Translations under genes and position numbers: made by a program | In this document: piece after piece, positions 1-64,000 of the stretch | How the letters are laid out: each line of letters begins with the position of its first letter | Numbering within the stretch: the stretch's first letter is position 1 | DNA from: Tritrichomonas musculus | Lineage: Eukaryota; Parabasalia; Tritrichomonadida; Tritrichomonadidae | Length of the DNA: 64,000 nucleotides | Assembly: GCA_039105265.1 (NCBI GenBank) | Contig: JAPFFF010000056.1 | Coordinates: 248,001 to 312,000 of the forward strand | Direction of reading: 5' to 3' | The notes under the pieces: model-generated | Seen by the model: only the letters and a program-made list of their open reading frames with translations | Database searches by the model: none | What the model was told of the DNA's origin: nothing

Positions 1-1295
1 TCTTCAATCGTGATACCTTTGAACGAGTTGATGATTTGATTTGCTTCTTTTGTAGGTTTAGTTGAATAAGTTATTCCGTGTTCATCACATAATATTTTCT
101 TTGCTGCTTTGGTTCTGTTAGCTGTATTATATTTTGTTTTCTTTTCATCTTTGTTTTGATTTGTTAGTTCAGGAAACAAACAACAAGCAAGGAAACGATA
201 CCAACACAAACAATCATCAACGTTATCAATAATGATATATTTATTTTTGCCAAACAATTCTGAAACTTCATCAATCTTTCCTGTTATCTTAACTACACGA
301 GAGATTGTAAATGAAACAGACCAAACGATACATAATTTAATGTTTGAAGCCGTGGTTTCATATTCATGAATCTTTGATTCAATATACAGTTTAATTTTAT
401 CAATATCTTTATTCTCTCTAACAATTATCGGAATTGATGATTTATAATTCTTCCAATTAATATCACTTGCCTCATATGTATATCTTTCACTTTCATTCTT
501 TGGTGGTATCTCAAATATACCAGTCAATTGAAAATATATTTTGAACGGTTTCACTTCTTGTTTAAATACTGTTTCAGTGAAATATTCATTGATGTCTTCA
601 ATTGATGAAACACCGTTTTTGTAATATATTTTAATCGGTTCTTTACTGTCTTCATCTAATCGTTCAACCTTTTCACTATCATTTGGGAATTGGTCAATGA
701 AATGACTACATGCTTCAACTGCTTCATCAAAGTTCTCAGGTTCGTTGATTATGAAATATGAATCATGTTTTGAATGAACACCTTTATAGCTAAACTTTTT
801 GAGATATTCAATTAATTCAGCATTTTCATTGTTAAATCGAATGTCTTCATATCGTTGAGGCTGTTTGTTTGTCTTTGGTGGTAATGGTCTCAATAATACA
901 TTTTCAGATTTAATTAATTGAAGAGCTTTGTTGAGTGCATCATGAGCTATTTTAATGTTGTCCTCGATTTGTTTTTGTTTTTGTTGTTGTTCATCATTTT
1001 GTTCTTCTTCTTCAAATTGTTCCTCTTCCTCCTCTTCTTCTTGTTCTTCTGCTTCTCTTTTCATTCTATTAACGAAATCTAATATTGATATGTCATCTAT
1101 TCTATTACCTTCATGTTCTCTAAAGCCAAATGAAGTTAGATAATTTTCTAAGATTGACTTGAAATGTTTTACATCATAATCACTAGGTTTAGATGTTGAC
1201 AAACGAGGTTTTAATTGAAGTTCATTATTGATATACCTGATTTGTTCAATAACAAATGATTTGGTATCTTTTCTATAGTAATAACGAGAACTCAT
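1..1295 (-). CDS. Family B DNA polymerase, N-terminal part (runs off window)
   Basis: An uninterrupted frame runs from an ATG at 1295 off the left edge, so only the first ~431 residues are visible. It aligns along its length with the N-terminal third of the polymerase at 48815-53188. Shared features are an acidic Glu-rich stretch near residue 75-90, a motif close to CLCWYRFLACC near residue 350, and the following K/R-rich helix. The Cys sits in a DxxLCWYRFLA context resembling the Cys box of OTU-like cysteine proteases, which is an inference. Exonuclease and polymerase motifs would lie outside the window. It is divergent from the 116-aa gene at 1388. I infer it is the replicative polymerase of element E1, of the E6 type rather than the E2/E4 type. 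Confidence 0.8.
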   Translation of the reverse strand, partial: MSSRYYYRKDTKSFVIEQIRYINNELQLKPRLSTSKPSDYDVKHFKSILENYLTSFGFREHEGNRIDDISILDFVNRMKREAEEQEEEEEEEQFEEEEQNDEQQQKQKQIEDNIKIAHDALNKALQLIKSENVLLRPLPPKTNKQPQRYEDIRFNNENAELIEYLKKFSYKGVHSKHDSYFIINEPENFDEAVEACSHFIDQFPNDSEKVERLDEDSKEPIKIYYKNGVSSIEDINEYFTETVFKQEVKPFKIYFQLTGIFEIPPKNESERYTYEASDINWKNYKSSIPIIVRENKDIDKIKLYIESKIHEYETTASNIKLCIVWSVSFTISRVVKITGKIDEVSELFGKNKYIIIDNVDDCLCWYRFLACCLFPELTNQNKDEKKTKYNTANRTKAAKKILCDEHGITYSTKPTKEANQIINSFKGITIE

Positions 1296-1387
1296 TTATG
1301 ATATAATTAAAAAATCAAATTATTTGAATTTTGAAAAAATGTTAAATCAAAAAATAAATTTTTTTTTGAGTTTTTTATTTCATTGAA

Positions 1388-1738
1388 ATGTCTGAGTTAA
1401 GAGAAATAATAAAACACATTGAAGAAATACATAAATTACTTTTGATATTAGAATCAAAACAAGAAGTAAGTGAAGAAGAAGAAATAAATGAAGAAGCAAA
1501 TACAGAAGCAAACCATAAAAGAACGCGTTCAATATTCAATTCATCAAAGTTCTTGAACAAGGATGAACGTGAAAAAGTTTTAGAATTTTTGGATGATAAA
1601 GTAATGAATGATATAAATAAGTTGCCAGGACATAAAAGGTGTTCATATACACAAAACTTATTGAAAGACAAATTGAAGTTAAATGTATCATCTTATATGA
1701 TTAATAGATTATTGGTATTTAAGAACAACAAAGAATAA
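1388..1738 (+). CDS. Small basic Maverick protein, 116 aa, wHTH-like
   Basis: The gene encodes a short coiled-coil N-terminus (residues 1-30), an acidic linker (EEEEINEEANTEAN) and a basic C-terminal domain. It matches the 99-aa protein at 53876: both have M-S-E at the start, a central basic FNxSKxxNxD(E/Q)R block, then KLPxHK, Y, and a closing YM(I/T)xxLI helix. The C-terminal ~70 residues look like a compact helical, possibly DNA-binding, fold. That is inferred from helix pattern and charge only. It lies head to head with the polymerase (92 bp between start codons), so a shared promoter region is likely. A T-rich tract precedes the ATG. Function is unknown. Confidence 0.75.
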   Translation: MSELREIIKHIEEIHKLLLILESKQEVSEEEEINEEANTEANHKRTRSIFNSSKFLNKDEREKVLEFLDDKVMNDINKLPGHKRCSYTQNLLKDKLKLNVSSYMINRLLVFKNNKE

Positions 1739-1776
1739 AAATATCATTTAATTAATTTGTTTATTTTTGGTTTAAA

Positions 1777-2022
1777 ATGAATAGTGCAATTAAAGGTTTG
1801 AGTTGTGATACATCAGCTTTACACGCTCAGTTTCGAATAGTTAAAGACAAGATATTCAATGAATGTATGAATTCTGAAGACGATGCATTAAACGGAAAGT
1901 TTGATAAGATGATTCACATATTGTCGATATATAAACAACTATTTAATGATATTGAATCGATTAAAATACAATTAAGAGCTATTGATGAACGTATCAAATC
2001 AGCTGAACAAATGACTTTGTAA
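1777..2022 (+). CDS. Hypothetical helical protein, 81 aa
   Basis: The gene starts 38 bp after the 116-aa gene and is preceded by a T-rich tract (TTTGTTTATTTTTGG) like other genes here. The product is predicted mostly helical, with regular hydrophobic spacing in residues 40-80 suggesting a short coiled coil. No relative was found elsewhere in this window. In E3 the corresponding place upstream of the 196-aa gene is taken by an HNH endonuclease gene. The intergenic sequence following both (TCATTGAAT-, CTCATCATTAAT-) is nearly the same, so the position is equivalent. Function is unknown. Confidence 0.6.
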   Translation: MNSAIKGLSCDTSALHAQFRIVKDKIFNECMNSEDDALNGKFDKMIHILSIYKQLFNDIESIKIQLRAIDERIKSAEQMTL

Positions 2023-2076
2023 ATGAATCATTGAATGACTCATCATTAATGTTGTTTTATTTTTATTCAAACATTC

Positions 2077-2652
2077 ATGGCATTATCAAAAGCTCGTATA
2101 TTAAGTAGTGAGAACGATGCATCTGTCAAAACAGAGCAGAACACAAACATTAATATAAACATCAAACCAAAGCAACCACAACCAGTTGAATATCCATCAG
2201 TTCAACCATTACCACAATCATCTCAAGCCACAAATTTTACTATACCTCAGATGAATGGAGTATATCAATCACCGCAACCAACAAACAACGTTTCACTAGA
2301 AAGAGGTATCAGTGATATTGGAGCTGATATAACAGAACTTGAAACCAAAAACAAATTCCTTGAGATATTGTTATCAATCTATGAAACAAATCCGATAAAA
2401 GTCAATGATTTATTGATTTGTCATTCAAATACATTAATGGAACTCATCAAATTACTAACACAAGCAGATAAAGTTGAATTGATTGTCAATGATGATTGTG
2501 CGTGTAATGGTTGCGTTTCTCGTTCCAAATATCTTTTAATTGATAGGATATTGGTGTACAAAAATAATGAATCAAATGACTTGAAATACAAATATAATAG
2601 CATTTATACCGAACTCATTAGACACAACATTTCATTAAAAACATGTATTTAA
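2077..2652 (+). CDS. Conserved Maverick protein (KARILSSE family), 191 aa
   Basis: This is one of four homologues here (also 18514, 38712 minus and, more diverged, 34359 minus). The order is: N-terminal signature KARILSSENDASVK, a Pro/Gln-rich disordered stretch to about residue 75, then a helical/beta domain with a conserved (L/M)IKLLT-x-(A/C)DKVEL core, a Cys cluster near residue 145 (CACNGC), and a closing (I/V)(R/K)xxISLK strand. The Cys cluster might bind metal. The gene is followed by the 43-aa membrane peptide and the ATPase, an order kept in E1, E3 and E5, so a role in packaging or assembly is plausible but unproven. No known domain is recognised. Confidence 0.8.
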   Translation: MALSKARILSSENDASVKTEQNTNININIKPKQPQPVEYPSVQPLPQSSQATNFTIPQMNGVYQSPQPTNNVSLERGISDIGADITELETKNKFLEILLSIYETNPIKVNDLLICHSNTLMELIKLLTQADKVELIVNDDCACNGCVSRSKYLLIDRILVYKNNESNDLKYKYNSIYTELIRHNISLKTCI

Positions 2653-2662
2653 AAACTAATAA

Positions 2663-2794
2663 ATGATATATGAAATATTAGTTGTTTCATTATTAACAGG
2701 TTTATTTTTAGTGAAGATTGTTGAAGTATCTTTAATGATGCCTGACAAAGAACCAGAACTCAGTGAAGAGATAAGAACAAAAATGTATTCATGA
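2663..2794 (+). CDS. 43-aa single-pass membrane microprotein
   Basis: This short frame starts 10 bp after the previous stop and ends 24 bp before the ATPase start. Residues 2-25 form a hydrophobic segment (EILVVSLLTGLFLVKIVEV), followed by a short acidic, cytosol-type tail with PELSEEIRTKMYS. Frames of the same length and layout occur at the same position in E3 (19115-19246) and E5 (38522-38653, minus). In E5 the membrane segment differs almost completely, but the tail P-P-E-L-S-E-E-M-R-x-K-x-Y is kept. Conservation of length, tail and neighbours across diverged elements is strong evidence that it is expressed. It may be a virion membrane or egress protein, which is inference. Confidence 0.75.
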   Translation: MIYEILVVSLLTGLFLVKIVEVSLMMPDKEPELSEEIRTKMYS

Positions 2795-2818
2795 AGAGCT
2801 TTAACGAAAACTAAAGAA

Positions 2819-3733
2819 ATGAAAGGTTTCATGAAACCCACTCAGTTTAATTACAAAGAGATTTTATTCTCTAGTGGTTCTGATTATGATGATGACCAAA
2901 TGAGTTTTGCATTTGAATATGAATCATTCAAGCCAACTGTTAATGAAACAACATTTAATATTGATGACGAGATGAACAAAGCATATCAACGCAATGAATC
3001 AAAAATAAAGAATGAATCAATCAGACCAATCGCAAACGGTATTTATTCATATTACAATTCATTGAACATACTCGTTGGTCAGCAAGGTAAAGGAAAGAGT
3101 CATATAATGCTACGAGATGTTATTCAAATGTCTCGAATGAAGAACGCTGGCTTTCATTTAATTGTTTATGTATCACGAAACGGAACAATCAATGATGCAA
3201 CATTCGAAAGCCAACGCGAATTGATACAGCTACCAATAAAAACTGTTGCTGACAGCAATGCTGAAGAATATCTTAAACAACTTGATTTATATAAAGAATT
3301 GTATAACAAATATTCATCAACACCAAAAATAGTAATCGATGAAAAGAAGTTAAACGATATGTTTGAGTTTCTTCATATCAATAAACTAGGTCAACCAAAT
3401 AAACCACTAAATACTATCATTCTTTGTGAAGACTTCTTGAAATCGAAACTAATTAAATCATCCTATTTTATCAATACCATCAGTCAGCTTCGACATAAGA
3501 ATCTAATCATATTCGTTAACATCCAGTTCTTCAAAGCTTTAACAACAGAATGGAAAAATAATGCAACATCATTCTTCATCTTTAGTGGTTATTCACGACA
3601 GAAACTCGGCTACATATATCAACAAGTTCCATTTCCAATAGATTTCGAAGAGCTATGGAATCGATACAGAACAATGAAAGCACATCAATTCGTTTTAATC
3701 AATGTTCGAACTAATAACCTTTCATTCATCTAA
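2819..3733 (+). CDS. A32/FtsK-HerA-type genome packaging ATPase
   Basis: The protein has a clear P-loop (Walker A) GQQGKGKSH near residue 86 and a Walker B-like TIILCED near residue 200. Then comes an Arg/Gln region (ISQLRHKN, NIQFFKA) in the place of sensor elements. Size (304 aa) fits the viral packaging ATPases of Polintons and virophages. An alternative start at 2831 (MKPTQFNY) aligns better with the E5 homologue, which begins MLKPTKFDY. It is nearly identical to the E3 copy but lacks a 30-bp hairpin insertion present there. It overlaps the 152-aa gene on the other strand by 12 bp (convergent stops). It would pump DNA into the capsid. Confidence 0.88.
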   Translation: MKGFMKPTQFNYKEILFSSGSDYDDDQMSFAFEYESFKPTVNETTFNIDDEMNKAYQRNESKIKNESIRPIANGIYSYYNSLNILVGQQGKGKSHIMLRDVIQMSRMKNAGFHLIVYVSRNGTINDATFESQRELIQLPIKTVADSNAEEYLKQLDLYKELYNKYSSTPKIVIDEKKLNDMFEFLHINKLGQPNKPLNTIILCEDFLKSKLIKSSYFINTISQLRHKNLIIFVNIQFFKALTTEWKNNATSFFIFSGYSRQKLGYIYQQVPFPIDFEELWNRYRTMKAHQFVLINVRTNNLSFI

Positions 3734-4180
3734 TACAATTTGTTGTTGAACACCAACAAATAGTTGAGGTGTATTGATATTATATTTTTGTCTCATCTGT
3801 TCGATGAGTTCCTTTGTTTTCTTATCATTAACTTTCCTGATACTGTAATTATAATACTTGTATTCTTTAAATGATTGTTCTTCATTTGAGCCTTCAACGA
3901 AGAACTCAATAGATGTTGTTGATATTCTTCTTCTAACATTTGATGTTAATGTTATATATTCGAGCCCGAGTTCAACAATCTTATCATAATATAATCGTTT
4001 GAATTCATTATCTTTGTTCTTCAATGATATGTACAACACTTTAGATTTATATGCAGCCTTTCCACAAGGTATTGGATATCTATCACACAGAATTGAGAAA
4101 TCACATTGTTTGAACTTCTCTGATTCATCCAACATATCAATAAGTGAATTGATGTAATCATAAACTTTTGGTGTTGACAT
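3722..4180 (-). CDS. Conserved Maverick protein, 152 aa, unknown function
   Basis: Members of this family occur in E1, E3, E4 (149 aa) and E5, always next to the ATPase or capsid genes. The pattern is VYDYIN near residue 6, a C-(D/N)-F-(S/A)-(I/L)-L-C-(D/E) core at 26-33, a KV(L/I)YISL strand near 47, NxRRR near 85, then a YYNYSI strand. The gene converges with the ATPase gene, overlapping by 12 bp. I looked for His/Asp/Cys spacing of an adenovirus-type protease and did not find it. No function can be assigned. It could be a small structural or scaffolding protein. Confidence 0.8.
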   Translation of the reverse strand: MSTPKVYDYINSLIDMLDESEKFKQCDFSILCDRYPIPCGKAAYKSKVLYISLKNKDNEFKRLYYDKIVELGLEYITLTSNVRRRISTTSIEFFVEGSNEEQSFKEYKYYNYSIRKVNDKKTKELIEQMRQKYNINTPQLFVGVQQQIVLDE

Positions 4181-4250
4181 ATCTTTAGAGTGAAATTAAA
4201 AAACAAAAAACAAAAATAAAAACGTCATTGAAGACACTTCAGATATCTTT

Positions 4251-4457
4251 TTAATAAATGAGTTCTTCAAGTTCAGCAATTAATTCAGCAGGACCGTTGA
4301 ATTTCTTTAGTTGTTCAATAAAGTGATTTATCTCTTTTAGTACTTCATCTATGATATCATCATTATCGTAGAGGTATTTTAAAGCGGGTCTCCATCCTTT
4401 TAGCTTTTTATTGATTCTATTAATGAGAGTGCTTAATGTTTCGGCTTGGTTTGACAT
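4251..4457 (-). CDS. 68-aa helical protein inside the terminal inverted repeat
   Basis: The frame starts MSNQAE, is entirely helical in character with a central GWRPALKYLYDNDD segment, and ends ELIAELEELIY. An almost identical gene lies at 59444-59650 in the opposite orientation, at the other type of end of the same element family. The gene is therefore part of the TIR and would be present at both ends of a complete element. Differences between the two copies leave the frame open and are mostly conservative, consistent with a translated gene. Function is unknown. Its position next to the tip suggests a terminus-related role, which is inference. Confidence 0.7.
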   Translation of the reverse strand: MSNQAETLSTLINRINKKLKGWRPALKYLYDNDDIIDEVLKEINHFIEQLKKFNGPAELIAELEELIY

Positions 4458-4674
4458 TATAAATTGCTGATAAAAAAATAAAAAATTTTTGAAAGTTCTA
4501 TTTTTCGTTGTTGTTATTTTTGGTCATTAGTCGTGTTGACGGTGGGCTTTAGCTCGACGGAAACCGACTGATATATACTACTAAACAAGTTCAAAGATGT
4601 AAATTCAAAGATGAAGATTCAAAGATGAAGATCAAAAGTGGCGACCGTTAACTTTAAAATTTATCTGACCTCCC
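4252..4674 (-). repeat. Right terminal inverted repeat of E1
   Basis: About 423 bp here are the reverse complement of 59213-59650. Working inward from the tip (GGGAGGTCAG read on the minus strand), there is a unique ~40-bp tip, a minisatellite of the 14-mer TTCAAAGATGAAGA and variants (4588-4635), a hairpin zone (GGGCTTTAGC, CGGAAACCG) and the 68-aa ORF. The end at 4674 is placed where similarity with the E7 left end stops. Flanking DNA at 4675 is coding sequence of another element, so this is an insertion junction. Confidence 0.85.
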
Positions 4675-5130
4675 AAAAGCCCACCCTATCTCTCTGACGT
4701 GGCGGATCTGAAAAATGCAAGAACAAGTGGTCCTCCAACAACTGATTCATTTGCAGAGAAGTATGTAAGAACTCAATTGATGGACAACGAACTAGACCAT
4801 CTTCGATACATGTTTGACACCATTCCCCAGACATCAACAGCTGAACAAACATCATTGTTCAAGACATATGGATGGAAGTTGTCCAATTGCATTTATCATC
4901 TTCGACCATACTTATCACCAGAAGAGAAAGAGAAGTTGGACAATTCATGCGACTTCGTTAAAAAAGACAGGAGGCAATCACCGAAACAAGTGATGAAGAA
5001 CATCAAAACCTTCAATGAAGGTATGATAAAGAACCAATATCAACAAAAATCTGATATGAAGTCGAAAGGAAATGAATTCCAATATAATTTTCCACATCTA
5101 GATGATGATGATAATGGATATCCTCAATAA
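4675..5130 (+). CDS. 5'-truncated gene of E2, unknown function
   Basis: The frame is open across the junction at 4674 with no ATG near it. The first ATG-like start in view is a GTG at 4699, so the gene probably lost its 5' end when E1 inserted. About 150 residues remain. They are hydrophilic and helical, with a C-terminal acidic tail (LDDDDNGYPQ). No homologue occurs in this window and no domain is recognised. It sits 67 bp upstream of the polymerase start in the same direction and may have formed a unit with it. Confidence 0.55.
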   Translation, partial: KSPPYLSDVADLKNARTSGPPTTDSFAEKYVRTQLMDNELDHLRYMFDTIPQTSTAEQTSLFKTYGWKLSNCIYHLRPYLSPEEKEKLDNSCDFVKKDRRQSPKQVMKNIKTFNEGMIKNQYQQKSDMKSKGNEFQYNFPHLDDDDNGYPQ

Positions 5131-5197
5131 ACAATTAATTTTTTAACTTTTTCTTTTGTTTTTATTTTTATCGTTTCACTTTTATTTTGTGTTAAAC

Positions 5198-8100
5198 ATG
5201 AACAAGGACATTGAAGATGATTTTTTAGATGCTATTGGAGATGTCTATGCTGATACAAAATCACAGTTTCGTCGTGAATATAATCGACGTGCTAAACAAT
5301 ATAAAAAGAACGACAAGTTTAAAGAAGAAATGAGGAAGCTCATGATTCCAGCAGGACAAGGTATTGGTTTTGCAACAGACATCAACCAAGATGAAGATAA
5401 GAGGTATGCGTTTACTGAAACACTTAGACAGATTTATAAAATGAAACATGCTGGAAGACCTATTGTAAAAGCAATAGCACTTGATGGAACTCACAAGTAC
5501 TTCACACTCAGTGATAAGCACAACATCGAAAGTACACTCGGACTTATAACAGGAGAACTTGATTTAAGTGAAGACCAATCAGATACAAATCCATACATCT
5601 CAAACATGTTCATTCCTGTTCGATATGAGGTACAATTTATTGACATGAATAAAACAAATTATGGTGTTCATTTTCGAACCAAGATGCAAGATATGGATAC
5701 TCATGAAATCTATGATGATGAAGTCGAAATTGATGAAGACTATCGAAATACACCAGAAGGAAGTTTTTTTCCATACATCAATCGTTCTCCAATAGACCTA
5801 TCAGCATATCAAATCTTTCATGAAGTAAGGAAAGAGAACTACAGAGATAATTGTTTTGTATATGCTTGTATACAATCAGGTGTGTTCACTGATGATGAAA
5901 TAGATGACCTACGATTTTTTGTTCAAACAAGAACCATACCTAATAACAAGATAATTGATGTTGCTCAAAAGTTCAAGTGCAATTTTAGCATCATTAGAGT
6001 TGTTGAACAACCTGATAAATACAAGTATGAAACAAGAATCAACACCAGAAAGAAAAAATGGTCTGTTGATTTTAAAAGAGAAGTTAAACTGATATTGTTC
6101 AAAGACCATTATATGCTCAACAGGAAAATACCTTGTACATTATTCTACCTTCAACACTATGAAGAACTTGATAAAACATTCGCACATATGCCTTTTGAAA
6201 AAAGATGTAAGATACAAAGATTGCATGATAATGGAAAGACTGTCAAAGACTATAATCATGAAGGAATCAAACCAATAACCTTTTTCCAAAAGATGTTTGA
6301 ACTACATCTATTCGAAGAAATAAAAGCATGTGAAATGGATATAATCAACACAACTGAATATGAACATGTTAATGACTATGTAAGTCTCGAATATAATGCA
6401 GAACAATGTACAAGACTCATTGATAATAACAAGAAGAAACAAAATACATGGTCAAGGATTTATTATAGCGACTTCGAAACAAACTCTACAGTCAGTCCAC
6501 ATATACCATATCTCAATTGTACTATCTTTCGAGATGGTGCCAACATACATAAAATATCTATTCAAGGTGAAGATTGTGGACAGAAGCTCTTGAATTATTT
6601 ATGGAGTGGTTCATTAACATATTTTCACAACCTCAAGTATGATGCATGCTTTTTCATTAACACACCTGGATGGGATACACAGATAACAGAACGAAGTGGT
6701 ACTGTACTTCAAATCATCATGACATTATTCGAAGAAGGTACAAGGAAAGTCAAAAAAAGATTAACATTCAGGAACTCATACAGTATAATACCACAAGCAT
6801 TAAGTAAATTTGCTATAATGTTCAACCTCAATGTTCACAAGGAAGTCATGGCATATAAGATATATACACAAGAGAACATACAAAGAAGAATTGTTGATGC
6901 TACTGAGTTCCAACAGCAATACATCGATGAAAACCAAGACAAGTTATCGAAAGAACAACTTGATGCAAACTGCAAGCAGATTATCGAAAATGCAAAAATA
7001 GCAAATTGTTATAATGATGGCAAAATCGACATCATTAAATATGCCATCTTCTATTGTTTCAAGGATTGTATTGTTTTGATGAAGGGAATGGAAAAATTTA
7101 ATAGAGACCTCGGAGAAGTCTTTAAAGAAACAAAGACAGATATGTATGGTGTTCATGATTTTATATCTATCAGTGCTATTGGATATTGCTTTGCAAAAAA
7201 ATATGGTTGTTTTGATGGATGTTATGAATTATCAGGTAAGTGTCAAGACTTCATTCAACGATGTGTTTCAGGTGGACGAACAATGACAGCAGGTAATGAA
7301 AAGCAATACATCGAAGGAAGGATACAAGACTTTGATGCAGTTAGCTTATATCCATCTGCAATGTATGTCATGGATGGTATACCAAAAGGAAGACCTAAAG
7401 TAATACCACAAGGTACTACCCATGAACAACTTATGCAATATGATACATTCTTTATCGAAGTCAACATCAAGAAACTCGAATGTAAATCAAAAGAGCCATA
7501 TAAATTTGGACAAGTATTTACAAGGAATGAATCAGGTAGTAAAATATTCGGTAATTTCCTTGTTGACCATTATTATATCGATAAAGTAGGTCTTATGGAC
7601 TTGTTCGAATTTTATGATGTTGAATATGAGTTAATACGTGGCTATTACTTTGATGAAGGATTTAACAAGAAAATCAATGAGTTCATTGAGAAGCTCTTTA
7701 ATCTCAGGGCAAGTTATAAAAAGCAAAAGAACCCTCTTGAACAAACAATAAAGCTCCTCCTCAACTCCATATATGGCAAGTCAATATTAAAAGCAACTAA
7801 GACTGAAACAAAGACAGTACCAAAAAGCCAACTATACAAGTATCTCTGGCGGAACTACAACTTTGTCAAGGAGGTTGTTGAAGATGCTAATATTGATAAG
7901 TGCTATGTCAAGAAGTTGAAACCAATTAATGACCATTTCAACCTACCTCAATTTGGTGCAAGCGTTCTCTCTTGGAGTAAGCACTTAATGAACAGGGTTA
8001 TGGCTACAGCTGAGCAAGCAGGTATACCTATCTACTATCAAGACACAGATTCTTGTCACGTTATGGAAAATGACGTGCCAAAGATAGCTGACTTATTCCA

Positions 8101-8473
8101 GTTCAAGTATCATCAACCTCTTATTGGTAAAAATATGTGTCAGTTCCATAATGACTTCGATGAGTTCGAAGGTAGTCAAGGGGAAATACACTCAAGAAAA
8201 CTCATTGCACTTGGTAAAAAGAGCTACCTCGATATCTTGGTTGATGAACAAGGAAATGAAGGATACCATATTAGACTTAAAGGAATTCCAAAACAAGTTA
8301 TTCTCAACAAGTGCAAAAGGATGGGTATCTCAGTTGAAGAACTTTTTGAAAGGATGTACAAAGGAGAAAGCATGACATTTGATTTGTTGGATGGTTCGAA
8401 TGCATTCAGGAAGTCAAAGACATTTCAACAAACCAACTTACCTAAATTTGCACGTACTCTTAGGTTTACGTAG
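5198..8473 (+). CDS. polB: Protein-primed DNA polymerase B with N-terminal OTU-like domain
   Basis: I chose ATG 5198 (MNKDIEDDF) because the longer frame adds only a Phe-rich translation of the T-rich leader. About 1091 aa. In order: a basic N-terminus; an OTU-like cysteine protease region with DNCFVYACIQ near residue 217 and a candidate His in KDHYML near 302; exonuclease motifs SDFET (~424), HNLKYDA (~480) and YCFKDC; polymerase motif A DFDAVSLYPSAM (~711), motif B LLLNSIYGKS (~862), motif C YQDTDSCH (~949) and KKSY. It would replicate the linear element from a terminal protein. The polymerase motifs are visible; proteolytic activity is inferred. Its relative in E4 has the same layout. The 3' end overlaps the convergent 8466 gene by 8 bp. 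No GATC was seen in the gene. Confidence 0.92.
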   Translation: MNKDIEDDFLDAIGDVYADTKSQFRREYNRRAKQYKKNDKFKEEMRKLMIPAGQGIGFATDINQDEDKRYAFTETLRQIYKMKHAGRPIVKAIALDGTHKYFTLSDKHNIESTLGLITGELDLSEDQSDTNPYISNMFIPVRYEVQFIDMNKTNYGVHFRTKMQDMDTHEIYDDEVEIDEDYRNTPEGSFFPYINRSPIDLSAYQIFHEVRKENYRDNCFVYACIQSGVFTDDEIDDLRFFVQTRTIPNNKIIDVAQKFKCNFSIIRVVEQPDKYKYETRINTRKKKWSVDFKREVKLILFKDHYMLNRKIPCTLFYLQHYEELDKTFAHMPFEKRCKIQRLHDNGKTVKDYNHEGIKPITFFQKMFELHLFEEIKACEMDIINTTEYEHVNDYVSLEYNAEQCTRLIDNNKKKQNTWSRIYYSDFETNSTVSPHIPYLNCTIFRDGANIHKISIQGEDCGQKLLNYLWSGSLTYFHNLKYDACFFINTPGWDTQITERSGTVLQIIMTLFEEGTRKVKKRLTFRNSYSIIPQALSKFAIMFNLNVHKEVMAYKIYTQENIQRRIVDATEFQQQYIDENQDKLSKEQLDANCKQIIENAKIANCYNDGKIDIIKYAIFYCFKDCIVLMKGMEKFNRDLGEVFKETKTDMYGVHDFISISAIGYCFAKKYGCFDGCYELSGKCQDFIQRCVSGGRTMTAGNEKQYIEGRIQDFDAVSLYPSAMYVMDGIPKGRPKVIPQGTTHEQLMQYDTFFIEVNIKKLECKSKEPYKFGQVFTRNESGSKIFGNFLVDHYYIDKVGLMDLFEFYDVEYELIRGYYFDEGFNKKINEFIEKLFNLRASYKKQKNPLEQTIKLLLNSIYGKSILKATKTETKTVPKSQLYKYLWRNYNFVKEVVEDANIDKCYVKKLKPINDHFNLPQFGASVLSWSKHLMNRVMATAEQAGIPIYYQDTDSCHVMENDVPKIADLFQFKYHQPLIGKNMCQFHNDFDEFEGSQGEIHSRKLIALGKKSYLDILVDEQGNEGYHIRLKGIPKQVILNKCKRMGISVEELFERMYKGESMTFDLLDGSNAFRKSKTFQQTNLPKFARTLRFT

Positions 8474-9176
8474 ATGGTTTAATTTTGATAGTTATGAACA
8501 AAGGACTTTTTAACAATATCGGCTGGTATTGGAAATCTACTAAACTTAATTCTAAAAATTTTAATGAATCTGTATATGTTTTTATTTTTAATGGTTTACT
8601 TTCAGTTTCGAAATCATATATAAGTGGTTTATTATCTAAGGTGAAGGTATTTATACTACCAATAACTGATGGTGTATATTGTTGTTCACCTATATTGGAG
8701 TATATGGCATTACCTTGTAATGATACTAAATACAACTTAGTATGATTTAATATTGGTATATCTTTTATTATATAGGTTGTATTAGCAGGCAACTCTAAAG
8801 GCAATGGAGTATTATAAAGACCAGTTACTAATGCAGCTCGATGAGTTAAAGACGTAATGGTAGTCTTCATTGTGGTTTTTAATTGAAATGTTCTTGTTTC
8901 TTGTTTATACTCCCATTGAAACCAAGACATTAAATTTAATACCGATTGTAATTCTTTGATAGTATAGGAAAATTTAGGAGTTCGAAAATAGGCTTTAATA
9001 GGTATTGAATCACTTGACATTTCAATATAATCATCACCATTGGTTAACAGAATATTACTCAAGGTACTAATTGAAGATACATAATACTTGACATATTTAC
9101 ACTTCCAAGGTATATCCAAATTGATAGATACCTTATTATATTCATCAGCATTTGTACTTTGTACTGATACTAACAT
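8466..9176 (-). CDS. Penton-like minor capsid protein (single jelly-roll), 236 aa
   Basis: Start 9176 (MLVSVQST) is chosen because the E4 homologue begins MLYSVQSQ and both continue to an N-I/L-D-I-P-W-K-C block. The protein is beta-strand rich. The C-terminal strands (SLKFLELSLVDFQYQPILL, then SPLFITIKIKP) match the usual ending of Polinton/virophage penton proteins, where a D-x-x-x-x-P-I/V-x-L turn leads to the last strand. I assign it as vertex protein on that basis, without a structural check. It is divergent from the fibre gene with only 17 bp between start codons, which suggests joint expression of vertex and spike. Its 3' end overlaps the polymerase. Confidence 0.65.
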   Translation of the reverse strand: MLVSVQSTNADEYNKVSINLDIPWKCKYVKYYVSSISTLSNILLTNGDDYIEMSSDSIPIKAYFRTPKFSYTIKELQSVLNLMSWFQWEYKQETRTFQLKTTMKTTITSLTHRAALVTGLYNTPLPLELPANTTYIIKDIPILNHTKLYLVSLQGNAIYSNIGEQQYTPSVIGSINTFTLDNKPLIYDFETESKPLKIKTYTDSLKFLELSLVDFQYQPILLKSPLFITIKIKPST

Positions 9177-9193
9177 TTTATTATATCCAAAAA
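9177..9193. promoter_or_regulatory. 17-bp divergent start region, penton-like / fibre genes
   Basis: Only 17 bp (TTTATTATATCCAAAAA) separate the divergent ATGs. The corresponding interval in E4 is 19 bp (26749-26767). Such short spacing means that core promoters and leaders must overlap the opposite coding sequence, or that transcripts are essentially leaderless. Conserved gene pairing suggests co-regulation, which is inference. Confidence 0.5.
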
Positions 9194-12163
9194 ATGTCAA
9201 TTAAACTTTATTCTTTGCAATCAAATGAAGCAGAGAAGCTCAAAGACAAGGATGTTGAGATAAGTGTTAATGATGAAGGTAATATTGATATTATAAGAAA
9301 TGAGGACCCAGATGATTATCCTACGTTTAGTTGTTTATATAACAAGGCTGAAGTAGATGAAAGAGTAGTCAAAGGTTATATCGAAAATGGAGGAAAGCTT
9401 GATGGTTTCGGCAATGTACCTATTACACACAAATTTGCCAATTATTTAAAATATGTATTTAAAGGACCTGAAAAGACACCTCTATTAGAAGGCTCACTAC
9501 CTGAAAAAGCAGAGTCATATAAGGAGTTGATAAAAGATGAACTTTGCGTAAATACCTTAAATGAATTTATTGAAGAAGAATCTAATACATGTGAGGCTAT
9601 TCATGAGATGTATACCGAATTGATGTTTGCTGTTGATGGATATGAACAAATATCAACAGATGAACAACTAGGACAAACAAAGGTTATTCGATATCTTCAA
9701 GACCCTGTACCACTTCCAACACCAGAGCCTGACCCATTTTTAGCTGAGTTTGGTTATTCGAACCTGGGAGATTTATTGATAAATGTCATAAAGAATGAAA
9801 GAACTAACATGACAACAAAGAGATTCTTATATGAGGCTTTTAATGAATCTAACTTTAAAAATTTCGTATCTAGGATATCTCAATACCATTGGAATCTAGA
9901 TAAATTGTCTGTACAAAGAATAGGATATAGATACAAAGGGTGTACAGACTTGGTTGAGGCAGACCAAATTATTGAAGTAAGTAGCCCATGTGAATTCCTT
10001 GATATATATACAAGATACTACTTAGAAAATTACAAACACACTCCTCAAATACTTCAATATTTGCTGTTTTCGAGTGTATTAGGTTTAGGTATCTCAAAAG
10101 CTTTAAAATTATTTCGACTATCCAAAGCTCCAGATAATAAAATTACCATTGCTCATATTGATGGTACTCAAATGTCAGTCACCTTAAATGACCACTTAAA
10201 TGACGTTCAACGAAATATCGAAGTACTCATGATTGTAATTAATGATTTGATAGGACAAGTATCGCAGATAAAATCCTGTGATTGCAATCATGAAGAGGAG
10301 GAAGGAGGAGGTGGCATAGGTATTCCGCAAGATGAGATTGATGAATTGACGAACTACCTAAGAAATCAAAATCGACATCTTGAAGAACATTTCGGTGATA
10401 TTGATGAGAATATAAATAGATTGAATCTTGGTGAACAAGTACAGTCATTTCAAGATGCTATGCTTGATGTTGTTATGTATGAGGATGCAATACCTGATAT
10501 AGCAAAACAAGCTATGGAACAACAAGACCAAGAACAACAAATACCAGTTTTTAGACCAATTGGCGACCGTTCGAACGGTCTATATAATCAAGATAGTAAT
10601 TATGTTTGGGACATCATCTATGAGGAATGGCGAGAAAGAGATGATAACTTGGATAGACCTGCAGGATGGAGACGAAATAGGAATGCTCCTGTACCTCAAA
10701 ATTACATGTGGGATGTTGTTCATGATGAATGGGTTATGTTAAATATTTATTATCCTTTCGAGGAAGGTTGGAGAGAAGGAGCTAGTGAAGCAATAGTAGA
10801 TGTATTAATACCAATCTTTGAAAATGACCATAGAGGACATCTCAGGTATAGTGATAGATATGAAGAATGGGTGTTCTTTCCAGAAGAGAATTCATATCTA
10901 CATATGCCAACAAATGAAATGTTATACCGTAATAGAGAATATCATGCAGAATTAGGTCAATATGTAGCTTGGAATATTGTAGATGAGGAATGGCAAGAAC
11001 ATGGATATGACTTCCAAGATGATGATTGGATTCATGATGAATTATTAGATGCTCCTGACAATTTAATATGGGATATGACACATGAAGAATGGGTTATTTT
11101 ATCACAACATTTGGAATGGATAGATAGATGGCGAACACAAAACACCCCAGCAGTAAATGCTCTTGTACGTGCAAGAAATAGTTTTGTTCAGGTTTTTGGA
11201 GAAATAGTTTGGAATGAAGATAAAAGGCAATGGGTTTGGGAACCAAAAGATGACCCATCTCCAATGGCGTTATCAATCGAAAATACAAAAGAAGTCAAAA
11301 CAGATAACTCTTCCGCAGTAGCAATACCTGACTTTGTCAAAGGGTTTGATAAATTCGAGGATGTATTAAAATGTTATGGTGTTCAAATATCGAAAGATAC
11401 TCCATCATTAGACCCAGTTAAACCAGTACTTGGTAAATATATTATAAAGGGTGATTTAGAAGTAAATGGGAAAATAATATGTGATTCTATTCCAAGTGGA
11501 GGTACCTCACCTGTAGACTCTGATTTTACTATAGAAAATGGTATACCTGAATTTGTTATTACTAATAAGGATGTATACTCTTTATCTAATACTATCAATG
11601 ATATCGAATACAACCTATTAGGCATCTTTGTACCCGATTTACAAAAACAAGCCTTTTTAAATTCGAATAAGCCTATCTTCAAGATAGTATTAAGAAAGAA
11701 TGTAATATATGATTTAGAAGGTAGGTATATCAAAGAGTTCTATATAACATCCAGAAATGGTAAAATAGTTTGTCCAGTTATTACCTACGATAAAGAGAAT
11801 GATTATTGTACCATCAATGATAACTCATTAACAGATGATAGGTATTATATAGCATTCGACAAAAGTCTACCTTTTCACCCTTATACTTTATATCTAAATG
11901 GAGAACTAAGTATTATGAATGAATATGAACCGACTGCATTAAAAACAGATAAGGCAATAAAATGTTCTATCATTGAAGCTGAAAATGCATTAAAACTCCA
12001 TAAAAGCGATGTTCACTACTTTTATAAACCATCTATCATCACAGAAGAAAAAATAGGAGAGGACGAATATTATAAGATGGTATATGAAGTACCAGATAAC
12101 TATGAAATACCTGATAAATTAAACTTTGTCTTCAAGGAACATTGTTTTGGCAATATATGGTAA
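9194..12163 (+). CDS. Giant fibre/spike-like structural protein, N-terminal part (disrupted gene)
   Basis: Start 9194 (MSIKLYSLQS) matches MSLTLYSAKS of the E4 homologue at 22609-26748. About 989 residues. In order: a helical N-terminal domain; a coiled-coil zone near 380-420; an acidic aromatic zone (~470-690) with several copies of WD(I/V/M)xxEEW; then a beta-rich part that begins with a fibre-like strand (GDLEVNGKII). The frame stops at 12161-12163, immediately after a 9-bp target duplication. Homology to the E4 protein resumes at 14903, so the gene is split by the 12161-14893 insertion. The product may be a virion spike; this rests on the fibre-like repeats and its pairing with the penton-like gene. 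No enzyme motif is seen. Confidence 0.75.
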   Translation: MSIKLYSLQSNEAEKLKDKDVEISVNDEGNIDIIRNEDPDDYPTFSCLYNKAEVDERVVKGYIENGGKLDGFGNVPITHKFANYLKYVFKGPEKTPLLEGSLPEKAESYKELIKDELCVNTLNEFIEEESNTCEAIHEMYTELMFAVDGYEQISTDEQLGQTKVIRYLQDPVPLPTPEPDPFLAEFGYSNLGDLLINVIKNERTNMTTKRFLYEAFNESNFKNFVSRISQYHWNLDKLSVQRIGYRYKGCTDLVEADQIIEVSSPCEFLDIYTRYYLENYKHTPQILQYLLFSSVLGLGISKALKLFRLSKAPDNKITIAHIDGTQMSVTLNDHLNDVQRNIEVLMIVINDLIGQVSQIKSCDCNHEEEEGGGGIGIPQDEIDELTNYLRNQNRHLEEHFGDIDENINRLNLGEQVQSFQDAMLDVVMYEDAIPDIAKQAMEQQDQEQQIPVFRPIGDRSNGLYNQDSNYVWDIIYEEWRERDDNLDRPAGWRRNRNAPVPQNYMWDVVHDEWVMLNIYYPFEEGWREGASEAIVDVLIPIFENDHRGHLRYSDRYEEWVFFPEENSYLHMPTNEMLYRNREYHAELGQYVAWNIVDEEWQEHGYDFQDDDWIHDELLDAPDNLIWDMTHEEWVILSQHLEWIDRWRTQNTPAVNALVRARNSFVQVFGEIVWNEDKRQWVWEPKDDPSPMALSIENTKEVKTDNSSAVAIPDFVKGFDKFEDVLKCYGVQISKDTPSLDPVKPVLGKYIIKGDLEVNGKIICDSIPSGGTSPVDSDFTIENGIPEFVITNKDVYSLSNTINDIEYNLLGIFVPDLQKQAFLNSNKPIFKIVLRKNVIYDLEGRYIKEFYITSRNGKIVCPVITYDKENDYCTINDNSLTDDRYYIAFDKSLPFHPYTLYLNGELSIMNEYEPTALKTDKAIKCSIIEAENALKLHKSDVHYFYKPSIITEEKIGEDEYYKMVYEVPDNYEIPDKLNFVFKEHCFGNIW

Positions 12164-12354
12164 CCCTCTCAACATTCCCCAAATTCCGTGGGGATTCAAT
12201 CCCCAGCCTTGGGGAGATGGGGAATATACTAAAACTCTCAAAAAAATGGTTATAATATTTTAAAATTCATTATTTGTGCCTAATATTTGATTATACTTCT
12301 GTATATATTTGTTATTTATAATATTAATAATTATTATTAATTATTATTATTATA

Positions 12355-12392
12355 TCAAAAAAACCATGAGTAGCTACTCATGGTTTTTTTGA
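12355..12392. repeat. Perfect 38-bp palindrome
   Basis: The sequence reads the same on both strands over 38 bp, centred on TAGCTA (12371-12376) with CATGAG/CTCATG arms and A7/T7 flanks. A degenerate half copy (GAGTAGCTACCCATGG) lies at 12423-12438. It would form a long hairpin ending in T7 and could act as a terminator or recombination substrate. Confidence 0.85.
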
Positions 12393-13259
12393 AGAAATAA
12401 TTTGTTTTTCCTTTATTAAGTGTGAGTAGCTACCCATGGTTTTTTGAAAATCAAAGAACTCTCCAAATTTACAGTAAACCAACTCTAAAAATCAATAATT
12501 TAGGTGTTAAGAGATAAAGTAAATTATAATTCAATATATTATATTTATAATAATATATATATTTTGTTTAATTTCATTTTTTAAATTTTTTCCCCAAAAA
12601 ATCTTCTTGGGGAAAAATCCCCAAAACATAAACCATTCAATTTCATTCAATTTTTCCCCCAAATAAAGCTTGGGGATTTTTCCCCAGGGGATGAAAATCG
12701 AAAAATTTGCTATTTTTTTTATTTTATAAATAATTTCTATACATGGTCCTATAATTAAAAATTGCATTCCCCAGAAAATCTGAGCAACAAATTATTTTAA
12801 TATATTATTCTATTTTTTCAAATTGGAAATTAAAGGATGGATTTAAATATACTATCGAATAAAGATACTTTTTTATAAGTTAATCCATTAAATTCTTTTT
12901 AAAAAGAAGAATATTATATAAAAATAATTTTTTTTAATAAAGAATGCATGCCAACCATGATAGAGCAAATGTAGAACTTTATAATTTAACTATATTTGAA
13001 TAAATTTAAATCTTTTTTTTTTTAATTCAAAATAAATTTAAAACCGAAACTTATAAATCGTTAATATTTTTATGAATATAATATTTAAAGCCAAAAATGT
13101 AGTAAAATTAAAAAAAAAACTTTAAGATTTAACAATAATTTGACTTTAAAAAGCCCGCCGAATTTATACTTAACGTCAAGTTTAAATTCATTTTAAAAAT
13201 ATCTTTTGATGTGATATGTTTTTCATATCATTTTTTATTAAATAAATGCCGAAATATAG

Positions 13260-14018
13260 CCCACTGTTGATACCAAGAACAGAGAGATTGAAGCACTCAA
13301 CGACATGATCAATGAATTGAATTCAACAATCAAAGGACTCAATGTACAGATTGCAGGATAACAATCAACAATTGGAGCTAAGAACAGAGAAATCGAAGCA
13401 CTGATTGGCAAGATCAGCGAGATGACAGCTACATTTGAATCCCTCAATGTCAAGACTACAAAACTTCAAACAACTGTTGGAGCCAAGAACAGAGAGATTG
13501 AAGCACTCAACAGCAAGATCAATGAATTGAATTCGACAATCGAAGGACCCAATAGACAGATTGCACAATCACAATCAACTATTGAAACAAGGAACAGAGA
13601 AATCGAAGCTCTAAAAGGAAAGATCAGCTAGTTGCAATCAACAAATGAAGCCAAGGATAGAGAGATCGGAAGCCTCAATGACAAGATCAATGTTTATAAT
13701 TCAACAATTGAATCACTCAATTGCACGATTGTTGAACTTCAATCCACTGTTGAAGTCAAAAACAGAGAAATCGAAGCCATCAAATGAAAGATCACTGAAT
13801 TGACCAACGAAATCTCAAGATTGAACTCTGAAAATAAGAACCACAACAACAAGTTGAACAACTTAATACCAAGATTTCAGAATTACAATCAAAAATCGAA
13901 GCCGAATATCGGGAAATTAAATCCCTCAATTGAAATATTAGTGAATTATGATCAAAAATTAATCGCTCAATGGCAATATCAGCGAAATGCAATCAACGTC
14001 CGAAGCCAAATATCGTGA
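13260..14018 (+). pseudogene. Decayed coiled-coil repeat gene fragment
   Basis: One frame shows imperfect ~28-35-residue repeats of the form KNREIEALNxKINELNSTI, at least six copies, interrupted by in-frame stops near 13361, 13629 and 13785. Such heptad repeats are typical of long coiled-coil proteins that are abundant in trichomonads. The fragment has no proper start, stops internally and lies wholly inside the 2.73-kb insertion, so it looks like captured host sequence (Pack-type capture) now decaying. At least nine GATC sites lie in this stretch, in contrast to the surrounding Maverick genes. Confidence 0.7.
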
Positions 14019-14902
14019 AAATTGCGATCAAAAATTAATTGCTCAACAACATAAAATATATAGTTGGTAGACAAAAGTCAATTTCGGGACAAAATCTGCT
14101 TCATTTTTTTAAATGAATTTAAAATAAGTTTTTCTCATGAACAATTTGGAATAATTCAATACTTTTAATAGATTAGTCTATAATACTTTATATTTATTCT
14201 ATTTTGATGGCTATTTAAAGTAAACATTCTTTATATATGATTTTTCCCTTCATTTAATTGTTTTTCAGAAAAATGATGATTTCTTTATATGTAAAAGGAA
14301 TACTACCTTAACACTCTACATTAATATTTGATGCAATGCATTACATCTTTTGAGAATTTAATAATTTGACTGTTAACAGTAGTAATCGAATTTTTGCCAC
14401 TTTTTTGAATTTTCATAATTTATCGAAAATTTTGTTAAAATATGGTTTTATATATTTCTATCTTAGTAGTTCCATTTTAACATTATTTTATTATTATATT
14501 ATCAAATGAAAATTATATATATAATTAAAAATATGAATGATATTTAGTATTTAATAAGATAACTTTATATTTATAATATCGAAAGCTTTCAGAAAAAAAT
14601 TATCGTTTTAATAATATCAAACACTTTTAAAGTAACTTTATATTTTCTCATAAAAATTTGCAATAAATTATTATTAGAGAAAACCAAAATTGCAAATTCC
14701 AAACGTTGATAAATATATGAATAGACAGTATTTACACTTTTGCTATTTGATTTTTCAAAATTCATCAAATATTTCAGTAAATATCATAATATTTCCTATA
14801 TTTTTATTTCAAAAAAAAAATTTGAAAAGAGATGGTTACATTTCCCCAAGGATTTCCCCCATGGGGAAAAATCTTCCCCACAGTGAGACCATTAATACAT
14901 GG

Positions 14903-17395
14903 AACCTACAATGGAATACTGATAAAAGTCGTGAGAATAAGGGGTATTGGTCAGGAGATAATGCGAAAGGTCATCTTAATGGGAAAGTCATTAATAAATG
15001 GAATATTCGACCTACTAAGAAAGCCAATAGTTGTTATGGTTGTTGGATAACAGTCAAACAAACAGACATGCATGAAGCAATAATTACTAATGAAGGAAAC
15101 GGCTTAATGCATTCACTATTAAAGAACTACAAAAATGAATTTAAACTAGAAATGAAAGATGGAACTATTAAAGATGGTAGTGAATGGAATATGACATGTG
15201 CATATGAGAACCACCTAACTGATGGCTTATCAAACTCATTACATCCTGGTTATTATGGCACTGTTCTTCTATACATATCGATGGATAGTACTGAAGGAAT
15301 TAGAACTGATTTGGTTGAAAAGATATATTTAGATATATATGTAGGTGAGTCTTCTACAGCAACAAGGTTATCATTCAAACCTGATGGGTTCCATGCACAA
15401 AAGAATGGAGAGGTATTTGTTGATGTTATACCTGTTCTTGATACTATTGAGACAATTAGCTATGATTGGGGCTTTTGCTTAGATGTTGGTGAAACCAGAG
15501 ACATAAAATTATATTTGAGGAAGGATTATACAGACCCGATTGATGAAATTAATTGGGATTCATCAACTAATGCATTTAAGTACATTATAGACCAACAGTT
15601 TTATGAAATAACACCAAATCCTAATGCAGCTACTACCTTATACACAGACTATAATATTACTAGTTCAAAGATTATAACAGCTGATAATATTACTACCATG
15701 AGGAGTGATTTAAATATGTTAACCAATAATTTTGATGTAGTTAGTTATGATGTTAAGGACATAACCTCGAAAGTAAATGTGTTAAATGCAGAAATGGGAG
15801 AGACTAAAAGAATTACTAAACATTTACAAGAAGACATAGACCAGGTTAGAATAGTATCAAATGTAGCACTAGCATTTGGAGTTATAGGAACTGCAGGTAG
15901 TATAGCTAATGTTGGTCTTACATTATTTCGAACAGGGTTCACATTTACAAAGGCTGGTGTGGATTCTGCTATTGAAGGTGTATCACAAGGTGAACATGCT
16001 TTATTTCATCTAGGTGATGGAAGCAACCTACCTCCATTAAAAATAGGAAGGTCAACTACAACTGATTTAACACCTATTATTAATTGGTGTGATGCAGAAA
16101 AGGTAGTTGTTGAATATACTGATGAAACTGAAGACATTTCAAAGACGATAACAACATATCGAGATGCTATTGATTTATGCAACCACTTCAGGGAATCATT
16201 AAAACCTGCATTTAGGCTATTAGCTGATAAAATAAATGAGGTTAATGAGGAAGTAGAAAATAATAACTATGTTGATAAGAATGATTTAGTAAGAGATGAT
16301 ACTATTGATATAGTAGGTAGTATTGTTAATAAGGAAGTACACCTTGAAGCTGAAGATGTTATTACAGATGGTACTATTAAGGCAAGGCTAATGGTTATGA
16401 AGGTTAGTGAGTTTAATGACATCGACTATGAGGAGTGTATAATAACTATTACTATTGCAGGTGGTACTATAAGTCAATATGAGGGCAGTGATTACTTCCC
16501 AACATGCACCTTAAATGGCAAGACAATAGTTATAGCCAACCCACAGCAAGTAAGAGTTACTGGTATAGCCATTAAAGAAAATAGTGCTGTTAGGAGAATG
16601 TCATTTGAGGTTAAGGATATAGCATATACATGTGATATAGATGCACTTAACAACAAGGTAGACTCACTTGAAAAGATATCCCACGACAATAATGAATCAA
16701 TAGCTACTATTATGAATGAATACCCCACAGTTGATGAGGTTAATGATGTACTAAAGGAGTATGCATTAAAGAAAGATATCCCAGAACCAGTTGATTTGTC
16801 AAATTATGCATTAAAAAGTGAGCTTGAGGAAGTAAAAACAAAAATAGATAATACATCTAAAGCTCATCAAGATTTAGCTATTCTAGTAGGTGAACATGTT
16901 GCTAGTATCGTAACAATAAATAGCAAAATATCAAATTTAGAGAGAGAGAATGCAACATTAAAGGATACTATAGCAGCAATGGAAGCTAGGTTAGCTGCAT
17001 TAGAAGAGAAAAATGACCCAGATAGGGAATGGAAAGCATATTATACAGGATTTACTGATGTCACTGATGAATATAATAGGTATTTTCTATTCTCTTATTT
17101 TACAAGTGAGAAACACATAATTATTGATAATTTAGATAATGATCCAACAGGTGATAATGAACCTGTTCCAGATGGGGAGTACTTATTGATATTCAAGGAC
17201 AAGACTCAAAAGCTACATTTTATTAGATTTATATCAACTGAATGGTCTGACCCTCAACAAATAAAGTCATATTTGGATGAAATATACTTTAAAGACACTA
17301 ACCCACCTTCTGGTGCTTATGATATATATAATATTGAGTTAGATTGTGATACCTGTTCTATGATTTGTTTCGATGCTATATATATGAAGAAATAG
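14903..17395 (+). CDS. Giant fibre/spike-like protein, C-terminal part (disrupted gene)
   Basis: The frame is open from upstream sequence inside the insertion, but homology to the E4 fibre protein starts at 14903. About 830 residues. In order: a Trp-rich beta segment (WSGDNAKGHLNGKVINKW); a block strongly conserved among all fibre homologues here (PNPNAATTLYTDYNITSSK near 15620-15670); a long coiled coil with an embedded Gly/Ala-rich hydrophobic stretch (ALAFGVIGTAGS); further coiled coil (ERENATLKDTIAAMEARL); and a C-terminal globular domain. That arrangement fits a trimeric fibre with a knob, an inference. Without its own start the fragment is probably not translated as such. An upstream ATG at 14708 would add insertion-derived residues. 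Confidence 0.7.
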   Translation, partial: NLQWNTDKSRENKGYWSGDNAKGHLNGKVINKWNIRPTKKANSCYGCWITVKQTDMHEAIITNEGNGLMHSLLKNYKNEFKLEMKDGTIKDGSEWNMTCAYENHLTDGLSNSLHPGYYGTVLLYISMDSTEGIRTDLVEKIYLDIYVGESSTATRLSFKPDGFHAQKNGEVFVDVIPVLDTIETISYDWGFCLDVGETRDIKLYLRKDYTDPIDEINWDSSTNAFKYIIDQQFYEITPNPNAATTLYTDYNITSSKIITADNITTMRSDLNMLTNNFDVVSYDVKDITSKVNVLNAEMGETKRITKHLQEDIDQVRIVSNVALAFGVIGTAGSIANVGLTLFRTGFTFTKAGVDSAIEGVSQGEHALFHLGDGSNLPPLKIGRSTTTDLTPIINWCDAEKVVVEYTDETEDISKTITTYRDAIDLCNHFRESLKPAFRLLADKINEVNEEVENNNYVDKNDLVRDDTIDIVGSIVNKEVHLEAEDVITDGTIKARLMVMKVSEFNDIDYEECIITITIAGGTISQYEGSDYFPTCTLNGKTIVIANPQQVRVTGIAIKENSAVRRMSFEVKDIAYTCDIDALNNKVDSLEKISHDNNESIATIMNEYPTVDEVNDVLKEYALKKDIPEPVDLSNYALKSELEEVKTKIDNTSKAHQDLAILVGEHVASIVTINSKISNLERENATLKDTIAAMEARLAALEEKNDPDREWKAYYTGFTDVTDEYNRYFLFSYFTSEKHIIIDNLDNDPTGDNEPVPDGEYLLIFKDKTQKLHFIRFISTEWSDPQQIKSYLDEIYFKDTNPPSGAYDIYNIELDCDTCSMICFDAIYMKK

Positions 17396-17431
17396 GTACG
17401 AGATTCTCGGGGCTGGTACCTGTGCCGTTTC

Positions 17432-17662
17432 AGTAGTAGTACTTCAAGAAACAACAAGTAGTGGGGACCCGAGGTAGTTGTTTAGGTCCCTAGTAGTAGT
17501 GGGGACCCGAGGTAGTTGTTTAGGTCCCTAGTAGTACTTCAAGAAACAACAAGTAGTGGGGACCCGAGGTAGTTGTTTAGGTCCCTAGTAGTACTTCAAG
17601 AAAAAACAAGTAGTGGGGACCCGAGGTAGTTGTTTAGGTCCCTAGTAGTACTTCAAGAAAAA
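17432..17662 (+). repeat. Tandem ~57-bp repeat array downstream of the fibre gene
   Basis: Four copies of a unit containing GGGGACCCGAGGTAGTTG and TTTAGGTCCC, alternating with TAGTACTTCAAGAAA(A)CAA. One copy lacks the second half, so periods are ~57 or ~33 bp. GGGACC...GGTCCC can pair, giving a hairpin in each unit. The array begins 36 bp after the stop codon and is the only content of 17396-17662. A further small hairpin (CGAG-ATT-CTCG) lies at 17399-17409. Confidence 0.85.
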
Positions 17663-17750
17663 AAAACAAGTTGAAGAAAAATTTTTTTTTATTTTTTTTT
17701 TATTTTTTTATTTTTATTTTTATCATTTTTATTTTTTATTTTTATCACGA

Positions 17751-17816
17751 GTTCGTGTTGACGTGTGGGCTTAAGCGTAGCGTGGCCCCAACGGAAACAG
17801 ACTCGTATATACTACT
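17751..17816 (+). repeat. Partial TIR-like segment at the E2/E3 border
   Basis: GTTCGTGTTGACG, GTGGGCTT, AACGGAAAC and TATATACTACTAA occur in the order and orientation seen in the inner TIR at 4529-4586 and 20822-20875, but with changes between them. The minisatellite and tip are missing. The following ATG of the HNH gene starts 1 bp later. It may be the remnant of an element end that was truncated when the HNH block joined. Positions 17663-17750 hold only T-rich low-complexity DNA. Confidence 0.6.
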
Positions 17817-17817
17817 A

Positions 17818-18459
17818 ATGAGTCAACCAGTTGAACAAGCTAACAATGAACCAGTTGTTGAATTTGTTCCATTGCTCAACTTTGAAGATGATTATGAAAT
17901 ATTGAATCAATATCCTTTCACTATTAGAAAGAAATCAAATCATAAAGTATTGAGTGAAAGTGTTAATAAAGAACATGGATATATTGATGTTAATTTGAAT
18001 CAAAAAATATATAGAAAACATCGATTAATAGCTCTTCAATTCCTTCCAAATGATGACCCAATTAATAATGATGTCATTGACCATATTAATCATGATAGAA
18101 CTGATAACCATTTGAATAATATGAGATGGTGTTCTCAGTCAGCAAATCAATATAATAAATCTTATTATAAAAGTGTTCAATACGAATTCATTGATGATAT
18201 ACCTAATGATTCAATGATGATTGATTTTTATGAAACAAAGACTGCAAGAAGAGAGTTTGAATCAAATAAATACTATTATTATCATGATGAAACAAATAAT
18301 GAAGATATATTTTATGGAAGAATCACTGATAATGTTTATAAAGTTCTTCATCATAATATAGCATATTCAGGAAATGAATATGTCAATCTTCGTGATATCA
18401 ATAATAAAGTAGTTGGTTTGATGATTAACAAATTCAAACATCAACATGATTTGCTTTAA
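17818..18459 (+). CDS. HNH homing-type endonuclease, 213 aa
   Basis: ATG 17818 (MSQPVEQ) is taken; the longer frame only adds Phe-rich translation of T-rich DNA. The protein has a NUMOD4-like beginning (DYEILNQYPFTIR), then an HNH core with VIDHINHDRTDNHLNNMRW, in which HINH, D and N-L/M-R-W fit the HNH nuclease signature. A second domain with beta strands follows. The same architecture occurs in E4 (33108). It is located where E1 has the 116- and 81-aa genes. HNH enzymes of this kind nick or cut DNA and often spread themselves. Whether it serves the element or is a passenger is unknown. Confidence 0.82.
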   Translation: MSQPVEQANNEPVVEFVPLLNFEDDYEILNQYPFTIRKKSNHKVLSESVNKEHGYIDVNLNQKIYRKHRLIALQFLPNDDPINNDVIDHINHDRTDNHLNNMRWCSQSANQYNKSYYKSVQYEFIDDIPNDSMMIDFYETKTARREFESNKYYYYHDETNNEDIFYGRITDNVYKVLHHNIAYSGNEYVNLRDINNKVVGLMINKFKHQHDLL

Positions 18460-18513
18460 TTGATTCATTGAATAGCTCATCATTAATATTGTTTTATTTT
18501 TATTCAAACATTC

Positions 18514-19104
18514 ATGACTCTCTCTAAAGCGAGAATTCTATCATCAGAAAGTGATGCATCAGTTAAACAAGAACAGAATACCAATATCAACATCAAGATT
18601 CAACCAAAGAATCAAAGACCAATTCAACCAGTTGAATATCCATCAGTTCAACCATTACCTCAATCATCTCAAGCCACAAATTTTACTATACCACAGATGA
18701 GTGGAACATCTCAATCAATTCCTCAAACAAACAATCTTATTCGAGACCGTGGAATAATAGACTTAGGAAATGAACTTGATGAGCTCGAAATCAAAAATAA
18801 ATTCCTTGAAATGATTATTGAAATGTATGAGAATAATCCGTTGAGAATTAATTCATATCTTATTTGTAAAAGTGATTTGTTGATGAATATGATTAAACTA
18901 TTAACTCAAGCAGATAAAGTTGAACTCGTTATTGATGAATGTGAAGCTTCATGCGGTTGTATTTCATCAAATGATAAAGAATTAATGAAGATATCAAAGA
19001 TATTGATAACAAAAGACAATAAAACAGAAGAATTCAAGTATTGTTATAATAATATTTATTCACAGTTCATCAAATATGGTATATCATTAAAGTTAACAAT
19101 TTAA
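18514..19104 (+). CDS. Conserved Maverick protein (KARILSSE family), 196 aa
   Basis: Close homologue of the 2077-2652 gene: the same start (KARILSSESDASVK), Pro/Gln-rich part with the string VEYPSVQPLPQSSQA, then LIKLLT-type core and a Cys cluster (CEASCGC). The upstream T-rich leader (TTGTTTTATTTTTATTCAAA) is identical to that in E1, which is good evidence that it holds the promoter or leader. It is followed by the 43-aa membrane peptide and the ATPase as in E1. Confidence 0.8.
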   Translation: MTLSKARILSSESDASVKQEQNTNINIKIQPKNQRPIQPVEYPSVQPLPQSSQATNFTIPQMSGTSQSIPQTNNLIRDRGIIDLGNELDELEIKNKFLEMIIEMYENNPLRINSYLICKSDLLMNMIKLLTQADKVELVIDECEASCGCISSNDKELMKISKILITKDNKTEEFKYCYNNIYSQFIKYGISLKLTI

Positions 19105-19114
19105 AGACTAATAA

Positions 19115-19246
19115 ATGATATATGAAATATTAGTTGTTTCATTACTGACAGGTTTATTTTTAGTGAAGATTGTTGAAGTATCATTAATGATACCAGACAA
19201 GGAACCAGAACTCAGTGAAGAGATAAGAACAAAAATGTATTCATGA
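19115..19246 (+). CDS. 43-aa single-pass membrane microprotein (E3 copy)
   Basis: Identical in length and position to the E1 copy at 2663. The DNA differs at several third-codon positions (for example in TTACTGACAGG and ATGATACCA), with only one residue changed, indicating purifying selection on the peptide. Hydrophobic segment at residues 2-25, tail PELSEEIRTKMYS. Confidence 0.75.
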   Translation: MIYEILVVSLLTGLFLVKIVEVSLMIPDKEPELSEEIRTKMYS

Positions 19247-19270
19247 AGAGCTTTAACGAAAACTAAAGAA

Positions 19271-20215
19271 ATGAAACGTTTCATGAAACCCACACAGTTT
19301 AATTATAAAGAGATTTTATTCTCTAGTGGTTCTGATTATGATGATGACCAAATGAGTTTTGCATTTGAATATGAATCATTCAAGCCAACAGTTAATGAAA
19401 AGACATTTAATATTGATGATGAGATGAATAAAGCATATCAACGCAATGAATCAAAAATAAAGAATGAATCAATCAGACCAATCGCAAACGGTATCTATTC
19501 ATATTACAATTCATTGAACATACTCGTTGGACAGCAAGGTAAAGGAAAGAGTCATATAATGCTACGAGATGTTATTCAAATGTCTCGAATGAAGAACGCT
19601 GGCTTTCATTTAATTGTTTATGTATCACGAAACGGAACAATCAATGATGCAACATTCGAAAGCCAACGCGAATTGATACAGCTACCAATAAAAACTGTTG
19701 CTGACAGCAATGCTGAAGAATATCTTAAACAACTTGATTTATATAAAGAATTGTATAACAAATATTCATCAACACCAAAAATAGTAATCGAAGGGACGGA
19801 GTCCCCTTTTGCGAAGCAAAATGAAAAGAAGCTAAACGATATGTTTGAGTTTCTTCATATCAATAAACTAGGTCAACCGAATAAACCACTAAATACAATC
19901 ATTCTTTGTGAAGACTTCTTGAAATCGAAACTAATTAAATCATCCTATTTTATCAATACCATCAGTCAGCTTCGACATAAGAATCTAATCATATTCGTTA
20001 ACATCCAGTTCTTCAAAGCTTTAACAACAGAATGGAAAAATAATGCAACATCATTCTTCATCTTTAGTGGTTATTCACGACAGAAACTCGGCTATATATA
20101 TCAACAAGTTCCATTTCCAATAGAGTTCGAAGAGTTATGGAATCGATACAGAACAATGAAAGCACATCAATTCGTTTTAATCAATGTTCGAACTAATAAC
20201 CTTTCATTCATCTAA
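19271..20215 (+). CDS. A32/FtsK-HerA-type packaging ATPase with 10-residue insertion
   Basis: Near-identical to the E1 ATPase (P-loop GQQGKGKSH, Walker B-like TIILCED), but 10 residues longer because of an in-frame 30-bp double-hairpin insertion at 19792-19821. The insertion adds GTESPFAKQN-type residues between the P-loop domain's strand at KIVI and EKKLNDM, just before the Walker B region. The frame remains open, so the protein may still work, though the position in the nucleotide-binding fold makes that uncertain. The stop overlaps the convergent 152-aa gene by 12 bp, as in E1. Confidence 0.87.
   Translation: MKRFMKPTQFNYKEILFSSGSDYDDDQMSFAFEYESFKPTVNEKTFNIDDEMNKAYQRNESKIKNESIRPIANGIYSYYNSLNILVGQQGKGKSHIMLRDVIQMSRMKNAGFHLIVYVSRNGTINDATFESQRELIQLPIKTVADSNAEEYLKQLDLYKELYNKYSSTPKIVIEGTESPFAKQNEKKLNDMFEFLHINKLGQPNKPLNTIILCEDFLKSKLIKSSYFINTISQLRHKNLIIFVNIQFFKALTTEWKNNATSFFIFSGYSRQKLGYIYQQVPFPIEFEELWNRYRTMKAHQFVLINVRTNNLSFI
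19792..19821 (+). repeat. 30-bp double-hairpin insertion in the ATPase gene
   Basis: Absent from the otherwise matching E1 gene (between 3335 and 3336). It consists of two 3-nt-loop hairpins, GGGAC-GGA-GTCCC and TTTTGC-GAA-GCAAAA. A unit resembling its reverse complement lies at 62990-63019. Confidence 0.85.
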
Positions 20216-20662
20216 TACAATTTGTTGTTGAACACCAACAAACAGTTGAGGTGTATTGATATTATATTTTTGTCTCATCTGTTCGATGAGTTCTTTTGTT
20301 TTCTTATCATTAACTTTCCTGATACTGTAATTATAATACTTGTATTCTTTAAATGATTGCTCTTCATTTGAACCTTCAACGAAGAATTCAATGGATGTTG
20401 TTGATATTCTTCTTCTAACATTTGATGTAAGTGTTATGTATTCAAGACCGAGTTCAACAATCTTATCATAATATAATCGTTTGAATTCATTATCTTTGTT
20501 CTTCAATGATATGTACAACACTTTAGATTTATATGCAGCCTTTCCACAAGGTATCGGGTATCTATCACACAATATTGAGAAATCACATTGTTTGAACTTC
20601 TCTGATTCATCTAACATATCAATCAATGAATTGATGTAATCATAAACCTTTGGTGTTGACAT
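20204..20662 (-). CDS. Conserved Maverick protein, 152 aa (E3 copy)
   Basis: The amino acid sequence is the same as the E1 copy at 3722-4180, while the DNA differs at scattered third-codon positions (for instance around 20380-20460). That pattern indicates selection on the protein. It converges with the ATPase gene. No domain is recognised. Confidence 0.8.
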   Translation of the reverse strand: MSTPKVYDYINSLIDMLDESEKFKQCDFSILCDRYPIPCGKAAYKSKVLYISLKNKDNEFKRLYYDKIVELGLEYITLTSNVRRRISTTSIEFFVEGSNEEQSFKEYKYYNYSIRKVNDKKTKELIEQMRQKYNINTPQLFVGVQQQIVLDE

Positions 20663-20692
20663 AACTTTATCATGAAATTAAAAAATAAAAAC

Positions 20693-20770
20693 GTCATTGA
20701 AGACATCAACAGCCTCAAAAATAAAGTTCATCAGCTTGAGAATGAATTAAATGAATTGTCTAATAAATGA
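20693..20770 (+). pseudogene. C-terminal fragment of the 75-aa coiled-coil gene
   Basis: A 78-bp piece encodes VIEDINSLKNKVHQLE and the end ELNELSNK plus stop. It matches the last third of the gene at 59640-59867 but reads on the plus strand. It lacks a start and is joined to the leader of the 152-aa gene. E1 keeps only the first few bases of this junction (4230-4240), so E3 and E1 broke the module at different points. Confidence 0.7.
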
Positions 20771-20817
20771 AACATCAATTGATGGTAATCATTAAATGAG
20801 TTCATATTATTTTTGTT

Positions 20818-20921
20818 CATTAGTCGTGTTGACGGTGGGCTTTAGCCCCGACGGAAACCGACTGATATATACTACTAAACAAGTTCAAAGATGAAGATTC
20901 AAAGATGACGATTCAAAAGTG
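20818..20921 (+). repeat. TIR-like right end of E3, tip missing
   Basis: Matches the inner TIR of E1 (4525-4640): TAGTCGTGTTGACGGTGGGC, CGACGGAAACCGACTG, TATATACTACTAAACAAG and three minisatellite units. Similarity stops after CAAAAGTG at 20921, where E1 continues to GCGACCGTTAAC and its tip. Confidence 0.8.
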
Positions 20922-21068
20922 TCTACCCGATTTTTGAATGAAATGAGGGGCTAATTTTGAAAAAGTGGTGATTTTTCGAGTCATGGCGCCGATGATAGAG
21001 GTCTGTAAATCCTATGACAAGGGGGTCATTTTTTATCCCCTGCCCAGACGGTCCACTATCACTACTTC
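20922..21068. other. Unassigned junction between E3 and E4
   Basis: About 147 bp without a gene and unlike the known tips here. Either a different TIR tip for E3 or filler at a rearrangement. Homology to the fibre family begins abruptly at 21069. Confidence 0.4.
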
Positions 21069-21335
21069 GGCAGTAATAATTTTCGATGAGGTAATGTTAT
21101 AGTCTGTATATAATGTTGTTGCAGCATTAGGATTGGGATATATCTCATAAAATTGTTGTTTGATAATATATTCGAAGGGGTTTGTTGTAGGGTCCCAATT
21201 GACCTCATCTATCGGGTCAACATATTCTTTGAATAAATAGATTTTAATATTTCGTGAGTCATTAGGGGTAGATGAAGCATAACAATATTCTACTTTTTCA
21301 CACGAATCTAATATACCAGTGATGAAATACCATTT
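21069..21335 (-). pseudogene. Continuation of second fibre gene past an in-frame TAG
   Basis: In the same frame as the upstream 21336-22580 gene, sequence after its TAG still matches the fibre family for ~88 codons, including YPNPNAATTLYTDYNITSSK, then ends at the E3/E4 junction. So the gene has a nonsense codon and a lost 3' end, or the stop is read through. Confidence 0.7.
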
Positions 21336-22580
21336 CTAATCACTCTTTGGGTCAAATATTTTTCCAGTAGGCCTCATAGAAAATCTGTTTGCCTTGATGG
21401 TACCGTCCAAAGTGATATCAAGTAAAAATTCTTCCACTTTGGAAATATCTAATTCGCTCCCTGTACCGTTTGCTTTATAGCATCTTATAGCTTCAATATC
21501 ATATCCATCAACATTTATTCCTCCATTACTTGTTTGATAGCCCAATCCATATTTTGAAAAACTTTCTATCTCACCCGTCTTTAGTTTCAATTTACAGTCC
21601 AATTTACATTTCCCTCCATGTATCATATAATGTAGGAGATTATCAATAGAATAGTTATCAGGCTTTTTAATCAACATTTTATTTCTTTCACTTCTCTTGA
21701 TTCTAATATATGTTCCATCCTCTCCATGTTCATTCTCTTTATTTAATGCATTTTTTATATTTCCGTTTATGTTTCCTTGTATATTATCTCCTACCCACTT
21801 AGTTCCATCCCAGCTTAAAATCCATTTATTACCAAAACAATATTCACTAAACTTAAATTCCAAGCCGCTAGGTATATTGTAATTATCGTCTATATTCCAT
21901 TGCAGTAGCCAATACATTTTATCATCTATTTGGACTTCACTAGTTAGTGTGGGTTTATAGAGATACAATACATCACTTTTATGAAGCTTCAAAGCATTAT
22001 CAGCCTTGATAATTGAACATTTTATTGCTTTTTCTGTTTGGAGGCTATCTGTAAGATATTCATTCATTATACTCAACTCACCATTCAACCAAAGGGAATA
22101 GGGATTAAAATCGAGGCTAGAATCGAAAGCTATGTTGATGTATTCAAATATAGTGCTGTTATTTATAGAACAGCCATTACTGCTTTTGGTTATGAGAGGG
22201 CAATAAACCTTTCCATCCTTGGCATAAATAAAGAATTCCTTCACTAAATTTCCATTCGTATCGTATATAATATTTTTTCTCAAAACAACTTTGAAAAGAT
22301 TTGTTTGGGCTGTTATTTCCTTCACTTTATTCATGAAATCCTCAGGTATATTAACAAATTTAAGAATATGATATTGGGTTGTTGATGACTCAAATGACTC
22401 GTATTGTATATTATTATTTTTGATATTAAATTCTGGTATGCCATCTACTTCATTGAATAAATGGCCTGTCTGAACATATCCATCTAAATCACTTAGGGTT
22501 AATAACTGGCTTGCTTTACGAGTGCTGTCTCCTACCTTGAATTGTATATCTCCGATGAATTTTGTTGTTGTTGCTGCCAT
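21336..22580 (-). CDS. Second fibre-like gene of E4 (truncated), 414 aa
   Basis: Start 22580 (MAATTTKF) precedes a collar-like beta segment. From about residue 50 it follows the middle part of the giant fibre proteins: IPEFNIKNN, KVVLRKNIIYD, LWLNGELSIMNEY, ALKLHKSDVLYLYKP, EYCFGNKW. It lacks the long N-terminal helical domain of its neighbour, so it looks like a short-shaft paralogue using another attachment domain. It starts 28 bp after the stop of the 1379-aa gene in the same direction. The frame ends at a TAG although homology continues. Two fibre versions in tandem could broaden receptor range in a virion, which is speculative. Confidence 0.65.
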   Translation of the reverse strand: MAATTTKFIGDIQFKVGDSTRKASQLLTLSDLDGYVQTGHLFNEVDGIPEFNIKNNNIQYESFESSTTQYHILKFVNIPEDFMNKVKEITAQTNLFKVVLRKNIIYDTNGNLVKEFFIYAKDGKVYCPLITKSSNGCSINNSTIFEYINIAFDSSLDFNPYSLWLNGELSIMNEYLTDSLQTEKAIKCSIIKADNALKLHKSDVLYLYKPTLTSEVQIDDKMYWLLQWNIDDNYNIPSGLEFKFSEYCFGNKWILSWDGTKWVGDNIQGNINGNIKNALNKENEHGEDGTYIRIKRSERNKMLIKKPDNYSIDNLLHYMIHGGKCKLDCKLKLKTGEIESFSKYGLGYQTSNGGINVDGYDIEAIRCYKANGTGSELDISKVEEFLLDITLDGTIKANRFSMRPTGKIFDPKSD

Positions 22581-22608
22581 TTCAAACCCAAAAAAATATT
22601 TCCCTATT

Positions 22609-25600
22609 CTACTCAATATTTGCACACTTCTTCTCCAATGCAGCAATCCTTTTCTCCAATGAATCGATATATAAATCCTTTTGCTCCAGCATTTCTTTGA
22701 CTTCCAATTTTGTAATATAAGCAGTCATATCTATATCATCTAGGGGATGCTTTGTGCTTTGAACAGATTTTATTTCGTTAGCTAATATTTTGAAAACAGG
22801 CTTCAAAGAATCTCTGAAAATATTACATAAATTAAATGTTGCCTGAAGGGTCATTACCCCCTTGTCTGGATCGTCAAAATCATTTTCGAAAGTAATCTCT
22901 TCTAATTCATCTAACCCTTCATCACACCATTCTAATACTTTATTTGTGTCTGAAATTGTTCTAGACCAAAGGTCAAATTTTCTTAGCCGAGAAGCGCCGC
23001 TAAAATATGACTCTTCCAATAAAAATGATGTCCTAGCATGAGTTATTGTTGTCGCTGCTACTGCTACTTCTGATGACGCTTCTGCTCCTCCAAATGTAAT
23101 GCCCATCGATGATAAAGCTAAGCCTCCACCAACTATTCCACCTGCTATAGTGAAGGCTAAAGAAATCCCTTCAACAATCTTTATTGACTTCATATCTGAA
23201 ATTAGATGTTCAGTCTTATCTTCGACTGTTATTAATCTCCTATCCATTTGGCCAACTTTATTCTCCAATTTATTGAAGTCATATGATAAAACATCAAAGT
23301 TATTACTTACCAAATTTAAATCACTTCTCATCGTAGTAATATTGTCGGCAGTAATAATTTTGGATGAGCATATATTATAATCTGTATACAAAGTGGTAGC
23401 TGCATTAGGATTGGGGTATATCTCATAAAATTGTTGCCTGATAATATATTCAAAGGGATTCATTTTACCATCCCAATTCATTTCTTCGAAGGGGTCTGCC
23501 ATGCTCTTTCGTAAATATATTTCAATATTCCTTTCCTCAGGATTGATAAAACTATCTGTCCAATCACAGGCTATTCTATCTATTGTGTCCAAATCTCCTA
23601 TCAAATCAACATTTCCATTCAGCTGTCCATAGACATGAAGTATTTGTGGTAATATTTTGAATGTTAGTCTGGTAGGAGTAGATGATTTTGGCAAATAAAT
23701 ATCTAAATATACTCTGGAGATTTTAGGAATTAATTCATTAAATTTAATTATATTAGCCTCATAATTAAATAATCTACACTCAACACCTACCAAATCATAG
23801 CCTTCATATGTCTCTTTATTATGTCCTCCCATCTCAAACACCCAACAACTAATATGATTTTCATCCCCATTTATAATTTCATCATTGTTTAACAATAATT
23901 TGGTTTCTAATTTTCCTTCTTTACTAGCGAGTGCATATAAGCTATACAATATACCCTTCTCTCCTCTTGGTATTATTTCGTTGTGTATATCATCATTTTT
24001 CATCATTGCATAGCATAAATGTGTTCTATTATCATTATGATAATACCCTGTGTTTCTTTTATTTAATTTGTTAATGACACTCCCTCCTAATCTTCCGCTC
24101 AAATTATTGCCTGTCCATTTATCTTCCTTCCATTCTAATTCCCATGAATTACCGAAGCAATACTCCTTGAATTTGAATTTGAAGCCTTCGATGAGATGGT
24201 AATCATCTGGGATTTCATATATCATTTTATAATATTCTTTATCTTCTATTGTAGCGTCAGTAATTTTTGTTGGTTTATATAAATAAATAATATCAGAATT
24301 ATGTAATTTAAGAGCATTCTTAGCCTCTATTGTATCACACTTTATTGTTGGCTCAACAGCTACCAAAGAGTCTTGAGGTAATAAATACATTATACTTAGC
24401 TCTCCCTTGAGATATAAATCATAAGAATCAATTCTAACCCCTTCATCATGAGCAATATATAATTTATTTGTTGTCGTTTCATGGAAATAACTAAGCCGGG
24501 TTTCATCATGCTCGGTATTGTGTATGAGGATTGGATTATATATTTTTCCATCTTCTGCATAGATATAGAACTCTTTAATTATTTTTCCATTAGCATTCAT
24601 CATAATATTGTTTCGAAGAATTATTTTAAATATATTTATCCTTCCCTGAGTATCTTTTATTTGTTCTTGTATTTCTTCTGTACCACCTATCACCATCATC
24701 TTAAAGTCTCTATCAAATAATCTAAAAGTATCTGTGCTGAGCAAATTATTGGTGAGAATATATTTGGGAAAGCCAGATTGATAAGTAAAATTAGATGTGG
24801 TAATACCTCCTCCCGATGATAAATTTGATATATCTACTCCATTTATTAATCCATTAACATTTAAATTTGCTTTGATATTAACATCCCCATATATTGGTTT
24901 TTCTCTATTAAATTGATAATTCTTTGGTGGTTCGATATATTTTTTTCCATATACTTCTAATGCTTTCTTGAACGATTCAAGGTCTGACCCTGGAATTGAA
25001 ATAGACCCATCGGGCTGGGAAGGAGGTGTTCCAATATCGAAACTCAAAGGGCTAACAGCACTATTGCAGTAAATCCATTCATTTTCATTTTCGTCCCATA
25101 CTATATCTCCTTCTTTGTTTTTTGTATTGTTTGCCATAAAGGCTGCATACACAGCCACACTCATTCTATCTTCATTATTCCTCCAACCTTGACATTTATT
25201 ATCAAAATCAGTAATCATAATCTGAATCCAGTTTTGTCTGTCCACATCAAATATAAATGAAGGAGGCGCATCAAAGCTTCTATTTGTTCTCCAGCCTGAT
25301 GGAAAATCATCAAATGAATACCCACTTTCAGTTAATAAAACCCATCTATGAAAGAGGGCTGACCAATAATATCTTTCATCATGATCAATATTAAAAGACC
25401 TATCATTCATGAAATTGGTATGCTGTATATTGGAATCTATATGCTGATTTTGATTTTGATATTGATTTACCAAATCATTTATACCGTCATCATTATTGAA
25501 AATTGAAAAGTCGACTACCTGGGATTGAGCCAGCTGGATCTGATTATCAAAATGCAAACGACTAATATCATGTACCTGAAGATGGTCTTGAACCTCATCC

Positions 25601-26748
25601 ACTCTATCATACAAATCAGCTAACAATTCAACAAATATAGCATCGTTCTCATCTTCAAAATTATTCTCTCCATCTTGATTACAATTGCATGATTTTATTT
25701 TTGAACAATAATCAGCCCAATAGTTTAATGATACTATTATATTATTTATATTCAGCTGGACATCATTTAGGATTTGATTTAAACTGACCTTTACTTTTGT
25801 ACCATCGATATTGTCAACTTTTATTGTATGGTCTACAGTTAATGATGTCGTAAATAGTTTTAGAGCCGATGCCAGCTCATATCCAAGAACACTAGATAAC
25901 AATAGATTTTGAATTATTTTTGGATAATTTGCGTAATTATCTTTTTGATTTTGCATGTATATATCAATAAATTCACCCGGGCTTCCTACCTCCACTAGCT
26001 GGTCTGCTTTAACTTCTTCATCACTATTTTTATATTTATATCCTATTGTCTTAAGAGTATTGTCTTGAAGATTGTAATGATATTGCTTTGTGCCATTTAT
26101 GAATTTTATCCAGTTTGCTTCATTAAATACCTCATATAATATTCTCGTTGTGTTTTGATTCTTTTTTTCATTCTTCATAATATTCATCAACATATCAGCT
26201 AAATTATGATATGACTTGTATTGGAGGAAAGGTTCAGTTGGCTTAGGCTCTGGTGGAGCAGTATGAGTTTGAACATATTTAACTACTTCACATTTCCCCT
26301 TGTCTTCTTCCAATACTACTTGTTCGTATCCATCTGCTGCGCACATCAATTCGCTATACATATCATGGATTGCTTCACAAGTCTTAGATTCCCCTTCGAT
26401 AATATCATTAAATGTATTAACACAATATTCATCTCTGATAAGTTCTCTGTTGGATTCAACAAATGAATTCGTTCTTGCTAATGCTTTGTATTCAAGTATT
26501 TGTGTAGATTTTTCAGTTATGGGAACATCCCCAAATCCTTTAAGACTACCTCCATTTTCAATATAATCATTTACCACTCTGGCATCAACTTCAGCTTTAT
26601 TGTATAGACAATTAAATTTTGGGTATTCATCGGGCTTATCTTCTTGGATGATATTTATTTTTTCATCTTCTCCAGCACTTATTTCAAATCCATTTGCTTT
26701 AAGTTTTTTTGCTTCTTTGCTCTTTGCAGAATATAGTGTCAAGGACAT
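22609..26748 (-). CDS. Giant fibre/spike-like structural protein, 1379 aa
   Basis: Intact homologue of the split E2 gene. In order: N-terminal helical domain (1-330), Asp/Asn-rich coiled-coil zone, aromatic zone with a few WxxxxxxxW repeats (YYWSALFHRW, FIFDVDRQNW, IVWDENENEW, ~450-560), fibre-like strand with INGVDI (~665), middle beta region (LKGELSIMY, LKLHNSDIIYLYKP, EYCFGNSW), a conserved PNPNAATTLYTDYNI block (~1130), coiled coil, Gly-rich hydrophobic segment (AFTIAGGIVGGGLAL), and a final coiled coil ending near residue 1379. Divergent from the penton-like gene with 19 bp between starts. Likely a trimeric spike. No enzymatic motif is seen. Confidence 0.75.
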   Translation of the reverse strand: MSLTLYSAKSKEAKKLKANGFEISAGEDEKINIIQEDKPDEYPKFNCLYNKAEVDARVVNDYIENGGSLKGFGDVPITEKSTQILEYKALARTNSFVESNRELIRDEYCVNTFNDIIEGESKTCEAIHDMYSELMCAADGYEQVVLEEDKGKCEVVKYVQTHTAPPEPKPTEPFLQYKSYHNLADMLMNIMKNEKKNQNTTRILYEVFNEANWIKFINGTKQYHYNLQDNTLKTIGYKYKNSDEEVKADQLVEVGSPGEFIDIYMQNQKDNYANYPKIIQNLLLSSVLGYELASALKLFTTSLTVDHTIKVDNIDGTKVKVSLNQILNDVQLNINNIIVSLNYWADYCSKIKSCNCNQDGENNFEDENDAIFVELLADLYDRVDEVQDHLQVHDISRLHFDNQIQLAQSQVVDFSIFNNDDGINDLVNQYQNQNQHIDSNIQHTNFMNDRSFNIDHDERYYWSALFHRWVLLTESGYSFDDFPSGWRTNRSFDAPPSFIFDVDRQNWIQIMITDFDNKCQGWRNNEDRMSVAVYAAFMANNTKNKEGDIVWDENENEWIYCNSAVSPLSFDIGTPPSQPDGSISIPGSDLESFKKALEVYGKKYIEPPKNYQFNREKPIYGDVNIKANLNVNGLINGVDISNLSSGGGITTSNFTYQSGFPKYILTNNLLSTDTFRLFDRDFKMMVIGGTEEIQEQIKDTQGRINIFKIILRNNIMMNANGKIIKEFYIYAEDGKIYNPILIHNTEHDETRLSYFHETTTNKLYIAHDEGVRIDSYDLYLKGELSIMYLLPQDSLVAVEPTIKCDTIEAKNALKLHNSDIIYLYKPTKITDATIEDKEYYKMIYEIPDDYHLIEGFKFKFKEYCFGNSWELEWKEDKWTGNNLSGRLGGSVINKLNKRNTGYYHNDNRTHLCYAMMKNDDIHNEIIPRGEKGILYSLYALASKEGKLETKLLLNNDEIINGDENHISCWVFEMGGHNKETYEGYDLVGVECRLFNYEANIIKFNELIPKISRVYLDIYLPKSSTPTRLTFKILPQILHVYGQLNGNVDLIGDLDTIDRIACDWTDSFINPEERNIEIYLRKSMADPFEEMNWDGKMNPFEYIIRQQFYEIYPNPNAATTLYTDYNICSSKIITADNITTMRSDLNLVSNNFDVLSYDFNKLENKVGQMDRRLITVEDKTEHLISDMKSIKIVEGISLAFTIAGGIVGGGLALSSMGITFGGAEASSEVAVAATTITHARTSFLLEESYFSGASRLRKFDLWSRTISDTNKVLEWCDEGLDELEEITFENDFDDPDKGVMTLQATFNLCNIFRDSLKPVFKILANEIKSVQSTKHPLDDIDMTAYITKLEVKEMLEQKDLYIDSLEKRIAALEKKCANIE

Positions 26749-26767
26749 TTTAATCTGAAATTAAATA
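26749..26767. promoter_or_regulatory. 19-bp divergent start region, fibre / penton-like genes
   Basis: Counterpart of 9177-9193 in E2. The gene pair and the minimal spacing are kept although the sequence (TTTAATCTGAAATTAAATA) is different. Confidence 0.5.
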
Positions 26768-27502
26768 ATGCTGTATAGTGTTCAGAGCCAGCCAGGGAAT
26801 TATAATACTGTAAGAATGAATATAGATATTCCTTGGAAATGCCCTTTCGTCAAGTATTATGTTTCGTCTATTAATACTAAAGCCAATATCCTATTAACCA
26901 CCGATGATGATTATTTAATATTTGAGACAGAAAATAGTGAAGTTCGAATTGATTTCGAGGAGTCGTATGCCTATTCTTTTGCAAATCTGGTTAAATTTTT
27001 AAATGAAAGTCAGACTGTAATTACCTTCAAAAATGTCAACAATAGAACCATATCTTTAAAGCCTGTCCAAACAGTAAAATTCAAAGAAGGCAGCCATAGA
27101 GCAAAATTAATTACTGGATTGTTCAATACTAAGCCTGGACATATATTTCCAAATGGAGTTGAATGCAACGTCCCAGATTTGCCAATTCTTGATTTTGCCA
27201 ATAAATTATATTTAGTATCTTTGCAGGGTGTAGCAGCGCACTCATCTATTGGAGACCAAGAATATACTCCCAGCATCATCGCAAATATTGATACAATGAT
27301 TATGGACCAAGAAGCTTTAATAGTGAATTATGATTTGACAAAACCAATAAAAGTAAAAGTAAATACAGATTCGTTAAAGTATTTGGAAATGAGGTTGGTC
27401 GACTTTATGTTCCAGCCAGTAATCTTAAAATCCCCCTTGTTCATTACTCTGAAGATAAAACCATCCCAGGATGCTGATATATATGATATCTTGACAAAAT
27501 AA
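26768..27502 (+). CDS. Penton-like minor capsid protein (single jelly-roll), 244 aa
   Basis: Homologue of the 8466-9176 gene: both begin ML(V/Y)SVQS and contain N-I/L-DIPWKC at residues 18-26, a HRA(A/K)L(V/I)TGL(Y/F)NT segment, (K)LYLVSLQG, and the closing DSLK(F/Y)LE(L/M)xLVDFxxQPxxLKSPLFIT strand pair. A short tail follows. The ending resembles penton proteins of Polintons and virophages; the assignment is inference from this pattern and from genome context. Confidence 0.65.
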   Translation: MLYSVQSQPGNYNTVRMNIDIPWKCPFVKYYVSSINTKANILLTTDDDYLIFETENSEVRIDFEESYAYSFANLVKFLNESQTVITFKNVNNRTISLKPVQTVKFKEGSHRAKLITGLFNTKPGHIFPNGVECNVPDLPILDFANKLYLVSLQGVAAHSSIGDQEYTPSIIANIDTMIMDQEALIVNYDLTKPIKVKVNTDSLKYLEMRLVDFMFQPVILKSPLFITLKIKPSQDADIYDILTK

Positions 27503-27623
27503 ATTTGAAAGTCATTTGAAATCATTTTCAGAAGCCTTTGAAATCCCATTTGAATGCTCTTTGAAACCAGGAAATGGACATGTGATCTGAGACAATATTT
27601 GGTCGTAAAAACTTGCAGACTTC

Positions 27624-27775
27624 TCTTTGTGGCGCTCTAAGTATACTTTGTGGCGCTTCAGGTATATCTTTGTGGCGCATCAGGTCGTCTTTGTGGCGCT
27701 CTAAGACATCTTTGTGGCGCTCAAAACATACTTTGTGGCGCTCAAATATATACTTTGTGGCGCTCTAAGATTTAT
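27624..27775 (+). repeat. Array of seven TTTGTGGCGC iterons
   Basis: Seven copies of CTTTGTGGCGC at ~21-bp spacing, each followed by a variable (T/A)(C/T)(A/T)... stretch. It occupies part of the 947-bp gap between the penton-like gene and the 336-aa gene. The rest of the gap (27776-28379) has scattered related words (TTTTGTGGCATC at 27981, TTTTGCGGCGACC at 28053) but no gene I can support. The regular spacing of two helical turns fits a protein-binding array. Confidence 0.8.
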
Positions 27776-28379
27776 CTCAATTTCCAAAAAATTTCATTCA
27801 AAAAATTTTTCCAAAAAAACATTGTGTATTGTCGGTCCAAATGAACCATTTTCTTGACATGTTTTTTGAAAAAAATTTGTCCTGAAATGTTATTTGAAAA
27901 AAGAGAAAACCCTTCCCTGAGTTTTTTTTTGAGACGACCACAGGATTTTCTAGAAATCCTTTCAAAAATATATCATTCATATTTTTGTGGCATCTCATAG
28001 AAAGTCCCATTTTTCAAATCACAATTCCTACAAAAATATTTCATACATACTTTTGCGGCGACCATAATATTATTATAGCACCACGAAATGTGATTTGAAA
28101 AATTGGGACCCCCTTTACTGCTTTCTTTTATGGGGCTCAGGAACCCCAAGTTGCTTGTTTGGTATTAAAAAAATGAACATACCTGCTCATACATATTTTT
28201 TGAAACATCATTTATATTTTCTCAATCTCAAAACCATGACCCCCTACTCATGCTTTTTTTCCAAAATTTTGGTATCAATATCTCGATGAATATTCAATAT
28301 TTTTAAATGGTTTAAGAGAGAAATTTCTTCCTATCTCAGAGGAGAATTTAATGAAATTATTATCTATCTTTCGTCTGCA

Positions 28380-28419
28380 GGTGAACGGGTGAATTTTCAC
28401 CTCCAACTTCACCTTTCAT
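28380..28419 (+). repeat. Left inverted repeat of the 336-aa cassette
   Basis: 40 bp, reverse complement of 29461-29500 with one mismatch. It contains the internal palindrome GGTGAA-TT-TTCACC. It lies 30 bp upstream of the ATG. Confidence 0.9.
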
Positions 28420-28449
28420 TTTTTTTTCAATTTTTTATTTTTAGGCCAA

Positions 28450-29460
28450 ATGACCCTCCTCCCCGCAACAACAAATCAAACCAGCATTACAGCCATTACT
28501 CTTGCCCAAGACAACTCTTTGACCGAATGTAGTTTTTCAAAAGAAGTATCTGAATTCTATAATATGAACTTTGAACAGAAGAAGATGGAATTGAAAAATG
28601 ATTTGTTGAATGATAACTACGACCCGGTAAAATATAAGCTAAATGTCGAAACAAATACAAATCTCATCCGTGATATTTTTACAATATTTCATTCCCTGCC
28701 AAAATTAAACGACATCACACAGAGCAAGCCAGATGTGCCTATTTTTGAACAAATAATGGAATTGAAGACAGACTCATCGGAAATAAAAAAATTCATTCGA
28801 AAAGTAAATTATGACATGATAGGCTACCATTGCAATCACAATTCTATAAATGAAAAGTGTGATAAAATATACGGTAATGTGGTCGATATATATAATTCAG
28901 ACGAGTACCTGCACTACCAATCATTCATATCTTTTGCTCTCATGACTGCGCTAAGTATCATTAGAAAAGATAAATTTGGACAGCCATATAATGTTTATCC
29001 AACAGACGCCTTGTTGTGTGATAATCCCGATGACTTTTCATTCGGATTTATTGATAAATGTAGTGTCAAAGAAGCTTCTGAAAATATTATACGACTCAAC
29101 GGTATGATAGCTAATAACAATGCCCAAACCAATAAATCATGCTCAAAGTGTGATGCAGCAAGGAGAAAATACAATTATAGCCTCTTTCAAATAGAGAGGA
29201 TGAGAGAAGAGCAGAGAGAACAGCAAGAGATTGATAAACAATACATAGAAATGCCTGATGAAAACAGATATGATATGAAAGAGTTTTTGCTCAAAAATTA
29301 TCCTTCGATAGATAGATTTTTGTTAAAAGATGTCCAAAACAAGTATAAATCCACTTTTAAAATCAATTTAACATTTGATGAATTGAAGAGAAAAATTGAA
29401 GAAACGGGGCTGTTCACAATATCAAATGTCCATAGAACCATGTATGTAAATAGAAAATAA
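28450..29460 (+). CDS. Accessory protein, 336 aa, in an inverted-repeat-bracketed cassette
   Basis: Not recognised as a whole. Visible parts are a disordered N-terminus, a helical middle with a possible metal site (YHCNHN...CDKIY near 135-150; CSKCD near 230), a Glu/Gln/Arg-rich coiled coil (MREEQREQQEID, ~255), and a C-terminal ~65-residue domain with helix-turn-helix-like pattern (EFLLKNYP...LLKDVQNKYKS...LTFDELKRKIE...). That last part resembles winged-helix endings of viral replication proteins, but only by pattern. It is upstream of the polymerase, same strand. The stop codon abuts the right inverted repeat. Confidence 0.65.
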   Translation: MTLLPATTNQTSITAITLAQDNSLTECSFSKEVSEFYNMNFEQKKMELKNDLLNDNYDPVKYKLNVETNTNLIRDIFTIFHSLPKLNDITQSKPDVPIFEQIMELKTDSSEIKKFIRKVNYDMIGYHCNHNSINEKCDKIYGNVVDIYNSDEYLHYQSFISFALMTALSIIRKDKFGQPYNVYPTDALLCDNPDDFSFGFIDKCSVKEASENIIRLNGMIANNNAQTNKSCSKCDAARRKYNYSLFQIERMREEQREQQEIDKQYIEMPDENRYDMKEFLLKNYPSIDRFLLKDVQNKYKSTFKINLTFDELKRKIEETGLFTISNVHRTMYVNRK

Positions 29461-29500
29461 ATGAGAGGTGAAGTTGGAGGTGAAAATTCACCCGTTCACC
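29461..29500 (-). repeat. Right inverted repeat of the 336-aa cassette
   Basis: Begins at the base after the TAA of the 336-aa gene and pairs with 28380-28419 (39 of 40 bp). A separate small hairpin (GCTCA-TTTT-TGAGC) follows at 29526-29539. Confidence 0.9.
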
Positions 29501-29595
29501 CCTGGATGATTTTTACAGTTTTTTTGCTCATTTTTGAGCCGAAGCATTTTTTTGTCGCGTGATATTTTTTTATCACTTTTTAATTTTATTGTAAA

Positions 29596-32500
29596 ATGGC
29601 TGCTACGCAGACTCTTGCAAAGCAAGTGGACAACCAGCTCATTTCCAAACTAACGAAGAAGCAAATTTTATCCCTCCCTGGATTTTATGGTAAAGGGAAA
29701 CAAACCGTAAAAAAACTCCGAGAAGAGCTCAGACAAAATATCTCCAAAATGAAAATAAACAAAAGAGGCTTGAAAGTGAAGGATTATATCAAGGCATTTA
29801 ATGAAAGTGATGATAAGTTGTTTAACAATCTGCGCAGGCAAAAAAATACCAGACAAAAAGAAAAGGCATCGCGAAGAGAATACAAACAAAGCATCAAAAA
29901 TAATGCCAGAGCAGAAAGGGATATATTAAATATTTCGGTCGATTTGTACTCTACAGCTAAGACCGAAGCCAGAAAAGAGTACAAGGAAAGAGTCAAAAAT
30001 ATTAAAGATAAGCCTAAATTTAAGAAGCAGATGAAGGAATTTATGATGAAAGCGAACAAAGAAATTTCATTCGAAATAGTTATTGGAGATGATGAAGATA
30101 CCAGGATGGCATTTACTGAAACTCTAAGACAGCTTCACAAGAAGAATAAAAAGAACGTGGTGGTAAAAAGTGAGTCGTTAGATGGGGAGGAATATAAGTG
30201 GTATACCATCTCATCGGCACGAAATATCGACACAACTATTGGTCATATCTCCGGTACAATAGATTTAAATGATGATTGTTCTGATAATAATCCTTGGATT
30301 GGTAATGTATTTATCCCAGCAAAATATCAATTACTCTTCATTCAAAACAAAAAGAAAGGCAAACAAACCATCTTCACAATCAATAAACAAACTAGTAAAG
30401 GGAAGCTATATGAAGAAGAAGTAGAAATTGATGAAGATTATAGAGAAAAACCAGACGGAGGATTCTTTCCATATATCAATCTTTCTGATATTGATTTGAC
30501 TATATATCAAATATTTAAGTCTGTGGAGAAGAAAAATTATCAAGATAATTGCCTGGTCTATGCATGTATTCAATCAAAAGTTTTCTCAGAGGAAGAAATA
30601 AATCATCTACGTTCCATGGTAAAAACAAGAATGGTACCAAATACTTTAATCTATGATATTGCCAAATATTTTAAATGTCATTTTATTGTCAGGAGGATTG
30701 ATGAAAAATATGCTACGAGAGACCAACAGCAAATCAAAATAGATACCCGAAAGAAAGCCTGGGCTAAAGCTTTTAACAGGACTGTAGACCTGTTATTATA
30801 CAAAAATCATTACATGATTAACAAACCCGTGGGAAACACAAAGCTTATAACAATACTTCGAAAGCTATTTAAAGAAGGCATGTTCAGAGAAATAAAATCT
30901 TGCGAGATGGATATTTTGGCCACAAATGAATATAACAGTCATCTAGCAGATTATCAAGATTTAAATTATGACCCTTCCCTTTGCTGTCAAAAAATAGATT
31001 CGTCTGTTATGAAAAAAGAGAGGGAGTGGTCAAAGATATACTACTCTGATTTTGAGACAGATACAACACTATCACCCCATAAACCATATCTTAACATTAC
31101 AGTATATAGAACAAAAGAATTGATACATAAAATGGTTTTTGAGGGGGATAATATAGCCGAGAGATTATTAAAATCTTTGGAAAATAATTCTTTGACATAC
31201 TTTCATAATCTAAAATATGATGCCTGCTTCTTCATCAACACTCCTGGATGGGACGTCCAAATAACTGAAAGGAACGGTACAATTCTTCAAATTGTCATGA
31301 CAAAATATAAAATAAACAAAAGATTAACCTTCCGAAATAGCTACTCTTTGATACCTGCTGCCCTATCTTCCTTCGCTAAAATGTTCCAACTACCCGTCCA
31401 CAAAGAAGTGATGGCATATAAAATATACACAGAAAAAAATATCAAACGAAAAGAAGTCTCAGCACTAGAATTCCAACTACAATATTATCTCGAAAATAAA
31501 GACAAAAAAACACTTCAACAAATAAAACAAGACTGGAAACAGCTTATCGATAATGCAATAAATTGTGGCGCTTATGAAAATCTCCAGATAGACATCATGA
31601 AATATGCCATCTATTATTGCAAGCTCGACTGTATTGTTTTGATGAAAGGAGTAGAGAAATTTAATCGAGACTTGATAGAAGTGTTCAGACAAACAAAAAC
31701 AGATATGTTGGATGTCCATAATTTTATCTCTATCTCTTCGATTGGATATTATTATGCCTACAAATTTGGTTGCTTCGATGAGTGCTATCAGCTAAGTGGT
31801 AAGCCACAAAACTTTATCCAGAGATGTGTTTCTGGGGGAAGAACCATGACGGCAAATAATGAAAAGCAGTATGTAGAAGCGAGAATACAAGATTTCGATG
31901 CCGTCTCTTTATATCCGTCGGCCATGAGTATTATGTCTGGAGTGCCAAAAGGAATGCCAAAAATTATTCCTGAAGGAATATCTACTGAAGAATTATTACG
32001 TTATGACCAGTTCTTTGCCGAAATAAACATTAAAAAACTAAGCTGCAAATCAGAGAAGCCATATAAATTTGGGCAGGTATTTAGCAGGAACGACCAGGGC
32101 TCTAAAATATTTACCAACAATCCAACAGACCACTATTATATTGACAAGAGAGCTTTTATGGACCTGATGGAATTTTATACTTTTGACTACGATTTTTATC
32201 GAGGATATTATTTTGATGAAGGATTTAATAGTAAAATTAATATATTCATCGAGAAATTGTTTAATCTCCGAAAGAAATATCAGGATGCAAAAAATCCTCT
32301 ACAACAAACTATTAAACTCCTTTTGAATTCTATTTATGGAAAATCTATTCTCAAAGCCACTACGACAGAAACAAAATGCATACCAAAAGATAAAGCCATC
32401 AAATATATATGGAAAAATTATAATTATATCACAGAAATAATAGAGAATAAATCAATCGAAAATGTGTATGTCAAGAAAGTAAAACCAATAAATAATCACT

Positions 32501-32955
32501 TTAATTTACCACATTTTGGAGCAAGTGTGTTGTCCTGGAGCAAACATTTGATGAATAGAGTGATAAGTTCTGCAGAGCAGAATGGGATTGAAATATACTA
32601 CACAGACACAGACAGCATACATATCAAAGAAGAAGATGTAGCAAGGATAGGAGAAGTGTTCAAAAAGAGATATGGAAAGGAGTTAATAGGCAAAAAGATG
32701 ACTCAGTTTCACTGTGATTTTGATTCGTTTGAAGGAGCTGTTGGGGCTGTTCATTCAAGAAAATTAATAGCTCTGGGGAAGAAATCATATCTCGACATTT
32801 TGGTAGATGAGAAGGGGAATGAAGGCCTACATATAAGACTGAAAGGAATTCCAAAACAATGTATTCTAAACAAAGCAAAGAGGATGAATATATCAGTGGA
32901 GGAGTTGTATGAGAAATTATATTGCGGCGAGGAGATAGTCTTTCAATCTTCTTGA
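29596..32955 (+). CDS. polB: Protein-primed DNA polymerase B with N-terminal OTU-like domain (3' frameshift)
   Basis: About 1119 aa, same layout as the E2 polymerase but with ~85 extra N-terminal residues, including a SAP-like helical pair (KKQILSLPGFYGKGKQTVKKL). OTU-like Cys box DNCLVYACIQ (~316) with candidate His (KNHYMI, ~403); exonuclease SDFET (~484), HNLKYDA, YCKLDC; polymerase motif A DFDAVSLYPSAM (~764), motif B LLLNSIYGKS (~908), motif C YTDTDSIH (~1003), KKSY. The final ~27 codons expected from the E2 protein are present downstream in the +1 frame (32945-33027), so the C-terminus is frameshifted at TTT-C, 32941-32944. The catalytic domains are unaffected. No GATC was seen in the gene. 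Confidence 0.9.
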   Translation: MAATQTLAKQVDNQLISKLTKKQILSLPGFYGKGKQTVKKLREELRQNISKMKINKRGLKVKDYIKAFNESDDKLFNNLRRQKNTRQKEKASRREYKQSIKNNARAERDILNISVDLYSTAKTEARKEYKERVKNIKDKPKFKKQMKEFMMKANKEISFEIVIGDDEDTRMAFTETLRQLHKKNKKNVVVKSESLDGEEYKWYTISSARNIDTTIGHISGTIDLNDDCSDNNPWIGNVFIPAKYQLLFIQNKKKGKQTIFTINKQTSKGKLYEEEVEIDEDYREKPDGGFFPYINLSDIDLTIYQIFKSVEKKNYQDNCLVYACIQSKVFSEEEINHLRSMVKTRMVPNTLIYDIAKYFKCHFIVRRIDEKYATRDQQQIKIDTRKKAWAKAFNRTVDLLLYKNHYMINKPVGNTKLITILRKLFKEGMFREIKSCEMDILATNEYNSHLADYQDLNYDPSLCCQKIDSSVMKKEREWSKIYYSDFETDTTLSPHKPYLNITVYRTKELIHKMVFEGDNIAERLLKSLENNSLTYFHNLKYDACFFINTPGWDVQITERNGTILQIVMTKYKINKRLTFRNSYSLIPAALSSFAKMFQLPVHKEVMAYKIYTEKNIKRKEVSALEFQLQYYLENKDKKTLQQIKQDWKQLIDNAINCGAYENLQIDIMKYAIYYCKLDCIVLMKGVEKFNRDLIEVFRQTKTDMLDVHNFISISSIGYYYAYKFGCFDECYQLSGKPQNFIQRCVSGGRTMTANNEKQYVEARIQDFDAVSLYPSAMSIMSGVPKGMPKIIPEGISTEELLRYDQFFAEINIKKLSCKSEKPYKFGQVFSRNDQGSKIFTNNPTDHYYIDKRAFMDLMEFYTFDYDFYRGYYFDEGFNSKINIFIEKLFNLRKKYQDAKNPLQQTIKLLLNSIYGKSILKATTTETKCIPKDKAIKYIWKNYNYITEIIENKSIENVYVKKVKPINNHFNLPHFGASVLSWSKHLMNRVISSAEQNGIEIYYTDTDSIHIKEEDVARIGEVFKKRYGKELIGKKMTQFHCDFDSFEGAVGAVHSRKLIALGKKSYLDILVDEKGNEGLHIRLKGIPKQCILNKAKRMNISVEELYEKLYCGEEIVFQSS

Positions 32956-33027
32956 TGGGGCTAATTGTTTCAAAAAAAGTAGCTCGTACCAACAGATAAA
33001 TTTACCAACATTTCGAGAGAAAAATCA
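32945..33027 (+). pseudogene. Out-of-frame C-terminal tail of the E4 polymerase
   Basis: In the +1 frame this stretch encodes a tail matching the end of the E2 polymerase (LLDG-x-N-x-F-x-K-S, then QQ-x-NLP-x-F). A single-base shift at 32944 separates it from the main frame. Confidence 0.7.
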
Positions 33028-33107
33028 AATTTTAATTTTTTCAATTTTTTCCATTTTTCATTTTTTTCGCGTTTTCATATTTTTTAATTTTTTTATCACG
33101 AAGCCAA

Positions 33108-34019
33108 ATGTGTCAAGAAATGACATTACAAGAAGCCCTCCAAAAAATTCAAAAATTAAAAGCTGAAAATAAAGAACTCAGAGCCGAAAACATAGAACTG
33201 AAATCACAGAAAGAAGGCATAGATTACCCAAAATTATTGGATGATGCCCTCCAAAAAATTGCTGACCTCACTACAAAATTGGAAAAATCAGAAGCTGAAA
33301 ATGAGAAATTAAACATGTTGTTGGAAAAGAATGACAACGAATGGGCAAACAGCATGCGAGATGTAAAAGAAGAAATACAAGAGCTAAAGGACAGAGTAGA
33401 CGATTTGGAGAACAGAGAAGACGATTTGTATGACGATATAGTATATCCAGAAGCACAAACAGAAGGGGAGGCCCAGTGGTTTGATGTCAAAAATGATGAT
33501 GATTATGAGATTAAAAATATCTTTCCATATGATATTAGACGAAAGAGAGATGGAAGAGTAGTCGGAGAATTTGTAAATAAAAAGAGTGGATATATCCATA
33601 TAGCATTAAATCGAAAGCCCTATCAGAAGCACATTCTTGTGGCAAAACACTTCATTCCAAATCCATATCACCTCCCTATCGTCGACCATAAAAATCATCA
33701 CAGAGATGACTACCACACAACAAATCTTCGGTGGGTATCATCTAAAGAAAACAATAGAAATAAATATGGATACGGAGGCCAAAAGTATAATTATCTAGAT
33801 GACCTGCCTGTGGATTGTCAACAAATTACTTTATTCAAAGGGTGGGAGTTTGAAAATTATTTCATTAGTTCTGACAATAAAATTTGGTTCTACAATGGAA
33901 ATCAATACAGAGAATTAAAAATTTATAAGAGCCGAAGCTATTTATATGTTAGTATGATGGATATAAATAATAAACATCACAGCATTGGATTAAATGCTTT
34001 GATTCAAGAATTCAACTGA
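33108..34019 (+). CDS. HNH endonuclease with N-terminal coiled coil, 303 aa
   Basis: Residues 1-105 form a heptad-rich coiled coil (IQKLKAENKELRAENIELK). Then a NUMOD4-like part (DYEIKNIFPYDIRR, ~130) and an HNH core (VDHKNHHRDDYHTTNLRW, ~185) as in the E3 enzyme. A C-terminal domain is shared in outline with E3. The coiled coil suggests dimerisation. It follows the polymerase in the same direction, with a T-rich leader (TTTTTTAATTTTTTTATCACG). It is a likely homing-type or element-encoded nicking enzyme; its target is unknown. Confidence 0.82.
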   Translation: MCQEMTLQEALQKIQKLKAENKELRAENIELKSQKEGIDYPKLLDDALQKIADLTTKLEKSEAENEKLNMLLEKNDNEWANSMRDVKEEIQELKDRVDDLENREDDLYDDIVYPEAQTEGEAQWFDVKNDDDYEIKNIFPYDIRRKRDGRVVGEFVNKKSGYIHIALNRKPYQKHILVAKHFIPNPYHLPIVDHKNHHRDDYHTTNLRWVSSKENNRNKYGYGGQKYNYLDDLPVDCQQITLFKGWEFENYFISSDNKIWFYNGNQYRELKIYKSRSYLYVSMMDINNKHHSIGLNALIQEFN

Positions 34020-34054
34020 GCGACAAAAAAATACCTGTCGAATATTTTTTTACT

Positions 34055-34327
34055 TTATGCCTTTATCAACTCAGCTAATTTTTTCAGCTCTTCTAATTCT
34101 TTTTTCTTTCGTAGCCTATACTCCTTTTGTTGTTGCCTTCTTGCCTCGAGCCTTTCCTCTGGTGTATTGTATTTACTCTTTCTGCCTCGCTTTTGTTTTT
34201 CAGGGAGGGGTTCGGCTTGGGTTTCCTCTTCAGAGATTATTTTTAAATTCTCTTCGGATTTACTTTTAGATAGTTTTTTTATAATATCAGTTTTATTGAA
34301 TTGTGTGAGGTCTATTTGATTAGTCAT
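34055..34327 (-). CDS. Basic AT-hook / bZIP-like protein, 90 aa
   Basis: Start 34327 (MTNQIDLTQF) is preferred over an upstream ATG. The C-terminal half is very basic: KQKRGRKSKY, which looks like an AT-hook (RGRK), then EARRQQQKEYRLRKKKE and a short Leu-zipper-like ELEELKKLAELIK. This would suit AT-rich DNA binding, either as regulator or as genome-condensing protein. No homologue occurs elsewhere in the window. First of four minus-strand genes leading away from the capsid gene. Confidence 0.65.
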   Translation of the reverse strand: MTNQIDLTQFNKTDIIKKLSKSKSEENLKIISEEETQAEPLPEKQKRGRKSKYNTPEERLEARRQQQKEYRLRKKKELEELKKLAELIKA

Positions 34328-34358
34328 TTGCCTTCGTGATAAAATGTAAAATAAATTT

Positions 34359-34883
34359 CTAAACACACACATATTTCAAACACAGATGATATTTGTTAAT
34401 TAGTTCGTTGTATTGTTTGTTATATACTTGTTTGAAATCCATACAAACTTCTCCCTTGTCGTTTACTATTTTTATGGCTTCGATTCGGCGTATCGGATTA
34501 GCTTTCCCAGCACAGCATTTTATATCTTCATCAACATGTAATTCTACCATTTCAGCTTTGACAGAACATTTAATTATATCAATCAACGCCTCTACTGGAA
34601 CAATGATACAATTTTTTGAAATAAGATTAGTTAGTAAAGCTTTATCTTTGTTCAATAAAATATTGGCAAAAGTCTCGAGAATTACATATTTTACATCTTT
34701 TACATCGTCTTCTGGGCTGTCTTCTAGCTCCACATTTCTTGTTATAACAATCTCTTCCTTCCCATCATCCCTTTTGTTTATAATGATATTGTTATTAATA
34801 TTTGATGTTGATTGAGCTGCGGCTTGTGGTTCTAATGATAAATTAGCATTAACACCTGCATTATTTGCTCGTTTCTTAATCAT
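34359..34883 (-). CDS. Conserved Maverick protein, diverged KARILSSE family, 174 aa
   Basis: The C-terminal ~110 residues align with the 191/196/192-aa proteins: a helix NxLLNKDKALL, then (A)EMVELHVDEDIKCC in the place of (DKVEL...C..C), RIEAIKIVNDKGE, and a YNKQYNELI-x-KYxxxLKY end. The N-terminal signature is replaced by a different disordered segment with poly-Asn/Ile. It is located with capsid-side genes as in the other elements. Confidence 0.7.
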   Translation of the reverse strand: MIKKRANNAGVNANLSLEPQAAAQSTSNINNNIIINKRDDGKEEIVITRNVELEDSPEDDVKDVKYVILETFANILLNKDKALLTNLISKNCIIVPVEALIDIIKCSVKAEMVELHVDEDIKCCAGKANPIRRIEAIKIVNDKGEVCMDFKQVYNKQYNELINKYHLCLKYVCV

Positions 34884-34906
34884 TTCATTTCGAAAAAAAT
34901 TTTTAT

Positions 34907-35335
34907 TTAATAGATTATGTTCTCTATTTTTACTTTATGTTGCGGGCCATATATTATATTTCCTTTATCTTTTTCATTAGCCTTCCCTTGTATCTCCCCT
35001 AATTTTTCAGGTTTCTTGAGGTAAGGAGGAAGGATGGGTGCTTTAGGAGCCTTATCTTTTTTTAAATAATACCCTCCGTCTGTGATGCTGACAGGTGGTT
35101 CATGCAAGGGTTTTGTTCTATGTTGATTACTCTTCGGCGGCCTCACAGGTTTGTTTTCCATATATTTTATAGGCGGTCTATTGTAATATGGATTAAATGT
35201 GATAGCATAAGTATTATCATTAGAGAATATGCCAAAATGATTAAAGCCTATGGTGTGTTCTGTTTTTGTTCCTTCGTTGAACATTTCTCCTTCTACTCCA
35301 ATGATAGATGAACTAGGATTCCTATATTTATTCAT
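34907..35335 (-). CDS. Hypothetical Pro/Lys-rich protein, 142 aa
   Basis: N-terminal half has short beta segments (EHTIGFNHFGIF, TYAITFNPYY). The second half is Pro/Lys-rich and probably disordered (KAPKAPILPPYLKKPEK). No homologue is recognised in the window. It sits between two conserved Maverick genes in one orientation, separated by 23 and 25 bp, so it is likely a virion-module gene. Confidence 0.6.
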   Translation of the reverse strand: MNKYRNPSSSIIGVEGEMFNEGTKTEHTIGFNHFGIFSNDNTYAITFNPYYNRPPIKYMENKPVRPPKSNQHRTKPLHEPPVSITDGGYYLKKDKAPKAPILPPYLKKPEKLGEIQGKANEKDKGNIIYGPQHKVKIENIIY

Positions 35336-35360
35336 TTCATTTCCAAAAAAATTATCCAGC

Positions 35361-35810
35361 TTACTCTAGGACGAGTGGTTGATGCTCCCCAATGTATATT
35401 TCCGGCGTGCTTAAATTGTATTTCTCTCTTAGCTGAATAATTAATTCTTTCGTTTGTTTTGAAGCATTTTCTATGGAATAATTATAGTATCTATGCTCCT
35501 CATATATCTGTTCTTGATTTGAGCCGTTGATAAAGAATTCATTCATTTTATAATGTAATCGACGTCGAGAATTTGCATTGATAATTACATGCTCTATTTC
35601 ATATTTTTTAATTTTGTCAGGATATATTCTCCATGTCATTTTTTCTGTCTTAAGTGATATATATATTACTTTGCCCAAAAATTTGTTGCGAGAAAGCTGG
35701 ATGGGAAATTTATCACAGAGGATAGCAAAATTACATTCCTTCCATTCTTCTGGATTTTCAGCGAGGGAGATAATATTGTTGATGTAATCGTAGACTCTTT
35801 GCTCTTGCAT
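35361..35810 (-). CDS. Conserved Maverick protein, 149 aa (152-aa family)
   Basis: Diverged member of the family at 3722, 20204 and 37153: VYDYINNIIS, C-N-F-A-I-L-C-D, KVIYISLKT, NSRRRL, EHRYYNYSIE, closing with a (Q)PLVLE end. Identity is low enough to define conserved positions: the DYIN, C-x-F-x-x-L-C, R-R-R and YYNYSI blocks. Next to the capsid gene, same strand. Confidence 0.75.
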   Translation of the reverse strand: MQEQRVYDYINNIISLAENPEEWKECNFAILCDKFPIQLSRNKFLGKVIYISLKTEKMTWRIYPDKIKKYEIEHVIINANSRRRLHYKMNEFFINGSNQEQIYEEHRYYNYSIENASKQTKELIIQLREKYNLSTPEIYIGEHQPLVLE

Positions 35811-35846
35811 TTGTGGTGGAGATAAAAAAATTTTAAGAATGAATAT

Positions 35847-36932
35847 TTATTGTGGAGTAGTGAGGTCATAATTTCCAAGACGAACGAGAGGAGGCATACC
35901 ATTAGGCTGAACCAAAATTGATATTGATGAATCAAATAAAAGACAAATTAGAGGTGGGGTTTGAACATCACTGGCATATGTATTTGCCCCAGTATTTTGT
36001 GATACAATAATTTCAAAATTAATAGGAGACAGAGATGTGAGTCCCTGTTGATATGTGTTGTCGGTCTCTGTTGGCAGAGCAATGAAAAAGCTGGTCCTGT
36101 CATCAGGATAATTTCCAGTTGAGCGTCCGTATGGTTGATTATTTGTTAGTGAAGCTACGACTTCTTTATTAAACCCGCTTTGTCCACCATTCATATTCAT
36201 AGCGTTTTGGCAGTACTCTAAGAATTCTGGATACTCATCTGTCGTTCCAAATGCTTTTGCAGGGATGTTTCCATAGCCTCCACAGTTTAATTGGAAGAGC
36301 TTAAATTGTGGATTCTTGAAGTAGGTATGATGAGTGTGCTTCTCAGGAAATAAACAAAATATTGAGTCAACAAAGCGAGGAGTAATAGTACAGGTGGTTT
36401 TACAATTTGGATTTTTTAGTCTATTTGTTGTAGTATATACAGAAAGGGTTTGTGTAGGAAATGTTAATGGATGAGTTGGGTCAGCATATCTTTGAACGAG
36501 ACTGGAATAAATATTATCTTCAATACCAAAGCATGGTATGATAGATGAGCATTCAGTAGTTTCATAACTGTTTACTTGGAATGTTCTGGGGTTTGCTGTA
36601 AGTGTTGTTTTGTCTTTTATTTCCGTATACATTGTTATTGGTTCATTTATTGGAGTAAATTCATTCGTAATATTTGGTAAAGTATATTTTGATATTTCTT
36701 TATAGTTATTTTGCAAACATAGTTCTGGGCCCAAAGGACAGCATACCATTCCAGCACACGAGAAGAATAATCGAAGCTCTATCTTGCCTGCGAAGGCTGG
36801 GAGGTATTTAATATTAGAGAGTGGTAAGAATCGTCTTAAATCTATCTTGAGATGAATTTTATATTTTTGTTCATACCATAGTAGTGTAGTATGTGCGTAT
36901 TGGGGGTCAGATAATGAATCACATCTGACGGC
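35847..36932 (-). CDS. MCP: Major capsid protein (double jelly-roll), N-terminally truncated
   Basis: The frame is open from the junction at 36932 with no ATG until 36749. Residues upstream of that ATG still match the family: a segment ending IKYLPAFAGKIELRLFFSCAG corresponds to FDLFPNGIIGDLSIRFQVSPAG of the E5 capsid protein. About 361 residues remain, including the second jelly-roll and a C-terminus (LLFDSSISILVQPNGM). It lacks the Pro-rich linker of E5/E7. The 5' end was lost when E5 inserted. It is a diverged capsid lineage compared with E5/E7. Confidence 0.7.
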   Translation of the reverse strand, partial: AVRCDSLSDPQYAHTTLLWYEQKYKIHLKIDLRRFLPLSNIKYLPAFAGKIELRLFFSCAGMVCCPLGPELCLQNNYKEISKYTLPNITNEFTPINEPITMYTEIKDKTTLTANPRTFQVNSYETTECSSIIPCFGIEDNIYSSLVQRYADPTHPLTFPTQTLSVYTTTNRLKNPNCKTTCTITPRFVDSIFCLFPEKHTHHTYFKNPQFKLFQLNCGGYGNIPAKAFGTTDEYPEFLEYCQNAMNMNGGQSGFNKEVVASLTNNQPYGRSTGNYPDDRTSFFIALPTETDNTYQQGLTSLSPINFEIIVSQNTGANTYASDVQTPPLICLLFDSSISILVQPNGMPPLVRLGNYDLTTPQ

Positions 36933-37152
36933 CTACCCCATGTTAGTCGCTCAAGGGTTTCATGCGATTTTCCTTATTTTTAACCCCATTTTCAGAACTC
37001 AAGGTTTTCTAACTCACTGTCTACAACACTGTGAGCCCCAACTATGAAACTCAATGATTTCTAGCACTTTTTTGGAGTCGAATAATTTGAGCCTCCAATT
37101 GACAGCCAAACAGTAAATCAAATATTTTTTTAAATTTTTATTTCATTACAAA
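36933..37152. other. Left end region of E5
   Basis: 220 bp without a gene. Capsid coding of E4 stops at 36932, so the E5 tip should be at or near TACCCCATGTTAGTCGC. The sequence is unlike the E1/E7 TIR. T-rich leader (AAATATTTTTTTAAATTTTTATTTC) before the 37153 ATG. Confidence 0.45.
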
Positions 37153-37611
37153 ATGGCTTGCAATAGCAAATCACTTAGAGTTTTCGAATATATCAACAAT
37201 CTTATCTCACTATTGGAAAACCCTGATGATTTCAATAAATGTGATTTCACACTGCTTTGCGAAAAATATCCTATTATCAACAAATCGAGTTTTATTGCGA
37301 AAGTGTTATACATTTCACTACAAACACCGGATAAAACAATTAGATTCTACCCAGATAAAATCAAAGAAATGGGGTTTGAGCACGTCGTTTTAACATCAAA
37401 TACAAGGAGAAGAATTAACTGTAATTCATTAGAGTTCTTTGTTAACGGTAATACAGAAAAGCAAGTATATAAAGAACATGAATATTATAACTATTCTATT
37501 GAACGAATCAACAAAACAAACCACGATATGTTATTAAAGCTAAGAGAGAAATATGATATACCAGAACCAACAATATTTAAGGGTACTCATCAAAATATTG
37601 TATTAGACTAA
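37153..37611 (+). CDS. Conserved Maverick protein, 152 aa (E5 copy)
   Basis: Family member with FEYINNLIS, C-D-F-T-L-L-C-E, KVLYISLQT, NTRRRI and YYNYSIE blocks. First gene of E5 and convergent with the ATPase gene, as in E1 and E3; here 28 bp separate the stops instead of a 12-bp overlap. Confidence 0.8.
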   Translation: MACNSKSLRVFEYINNLISLLENPDDFNKCDFTLLCEKYPIINKSSFIAKVLYISLQTPDKTIRFYPDKIKEMGFEHVVLTSNTRRRINCNSLEFFVNGNTEKQVYKEHEYYNYSIERINKTNHDMLLKLREKYDIPEPTIFKGTHQNIVLD

Positions 37612-37639
37612 AAAAATATACTTTGAACACAATATTTTT

Positions 37640-38518
37640 TTACACACAACTAATAAACTCTATACTACCTTCTCGTGTGTTCACCAAGATGAAATCATGA
37701 TTTTTCATACAACAATATCTCCTCCACAAATCTTCGAATTCAATTGGCATAACAACTTGTTGGTATATATAACCCATTTTCTGTCGTGAGAATCCATTAA
37801 ATATGAAGAAAGATGTACAATTATTCTTGAATTCCGTCGGTATTGCTTTAAAGAATTGAACATTAACATAGACAATAGAATGTTTGTGCCGTAATTGAGT
37901 GATATAATTGGTAAAATAAGCTGATTTTAATAGCTTTGATTTAATGAAATCCTCACATAAAATGATGGTATTTAGAGGACTTTTTGAGGAGTTCAACTGT
38001 GAAATACATAAAAAGGAGAGCATCTTATTTATCTTCTCTTCATCTAATCGAGCATTATTATTAACGTATTTATCATACAATTCTTTCCATAAATCAAGTT
38101 CTTTTAAGTAATTCTCAGCATTTGAATCAGATATGACTTTCACAGGAAGTTTAATCAATTCTCGCTGTGCTTCAAATGTTGAATCATTTATAACTCCATT
38201 CTTACTAATATAAACAATTAAATGAGCAGCACCAGGGATTCTTGATATTTGAATAATATCACGCAATACAATATGAGATTTACCCTTTCCTTGAGCTCCA
38301 ACAATGATGTTTAATGAATTATAATTTGCGTAGATACCATTAGCAATTGGTCTAATAGATTCACTCAATATCTTGGATTCATTTTTTTTATACGCTTTAC
38401 TCATCTCAATGTCGATGTTAAAAAAGGGTTTTACCTGAGGTTCAGCAAATAGCTCTTCTGAATCACTAGAATCTGAAAAAAACACTGTCGAATAATCAAA
38501 CTTTGTAGGTTTAAGCAT
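37640..38518 (-). CDS. A32/FtsK-HerA-type packaging ATPase, 292 aa
   Basis: P-loop GAQGKGKSHI (~73) and Walker B-like TIILCED (~185), with SYxTNYITQLRHKHSIVYVNVQFFKA-type strands downstream. Diverged from E1/E3 (the N-terminal acidic DSSDSEE stretch is shared in character). A 4-residue C-terminal extension (ISCV). It stands 3 bp from the 43-aa membrane gene on the same strand, so the two are probably co-expressed. Confidence 0.87.
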   Translation of the reverse strand: MLKPTKFDYSTVFFSDSSDSEELFAEPQVKPFFNIDIEMSKAYKKNESKILSESIRPIANGIYANYNSLNIIVGAQGKGKSHIVLRDIIQISRIPGAAHLIVYISKNGVINDSTFEAQRELIKLPVKVISDSNAENYLKELDLWKELYDKYVNNNARLDEEKINKMLSFLCISQLNSSKSPLNTIILCEDFIKSKLLKSAYFTNYITQLRHKHSIVYVNVQFFKAIPTEFKNNCTSFFIFNGFSRQKMGYIYQQVVMPIEFEDLWRRYCCMKNHDFILVNTREGSIEFISCV

Positions 38519-38521
38519 TTC

Positions 38522-38653
38522 TTAGCAATAAAGTTTCTGTCGCATCTCTTCACTTAATTCAGGTGGTTCATCAGGTTTCAATGCTGATATTATCACAAAT
38601 AACTCCATAACATTAACAGCTAGAATCATACATAAAAGTATCTCACAAAACAT
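38522..38653 (-). CDS. 43-aa single-pass membrane microprotein (E5 copy)
   Basis: MFCEILL start, hydrophobic residues 5-28, then KPDEPPELSEEMRQKLYC. Same length and gene order as in E1 and E3, with only the tail and the E-I-L start kept. A longer frame from 38764 exists but overlaps the end of the 192-aa gene and has no counterpart. The conserved short start is preferred. Confidence 0.75.
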   Translation of the reverse strand: MFCEILLCMILAVNVMELFVIISALKPDEPPELSEEMRQKLYC

Positions 38654-38711
38654 TTTTCCTTCGAAAAAAAGCCTTACTAAAAGTAAGTCATTTCTTATTA
38701 AGAAAAAGTAA

Positions 38712-39290
38712 TTAGCAACAATATTTGAGTGATATTGCGTATTTGACAAACTCTGTATAGACATGATTGTAGCAGTATTTTAGTTCTTCGGATTTACCAT
38801 CTTTAGTGATTAATATCTTATCAATCTTTATCAGTTTTGCAACACTAGCAACACAACAACCAGGTTCTTCATCTTCAATAACCAAATCAACTTTATCACA
38901 ATCTGTCAACAGCTTTATCATATCCATTAATAAGGTTGATTTACATACTACATAAGAGTTTACCTTTAATGGGTTATTCTCATACATCCCAACAAGCAAC
39001 TCCAAAAATTTGTTTTTCTTTTCAAGTGTATCCAACTCATTTCCTAAATCTGGAATTCCTCGGTCTTGGGTAAGATTGTTGGTTGGAGGTATGTATTGAG
39101 AAGCAAACCCCTCCTGTGGGGTCTGTGGTATAGTAAAATTTACATTTTGTGGTTGCGGTATTTGTGGATATGCTACTGCACTTCCTCTTTGAGGAGCTAA
39201 TTTGATTTCTATATTTGTTTCTTGACTCTGTTTTACACTTGCATCGTTTTCTGAAGATAATATACGTGCTTTATTCATAATACTTGACAT
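38712..39290 (-). CDS. Conserved Maverick protein (KARILSSE family), 192 aa
   Basis: N-terminal NKARILSSENDASVK, Pro/Gln-rich zone, core MIKLLTDCDKVDLVIEDEEPG with a CC pair in place of the CxxC cluster, and the end (V)KYAISLKYCC. Two further start Met choices lie within five residues. Upstream of the 43-aa membrane gene as in E1 and E3. Confidence 0.8.
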   Translation of the reverse strand: MSSIMNKARILSSENDASVKQSQETNIEIKLAPQRGSAVAYPQIPQPQNVNFTIPQTPQEGFASQYIPPTNNLTQDRGIPDLGNELDTLEKKNKFLELLVGMYENNPLKVNSYVVCKSTLLMDMIKLLTDCDKVDLVIEDEEPGCCVASVAKLIKIDKILITKDGKSEELKYCYNHVYTEFVKYAISLKYCC

Positions 39291-39317
39291 TTCAGTGCAA
39301 AAAAATCTCTATACATC

Positions 39318-39548
39318 TTACTCTTTATTCGTTAATCTATCAAATTCTTTTTCGAGTTTGTGAACTTTCTCTTTTAAAGATTCAATATCTTCAATTAACG
39401 ATTCTCTTACTGCTAATCCATTTGAGCCAAGCATACCTGATTTTACGTTATTGAGATGCTGTTTATAGTCGTAGCATTTCTCTTTTAGCGCTCGTTTGAT
39501 TCTTTTAAGTTCAGGAATTTCCCTCTTATAATCACTTAATTCAGTCAT
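39318..39548 (-). CDS. Coiled-coil protein, 76 aa
   Basis: Matches the 75-aa gene at 59640 with M(T/S)EL, YK(R/K)EIPELKRIKR, KEKCYDYKQ, SGMLGSxGLAVRESLIEDI and a final coiled coil. Strongly conserved between E5 and E7, and a fragment lies in E3. It diverges from the 77-aa gene with 16 bp between ATGs, again an extremely short shared promoter region. Function unknown; probably a small virion protein. Confidence 0.75.
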   Translation of the reverse strand: MTELSDYKREIPELKRIKRALKEKCYDYKQHLNNVKSGMLGSNGLAVRESLIEDIESLKEKVHKLEKEFDRLTNKE

Positions 39549-39564
39549 TTATTTCAATACAAAA

Positions 39565-39798
39565 ATGTCTTTTCAACAGAGACGCACGATAAGAGATGAT
39601 AAAAGAATGAATTTCTACGACAGACTTCAATTGGAAATGCAAAAAGAGCGTACCAGAATCAATTCTGCACCTATAATCAAGAAGAGAGATTTGAAGGGAA
39701 CTATAAACCATGAAAAACCTCCAATAACTACAAAAAAACTCAACTATCATACATATTCTTTAAACCATTCAGTGGTCCCAATTAATAGTAAGATTTAA
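39565..39798 (+). CDS. Small basic conserved protein, 77 aa
   Basis: Homologous to 59882-60115: (R)DDKxxNxxDRLQLxMQKxRTxINSAP, then a Pro-rich patch (EKPPITTK) and SLNHSVV near the end. The stop lies next to the convergent 148-aa gene. Basic, with no predicted fold recognised. Confidence 0.75.
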   Translation: MSFQQRRTIRDDKRMNFYDRLQLEMQKERTRINSAPIIKKRDLKGTINHEKPPITTKKLNYHTYSLNHSVVPINSKI

Positions 39799-39799
39799 G

Positions 39800-40246
39800 C
39801 TACATATTATTCATAGTATTAATATATTTAGCTATCTGATTCACAGTTGATGTTAGTTCTATTATTTTTTTCTCTGATTGCTCAATGCGATTCACTAGAA
39901 GCTCATTCGCATGAATGCGCGATATCATCTGCTTAATCTCATCCTTCACACTTTCAATATCAGCTCTGATAACATCTTGTTCTAACTCTTTTAGGTCTTC
40001 CTTTTTAAACACTTTTTTTAGAAATATATCACCCCCAACTCTCTTATTTCCTTCTTTCGAACAATTCTTTTTTGTTATTCTATATTCAACACCATCGGGG
40101 GTAATAATCTTATATACTTTATTGAGGTACTGTGTGGTGCGTCCATTCATCTCGTCCTTGTGCTTCTGGTAGAACAAATTAAATTCTTCGATGGATTTGA
40201 AGTTTTTTGTTTCTTCAGTTATTTCGTTAATTACTTCCAATTCCAT
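39800..40246 (-). CDS. Conserved Maverick protein with C-terminal coiled coil, 148 aa
   Basis: Homologue of 60074-60550. N-terminal ~85 residues: FKSIEEFNLFYQK, (T)TxYLNK(V/I)YKIIT-x-DG-x-EY-(R/K)-ITKxNC, K-x-GGDI(F/Y)LKK. This looks like a small beta-rich domain with one conserved Cys. The rest is a long heptad coiled coil. May be a fibre-base or scaffolding factor; not assigned. Confidence 0.75.
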   Translation of the reverse strand: MELEVINEITEETKNFKSIEEFNLFYQKHKDEMNGRTTQYLNKVYKIITPDGVEYRITKKNCSKEGNKRVGGDIFLKKVFKKEDLKELEQDVIRADIESVKDEIKQMISRIHANELLVNRIEQSEKKIIELTSTVNQIAKYINTMNNM

Positions 40247-40272
40247 TTATTTTCAAAAAAATTTTTTTGTTT

Positions 40273-40527
40273 TTATTCTACTTCATTTATCAAGCTCTTA
40301 CCAATTCTCATTCCTCTATCGACAACATTCAACCCTGTGTCAATTGCTCTTATAGTGTCTCCAATAAGAGGTATATCACCTAAAACAGGCTTTACCGCAC
40401 TGGTAACTCTTTTACCAATTTCAACAACTTTAGGAAGCGCTTTACCGACTTTAGTTGCAACATTCTTAATTGTATTGCCAACTGATTTAAAAGCATTTTT
40501 CATTTTCTTGAAGATTCCGATACCCAT
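40273..40527 (-). CDS. 84-aa amphipathic peptide, possible membrane-lytic virion protein
   Basis: Starts MGIGIFKKMKNAFKSVG, a strongly amphipathic basic helix, followed by more amphipathic helix (VATKVGKALPKVV), a Gly/Pro turn (GDIPLIGDTI) and a second helix (IDTGLNVVDRGM). The E7 copy (60587) keeps this plan. N-terminal amphipathic helices of this kind are known from adenovirus protein VI and from other non-enveloped virus lytic peptides. The functional parallel is inference from pattern. It is divergent from the capsid gene with 51 bp between starts. Confidence 0.7.
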   Translation of the reverse strand: MGIGIFKKMKNAFKSVGNTIKNVATKVGKALPKVVEIGKRVTSAVKPVLGDIPLIGDTIRAIDTGLNVVDRGMRIGKSLINEVE

Positions 40528-40578
40528 TGTTTTTATAATGAAAAAAGTCCTGTAATAAGTACTTTTTTTGTATCATAA

Positions 40579-42615
40579 ATGTTGTATCGCAACGAAAGAG
40601 CACATAATTACAAAATCGAAGCTGGGAATGTACTTGACACTTTTAATAAGATGCGTGAAATGATTAATACTAATGATGGTACACGCTCATTTTCATTCAG
40701 AACAGTTGATTGTCATGACCAACCCGCACCATTTCATCAAGGACAGTATTCCCAAATCAGTTTAACACATCCTGACCACTTCATTTCTGATGTTGATAAA
40801 GGATTCCTCACCTTTCACATCAAACTAGATTTACAACTCAATACTGATTTAGCAAAATTACAACAAATTGATGACCCAAATAACTTCTACAAATTATTTG
40901 TCGGGCTCAAATCTTCCAATCAATTGTTTGACCGTTTGGAGATTCTCCATAATAATGTAAACGTTGGATATCAGCAAAATGAATGTATTCGTGAAGGGTT
41001 TTTGTATTCCACTGTTAAACCAGAGACTGAGAAGAAACGTAGGCGTTTTGTACATTCACTTTGGGAAAACGTTTCAAATTATTCACAGACTGTTGCTGGT
41101 GCTTATGTTAACCTCAATTCATTCAAATCTAATGGTAAATCCCAAGTTGAATTTGATTTAAACGTACCATTTGATGATTTACTTGCATTACAAGCATTCG
41201 ATTTATTCCCTAATGGTATCATAGGTGATTTATCAATTCGTTTCCAAGTATCACCCGCAGGATTAGTTTGGGCCGCTATAGACCCTTATACTGTTGCTGA
41301 AACAAAAGCTTATCTAGAAGATAATGATAGTATCTCATCTGCAGAATTAGAAAGATTGAAAGAAATAAAGGCCCGCGGTCACTTGAAACATCAATTTACA
41401 CAAATTGGTAATGAAGCTATAATTCCAGGTCCTGGTGCTCCATCTCCAGACCCATCTCCAGACCCATCACCATCTCCAACACCTGACCCATCACCGTCTC
41501 CATCTCCTGAACCAACCCCAACACCTATCAAGTATAAGATTCAATATCGAATTGGTGAACAATGGGATAATGATGATGGAAGTACTGGTTACACTGATAT
41601 TCTTACAGATTTGGAATTCAATTTCAGTTACACAAAGGAAGAATTTGAAGAATTTGGATTACAACCAGGTGCAACTGATGAAGAAATTTGTGTTCATAAT
41701 CCTGCTGTAACATTACCACCATTAAATCATGCTGACAAAAATGGAAGATATTATGCTTGGCAAATTGTTAAAACACCAATTGTTTCTGCTAAACAGACTC
41801 TTCAAGCAATTCATGATGCTAAATCACAACTTCACAACGAAACATATTCATCACAGAAAGCTACATTAACTGTAAACAGAATGACAATCACATTATGTAA
41901 ATCAAATATGCAAGGATATGGTGTCTGTGAATCTACTCGCAGAGGTATTGAAAATATTCTTCGTGAAGGAATTATAATCCCATCCCAAAAAGTTGATTAC
42001 CATTCATTCCCAATTGCTCCTGCAGCAAATGGTATCAAATCTACTTTGAATATCCCATTAATTAATGTTACTACAATGTCAATTATGTTTCCAAAGCATC
42101 ATAATGACCTCACTGTTTTCGAAAATCCAGTATATCAAAATTGTTATCTCAATATTGGAGGTAAGAACTTCCCAGATGAAAATGTTAGCACAATTGGTGC
42201 AAGATTCTTTGAAAATCAATTAACTGCTGGAGACCTTGATGGAATCACATTACAATGCACAAAAGAATTTGAAGATAGTATGACAATGCCAAAGAATGAT
42301 GCAAATGGAGTTCGTTATAGAAATACTTTAAGTGATGCTTCTAGCTTTGTTTTCAATATTCAAACAGAACGTGCTTCAGCAGGATATTGCTATGATGGTT
42401 TGGATGGTGGATTTGGAAATATTCAAGTTCAAGTAAATGGTCAACCAATATATACAGGTCCAAATGATACTTACTATAATGTTAACGAAGAAGGTACAGT
42501 ACATCCACCCCCAACTCAATTATGGCTCACAAGAGATACATACTTTAAACTTAGTTTGAATGGATTGGAATATGTTGATGATGAAACGCCAGCTGGCAGT
42601 CAAGTTAATGAGTAA
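40579..42615 (+). CDS. MCP: Major capsid protein (double jelly-roll), 678 aa
   Basis: Starts MLYRNERAHN. N-terminal jelly-roll (to ~residue 270) includes SFRTVDCHDQPAPFHQGQYS and FDLFPNGIIGDLSIRFQ. A Pro/Ser/Asp linker (PSPDPSPDPSPSPTPDPSP, ~285-318) follows. The second part has IPSQKVDYHSFPIAPAANG and a C-terminal strand region with YCYDGLDGGFGN. The length and the twofold beta arrangement fit capsid proteins of Polintons. The E7 copy is close in the folded parts, with a linker of different length. Assignment rests on family resemblance, position and length. Confidence 0.82.
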   Translation: MLYRNERAHNYKIEAGNVLDTFNKMREMINTNDGTRSFSFRTVDCHDQPAPFHQGQYSQISLTHPDHFISDVDKGFLTFHIKLDLQLNTDLAKLQQIDDPNNFYKLFVGLKSSNQLFDRLEILHNNVNVGYQQNECIREGFLYSTVKPETEKKRRRFVHSLWENVSNYSQTVAGAYVNLNSFKSNGKSQVEFDLNVPFDDLLALQAFDLFPNGIIGDLSIRFQVSPAGLVWAAIDPYTVAETKAYLEDNDSISSAELERLKEIKARGHLKHQFTQIGNEAIIPGPGAPSPDPSPDPSPSPTPDPSPSPSPEPTPTPIKYKIQYRIGEQWDNDDGSTGYTDILTDLEFNFSYTKEEFEEFGLQPGATDEEICVHNPAVTLPPLNHADKNGRYYAWQIVKTPIVSAKQTLQAIHDAKSQLHNETYSSQKATLTVNRMTITLCKSNMQGYGVCESTRRGIENILREGIIIPSQKVDYHSFPIAPAANGIKSTLNIPLINVTTMSIMFPKHHNDLTVFENPVYQNCYLNIGGKNFPDENVSTIGARFFENQLTAGDLDGITLQCTKEFEDSMTMPKNDANGVRYRNTLSDASSFVFNIQTERASAGYCYDGLDGGFGNIQVQVNGQPIYTGPNDTYYNVNEEGTVHPPPTQLWLTRDTYFKLSLNGLEYVDDETPAGSQVNE

Positions 42616-42706
42616 ATTGATTTGAGAAAACCGGTAGCAGCAAAATTGCTGTCCCCACATTTTTTTGCAAATCTATTTTTAAAATAATTTTTTATCTCCA
42701 GAACAA

Positions 42707-43465
42707 ATGGCTTCAATAAACGTAGAACGAATTAATGATGACTACGAATTTATTCAATATAATACACATTTACGCATCATACATTCAATCAAAGATGATA
42801 TGTACCAAGCTCAAAGCATAATAACTGCATGCCAATCAAATAAACTTGCAAAGCACTGGTTTGAAAATCAGACAACAAAAGAGTTATTACAAGAATTTGA
42901 GTCTCAAAAATCAACCCTCGGAATTCCGGCCCTCGCCAAATCTTATGAAAAACGTGATGATTTACCTAACGGATTAAGAGGTTATTATATTCACAAGCTT
43001 CTAGTCAATCACATCGCAATGTGGGCATCACCAACATACGCAATCTATATCGCCAAACTTTTAGACTCCCAATTTGAACGTGAACGCAAACAACATCAGC
43101 AACAAATTGATGAACTCAAACCACGTGCAGTTCCAGAAAATCACAAGAATGATTACCGTTATTTGATTTACAAAGAGGATATTAATAAAGAAGGTTTCAT
43201 TAGGCTTCATTTGTGTCGTCGTCATAAGAGTACTTGGAGAAAAGTTGTTAACCATTATAATAATGAAAACGAAAGATTTTACTTCAAAGATGACCTTCCT
43301 ATTAGTATGACACCAAATTTAAACATCAAGAACATTATAAAAGCATCATTTGGAACAGATGATTATAAGGTTTCCAATAGTGGTAACTGTGTTGATATCA
43401 AAATAGAACATCTCAATAAGCTCCATACATTAATTGAAGAATACTTTAATAGTATGAGCCAATAA
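42707..43465 (+). CDS. KilA-N domain protein, 252 aa
   Basis: Residues ~5-125 form a KilA-N domain: a WFENQTTKELLQEFE helix, then GLRGYYIHKLLVNHIAMWASPTYAIYIAKLL, the diagnostic GxxxHxxLxxxIAxWxSPxxAxxV segment. A helix (QFERERKQHQQQ) links to a C-terminal domain (YRYLIYKEDINKEGFIRLHLCRR), as often found with KilA-N in large DNA viruses and phages. It probably binds DNA. It lies between capsid and integrase; E7 lacks it at this place. A 49-bp stretch of the gene is duplicated after the stop. Confidence 0.85.
   Translation: MASINVERINDDYEFIQYNTHLRIIHSIKDDMYQAQSIITACQSNKLAKHWFENQTTKELLQEFESQKSTLGIPALAKSYEKRDDLPNGLRGYYIHKLLVNHIAMWASPTYAIYIAKLLDSQFERERKQHQQQIDELKPRAVPENHKNDYRYLIYKEDINKEGFIRLHLCRRHKSTWRKVVNHYNNENERFYFKDDLPISMTPNLNIKNIIKASFGTDDYKVSNSGNCVDIKIEHLNKLHTLIEEYFNSMSQ
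42919..42967 (+). repeat. 49-bp direct repeat, copy inside KilA-N gene
   Basis: Matches 43476-43524 with one mismatch. Starts with CGGAATTCCG and ends ATGATTTACCT. Confidence 0.9.
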
Positions 43466-43475
43466 AATCGACGGT

Positions 43476-43524
43476 CGGAATTCCGACCCTCGCCAAATCT
43501 TATGAAAAACGTGATGATTTACCT
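43476..43524 (+). repeat. 49-bp direct repeat, copy after KilA-N stop
   Basis: Second copy, 48 of 49 bases the same. Here the start lies in a perfect 16-bp palindrome GGTCGGAATTCCGACC (43473-43488), which the gene copy has only in part. Confidence 0.9.
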
Positions 43525-43568
43525 GTAATTGATATTTTTTTGTATATCAATACTTTTTTTGGAAAAAA

Positions 43569-44816
43569 ATGACTAAATCAGTAAGAATCTACGATAAAGA
43601 ATACAACTCCTTACTCAATTATCCTTTCAAATCCAAGTATAAATACATTGATAATTACATACAACCTTTCTTTAAAAGTAATATCAAAACAGAACCATTT
43701 ATTCCTGACTTCAAGTTGAAATCATGCAAAGAATTATCAAAACCAAATTTCTCTAATGAACCAGGTTGTTGGGAAGTAGATTTGATGTTTAGCAAATACT
43801 ATACTAGAGATTTGACAAAAGAAAATAAAATATATTTGGTTCTCATCAATACAAATACAAGATACCTAATCGTTGAACCTGTAAAGGATAAAGGAAATAT
43901 ATGGTTTTCCCTTGAACGAATTATAATAAGATATCCGCAATTTCTATTCAAAACTATCAAATGTGATGGAGAACCTGGATTAAAAGAGATGAAAGATAAT
44001 AGTGTTGTCATTTGGTTTTCAACCGGAGAAACTACTTTGATATTTGACTTGAAAGCTGTAATTAAAGAAGCAAGGATAAAAGAGTTTGATAAAATATTAA
44101 GGAAAATCCTCGTGAACCACAAACTGGAAACTCTTAAAAAACTGCTTAAAAAAAGCGACTATTATAAACCTCGTTTCCAAAGGCTACTCAATTTACAATT
44201 TGAAGACATACAGTTTTGGGAAGCCACAATAGATTCAATCACTGATTTCTATCCTATAAGATTCATTATTAATGATTCTCCATATGCGTTAGCTCACAAA
44301 AATGTTGATTCTGTTATAAGAACTCTGAGAAATGCTTTTGGGTTAGATGAGCGAAGATTAAGTGATTATAATTTGATGAGACAAATGGTTGATTACTATA
44401 ATAATACCCCACATAGTTCTCTTCGATTTAAGAATTTTGATTATGACCCATCAGATTTTTATGACAAGAATCTTGTAAAACCAACGAAGTACATATATTA
44501 TACCCCAGCTCAAATGCAAAACAATGTTGATTTGGAGTGGAGATATATCAGGAAAATGCAAATGAAATTGCGGGAAATCAATGATAAACAACGTTTTAAG
44601 GGGTTGTTATCTTATAATAGAGGTAATATTATATTAGTTCATCTCGATAAAAGCAAAACGCAAAAAAAGCATGAGAAGCGTAGAAGAGTATTTAATGAAA
44701 TTGCTGAGTTTCTAGAGTATCGTAATGGAAATGTAATCTGCAAGTTATTAAAACCATATCAGACTGTTAAAAAAGATGATTCACAAGAAAAGCACATAAA
44801 GGTAGGAAACGTATGA
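43569..44816 (+). CDS. int: Retroviral-type integrase (Maverick c-integrase), 415 aa
   Basis: The central rve core has the first Asp in CWEVDLMF (~60), the second in IKCDGEPG (~135) and a third acidic position in KNVDSVIRTLRNAFG (~240), where Asp stands in place of the usual Glu. Then (Q)MVDYYNNTPHSSLRF, typical of this family. C-terminal region HEKRRRVFNEIAEFLEYRNGNVICKLLKP is a chromodomain- or SH3-like beta segment. The E7 copy has the same residues. An extra ~50-residue stretch lies between the second and third acidic residues compared with E7. It would integrate the element. The stop overlaps the next small ATG (ATGA). Confidence 0.88.
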   Translation: MTKSVRIYDKEYNSLLNYPFKSKYKYIDNYIQPFFKSNIKTEPFIPDFKLKSCKELSKPNFSNEPGCWEVDLMFSKYYTRDLTKENKIYLVLINTNTRYLIVEPVKDKGNIWFSLERIIIRYPQFLFKTIKCDGEPGLKEMKDNSVVIWFSTGETTLIFDLKAVIKEARIKEFDKILRKILVNHKLETLKKLLKKSDYYKPRFQRLLNLQFEDIQFWEATIDSITDFYPIRFIINDSPYALAHKNVDSVIRTLRNAFGLDERRLSDYNLMRQMVDYYNNTPHSSLRFKNFDYDPSDFYDKNLVKPTKYIYYTPAQMQNNVDLEWRYIRKMQMKLREINDKQRFKGLLSYNRGNIILVHLDKSKTQKKHEKRRRVFNEIAEFLEYRNGNVICKLLKPYQTVKKDDSQEKHIKVGNV

Positions 44817-44923
44817 CTGATGCTGAAAAAGCTATTATTGAAGTACCTATTATATATACGAAATTCATATGTAATTCATTTGGAGACTTAAATGAAGATT
44901 ACATTAAGTATTTTAACATTTAG
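44813..44923 (+). CDS. Possible 36-aa ORF overlapping the integrase stop
   Basis: ATG in ATGA overlap with the integrase stop, ending before the 44937 ATG. No homologue is seen; the overlap arrangement is suggestive only. It may be the leftover N-terminus of a longer gene. Confidence 0.25.
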   Translation: MTDAEKAIIEVPIIYTKFICNSFGDLNEDYIKYFNI

Positions 44924-44936
44924 TTTCTATGAAAAA

Positions 44937-45320
44937 ATGCTTATGAATAATATCAAGAATGTTGCAACAAACAATGTAAAACAGCCCATAACAAAACGTT
45001 ATTTCCACACTCAATCAACAGAATTTACGTTGCCACTTGAATTTGTATCAAGCAGAAACAAGAAATATATTGTAATTCAATATGTTGGAGCAATTGTAAA
45101 AGACTTTTTAGTTGGTGATTTAATGGTGCATTCAGATATAGTTCAATTAGATGCATATTGTGATTCATTCATTATGTTAGCTAATAAGCGTCAAACCAAA
45201 TATCGAAAATACGAATTCTTCAGTAGCAATAAGAGAGATTACAAGATATGGTTTACCGATTTGTATGGCAATTCAATCATACCATCAGCATTTATCATGA
45301 GCTGCCTTCTTATTTATTAA
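44937..45320 (+). CDS. Penton-like single jelly-roll protein, 127 aa
   Basis: ATG 44937 (MLMNNIKN) is preferred to one 45 bp upstream. Beta-rich: STEFTLPLEFVSS, KYIVIQYVGAIVKD, YCDSFIMLAN, then YKIWFTDLYGNSIIPSAFIMSCLLIY. The last block has the D-x-x-G-N-x-I/V pattern followed by the closing strand, typical of penton proteins in Polintons. I infer it is the E5 vertex protein, a shorter version of the E2/E4 proteins. Confidence 0.6.
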   Translation: MLMNNIKNVATNNVKQPITKRYFHTQSTEFTLPLEFVSSRNKKYIVIQYVGAIVKDFLVGDLMVHSDIVQLDAYCDSFIMLANKRQTKYRKYEFFSSNKRDYKIWFTDLYGNSIIPSAFIMSCLLIY

Positions 45321-45334
45321 GCCACAACTTTTCG

Positions 45335-45363
45335 AGAACAGAGTTCTTGTTAAGCTATAGCTT
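45335..45363 (+). repeat. Double-hairpin unit between the penton-like and 331-aa genes
   Basis: AGAAC-AGA-GTTCT and AAGCTATAGCTT in tandem, filling most of the 57-bp intergenic spacer. Confidence 0.7.
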
Positions 45364-45377
45364 TTTTTGAATAAAAA

Positions 45378-46373
45378 ATGAATAACAGCAACCAAAAATC
45401 GGTATTCACAGCACTGCAAGAACTTAATTTGCAAGATCCAAATTGTATCAATATTAATAAGGACCATCAACTGTTTTCATATATCTCTGAAAGAAATAGG
45501 AGAGTCTTATTGTATTTAAGTAGTAATTACCATGAATTATTTGTACTTATTAATGGTAGTGAAGTAACGTTGAATTTACCTAAAAAAGTGGATTTCAAAG
45601 ATGAGAGAAATATAAATAATACAAACGATCCTAGTCTATTACGTTTATTCACAATAACTGTGGACCTTTTTTCTAATTTTGGTAATACAGATATCCAATT
45701 TGTTGAAAAATCATTTCCTGACCTAAATAAAACATATATACTATTGATTGGAGACTATGATTATAGATATGATGTAAAAGAAACAAATAATTTCTGTTAT
45801 CAACTATCTTCGAGCGTAGACGTTGATTGCACAGTTAAGCCAGTACCAATAATTATCTTTCTCTGTTTCGAAAAAGAAACATTCATGAGCCAATGGCAGA
45901 AAGTTCGATTGCGAAATAAAAATGAAGATGCTGATATTAAAGGTTTCAAATATGAATTTCAGGATTGGAAATACCATTTTCCAGTATTCAATGTATTCAA
46001 ATCAAATATCACAAGCCCCATCTTAAAAGTAAATACAAATAATTCACATCCTAGAGAGCCTTCCTTATTTAGTGGATATGACCCAAAAGTAAATATTGAA
46101 TATAATAATGAAAAACTTGATATACCCGATGAAATACGCCCAAAGAAGGTATTACCATCACCAATAACTGAATTCAAATATTTTTACCAAGAACCTGAAA
46201 AATCTAGTATAGCTCGTGATACATCTAAGAATCAAAAGGTTGCAAGTCCAACAGAAGCTAAAAATGATTTCTTGTCGCAAGCGAAGCTTGGGCCTGCTAT
46301 GCAGTCACAGGTAAATCCAGGAACAAATAAGGCGCATACAACAACATTCAAATTACCAGGTTCAAAAAAATAA
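45378..46373 (+). CDS. Hypothetical protein, 331 aa, two-domain
   Basis: Not recognised. The N-terminal ~180 residues look like an alternating alpha/beta domain (LLYLSSNYHELFVLINGSE, TYILLIGDYDYRYDV, VPIIIFLCFEKE). The remainder is Pro/Ser/Lys-rich and probably disordered, with a basic end (TFKLPGSKK). A double hairpin lies within the coding sequence at 46278-46304. The gene is convergent with the truncated 46408 gene. Contains two of the very few GATC sites of E5 (near 45436 and 45627). Confidence 0.65.
   Translation: MNNSNQKSVFTALQELNLQDPNCININKDHQLFSYISERNRRVLLYLSSNYHELFVLINGSEVTLNLPKKVDFKDERNINNTNDPSLLRLFTITVDLFSNFGNTDIQFVEKSFPDLNKTYILLIGDYDYRYDVKETNNFCYQLSSSVDVDCTVKPVPIIIFLCFEKETFMSQWQKVRLRNKNEDADIKGFKYEFQDWKYHFPVFNVFKSNITSPILKVNTNNSHPREPSLFSGYDPKVNIEYNNEKLDIPDEIRPKKVLPSPITEFKYFYQEPEKSSIARDTSKNQKVASPTEAKNDFLSQAKLGPAMQSQVNPGTNKAHTTTFKLPGSKK
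46278..46304 (+). repeat. Double-hairpin unit in the 331-aa gene
   Basis: CAAGC-GAA-GCTTG, spacer GGC, CTGC-TAT-GCAG, in the disordered C-terminal part. The frame is kept. Confidence 0.7.
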
Positions 46374-46407
46374 TTAGCAAGGATATAAAGTAGGAATAGT
46401 AATTTTT

Positions 46408-47598
46408 TTATGCTTCATCTTCATCGTCATCATCAGAAGGTTCCTCAACAATTTCAGCTGTAGCTGGCTTTTCAACAGTTCGCGACCTAATATATGATTT
46501 ATCACCAGCACCTTTATGTGCAGCCTTATATAATCCTTTGATTGTGGTGTAATTTCCACCAACTTGTGAATCAATCCAAGCATCAATATTTTCACCAAAT
46601 TTGTCTTGTAATTGCTTCTTTGTTGCTGTACTTACTTTATTTTCAATTATAGCTTGAGCTAACTGTGCATATTGGTCTTTCTTATCTTCTGTGAATCCAA
46701 GACCAGTCTTAAAGATGAGGTCATTTGTTTGCTCCAATATTTCTTGTAATACTCCTGATATTTCACCATCACTATTTATTTCTCCATCAACTGGCATAGT
46801 CGCTTTAATGCTTTCATTATATTCTTTTTGAATCATAACACCCAATTCAGCATTTACGGATTTTGGATGTAATTTCTTATATTTAACCCAATCACTCCAA
46901 TCATTGCGTTCATGGTCTTTCATCACTTTAGATTCATAACGTGCAATAAATATGGCTGTACATACTTTGAAATAACTAAATATACATTTTAATGGTTCCA
47001 AATCTTTGTATTCTTCAGTAGTAAATATATTGTATAAAACAGTTTGCCATATTTTTGAAAATATAGAACTCCACAAACCTCTTGCAGTAATTTTGGTACT
47101 GATTTTGGGTTTGGATAAACCAACAGATTGATATGAGTTTATTACTTTTTCTAATTTCTTATCAATTTCAGGTTTAAACTTACCTTCATTCCATTGTTCT
47201 GAAGTGTATTCCCATGTTCGTTTAGCTCCCATAAGATTCTTAAGCCATACTTCGAATGAATCATTTGTTTTACCAGCAATACGTTCGGTTTGCCATAATT
47301 TCTTATAAGGGTCTGCTTTAACAAGACGATATCCATTAATAATAACAGGCTTACCACGGGTATCAACAATAACAATATCTTCAACTCTATCACCGTTTAA
47401 ATCACAAATTGGATTACCGAGAGGGTCTTTAGTGTCATGCCTAGCTGGTACTAAACGATATAATGGATATCCATTTTTATCAAATCTTTTCTTGCAATAA
47501 GCTTCTGCTCCATCTCTTGTAGCACATTTAGGTGAAAACTTGACACGGTAGTAGTAATGATGTGTGCGACGTGCATCCCTATTAACTACTGGAACATT
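46408..47598 (-). CDS. Large conserved virion-module gene, C-terminal part, 5' truncated by E6
   Basis: The frame is open from 47598 without an initiating ATG before 47232. It aligns with the C-terminal part of the 723-aa protein at 57029: a calcium-loop-like segment (DLNGDRVEDIVIVDTRG), INGYRLVKADPYKKLW, GLSKPKIS and WSSIFSKIWQ. Beyond the point where the E6 copy is cut, this copy continues ~200 residues, helical, ending with an acidic tail (DDDDEDEA). The two truncated copies therefore cover overlapping but different parts of the family. The 5' end was lost at the E6 junction. Function unknown. Confidence 0.65.
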   Translation of the reverse strand, partial: NVPVVNRDARRTHHYYYRVKFSPKCATRDGAEAYCKKRFDKNGYPLYRLVPARHDTKDPLGNPICDLNGDRVEDIVIVDTRGKPVIINGYRLVKADPYKKLWQTERIAGKTNDSFEVWLKNLMGAKRTWEYTSEQWNEGKFKPEIDKKLEKVINSYQSVGLSKPKISTKITARGLWSSIFSKIWQTVLYNIFTTEEYKDLEPLKCIFSYFKVCTAIFIARYESKVMKDHERNDWSDWVKYKKLHPKSVNAELGVMIQKEYNESIKATMPVDGEINSDGEISGVLQEILEQTNDLIFKTGLGFTEDKKDQYAQLAQAIIENKVSTATKKQLQDKFGENIDAWIDSQVGGNYTTIKGLYKAAHKGAGDKSYIRSRTVEKPATAEIVEEPSDDDDEDEA

Positions 47599-48034
47599 TT
47601 ACACCACCCTACCTTACCGCGCACCTAGCTCAGGTATGAAAAAATCAAATGTGATACTCATTATAGTTTTTGACGTCGTTTCCATTACCGAACATACATA
47701 ATTTAGATAACTTTCTGAAATCCCCAGCAAACTCCCCCAAAACCCTACCACATCTACAAATACAAATTTCTGAATTTTGGGCTATCTACCTTACATAGAA
47801 GATTACAACACTCGCAATAGGCAATCTACAATTTCACATTTTAAATTTTACATGATGAAACACGAAAAACTGACCTTCCTAAGATAGGTGCACAAACATG
47901 AAAACCCTAGAACGATTTTTGCAAAAAATAATATTCACAAATGATATCACCATCTCTCATCACAAACGAGAATCACAAATTTATATTTCTTTTTTATTTT
48001 TCATTTTTTATTTCCATTTCACACAGTACTAAAC
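47599..48034. other. Left end region of E6
   Basis: About 436 bp without a gene. The tip should lie at or just right of 47599 (TTACACCACCCTACCTTACC). Not similar to the E1/E7 TIR or to the E5 left end. T-rich leader at 47985-48020. I see no repeats beyond scattered CCCC/AACCC words. Confidence 0.45.
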
Positions 48035-48727
48035 ATGAACACAAAAAATACTATCAGCACTCTTATTTCTTCAAATCAGCAAATACATGGAAATTACACA
48101 GATGAGCAAATTTCTGAATATTTTCAAGAACATAATTGTACTATACTACGATTTCCTAAGAACGGATATTCAGAAAGTGCTCTGACATTCTATCGTAATG
48201 ACGATCCTAGCAGAATAATGTACACTACACTAGGAAGATTTGTAAGAAATCCAAATAAATTATACCAAAAAGACTATGGTTATATGCGCAAAAATAATAT
48301 AATATTAACAGAGACAAAAGAACAAAGATTAGAAAAACAAAGACAAGATTATGAAAACAAATTACGAGAGTCTATGAAGCAAGAAGATTGTATACTGACT
48401 TCTAAATATGAAGGTTCTCTTAAGCATGTACACTATACATATAACGATTTTGATTACAGAGTAACACCAGCAAATTGGAATGCAGGAGCAAGACCGCATC
48501 AAGCAAAATGTATAAGATATACTCACGAACATATAGCACAGTTATTTGCACAAGAAGGTTGCAAACTTATTTCTCAGTACCAGAATCAAAAATCAAAACT
48601 TACTTATGAATATAAAGGACGAACATTCCAAGTTGTCTATAATGATTGGAAATTCTATCATAGTCGTCCACATTTAGGTCAAGTTCATACTTACTTCACA
48701 GAGGAAATAGATAGAGAATTTAATTAA
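48035..48727 (+). CDS. Three-repeat putative DNA-binding protein, 230 aa
   Basis: Three related ~55-residue units: FQEHNCTILRF..., MKQEDCILTSKY...YTYNDFDYRVTPANW, and FAQEGCKLISQY...LTYEYKGRTFQVVYNDW. The units share (E/D)xC-x-(I/L)-x-(S/R)-x-Y, a beta pair with (F)xV, and W-(N/K) followed by RPH in the last two. The pattern recalls small DNA-binding domains associated with homing endonucleases (DUF723-like), as inference. It is 87 bp upstream of the polymerase, same strand, so may be a replication partner. Confidence 0.65.
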   Translation: MNTKNTISTLISSNQQIHGNYTDEQISEYFQEHNCTILRFPKNGYSESALTFYRNDDPSRIMYTTLGRFVRNPNKLYQKDYGYMRKNNIILTETKEQRLEKQRQDYENKLRESMKQEDCILTSKYEGSLKHVHYTYNDFDYRVTPANWNAGARPHQAKCIRYTHEHIAQLFAQEGCKLISQYQNQKSKLTYEYKGRTFQVVYNDWKFYHSRPHLGQVHTYFTEEIDREFN

Positions 48728-48814
48728 AAAACTTTGCTCATATTTTTGTATTTCTTAATTTTTAATATTTTTATTATTTTTATTTTTATTCTTACACAAA
48801 CATCCAAACTCACA

Positions 48815-51800
48815 ATGACAAAAATAATTCCAACATCAGCATTTGATTTACCACAAGAAACATTAACGAAGATTATTACAATTCTGAACACAAAATTACA
48901 TGCGAACATAAATTTGGATTCAGAAGACAGAGAACAAAATATAACAAACTTATGTAAGTATCTTAATGAAAACGCAGCTTTTGATATTCTCTTTGACTCT
49001 GAACTTGAAACCGAAGATATAATGCCAGATGAGACTCTTGGCGAAGTTGATATCAATAATTATGTTGAAGAAATTCTCAAACAAAGAACAAAACAAATAG
49101 AAGAAAACATAGAAATTGCAAAGAAAACTATAAATAGTGTTCTGGAGCAAATTAATACTGAACCTGAAAATCAAGAATTATATGAGTATCTAGAGAAAAA
49201 TGGGAGTAACTTCAAAAGCAAACACAAAGATTTCCTCATCATCAACTTTCCTTATGATTTCGACAGAGCTGTAGCAGCTTTACAAGAATATGATTATCCA
49301 GAAATATTTGTAAAAGAGAGATATGATCATGGTGAGCCTATAGTTACATACTACTTCAACGAAATTTCATCTTTGGAAAACATATACGAATCTCTGTACA
49401 AAGTTTACAAAGATGAACTAAAACCTTTTAAAATTCACTTTCAGTTATCAGGTATCTTTGAAACAAGTACCTTTGACTTCGAAACTTATGAAGAAAAATA
49501 TGATTATGAGGCTAGAGAGATAAGATGGCAGAATTATAAATCTGCAATTCCAATAATAGTAAAAGATGAAAGAAACTTGGAAGAATGTAAAATGTATATA
49601 GAAACTGTGCTCAACAGCTATGAAACAACTTCATCAAATAACAAACTTACTATAGTACACTCAATTTCATTTACAGTTTCAAGAATGAGAAAGGTTACAG
49701 GTCATATCAAAAATCTTCCACAAATTTTCAAGAACAACAACAATTATATTATTGTAGATGATGAAGATGATAATTTATGTTGGTATAGATTTCTGGCTTG
49801 CTGTTTGTACCCAGAACTCACAAATCCTGAAAGTCAAAGAAAGAGTAAAAATATGGTCTACACTATTGAACATCGTACCAAGCGTGCCAAGAAGCTCCTT
49901 TTAGAAGAACATAACATAACATACACAACAAAAATACCAAATTATGGAAAAACAATTCTAGATCAGTTTCAAGGTTCAACGACAGAAGATATGATGAAAT
50001 CAGCAGAGAAACATAAAATCAATGTTAACATTTATGAGTACAATAATGATGAACAATATGATTTACAGGAACAATGGTATTTCAACGAAGAATATCCAAC
50101 ATTTTCTGCACTCTTGTTTGCCAAAGATAGAATTTTACATATAATGTTCATCAAAGATGCTGAGAAACTTACCGCAATTCATGTTTGTCCAAAATGCAAG
50201 TCTTATGTTCATTATGGTCACAGCAATCTAAAAAGATTTGAAGATCATATCAAACATTGTGATGGAAAGTTCAAAAAACAATTTGTACCTAACAAAGAAG
50301 CTCTACCATACTGCCCACATATCTTAAACAACACTGTCTATGAATACTGTCTCGCGCATGATCTAGAATGGAAGCCAAACATATATTATATGACTTATGA
50401 TTTTGAAACTATGGAGCAAGTTGTAAATGAAGAAGCTGGCAAGTCTACTCTTATAAACTCAAAACTCATACCACTCTCAGTTTCATCATGTGTGAAGTCT
50501 GCTTCTGGACTTACAACAAAGAACTTTAGCTTAAGAGATAGCAAAGATTTTATTCCACTTTGGTTGAATTGGCTTTTTGAAGAATCTTTGTTAATTTACG
50601 AAGATAAGCTAAAATATTCCTGTGTGCCAGAGAATATAGATCCAAATATTAATACTATTACTGTATTTGGCTTTAATTCTTCTAGGTTTGACAGTAATTT
50701 GTTCAAGAAATATTTAAACATGGAACACTGGAGTATAGATTCTACAAGTATTATAGGAACCTTATCATCTTTAAAACAATTTATACTCACTTCTTCTAAA
50801 TATCATACTTCTTTAAGATTTATAGATGCACAAGCTTTTGTGGCAGGAGGAACATTAAAACAATTTGGAGTGGATTTTGGAGGGCAGGAGAACAGTGTAA
50901 AAGGTATATTTCCATACGAGGTTATCAACAATGAGAATTACAATGAAGTTTTGTCGAAAACAGAACCTTTCGCATATGAAGATTTCTATAGTTATCTCAA
51001 TCAAAATAATCCTCTTTCTAAGAAAGATTATGAAGAATATGTGAAAGACAGCAAGAATTACAAAAATAGATGGGAATATTTGCTAGCTTACAACGACAAT
51101 GATGTAGAAATGATGATAAGACCTATAGACAATCTTATCAAAATGAATGCCGAGTATAAAGTAGACATGATTTCAAATTTATCTTTGTCAAAATGTTCAG
51201 CTTGTATCAAGTACGCTCTAGCTTATAAGAATTTCGATCCGCATGTAGATTACGATATTATCAACAAAGAAAATACTTTTAAACCTACTTCAAAATGGTG
51301 GAGATATAAATGTGAAAGTTATTTCAAGCAAGATCAGAAGTATAATCAAACTCATGCTACCAAACCAAGAAATTTAGAAAAGTGTATCTCTGTTGACGAC
51401 TATGATAAATTTTTAAAGATATACGAGAATTCTTGCTGTCATTTGTGTGGAGAACATTTCACAAACACAAACAAACCTACATTAGATAGAATTAACAATG
51501 ATATTGGACATGAGCTCGAAAATTGTAAACTTGCGTGTGCCGAGTGTAATAAGCTTCGTAAGAGAGATGATCCCAAAATAACAAGACTCAGAACACAACT
51601 TAAGAAATTTTGCAAATTACATCATCTTCCAACTCTCATAAATGATGAACAAGAATATTATAGTTTACGAAACAATATTACAGGTGGTCTTTCGAATGTG
51701 CAGCACAGATATAATATTAAAGGTGAAACTCATATAAACAAATTTCGTTATGATGCTGTCAACAATAAAGTTATCTCGTATGACACTCAGAATATTATGA

Positions 51801-53188
51801 CTCATGTTGTTGGAGTTGATTTTAATAGTCTTTATCCTTCCTCATTTTCTTCTACAAAACATGATTTTAACAAATATCATGGCGGCGTTATGTACATGCC
51901 AGGTAGCTTTAGATATAGAATAGATGTGAAAGACAAACAAACAAAACAAAAGGCTATAAATATTATTACAAGCAAGACAAGATTCCAGCCAAATCCAAAA
52001 TATTTATTCAAAGCAGAAGTGAAGTTAGTATGTCCAGCAAACAAGATAAATTATTTTATAAATTTCCCTCCTGTCTTCAGAAATATTAACATCAAAAATA
52101 ATGAAGATACAATTGGAAGTTATATGTACTCATATCTCCAAAAACACAAACTTGCTTCTTTAGACAAAGAAGAACGTAAATTAACAATGTTGCTCGATAC
52201 TTATGGTGAGTATATGACTTTCTCAAATTACTATCTTTGGTTTTTACTTGATCATGGTTTAGTATTAGAAGATGTAAAGAGTGTTTCTATTTATGAAGCT
52301 CACACAGGATTTCATGAATTTGTAACAACTTTCATGAAGAAACGGCAGGATATAATTGCAGGAAAGGTTACAGGAAATGAAAAATTTTATAAGATCAGCA
52401 TGAATGGTAGTTATGGTTACGATGGTATGAATTCTGAAAAGTTTTGTAAAGTAAAGATTTGTGATACTAACAAAGCTTATCAGTATATAATTTCACAAAC
52501 GTACATGAATGGTGCTAAATTATCTGATGATCTTTTTATTATACAGCAGCAACCTAGATTCTATCACTGTACAACTTGCTTGCAAGAGAGTTTCTGGACA
52601 CTAGATAATAGTAAGTTTTGGTATTTAACTTTCTATTACGATTTCATGAATAGATGTTTGGATATGAACAAACTTCATTTAACTTCACTTGATACAGATT
52701 CATATTACTGGGCTGTAGCAGGAGATCCTGCAAAAGATGAAGACCAAGAATTTAAGTATATCATCAAAGATCATGAATTTTATAAAAAGCATATTTACAA
52801 ATTCATGCCAAATCCAGATTTACATAGTATCTACGATGAAAAGAAAATATTAGGATTGTGTGTAGAGAAGTTTGGAGAAAATCAAGTTGCACTTGCACCA
52901 AAATGTTACACAATTTGGAATAACAATGGTAAAACAAAATCTCTGAAGTTGAAAGGAGTGAGCTTAAAGAAAAATAAGATTGTACATGAAGACTATGAAA
53001 ATATACTTGAAAATAATTCTCTCAAGCCTGGAATCAATATTAACTTGCAAATGAAAAATAGTACTATGTCAAAAGTCACTGTAAACAAAAATGCTCTCAC
53101 AGGACTACATACAAAAATGATAGTACTAGAGAATCAAGCTTGTGCACCTTTCATTACTGGACTCACAGCTAAAGATTATTCTTGTTAA
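48815..53188 (+). CDS. polB: DNA polymerase B with OTU-like region and internal HNH domain, 1457 aa
   Basis: ATG 48815 (MTKIIPTSAF) is chosen; upstream codons only translate the T-rich leader. In order: helical N-terminus; OTU-like Cys box DDNLCWYRFLACC (~325) with candidate His in LHIMFIKD (~445); zinc-finger-like CPKCKSY...HIKHC (~465); exonuclease TYDFETME (~530); an HNH/EndoVII-like domain CHLCGE...TLDRINNDIGHELEN...CAECNKLR (~873-910); polymerase motif A GVDFNSLYPSSF (~1001), motif B ISMNGSYGYDG (~1192), motif C SLDTDSYYW (~1291). The HNH lies between exonuclease and motif A. Same type as the E1 polymerase. Contains roughly fourteen GATC sites, unlike other elements. Confidence 0.9.
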   Translation: MTKIIPTSAFDLPQETLTKIITILNTKLHANINLDSEDREQNITNLCKYLNENAAFDILFDSELETEDIMPDETLGEVDINNYVEEILKQRTKQIEENIEIAKKTINSVLEQINTEPENQELYEYLEKNGSNFKSKHKDFLIINFPYDFDRAVAALQEYDYPEIFVKERYDHGEPIVTYYFNEISSLENIYESLYKVYKDELKPFKIHFQLSGIFETSTFDFETYEEKYDYEAREIRWQNYKSAIPIIVKDERNLEECKMYIETVLNSYETTSSNNKLTIVHSISFTVSRMRKVTGHIKNLPQIFKNNNNYIIVDDEDDNLCWYRFLACCLYPELTNPESQRKSKNMVYTIEHRTKRAKKLLLEEHNITYTTKIPNYGKTILDQFQGSTTEDMMKSAEKHKINVNIYEYNNDEQYDLQEQWYFNEEYPTFSALLFAKDRILHIMFIKDAEKLTAIHVCPKCKSYVHYGHSNLKRFEDHIKHCDGKFKKQFVPNKEALPYCPHILNNTVYEYCLAHDLEWKPNIYYMTYDFETMEQVVNEEAGKSTLINSKLIPLSVSSCVKSASGLTTKNFSLRDSKDFIPLWLNWLFEESLLIYEDKLKYSCVPENIDPNINTITVFGFNSSRFDSNLFKKYLNMEHWSIDSTSIIGTLSSLKQFILTSSKYHTSLRFIDAQAFVAGGTLKQFGVDFGGQENSVKGIFPYEVINNENYNEVLSKTEPFAYEDFYSYLNQNNPLSKKDYEEYVKDSKNYKNRWEYLLAYNDNDVEMMIRPIDNLIKMNAEYKVDMISNLSLSKCSACIKYALAYKNFDPHVDYDIINKENTFKPTSKWWRYKCESYFKQDQKYNQTHATKPRNLEKCISVDDYDKFLKIYENSCCHLCGEHFTNTNKPTLDRINNDIGHELENCKLACAECNKLRKRDDPKITRLRTQLKKFCKLHHLPTLINDEQEYYSLRNNITGGLSNVQHRYNIKGETHINKFRYDAVNNKVISYDTQNIMTHVVGVDFNSLYPSSFSSTKHDFNKYHGGVMYMPGSFRYRIDVKDKQTKQKAINIITSKTRFQPNPKYLFKAEVKLVCPANKINYFINFPPVFRNINIKNNEDTIGSYMYSYLQKHKLASLDKEERKLTMLLDTYGEYMTFSNYYLWFLLDHGLVLEDVKSVSIYEAHTGFHEFVTTFMKKRQDIIAGKVTGNEKFYKISMNGSYGYDGMNSEKFCKVKICDTNKAYQYIISQTYMNGAKLSDDLFIIQQQPRFYHCTTCLQESFWTLDNSKFWYLTFYYDFMNRCLDMNKLHLTSLDTDSYYWAVAGDPAKDEDQEFKYIIKDHEFYKKHIYKFMPNPDLHSIYDEKKILGLCVEKFGENQVALAPKCYTIWNNNGKTKSLKLKGVSLKKNKIVHEDYENILENNSLKPGININLQMKNSTMSKVTVNKNALTGLHTKMIVLENQACAPFITGLTAKDYSC

Positions 53189-53230
53189 AAACTTTATTCT
53201 TATTTTTGAATTTCTTTTGGAAACATAAAG

Positions 53231-53304
53231 AAAGTCCTAGCTCAGTGGTATTCTCATGAACATAAAGTTCCGCGGTTCGAAACACAGCTGGACCGACATT
53301 TTTT
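53231..53304 (+). tRNA. tRNA-like Pol III unit (probably degenerate)
   Basis: An A-box match (TAGCTCAGTGG, 53238-53248), a B-box match (GGTTCGAAAC, 53274-53283) and a T6 terminator (53299-53304) are spaced as in a tRNA gene. But the T-stem does not pair, only four acceptor pairs (GTCC/GGAC) form, and no proper anticodon loop can be drawn. Likely a tRNA-derived relic or Pol III-promoted small RNA. Confidence 0.4.
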
Positions 53305-53381
53305 CAAACTCCCAAGAAATGAAAAATAAAGCTGAAATGTGAAATAAAAGATGATTCTGAAATGTTAAATGAAAATAAATT

Positions 53382-53597
53382 ATGAAAACGGGTGTAGAAA
53401 TAATGACGGTTGTAGAAAGATTGAAAACTCACACAAATAATAAAAATACGGTTGTAGACATAATGACGGTTGTAGAAAGATTGAAAACTCACACAAATAA
53501 TAAAAATACGGTTGTAGACATAATGGCGGTTGTAGAAAGATTGAATACTATCACAAATATGATTATAAAGACGGCTGTAGACAGTTTTAGAGAATAA
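53382..53597 (+). repeat. 60-bp tandem repeats with open frame
   Basis: Two exact and one diverged copy of a 60-bp unit containing GACGGTTGTAGAAAGATTG. Because 60 is a multiple of three, a 71-codon frame with 20-residue repeats (TVVERLKTHTNNKN) stays open; there is no independent evidence for expression. Confidence 0.8.
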
Positions 53598-53624
53598 AAA
53601 TTGAATTCTATCACAAATCTAGAA

Positions 53625-53830
53625 AATGTAAACGGCAACAGGAAATAAACGTGCAACAGGAAATAAACGTGCTCCAAAATGTGAAAATATAAACGGCAAC
53701 GAGAAATAAACGTGCAAATCTAGAAATTATAAACGGCAACGAGAAATAAACGTGCAAATCTAGAAATTATAAACGGCAACAAGAAATAAACGTGCGAGAA
53801 TGGAAATTATAAACGGCAACAAGAATTAGA
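53625..53830 (+). repeat. ~38-bp AAACGGCAAC repeats
   Basis: Five to six units of AAACGGCAAC(A/G)(A/G)GAAATAAACGTGC plus AAATCTAGAAATTAT spacers. Together with the 60-bp repeats it fills the 687-bp gap between polymerase and the 99-aa gene. Confidence 0.8.
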
Positions 53831-53875
53831 AATCAAAAAACTCTTATATTATTTTTATTTTTATTTCAAACAACA

Positions 53876-54175
53876 ATGTCAGAACAAGAAATTTTAGAAT
53901 CCTTAGCTGAGATTAAACAACTTTTGAACGAAATCTTGCACAAACAACACAAACCTAAAACAAGAACAGCACCATTCAACAAAAGCAAAAATATGAATGA
54001 AGATCAAAGAAAGCAAGTTATAGAGTATATACAAAATGAGGATAACAAAGCTGAAATAGCAAAGTTACCAAAACACAAACAAATCTCATATGTAAGACGA
54101 GAACTCAAAGAAAAATATAATATAAATTTGTCTATTTACATGACTGACAAACTTATAAATAAGCTTAACTTTTGA
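53876..54175 (+). CDS. Small basic Maverick protein, 99 aa, wHTH-like
   Basis: Homologue of the 116-aa protein at 1388, without its acidic linker. N-terminal short coiled coil (ILESLAEIKQLLNEIL), basic block, RKQVIEYIQNE, KLPKHKQISYVRRELKEKY and SIYMTDKLI. Classic T-rich leader (TTATTTTTATTTTTATTTC) 12 bp before the ATG. The 3' end overlaps the convergent 952-aa gene by 11 bp. Confidence 0.75.
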   Translation: MSEQEILESLAEIKQLLNEILHKQHKPKTRTAPFNKSKNMNEDQRKQVIEYIQNEDNKAEIAKLPKHKQISYVRRELKEKYNINLSIYMTDKLINKLNF

Positions 54176-57023
54176 ATACTGCAAGTATATTTTCACTTAT
54201 AATACTAGTAATAATTCCCACTGTCATTCTTCTTATTTTTGCAGTAATAGCAGTAGCACCAGCAAGAATCTTTAGTTTATTGTCATCATCTATGAAAACT
54301 TCATCTCCCACGCAATAGCAACTCGAGTCTGTAACACGCACAAGATAATCGCCGTGACTGGCAAACGTAATTGCGCTATGTTTGGTATCTATATTAGTAC
54401 AAATTCCTACGTACTCTTTCCATGTTCCTTGTGTTTTCACAGAACAAATACAGTCAGTGGTATCCTCTGTCGTGGAAACTTCCCATTTATCATTATTTCT
54501 CTTGTACACGTTTCCAGTAAGATACACAGGAGCACCAACTATGAAATCAGAAATAGAATTTACAGAAGTTTCTATAGGAGCGTAGTGTGTAATAGTTGTG
54601 CTGTTTGCTATTGTTCCTGTTATTGTTCCTGATACACGCAAATTACCACCAACATTTAAATTACTATATAATATAGTATTTGTATCTTGAAAACTTATTC
54701 TAGTAACATTTAAAAGTTGTCCAGCATCAACATTTATATTAAACTGGCCACAACTTCCTTCTGTATTATATCTGTATGAGAATTCCGCACTTTTATCTTC
54801 ATTTTCACCAAAAACTATATATTTACCCTTATTATTTTCATAACAACCATTAATAACCGTATTGTACTGCGGGTGTATATTTATTGTACCTTCTATAGTT
54901 GAATTCCCCGTAGTTTTCACATATTTTTCATTTGCTGTGACTTCTGTAAGTAGAGGTTCGAAATTAATATTACATGGATTTTGAAGATAAGTTTTCTTAC
55001 CAATTTTATCATATCTAAAGAAATCTTTATTAGAATCATCAGAAATTATAAAAGTGCTATGTGTGAGACCAAAACTAACTTCATTATAAGAAGAACCATA
55101 ATTTATAATCTTCAAAGCTGGATCTCCATAATTTGATTCTAAAGACACATGTTTACTATTATCGGTGTTCGCCATTACTATAGAATTATTTACTTCATCA
55201 TACGCAAACAAATCTTCTTTGATATTGGACTTTATTATATTCTCTACTAATTTTACAGTAGGCACAGCAACATTATTTGTGATAGAACTTTCGTCATACT
55301 GTTGTGAATTTACTACAGTAGGAATATCAGTTTTCAGAGCACAATCACTATTTTGTACTTCTTCTAGATAATTTTCTGCAATATAACATTCTCTGCCTTT
55401 ATAAGTTGATTTCACTAATTTTTCATTAATACGGTACTCAAAAGCGGAAGAAATAAGATCATACATACTATCATGTATATACAATATTTTTAGGTTACGA
55501 CAATCCGAAAACATACTGTTACACGACGATAATTCAACTGTAGCCGCTGTAATTATGTTTGAAATATCTAAAACTTCTAAAGAAACACAATGAGAACACA
55601 AACTGTCTATATTTACCACATTCCTCGAATAAAACATAGATAAATCAGCTTCCTTTAGTTTAAAACACTGTTCACACGTATCAAAGAAAAGAGTACATAA
55701 ATTATTGCTATATCTCTTATCAAATTTTATAGTCTCTAGGTTATTACACTTAAATATTAAATTTGTACATGATTTAACATTAGAAATATCAAAGTTGGTA
55801 AGATCAATATGAATTACGGTTTTAGAACAATTTCCAAAAGTATACAAAGAAGTTATATCTTTACCATTGAAATCAGTAGCAACAGAGATACTTGCAGGAC
55901 AATTTTTATTAAGCTGAATAGAATTAAATTTGACAACATTGCCATTATAAACTATACTTGGAACAAACTTTGTTAACATTGCTACTTTTTCTAGAGTAGT
56001 GATTCTACCATTACTAACATTATAAGTATAATCTCCATAAGTAAAAACATTTTCGGTGATAGTCTTTACAAATAAAATTATAGTTTCATTCTCTACACTA
56101 CACTTGATATAGCCAACTTTGTCACTCTCATAAGCAGCATAACCTGAAACATACTCAGCTGTATCTTCTATTTTTACATATACTTCTTTGTCATTCGCAC
56201 TTACATTATGTGTGATACCAAAAGATTTAGAAGTTCCATCTTCAAACATAGCTTTTACAGTTAAAGTACGTTCTTTTCTATTATATCTTTCATCTGCTGT
56301 GACTTCTGTAAGAAAAGGTTTCTGATCCTCAAGATTACAGGGATTTGCTAATAAAGTTTGTTTGTCATCTTTATCATAATGAAGAATAATATTATCATTT
56401 ATATCACTTATTAAAAAACCACAGGGTGTAGCGCCAAAACTAACTTCATTATAAGAAGAATCATAATTCACAATCTTTAAAGCTGGATTTCCATAATGTG
56501 ATTCTAGAGATACACATTTATTATTATCTGTGTTTGCCATCACAATTTCATTTTTTCCAGTATCATACGTAAATAAATTATATTTCGTCGTCAAATCTTC
56601 TACTAATTTTACAGTAGGAACAACGTTATCATTTGTAGTAGAACTTTCATCATACTGCTGTGAATTTACTACAGTTGGAATATCATCTTTTAGTCTATAT
56701 TTTTCATCTGCAACAGCTGTAGTTAAGAGAGTTGTATCTTCATAAATAAGATCATTTTTCTTGCGATATTCATTTTCAAGTTCCTTATTTGAAACATAAT
56801 TCAGGATTTCTTTATTAAATTCTTCGGTCTTAAGAAACTCAAATAAGTCTGTAGAAAGTGCATATGGTTCCAACATTTTTTTGATTTCCTCAACATTTAT
56901 ATTCGGACTTGAACTAACTCCACCTTGACACGAGTATTTTCTTATATATTCTATGATAAGCTCGTCTATAGTATTTACTTTCTTAATACTGCCAGCCTGC
57001 TCTATTGTGAACATTTTGGACAT
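54165..57023 (-). CDS. Large fibre-like protein with duplicated module and LRR-like insert, 952 aa
   Basis: In order: helical N-terminus; a ~150-residue module containing IPTVVNSQQYDESS and VMANTDNN; a middle domain; a stretch with repeated hydrophobic Asn/Cys pattern (VIHIDLTNFDISNVKSC, LETIKFDKRY, LKEADLSMF, SLEVLDISN; ~390-530) resembling BspA/DUF285-type leucine-rich repeats; a second copy of the module (IPTVVNSQQYDESS again at ~605); then a C-terminal fibre part with LNVGGNLRVSGTITGTI and a beta-rich end. Likely the spike of E6, replacing the unrelated fibre of E2/E4. Divergent from the 723-aa gene with 5 bp between ATGs. Confidence 0.7.
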   Translation of the reverse strand: MSKMFTIEQAGSIKKVNTIDELIIEYIRKYSCQGGVSSSPNINVEEIKKMLEPYALSTDLFEFLKTEEFNKEILNYVSNKELENEYRKKNDLIYEDTTLLTTAVADEKYRLKDDIPTVVNSQQYDESSTTNDNVVPTVKLVEDLTTKYNLFTYDTGKNEIVMANTDNNKCVSLESHYGNPALKIVNYDSSYNEVSFGATPCGFLISDINDNIILHYDKDDKQTLLANPCNLEDQKPFLTEVTADERYNRKERTLTVKAMFEDGTSKSFGITHNVSANDKEVYVKIEDTAEYVSGYAAYESDKVGYIKCSVENETIILFVKTITENVFTYGDYTYNVSNGRITTLEKVAMLTKFVPSIVYNGNVVKFNSIQLNKNCPASISVATDFNGKDITSLYTFGNCSKTVIHIDLTNFDISNVKSCTNLIFKCNNLETIKFDKRYSNNLCTLFFDTCEQCFKLKEADLSMFYSRNVVNIDSLCSHCVSLEVLDISNIITAATVELSSCNSMFSDCRNLKILYIHDSMYDLISSAFEYRINEKLVKSTYKGRECYIAENYLEEVQNSDCALKTDIPTVVNSQQYDESSITNNVAVPTVKLVENIIKSNIKEDLFAYDEVNNSIVMANTDNSKHVSLESNYGDPALKIINYGSSYNEVSFGLTHSTFIISDDSNKDFFRYDKIGKKTYLQNPCNINFEPLLTEVTANEKYVKTTGNSTIEGTINIHPQYNTVINGCYENNKGKYIVFGENEDKSAEFSYRYNTEGSCGQFNINVDAGQLLNVTRISFQDTNTILYSNLNVGGNLRVSGTITGTIANSTTITHYAPIETSVNSISDFIVGAPVYLTGNVYKRNNDKWEVSTTEDTTDCICSVKTQGTWKEYVGICTNIDTKHSAITFASHGDYLVRVTDSSCYCVGDEVFIDDDNKLKILAGATAITAKIRRMTVGIITSIISENILAVFKS

Positions 57024-57028
57024 AATAA

Positions 57029-59200
57029 ATGATGTTCGACATAGATGAAGAAATTATCAAGAGCCAAGTAAAAAATAAAGACTATAGAAATATGCTAGTG
57101 TTTATGTATGTAAACTGGACTAGTGTGACTGACACAAATAAAGAAATTATTCTTCGAAATATCATAGAAATTGCCAACAATTCTAAAAATTATGTAAAAG
57201 ATGCCCAAGATAAACTACAAGAAATGTTGACTTTTTACAAAACTAGACCTAAAGGGAGTCAACGCCAGAAAGCTGATTTAGCAAAAATATTAGAGTCAAA
57301 AGCAAAATATTTTCAAGATATATCTTCATATGTGAAACCTACATCATATGTAAAACTTAATATTCCTAACAAAACCAAACAAAAGAAACCTCCCCTAATT
57401 AATATTGTTGATGATGATGATGATACTGCTGAACTTAAAATAGAAGAGGAAGAAGAACCCGAATCTGATAAACATTATTACAGAAACAGATATAATGAAG
57501 ATTTATCTACGCTTACTAATATAATTGTACTTGAAAAAAATGTTGCAGACTCACTTTTGTTATACTACAGAATTGCAGATGATCCTGATAAATATCCTTT
57601 ATTCAACAAAAAGGATACAAAGCAAATTAGGTCTCTTGTAGAAACTTTGACAAAGAATATTGATTCTAATAATAGAAACTCTGACAAGATTGCTGGGCTT
57701 GTGGAAGATTTGATGAAATTCGAAAATCAAAGAAGACAAACAAATATAGAAACTGTGAGCAAGCTTGCTGAAATTGACAAACAAAACTTACAAAACATGA
57801 GTAATGAAGAAAAAGAAAGGTTAGTAAACTCATATAATAAATCTTCTGCTGTAGATGCTGCACAGCTTCGTAAATTTGGTTTGTTAAATGAAAATTTCAC
57901 AGAAGAGAATCTCTATAGTTATTACAATCGTGCTTGCTCTCCAAAAGATGATTCTGATACCAGAGTAAGAAATCTTGTTTTACAGTTGCATGCTGCTATT
58001 CGTGAGACAAACATTTTTGATTCTACTACAGAACCTAAGAATAAAGAGCAACTCCAAAACTTATTAAAGTATATTTCCGAGAACGGAGATCGAGAAATCT
58101 TTTACAATATGAATAGCGATGACAATGAAAATGAATATTTTTTAGAACCTAAAACCATGTCACGAGAGGAAGTTATAGTATATAGTGATGATGATGATGA
58201 AATTGATAATGATGATGAACTTAACAATCTAAATTCATCTATAGCAACCTTTAGAGATTCACTTAAACGTAAAGGAGGAAAAAAGTTAGAAGACCAAGAA
58301 ATAAGGTTTGCTGATAGCGCTGCTAAAAGATTTAAACCTTATGGTGAATTTAATCGTGAAAATACTTATATGCCAGATAAGGATTTTACAGAAGATTTGT
58401 TGAAGAAACCTAAAAGAACTGTAGGTCAAAGAAAAAATAGAGATGTAAAAGATATACCAGATAAACTCAAAAGTTCTTTCAAAATAGCAAAATTATCAGG
58501 AGACGGGGATGTTTCCTTTTACAATCAACAATTATTAGATATCATCATCAATGGTAATTTCCGTATAAAGTATATACCGAACGCAGCTACACGAGATTTA
58601 GCACAAGAATATGCTTATAATCATGTAGATGATTCTGGACAACCTCGCTACAGGCTTCTTCCACCAAACACAAAAGATCCTAACGGAGTTAATATTACAG
58701 ATTTGAATGGAGATTTAGTTGATGATATTGTACTTGTAGATAAACGTGGAGTACCAAGAATTATTAACGGATATAAGATTGTTCGTGCTAGTCCATATAA
58801 GAAAGTATGGAAATCACAATTCAAATCACGTGAAGCTAGAAAAGAAACTCCATTTAATGTTTGGCTAGCAGCACAATTTGAAAAGTCTATCGACAACGTT
58901 GATTGGGCCAAAGGTGAATATAAACTTAAAGAAACAGAAGAAATGCAAAAATATACAGATCATTATACGAAATTAGGTTTAGGAAAACCAAGAATAAGCA
59001 AAAGACTGTCTCCTAGCTCATACTGGGCATCTATTTTCTCTCATATCTGGAAGTTCTTTTGGGATGTAGCTTATCCAAAATACAAATCTGTAATCAGGCT
59101 TCTAAATTATCTAGGTTTATCAAATGCTATGTACATTATTGTTGTTGATCTTGGTGTCAAACGTGAAGTAGAAGCAAAAGAATTTAACGGTAGAGAGTAA
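57029..59200 (+). CDS. Large conserved virion-module gene, 3' truncated by E7, 723 aa
   Basis: N-terminal helical region, acidic stretch (DDDDDTAELKIEEEEEPESD, ~130), long Asn/Lys-rich helical part, then a conserved region with TDLNGDLVDDIVLVD (calcium-loop-like), INGYKIVRASPYKKVW and SYWASIFSHIWKFFW. It matches the truncated gene 46408-47598 up to residue ~715. After that the reading frame ends within 13 bp of the E7 tip, so the natural C-terminus (~200 more residues in E5) is missing. Function unknown; size and acidity suggest a structural or scaffolding role. Confidence 0.7.
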   Translation: MMFDIDEEIIKSQVKNKDYRNMLVFMYVNWTSVTDTNKEIILRNIIEIANNSKNYVKDAQDKLQEMLTFYKTRPKGSQRQKADLAKILESKAKYFQDISSYVKPTSYVKLNIPNKTKQKKPPLINIVDDDDDTAELKIEEEEEPESDKHYYRNRYNEDLSTLTNIIVLEKNVADSLLLYYRIADDPDKYPLFNKKDTKQIRSLVETLTKNIDSNNRNSDKIAGLVEDLMKFENQRRQTNIETVSKLAEIDKQNLQNMSNEEKERLVNSYNKSSAVDAAQLRKFGLLNENFTEENLYSYYNRACSPKDDSDTRVRNLVLQLHAAIRETNIFDSTTEPKNKEQLQNLLKYISENGDREIFYNMNSDDNENEYFLEPKTMSREEVIVYSDDDDEIDNDDELNNLNSSIATFRDSLKRKGGKKLEDQEIRFADSAAKRFKPYGEFNRENTYMPDKDFTEDLLKKPKRTVGQRKNRDVKDIPDKLKSSFKIAKLSGDGDVSFYNQQLLDIIINGNFRIKYIPNAATRDLAQEYAYNHVDDSGQPRYRLLPPNTKDPNGVNITDLNGDLVDDIVLVDKRGVPRIINGYKIVRASPYKKVWKSQFKSREARKETPFNVWLAAQFEKSIDNVDWAKGEYKLKETEEMQKYTDHYTKLGLGKPRISKRLSPSSYWASIFSHIWKFFWDVAYPKYKSVIRLLNYLGLSNAMYIIVVDLGVKREVEAKEFNGRE

Positions 59201-59212
59201 GGGTGTTGATTT

Positions 59213-59650
59213 GGGAGGTCAGATAAATTTTAAAGTTAACGGTCGCCACTTTTGATCTTCATCTTTGAATCTTCATCTTTGAATCTTCATCTTTGAATTT
59301 ACATCTTTGAACTTGTTTAGTAGTATATATCAGGCGGTTTCCGTCGGGCTAAAGCCCACCGTCAACACGACTAATGACCAAAAATAACAACAACGAAAAA
59401 TAGAACTTTCAAAAATTTTTTATTTTTTTATCAGCAATTTATAATGTCAAACCAAGCCGAACAATTAAGCATCCTCATTAATAGAATCAACAAAAAGCTA
59501 AAAGGTTGGAGACCTGCATTAAAATACCTCTACGATAATGATGATGTTGTTGACGGAGTACTAAAAGAGATAAATCACTTTATTGAACAACTAAAGAAAT
59601 TCAACGGACCTGAACAATTAATAGCTGAACTTGAAGAACTCATTTATTAG
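59213..59650 (+). repeat. Left terminal inverted repeat of E7
   Basis: Inverted match to 4252-4674. Tip GGGAGGTCAGATAAATTTT, then TTAACGGTCGCCACTTTTG, a TTCATCTTTGAATC minisatellite, hairpins CGGTTTCCG and GGGCTAAAGCCC, and the 68-aa ORF. The hairpin GGGCT-AAAGCCC is perfect here while the E1 copy has one changed base. Confidence 0.87.
59444..59650 (+). CDS. 68-aa helical protein inside the TIR (E7 copy)
   Basis: Same as the E1 copy at 4251 except for a few substitutions (for example VVDGVL for IIDEVL). The open frame is kept in both, although about one base in ten to fifteen differs. The last codons overlap the end of the convergent 75-aa gene by 11 bp. Confidence 0.7.
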   Translation: MSNQAEQLSILINRINKKLKGWRPALKYLYDNDDVVDGVLKEINHFIEQLKKFNGPEQLIAELEELIY

Positions 59651-59867
59651 ACAATTCATTTAATTCTTTCTCAAGCTGATGAACTTTATTTTTGAGGCTG
59701 TTGATGTCTTCGATAAGAGACTCACGAACGGCGAGACCATCAGAGCCCAACATTCCTGATTTGATATTGTTGAGACATTGTTTGTAATCATAACACTTTT
59801 CTTTCAATCCTCGTTTGATTCGTTTTAATTCTGGTATTTCTTTCTTGTATTCTGTTAGTTCACTCAT
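59640..59867 (-). CDS. Coiled-coil protein, 75 aa
   Basis: Homologue of the E5 gene at 39318: YKKEIPELKRIKRGLKEKCYDYKQ, SGMLGSDGLAVRESLIEDI, C-terminal heptads. Divergent from the 77-aa gene with 14 bp between ATGs. An isolated piece of this gene survives in E3. Confidence 0.75.
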   Translation of the reverse strand: MSELTEYKKEIPELKRIKRGLKEKCYDYKQCLNNIKSGMLGSDGLAVRESLIEDINSLKNKVHQLEKELNELSNK

Positions 59868-59881
59868 TTAATAACAATTAA

Positions 59882-60115
59882 ATGTCTGTTATTAATCAAA
59901 TGAGAACCGTTCATGATGATAAACACAAAAACTATTTTGATAGATTACAATTAACGATGCAAAAGAATAGAACAAAAATAAACTCAGCACCGACAGTGAA
60001 ATGTTATAATGAAAAAGGCAATGTATTTCATGAACCACCACCAAAAACGGCTAAATCATTAAATCATCATGATTCACTTAATCATTCGGTGGTTGTCAGG
60101 AGCAACAACATTTAA
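59882..60115 (+). CDS. Small basic conserved protein, 77 aa (E7 copy)
   Basis: Counterpart of 39565-39798 with HDDKHKNYFDRLQLTMQKN and SLNHSVVV near the end. Overlaps the convergent 158-aa gene by 42 bp. Confidence 0.75.
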   Translation: MSVINQMRTVHDDKHKNYFDRLQLTMQKNRTKINSAPTVKCYNEKGNVFHEPPPKTAKSLNHHDSLNHSVVVRSNNI

Positions 60116-60550
60116 AATATATTCATTAATGACTTTTGATTGTTGGTCAACAACATTTGAAAGCTTATTGATATGTTCTTCAAGTATTTTATTTTTGTTG
60201 TTCAATTGATTGATTTGCTCAGTGAGTTCGTTTAATGATTCCTTCATTATTGATATATCAGCTTTGATGTTGTCGTTTTCGAGTGTTTTAGTGATTGTGT
60301 TCCCAACTTTCTTCAAATAAATGTCGCCACCACATCGTTTACCGTCTTTGCAATTACGTTTAGTGATTTTGTATTCATTGCCGTCATTAGTGATGATTTT
60401 ATAAATCTTGTTCAAATAGTTAGTCGTTTGTGTTTTCATTTGCTCGATATTCTTTTGATAGAACAAATTGAACTCTTCAATTGATTTAAACACTTTTGAT
60501 TCATTAATGTTTTCGTTTATTACTTTAAGTTCATTAATGTTATCATTCAT
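60074..60550 (-). CDS. Conserved Maverick protein with coiled coil, 158 aa
   Basis: Counterpart of 39800-40246: FKSIEEFNLFYQKN, TTNYLNKIYKIITNDGNEY, KITKRNC, GGDIYLKK, then heptads. The C-terminus is ~10 residues longer and reads into the 3' end of the 77-aa gene. Confidence 0.75.
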   Translation of the reverse strand: MNDNINELKVINENINESKVFKSIEEFNLFYQKNIEQMKTQTTNYLNKIYKIITNDGNEYKITKRNCKDGKRCGGDIYLKKVGNTITKTLENDNIKADISIMKESLNELTEQINQLNNKNKILEEHINKLSNVVDQQSKVINEYILNVVAPDNHRMIK

Positions 60551-60586
60551 TTATATTCATATTAAATCATTATTTTTCATTGTTTT

Positions 60587-60841
60587 TCATTTAACTTCAT
60601 TCAATATTGATTTACCAAATTTGCCCACTTTGTCGACAGCATTTAATCCTGTATCAATTGCGTCAACTACTTGACCAACACCAGGAATGAATTGTGTGAT
60701 TGGTTTAACTCTGTCCATGATTTGCTTTCCAACATCAACAACTTTTGGAATTGCTTTAACTGCTTTCTGAGCGAATGATTTAACTTTACCGCCAATTGAT
60801 TTAAATGCGTTCTTGATTTTGTTGAATATACCGACACCCAT
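60587..60841 (-). CDS. 84-aa amphipathic peptide (E7 copy)
   Basis: MGVGIFNKIKNAFKSIGG start, basic amphipathic helix, KAIPKVVDVGKQ, the IPGVGQVVDAIDTGLNAVD middle and a GKSILNEVK end. Compared with E5, hydrophobic and Gly positions are kept while polar ones vary, as expected for an amphipathic membrane-active helix. Divergent from the capsid gene (49 bp). Confidence 0.7.
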   Translation of the reverse strand: MGVGIFNKIKNAFKSIGGKVKSFAQKAVKAIPKVVDVGKQIMDRVKPITQFIPGVGQVVDAIDTGLNAVDKVGKFGKSILNEVK

Positions 60842-60890
60842 AATTTAATTGATGATAAAAGTGATTTATTTCCTTTTTATTCAATTATAA

Positions 60891-62963
60891 ATGTTATATC
60901 GAAACGAAAGAGCTCATAACCTTCGCACTGAAACAGGAAACGTTCTTCATGCATTTGAAGAAATGAGAAACATGATTAATGTTAATGACGGAACACGTTC
61001 ATTTTCATTTAGAACTGTTGACTGTCATGACCAACCAGCTCCATTTCATCAAGGGCAGTATTCGCAAATAAGTTTAACACATCCTGACCACTTCGTCAGT
61101 GATATTGATAAAGGTTTCTTAACATTTCACGTTAAATTAGATTTATCATTGAATACAGATATGAGTAAATTAAATGAAATCGATGACCCATACAATTTAT
61201 ATAAATTATTTGTCGGTTTCAAATCATCAAATCAGTTGTTTGACAGGTTAGAGATTCTTCATAATAATGTCAATGTCGGATACCAACAGAATGAATGCAT
61301 TCGTGAAGGCTTCTTATATTCTTCAGTTAAACCAGAAGCCGAGAAGAAACGCCGCAGATTCGTTCATTCATTGTGGGAAAACGTCAGCAACTATTCACAG
61401 ACACATGCAGGAGCTTATGTTAATTTGAATTCATTTAAGAACACAGGAAGAAGCGAAGTCGAATTTGATTTGAATGTTCCTTTTGATGATTTGCTTGCTT
61501 TACAAGCATTTGATTTATTCCCTAACGGAATCATTGGTGATTTATCAATTCGTTTTCAAGTTAGTCCCGCTGGTCTTGTTTGGGCAGTATTAGACCCTTT
61601 CACAGTTGCAGAAGCGAAAGTATTTCTTGAAGATAATGATTCAATATCTATGGATGAATTAGATAGATTAAAGGAAATCAAAGCCCGTGGACATCTTCGT
61701 CATCAATTCACACAAATCGGTAATCAAGCAGTGATTCCAGGTCCAGGAACTCCGTCACCAGACCCATCACCAACACCAACACCTGTACCACCATCACCAT
61801 CACCTGACCCATCACCAGAAGAAGAAGATAAACCAGAACCATCACCATCACCTGAACCAACACCAGCACCAATCAAATATAAACTCACTTATAGGCTTGG
61901 CGAACAATATAACTTTGGAAGCGATGGTTCATATACTTATGATGATATTGCAACAGACCTTTCAATGTATTTCAGTTATACAGCAGAAGAGTTCGCAAAA
62001 TTAGACCTCAAACCAACAGCAACTGATGAAGAAATTTGTTTAGCAAATCCAGATTACACAAAACCACCATTGACACACAACGACGGAAAGTATTATGTTT
62101 GGCAAATTGAGAAAACAGTTGCTAAATCAGCTCTCAGAGTTGTTAATGAATATCATGATGCAAGAGCTCAATTATTGAAAGAAACTTATTCTGCTCAAAC
62201 AGCAACATTAACAGTTAATCGAATGACCATCACAGCTTGTAAATCTAATATGCAAGGCTTTGGAGTTTGTGAAGCTACAAGACAAGGAATTGAAGACATT
62301 TTAAGACAAGGTTTAATCATTCCTTCACAAAAAGTTGATTATCATGCTTTCCCAATCGCTCCAGCAGCAAACGGAATCAAGTCAACATTGAATATTCCAT
62401 TAATCAATGCAACTAATTTATCAATCATGTTTCCAAAGCATCATAATGATTTAACAGTCTTTGAAAATCCAGTTTATCAAAACTGTTTCTTGAATATTGG
62501 TGGAAAGAACTTCCCAGACGAAAACGTTTCAACTATTGGTGCACGATTCTTTGAAAATCAATTAACGGCTGGTGATTTAGATGCAATCACTCTTTCATGC
62601 ACAAAGGAATTTGAAGACTCAATGACAATGCCAAAGAATGACGCGAACGGAAAGAGATACAAGAATACAATTAGTGATGCAACATCATTTGTTTTCAACA
62701 TTCAAACAGAACGAGCAAGCGCAGGATATTGTTATGACGGACTTGATGGAGGTTTCGGAAACGTTCAAATACAAGTCAATGGAATGCCTATCTATACAGG
62801 AGATGATGACACATATTACAATGTTGTTGAACCTGATGGAACTATCATCAGACCACCCCCAACACAATTATGGATAACTAGGGACACCTACTTCCATTTA
62901 TCTCTTGACGGTTTAGAATATCATGACGACGAATCACCAAAAGGAAGCCAAGCAAATGAATAA
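60891..62963 (+). CDS. MCP: Major capsid protein (double jelly-roll), 690 aa
   Basis: Close homologue of the E5 protein, with near-identical folded regions (SFRTVDCHDQPAPFHQGQYS; PFDDLLALQAFDLFPNGIIG; KVDYHAFPIAPAANG; ENQLTAGDLDAITL). The Pro-rich linker (~285-325) is longer and has an acidic insert (PSPEEEDKPEPSPSP). Followed directly by a double-hairpin unit and the integrase; the KilA-N gene of E5 is missing. Confidence 0.83.
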   Translation: MLYRNERAHNLRTETGNVLHAFEEMRNMINVNDGTRSFSFRTVDCHDQPAPFHQGQYSQISLTHPDHFVSDIDKGFLTFHVKLDLSLNTDMSKLNEIDDPYNLYKLFVGFKSSNQLFDRLEILHNNVNVGYQQNECIREGFLYSSVKPEAEKKRRRFVHSLWENVSNYSQTHAGAYVNLNSFKNTGRSEVEFDLNVPFDDLLALQAFDLFPNGIIGDLSIRFQVSPAGLVWAVLDPFTVAEAKVFLEDNDSISMDELDRLKEIKARGHLRHQFTQIGNQAVIPGPGTPSPDPSPTPTPVPPSPSPDPSPEEEDKPEPSPSPEPTPAPIKYKLTYRLGEQYNFGSDGSYTYDDIATDLSMYFSYTAEEFAKLDLKPTATDEEICLANPDYTKPPLTHNDGKYYVWQIEKTVAKSALRVVNEYHDARAQLLKETYSAQTATLTVNRMTITACKSNMQGFGVCEATRQGIEDILRQGLIIPSQKVDYHAFPIAPAANGIKSTLNIPLINATNLSIMFPKHHNDLTVFENPVYQNCFLNIGGKNFPDENVSTIGARFFENQLTAGDLDAITLSCTKEFEDSMTMPKNDANGKRYKNTISDATSFVFNIQTERASAGYCYDGLDGGFGNVQIQVNGMPIYTGDDDTYYNVVEPDGTIIRPPPTQLWITRDTYFHLSLDGLEYHDDESPKGSQANE

Positions 62964-62989
62964 ATAAATTGATTTTCATTAAATAATCA

Positions 62990-63019
62990 TTTTGCTTTGC
63001 AAAAGGGAACAGAGTTCCT
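62990..63019 (-). repeat. 30-bp double-hairpin unit after the capsid gene
   Basis: TTTTGC-TTT-GCAAAA then GGAAC-AGA-GTTCC. Same plan as the reverse complement of 19792-19821. Where bases differ in the stem, the partner also differs (GGGAC/GTCCC versus GGAAC/GTTCC). Confidence 0.85.
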
Positions 63020-63051
63020 TCATAAATTAATGCTTTATTTTTGTGATTCAA

Positions 63052-64000
63052 ATGAATGAATCAATCAACTATCCTTTCAAATCTAAATACAAGTACATCA
63101 AAGACACAAGCATTAAAACTGAGCCATATATTCCAGATCACCAATTGAAAACAGTAAAGAAACTATCAAAACCTGACTTTTCATTTGAGCCTCATTGTTG
63201 GGAAATGGATATAATGTTTGCATTAAACAAAGCTTATCTTGTTCTTATCAATGTAAACACCAAATACTTAATTGTTGAACCAATTGATTACAAATCTGTG
63301 TTTTATGTAATCAAAGTAATTGATAAACTAGTCAATAAAAGGAATATCAGAATTGAAACAATTAAATGTGATGGTGAAAAGGCTTTTATATCAAATACAT
63401 TCAAAGACTATTGCAACGGTGAAGAGCTATATCAAACAAACAAACCGTCAATTAAAGTCAAAGCACCAAACAAAATAAAGTTAATCATTGATGATTCACC
63501 TTTCACGAATGCACATAAATGTGTTGATGCCGTAATCAGAACATTACGAAATGCTTTCGGTCAATCACAACAACGAATGACAAACAATGTATTGATACAA
63601 CAAACGGTTGAATGGTACAATAACACTCCTCATTCATCTCTTCGTTTATTGAATCCTTTATACACGTCATTTGACGAAGAAACTGATGAATACCTTGACA
63701 AACGACAATCAAAATACATTTATCTAACACCTCAACAGATGCAAGATGACCGCGACCTTGAATGGCAATACATAAGAGCGAAATCAATGCAATTGAAAGA
63801 GATTCAACAAAAACAACGATTTAAAGGTCTTCTGTCATACAAACCCAAAAATATAATACTCATTCACACCGATTACGGAAAAACAGAAAAGAAACATGAA
63901 AAGCGAAGAAGAGTATTTAATGAACTTGCTGAATTCATTTGTTATGAATCAGGAAACGTTAAATGTAAACTATTAAATCCTTTACGTCAAACTAACAAAA
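63052..64000 (+). CDS. int: Retroviral-type integrase, 3' end outside window
   Basis: Starts MNESINYPFKSKYKYI and continues open to the edge (~316 residues). Core residues: first Asp in CWEMDIMF, second in IKCDGEKA, third acidic residue in HKCVDAVIRTLRNAFG, again Asp rather than Glu. Then EWYNNTPHSSLRL and the C-terminal HEKRRRVFNELAEFI. It is shorter than the E5 copy between the second and third acidic positions. One of the two GATC sites I noticed in E7 lies here, near 63136. Confidence 0.88.
   Translation, partial: MNESINYPFKSKYKYIKDTSIKTEPYIPDHQLKTVKKLSKPDFSFEPHCWEMDIMFALNKAYLVLINVNTKYLIVEPIDYKSVFYVIKVIDKLVNKRNIRIETIKCDGEKAFISNTFKDYCNGEELYQTNKPSIKVKAPNKIKLIIDDSPFTNAHKCVDAVIRTLRNAFGQSQQRMTNNVLIQQTVEWYNNTPHSSLRLLNPLYTSFDEETDEYLDKRQSKYIYLTPQQMQDDRDLEWQYIRAKSMQLKEIQQKQRFKGLLSYKPKNIILIHTDYGKTEKKHEKRRRVFNELAEFICYESGNVKCKLLNPLRQTNK

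Follow-up and report, generated by a model that had tools for sequence, protein, structure and literature searches.

Near-absence of the GATC palindrome from most Maverick elements in a 64-kb stretch of the Tritrichomonas musculus genome

Organization of the window

The window, a 64-kb stretch of contig JAPFFF010000056.1, carries a series of Maverick elements or parts of them, here named E1 to E7. Elements strongly depleted in GATC are called avoiders and those that keep the site tolerant. The features are listed below, with GATC counts as observed against expected.

1-4210: E1 body, avoider; GATC 0 against 16.5 (Markov estimate)
1-627, minus strand: start of a putative E6-type polymerase, aligning with 49989-49348 of E6
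2077-2652, 2819-3733 and 3722-4180: ORFs of E1
4211-5197: terminal repeat of E1 with adjoining stretch; GATC 2 (at 4630 and 4705) against 5.6
5198-12163: E2, avoider; GATC 0 against 24.3
5198-8473: family B DNA polymerase (PolB) of E2 (PF03175, E 1.2e-30); GATC 0 against 10.7
8466-9176: ORF of E2
9194-12163: first fibre-like ORF of E2; GATC 0 against 12.3
12164-14716: GATC-bearing stretch within E2; GATC 9 against 6.6
14717-17400, plus strand: second fibre-like ORF of E2, avoider; GATC 1 against 5.5
17401-47300: E3 to E5, avoiders; GATC 6 against 102.9
17818-18459 and 33108-34019: HNH_3 genes (Pfam)
29596-32955, plus strand: DNA polymerase B of E4 (PF03175, E 2.8e-32); GATC 0 against 10.9
40579-42615, plus strand: putative major capsid protein, avoider copy; GATC 0 against 9.9
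48035-59200: E6, tolerant element; GATC 25 against 32.9
48815-53188, plus strand: putative DNA polymerase of E6, named second type in the preliminary description; GATC 13 against 15.5
59695-64000: E7, avoider; GATC 1 against 17.1
60891-62963, plus strand: putative capsid gene of E7, avoider copy; GATC 0 against 9.2

The family B DNA polymerase, a hallmark of Mavericks, is present in E2 and E4, and no Pfam integrase was found among the 37 window ORFs scanned. The putative polymerase of E6 matched no Pfam family, nor did it align significantly with the E4 polymerase in BLASTP. A first structural model of the putative major capsid protein was discarded as too poor (pLDDT 35); the model retained is of moderate confidence (pLDDT 61.6), and eight of its first nine matches in Foldseek carry a capsid or penton name, with TM-scores of only 0.16-0.25. 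E1 extends upstream into locus L040. Positions 4211-4700 and 59694-59187 are inverted copies, 88% alike, which stem from different elements, and no full pair of terminal inverted repeats was assigned to one element. The GATC-bearing stretch within E2, described previously as an insertion rich in the site, contains a 105-bp tandem repeat at 13273-13626, and several of its GATC sites recur at 105-bp spacing in this repeat.

GATC is depleted outside E6

A second-order Markov estimate predicted 219 GATC sites in the whole window, of which 45 are observed, while the other 15 palindromic 4-mers range from 0.42 to 1.58 of expectation. A protein- and codon-preserving shuffle was applied to the 37 window ORFs of at least 120 amino acids. 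In the 33 ORFs that lie outside E6, 6 GATC were counted against 118.6 ± 7.9 expected (z −14.3), the lowest z of all 256 4-mers (runner-up −6.2), and the four E6 ORFs hold 24 against 31.6. The near-absence noticed by eye in the preliminary description thus persists under the codon-shuffled null that it had proposed and in the comparison with other palindromes. Its individual observations were reproduced as well: no site in the E2 and E4 polymerases, in the penton-like and fibre N-terminal part of E2 or in either putative capsid gene, sites in E1 only at the terminal repeat, and a near-expected number (about fourteen by eye) in the E6 polymerase.

Eight sites beyond those named in the preliminary description remain in the avoiders (17141, 22869, 25383, 25537, 27584, 45435, 45627 and 63136), so GATC is nearly absent from them rather than absent. 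Two lie in one avoider gene (45378-46373), whose nine relatives are all unnamed or hypothetical.

GTGAC (0 observed against 11.2 expected) and TTTAAA (42 against 66.0) are also low in the avoiders, as is GTAC in four of six avoider alignments; GATC is thus not their only odd word.

Loss acts at the codon level and persists while copies diverge

Asp codons followed by C are written GAC in 79 of 84 cases in the avoiders (GAT 5), whereas Asp elsewhere is mostly GAT (637 GAT, 141 GAC; p 7e-46). In E6, GAC accounts for only 2 of 25 Asp codons before C (GAT 23), as the switch reported earlier would have it. The avoiders show the same kind of loss where GATC is read in either of the remaining frames, as G followed by ATC or as NGA followed by TCN.

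Twelve comparisons between tolerant and avoider copies, which overlap, gave 83 GATC in the tolerant sequences against 0 in the avoiders; six other palindromes numbered 425 against 375. Among GATC sites replaced by a single change, synonymous changes make up 37 of 55; every one of the four positions is affected, with 47 of 55 changes at positions 3 and 4, chiefly C to T and T to C. Between 2.9 and 8.9 GATC gains were expected in each of six avoider alignments, and none was seen; the twelve comparisons and these alignments share sequences and are not independent. In two alignments of tolerant copies GATC stands at 13 to 10 and at 5 to 7. The loss is therefore specific to certain elements, operates at the codon level on one palindrome and is maintained while copies diverge. 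Codon null, Asp codons, copy comparisons and the host control described below together support the earlier proposal that selection acts on the DNA and not on the protein, is directed at GATC and affects most elements of the window but not E6.

Host DNA and other elements of the same genome keep GATC

Nineteen places of the T. musculus genome were sampled, and 13 without a match to window proteins were taken as host. Matches to window proteins excluded L020, L022, L027, L030 and L035; L023 was also left out. The 13 host samples hold 292 GATC against 280.3 expected, and all 19 pooled hold 341 against 384.4; the pooled-locus expectations derive from stop-to-stop frames, not from curated genes. 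The comparison with host genes suggested earlier accordingly reveals no host depletion.

One 10-kb sample, L023, has no GATC against 39.6 expected; it matches no window protein and has no ORF of 150 residues.

The tolerant elements keep the site (75 against 85.6 and 65 against 62.3). The element in L041 and L020, which carries an E2/E4-type polymerase, is tolerant too, and both Maverick superfamilies include avoiding and tolerant lineages. E6 is hence not the sole exception it was first taken for. A methylase shielding the tolerant elements was considered and rejected, as no Pfam methylase family was detected in the four E6 ORFs or in seven ORFs of L041, L027 and L020.

Search for a GATC-specific enzyme

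The genome was searched exon by exon and only the best candidates were scored. The Dam/D12-class methylase family PF02086 gave no match in the genome and was detected in four control genomes. For DpnII- or Sau3AI-type endonucleases and MutH, PF04556 and PF02976 likewise had no genome match, and each was detected in one control genome. The Dam- or DpnII-like gene that the preliminary description proposed to look for was thus not found by these families. PF01555 was represented by one 46-residue frame. None of the 37 window ORFs matched a methylase or restriction family. PADLOC, run on ten ORFs (eight of the window and two of tolerant loci), returned one match, a homing endonuclease. A search for giant-virus traces had no match in the genome and none in any control either, and is uninformative.

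Palindromes in polinton-like relatives

In relatives from elsewhere, 25 of 132 palindrome tests gave a count of zero, against 4 of 2220 for non-palindromic words; two sister contigs, L005 and L013, supply 13 of the 25. L005 (23.6 kb) lacks ten palindromes entirely. Over the stretch shared by L005 and L013, GATC stands at 28 to 0. A methylase was rejected as the cause of this difference: both contigs carry the same type, PF01555, neither matches PF02086, and seven further ORFs of the L005 contig contain no methylase family. L003 encodes a D12-class methylase and retains GATC (52 against 60.5). Zero counts also came from 4 of the 84 palindrome tests on L014-L019, which match only over a short polymerase stretch; palindrome loss is thus not special to polintons. 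The L002-L012 contigs carry titles of bacterial or archaeal bins; in our reading they probably come from protist elements and were binned wrongly. L012 was dropped from one alignment, as it contains an internal stop. Scans of IMG/VR returned few relatives or none.

Discussion

The GATC loss probably reflects restriction-site avoidance in an extrachromosomal, virus-like phase of most Maverick lineages, in which unmodified GATC is cut by an endonuclease. Now or until recently, these lineages would be virus-like DNAs with an extrachromosomal stage, and in this stage the enzyme would meet them. Having no known protection, they would have lost GATC under selection, mainly through synonymous changes. 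Host DNA would not be exposed and would keep the site, and E6 and the L041+L020 element would be either unexposed or shielded somehow. As restriction-site avoidance would have it, the site is far rarer than under a codon-aware null (6 against 118.6), the palindrome is hit while non-palindromic words are spared, some being mildly low, and presumably unexposed DNA of the same cell keeps it (host 292 against 280.3, L023 aside). In line with it, L003 keeps GATC and encodes a D12-class methylase. Counted against this reading are the family searches of the genome without a GATC endonuclease or methylase, the GATC kept by E6 and the L041+L020 element, whose scanned ORFs matched no methylase family, the different GATC content of L005 and L013 despite the same methylase type, the other low words of the avoiders (GTGAC, TTTAAA and, in four alignments, GTAC), and L023, devoid of GATC though without a window-protein match.

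The preliminary description had suggested that a cleavage or methylation system acts on most of the elements. The best account is still a GATC-specific cutter, and the other 4-bp palindromes missing from relatives speak for it; family searches of the genome, however, turned up no such system. Methylation by itself is an unlikely cause, host GATC being normal. We infer a nuclease as the cause and, more weakly, guess that a co-infecting DNA virus or a rival element may deliver it, by analogy with the GATC restriction systems of some giant viruses that infect protists. Missing palindromes in polinton-like elements might then be a record of the restriction enzymes of unseen opponents, in Tritrichomonas an undiscovered DNA virus or rival element whose GATC cutter attacks Mavericks replicating as virus-like DNA. 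We regard this broader proposal as tentative, with somewhat less than even chances.

Among the alternatives, an innate anti-Maverick defence by the protist itself fares best, but is unlikely; its agent would be a GATC nuclease from a family not yet described, confined to the cytoplasm and never in contact with nuclear DNA. Such a defence would account for normal host GATC without a methylase and for several lineages being under strong pressure at once. Against it, genome searches with the known GATC nuclease families gave no match, and a general defence would have to spare two tolerant Maverick lineages.

Decidedly less probable is avoidance for a reason other than cutting, with GATC as a silencing target, the site of a binding protein or a harmful replication or packaging signal. 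Such a role agrees with the failure of family searches to find a nuclease and with lineage-specific tolerance. Restriction nevertheless fits better with the loss of other 4-bp palindromes in relatives (up to ten in L005), and 6mA of T. vaginalis favours WATW over SATS, without enrichment in transposable elements (PMC12695648).

Slightly weaker still is the proposal that an HNH endonuclease encoded by the elements cuts GATC and that they avoid the sites of their own or rival copies. Two HNH_3 genes do lie in the window, but tolerant elements (L027, L041, L056) possess related HNH proteins too, and PADLOC classes one as a homing endonuclease, a type of enzyme that usually has long recognition sites.

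Stripping of GATC by mutation or methylation decay without selection is very improbable: the concentration of C to T and T to C changes at positions 3 and 4 would suit it, but within one nucleus GATC persists in the host, in the tolerant elements and at 12164-14716, most single changes are synonymous and all four positions are hit. Composition, codon bias or host-wide depletion can practically be dismissed, being refuted by the shuffle, the Markov estimate and the host control.

With host DNA and sister elements serving as the internal reference, the near-total loss of one palindrome in Mavericks of one protist suggests that eukaryotic virus-like elements are subject to restriction. It also speaks for a real extrachromosomal phase of Mavericks and opens a route to infer unseen opponents from sequence alone. 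If a GATC-cutting opponent does exist, restriction would be a general force among protist viruses, beyond bacteria.

The window Mavericks resemble phages avoiding restriction sites in that a short palindrome, a known restriction site, is nearly gone; GATC was under-represented in all 46 phages whose hosts encode the matching enzyme (PMC6286503). They differ from them in being elements of a eukaryote, in whose genome no known enzyme was found. Surveys of restriction avoidance have used eukaryotic viruses as their negative control (PMC4687349, PMC6286503). Restriction systems are encoded by chlorella viruses, Marseilleviridae and Phaeocystis globosa viruses, and in 8 of 17 cases the sites of these systems are under-represented (PMC4687349); melbournevirus has a GATC restriction system and host DNA is undegraded during infection (PMC7253447). 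Unlike these viruses, the window elements have no methylase or restriction family match in their 37 ORFs. Dam-like methylases occur in 24 of 177 polinton-like viruses (PLVs) of one cryptophyte, where they are read as protection from giant-virus or host nucleases (PMC12220804), and in PLVs of C. parva, whose giant virus has at least eight predicted restriction systems, methylases are carried as well (PMC6459981). The available sections of both reports mention no site avoidance for these PLVs, which would shield their sites by methylation, whereas the window elements lack the sites (PMC12220804, PMC6459981).

GATC depletion in the window

The window contains 45 GATC in its 64,000 nt. Twenty-six of these lie in the Maverick element E6 and its end repeat, nine in the stretch 12164-14716 inside E2 and two at the E1 end, while the rest of the sequence of the avoiders (elements nearly without GATC) has 8 against 169 expected from a Markov estimate. 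For ORFs, codons were shuffled among synonymous positions within each ORF, which preserves protein and codon use. Under this null the 33 window ORFs outside E6 hold 6 GATC versus 118.6 ± 7.9 expected, a depletion that no other 4-mer approaches. The near-absence of GATC outside E6, read by eye in a preliminary description, is thus confirmed by a codon-aware null and by the 4-mer comparison. The same holds for the codon choice it reported: avoiders write Asp preceding C as GAC 79 times out of 84, E6 just 2 times out of 25. GACC exceeds expectation in the non-E6 ORFs (100 vs. 53.1), as expected if Asp codons were switched, and GATC is also lost in the remaining two reading frames of avoiders.

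Each of the six most depleted among 920 five-mers tested in avoiders contains GATC. TGATCA is the most depleted of 30 six-base palindromes (1 observed/15.8 expected), followed by TTTAAA (42/66.0) and AGATCT (0/14.5). GTGAC is likewise missing (0/11.2). TTAA is low in E6 (48035-59200; 65/99.7) and also in the Maverick stretch L035 (32/65.9). A gene without assigned function (45378-46373) has two GATC despite its avoider element and may be a recent acquisition; its nine relatives found are unnamed or hypothetical.

Host samples and tolerant elements

The host comparison proposed in the preliminary description revealed no depletion: 13 host samples of 10 kb each contain 292 GATC versus 280.3 expected (ratios 0.80-1.24). 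Nineteen pooled genome samples gave 341 versus 384.4, with low values in the Maverick stretches L022 (3/14.9) and L035 (2/24.0). The third low sample, L023 (G000:C10:100001-110000, 10 kb), has 0 versus 39.6 and a GC content of 23%; it contains neither an ORF of 150 residues nor a match to window proteins, and is perhaps satellite-like. A sample with window-protein matches, L030, has 20/27.9.

E6 had been taken as the sole exception. Loci of its type are indeed tolerant, keeping GATC near expectation (L043, L027 and L056; 75/85.6), but so is an E2/E4-type element (L041 and L020; 65/62.3). Conversely, L040, the upstream continuation of E1, has 1 GATC versus 42.9 expected, and its putative polymerase shares 57% identity over 260 residues with that of E6. 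Therefore, avoidance cuts across two Maverick superfamilies. The E6-type polymerase has no Pfam match; its identity is putative and its name comes from the preliminary description. A relative of the E6 gene 54165-57023 (L027, 2475-5363) is split over two reading frames, and this copy is therefore probably broken.

The contrast is best displayed by a capsid-type gene, which has 13/11.2 in tolerant L056 and 0/9.9 and 0/9.2 in the window, where its relatives share 68-72% protein identity. Bearing on a possible virus-like phase, a model of the encoded putative capsid protein reached a pLDDT of 61.6, and eight of the first nine Foldseek matches to it are capsid or penton proteins, although TM-scores are low. 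Passages of PMC10120064 describe capsid genes as dense in T. vaginalis and as taking a similar share of the T. foetus genome.

Selection between copies

Twelve tolerant-avoider comparisons contain 83 GATC in the tolerant copies and none in the avoiders, while six other palindromes number 425 and 375, respectively, with 67 common to both. Of the GATC replacements by a single change, 37 of 55 are synonymous. In six avoider-avoider alignments the actual substitutions predict 2.9-8.9 new GATC each and none was observed (P 0.00-0.07); GTAC is also below expectation in four of them. These alignments indicate that selection against GATC is maintained among avoider copies.

Palindrome loss in related elements

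Thirteen loci with related polymerases were analyzed under the codon-shuffle null, using words with at least 8 expected.

Zero counts among words tested (palindromes; non-palindromes)
Related loci: 25/132; 4/2220
Host samples (13): 0/131; 0/2288
Tolerant Mavericks: 0/60; 0/1068

At least one palindrome is at zero in 8 of the 13 loci (none in L002, L004, L007, L008 and L012), and 13 of the 25 zeros come from the sister loci L005 and L013. L003, filed under an archaeal bin, has neither CTAG (0/27.9) nor GTAC (0/20.7), keeps GATC (52/60.5) and encodes a D12-class adenine methylase; L004 from the same bin has GATC above expectation (33/17.8). L005 (1-13608) and L055 (1-9960), together 23,568 bases, lack ACGT, AGCT, CATG, CCGG, CGCG, CTAG, GCGC, GGCC, GTAC and TCGA and contain 52 GATC, whereas L013 (14.2 kb) lacks these ten palindromes and GATC. 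L005 and L013 are syntenic with 81-84% DNA identity, and the L005 contig is polinton-like and encodes an A32-like ATPase. One type of PF01555 methylase is common to both, so that its mere presence does not explain their GATC difference. L002, with the E2 gene order, keeps GATC (24/28.1) and is low in TCGA (10/27.8). ATAT is at zero in L014, L015 and L016 (0/70, 0/79, 0/62), which match a short polymerase stretch only.

Candidate source of the pressure

The named relatives of the E4 polymerase belong to Tritrichomonas musculus, a protist living in the mouse gut, and the window spans G000:C56:248001-312000 of the assembly taken to be from this species. The preliminary description proposed a GATC-specific cleavage or methylation system. 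A cutter is retained here, but MethyltransfD12, DpnII and MutH families have no match in the 193.4-Mb assembly. Searches of the genome gave a single 46-residue PF01555 frame and four MT-A70 genes; the NCLDV capsid family gave 0 matches, but also 0 in the control genomes. The eukaryotic 6mA pathway as it is known fits a GATC pressure poorly, since passages on T. vaginalis 6mA report WATW contexts favoured over SATS and no enrichment in transposable elements (PMC12695648). Melbournevirus, as described in part of PMC7253447, encodes a GATC restriction system and the infected host's DNA is not degraded. Taken with the missing families and the poor fit of 6mA, this makes an extrachromosomal, virus-borne cutter the most economical source we can infer. 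Such an enzyme would cut GATC outside the chromosome. No virus of this kind is known to us from trichomonads. Among the matches listed for the open-access literature, preprints excluded, no paper deals with Mavericks, polinton-like viruses or virophages that avoid restriction sites. In the sections concerned, two surveys count eukaryotic viruses as restriction-free negative controls, except for viruses with a system of their own (PMC4687349, PMC6286503).
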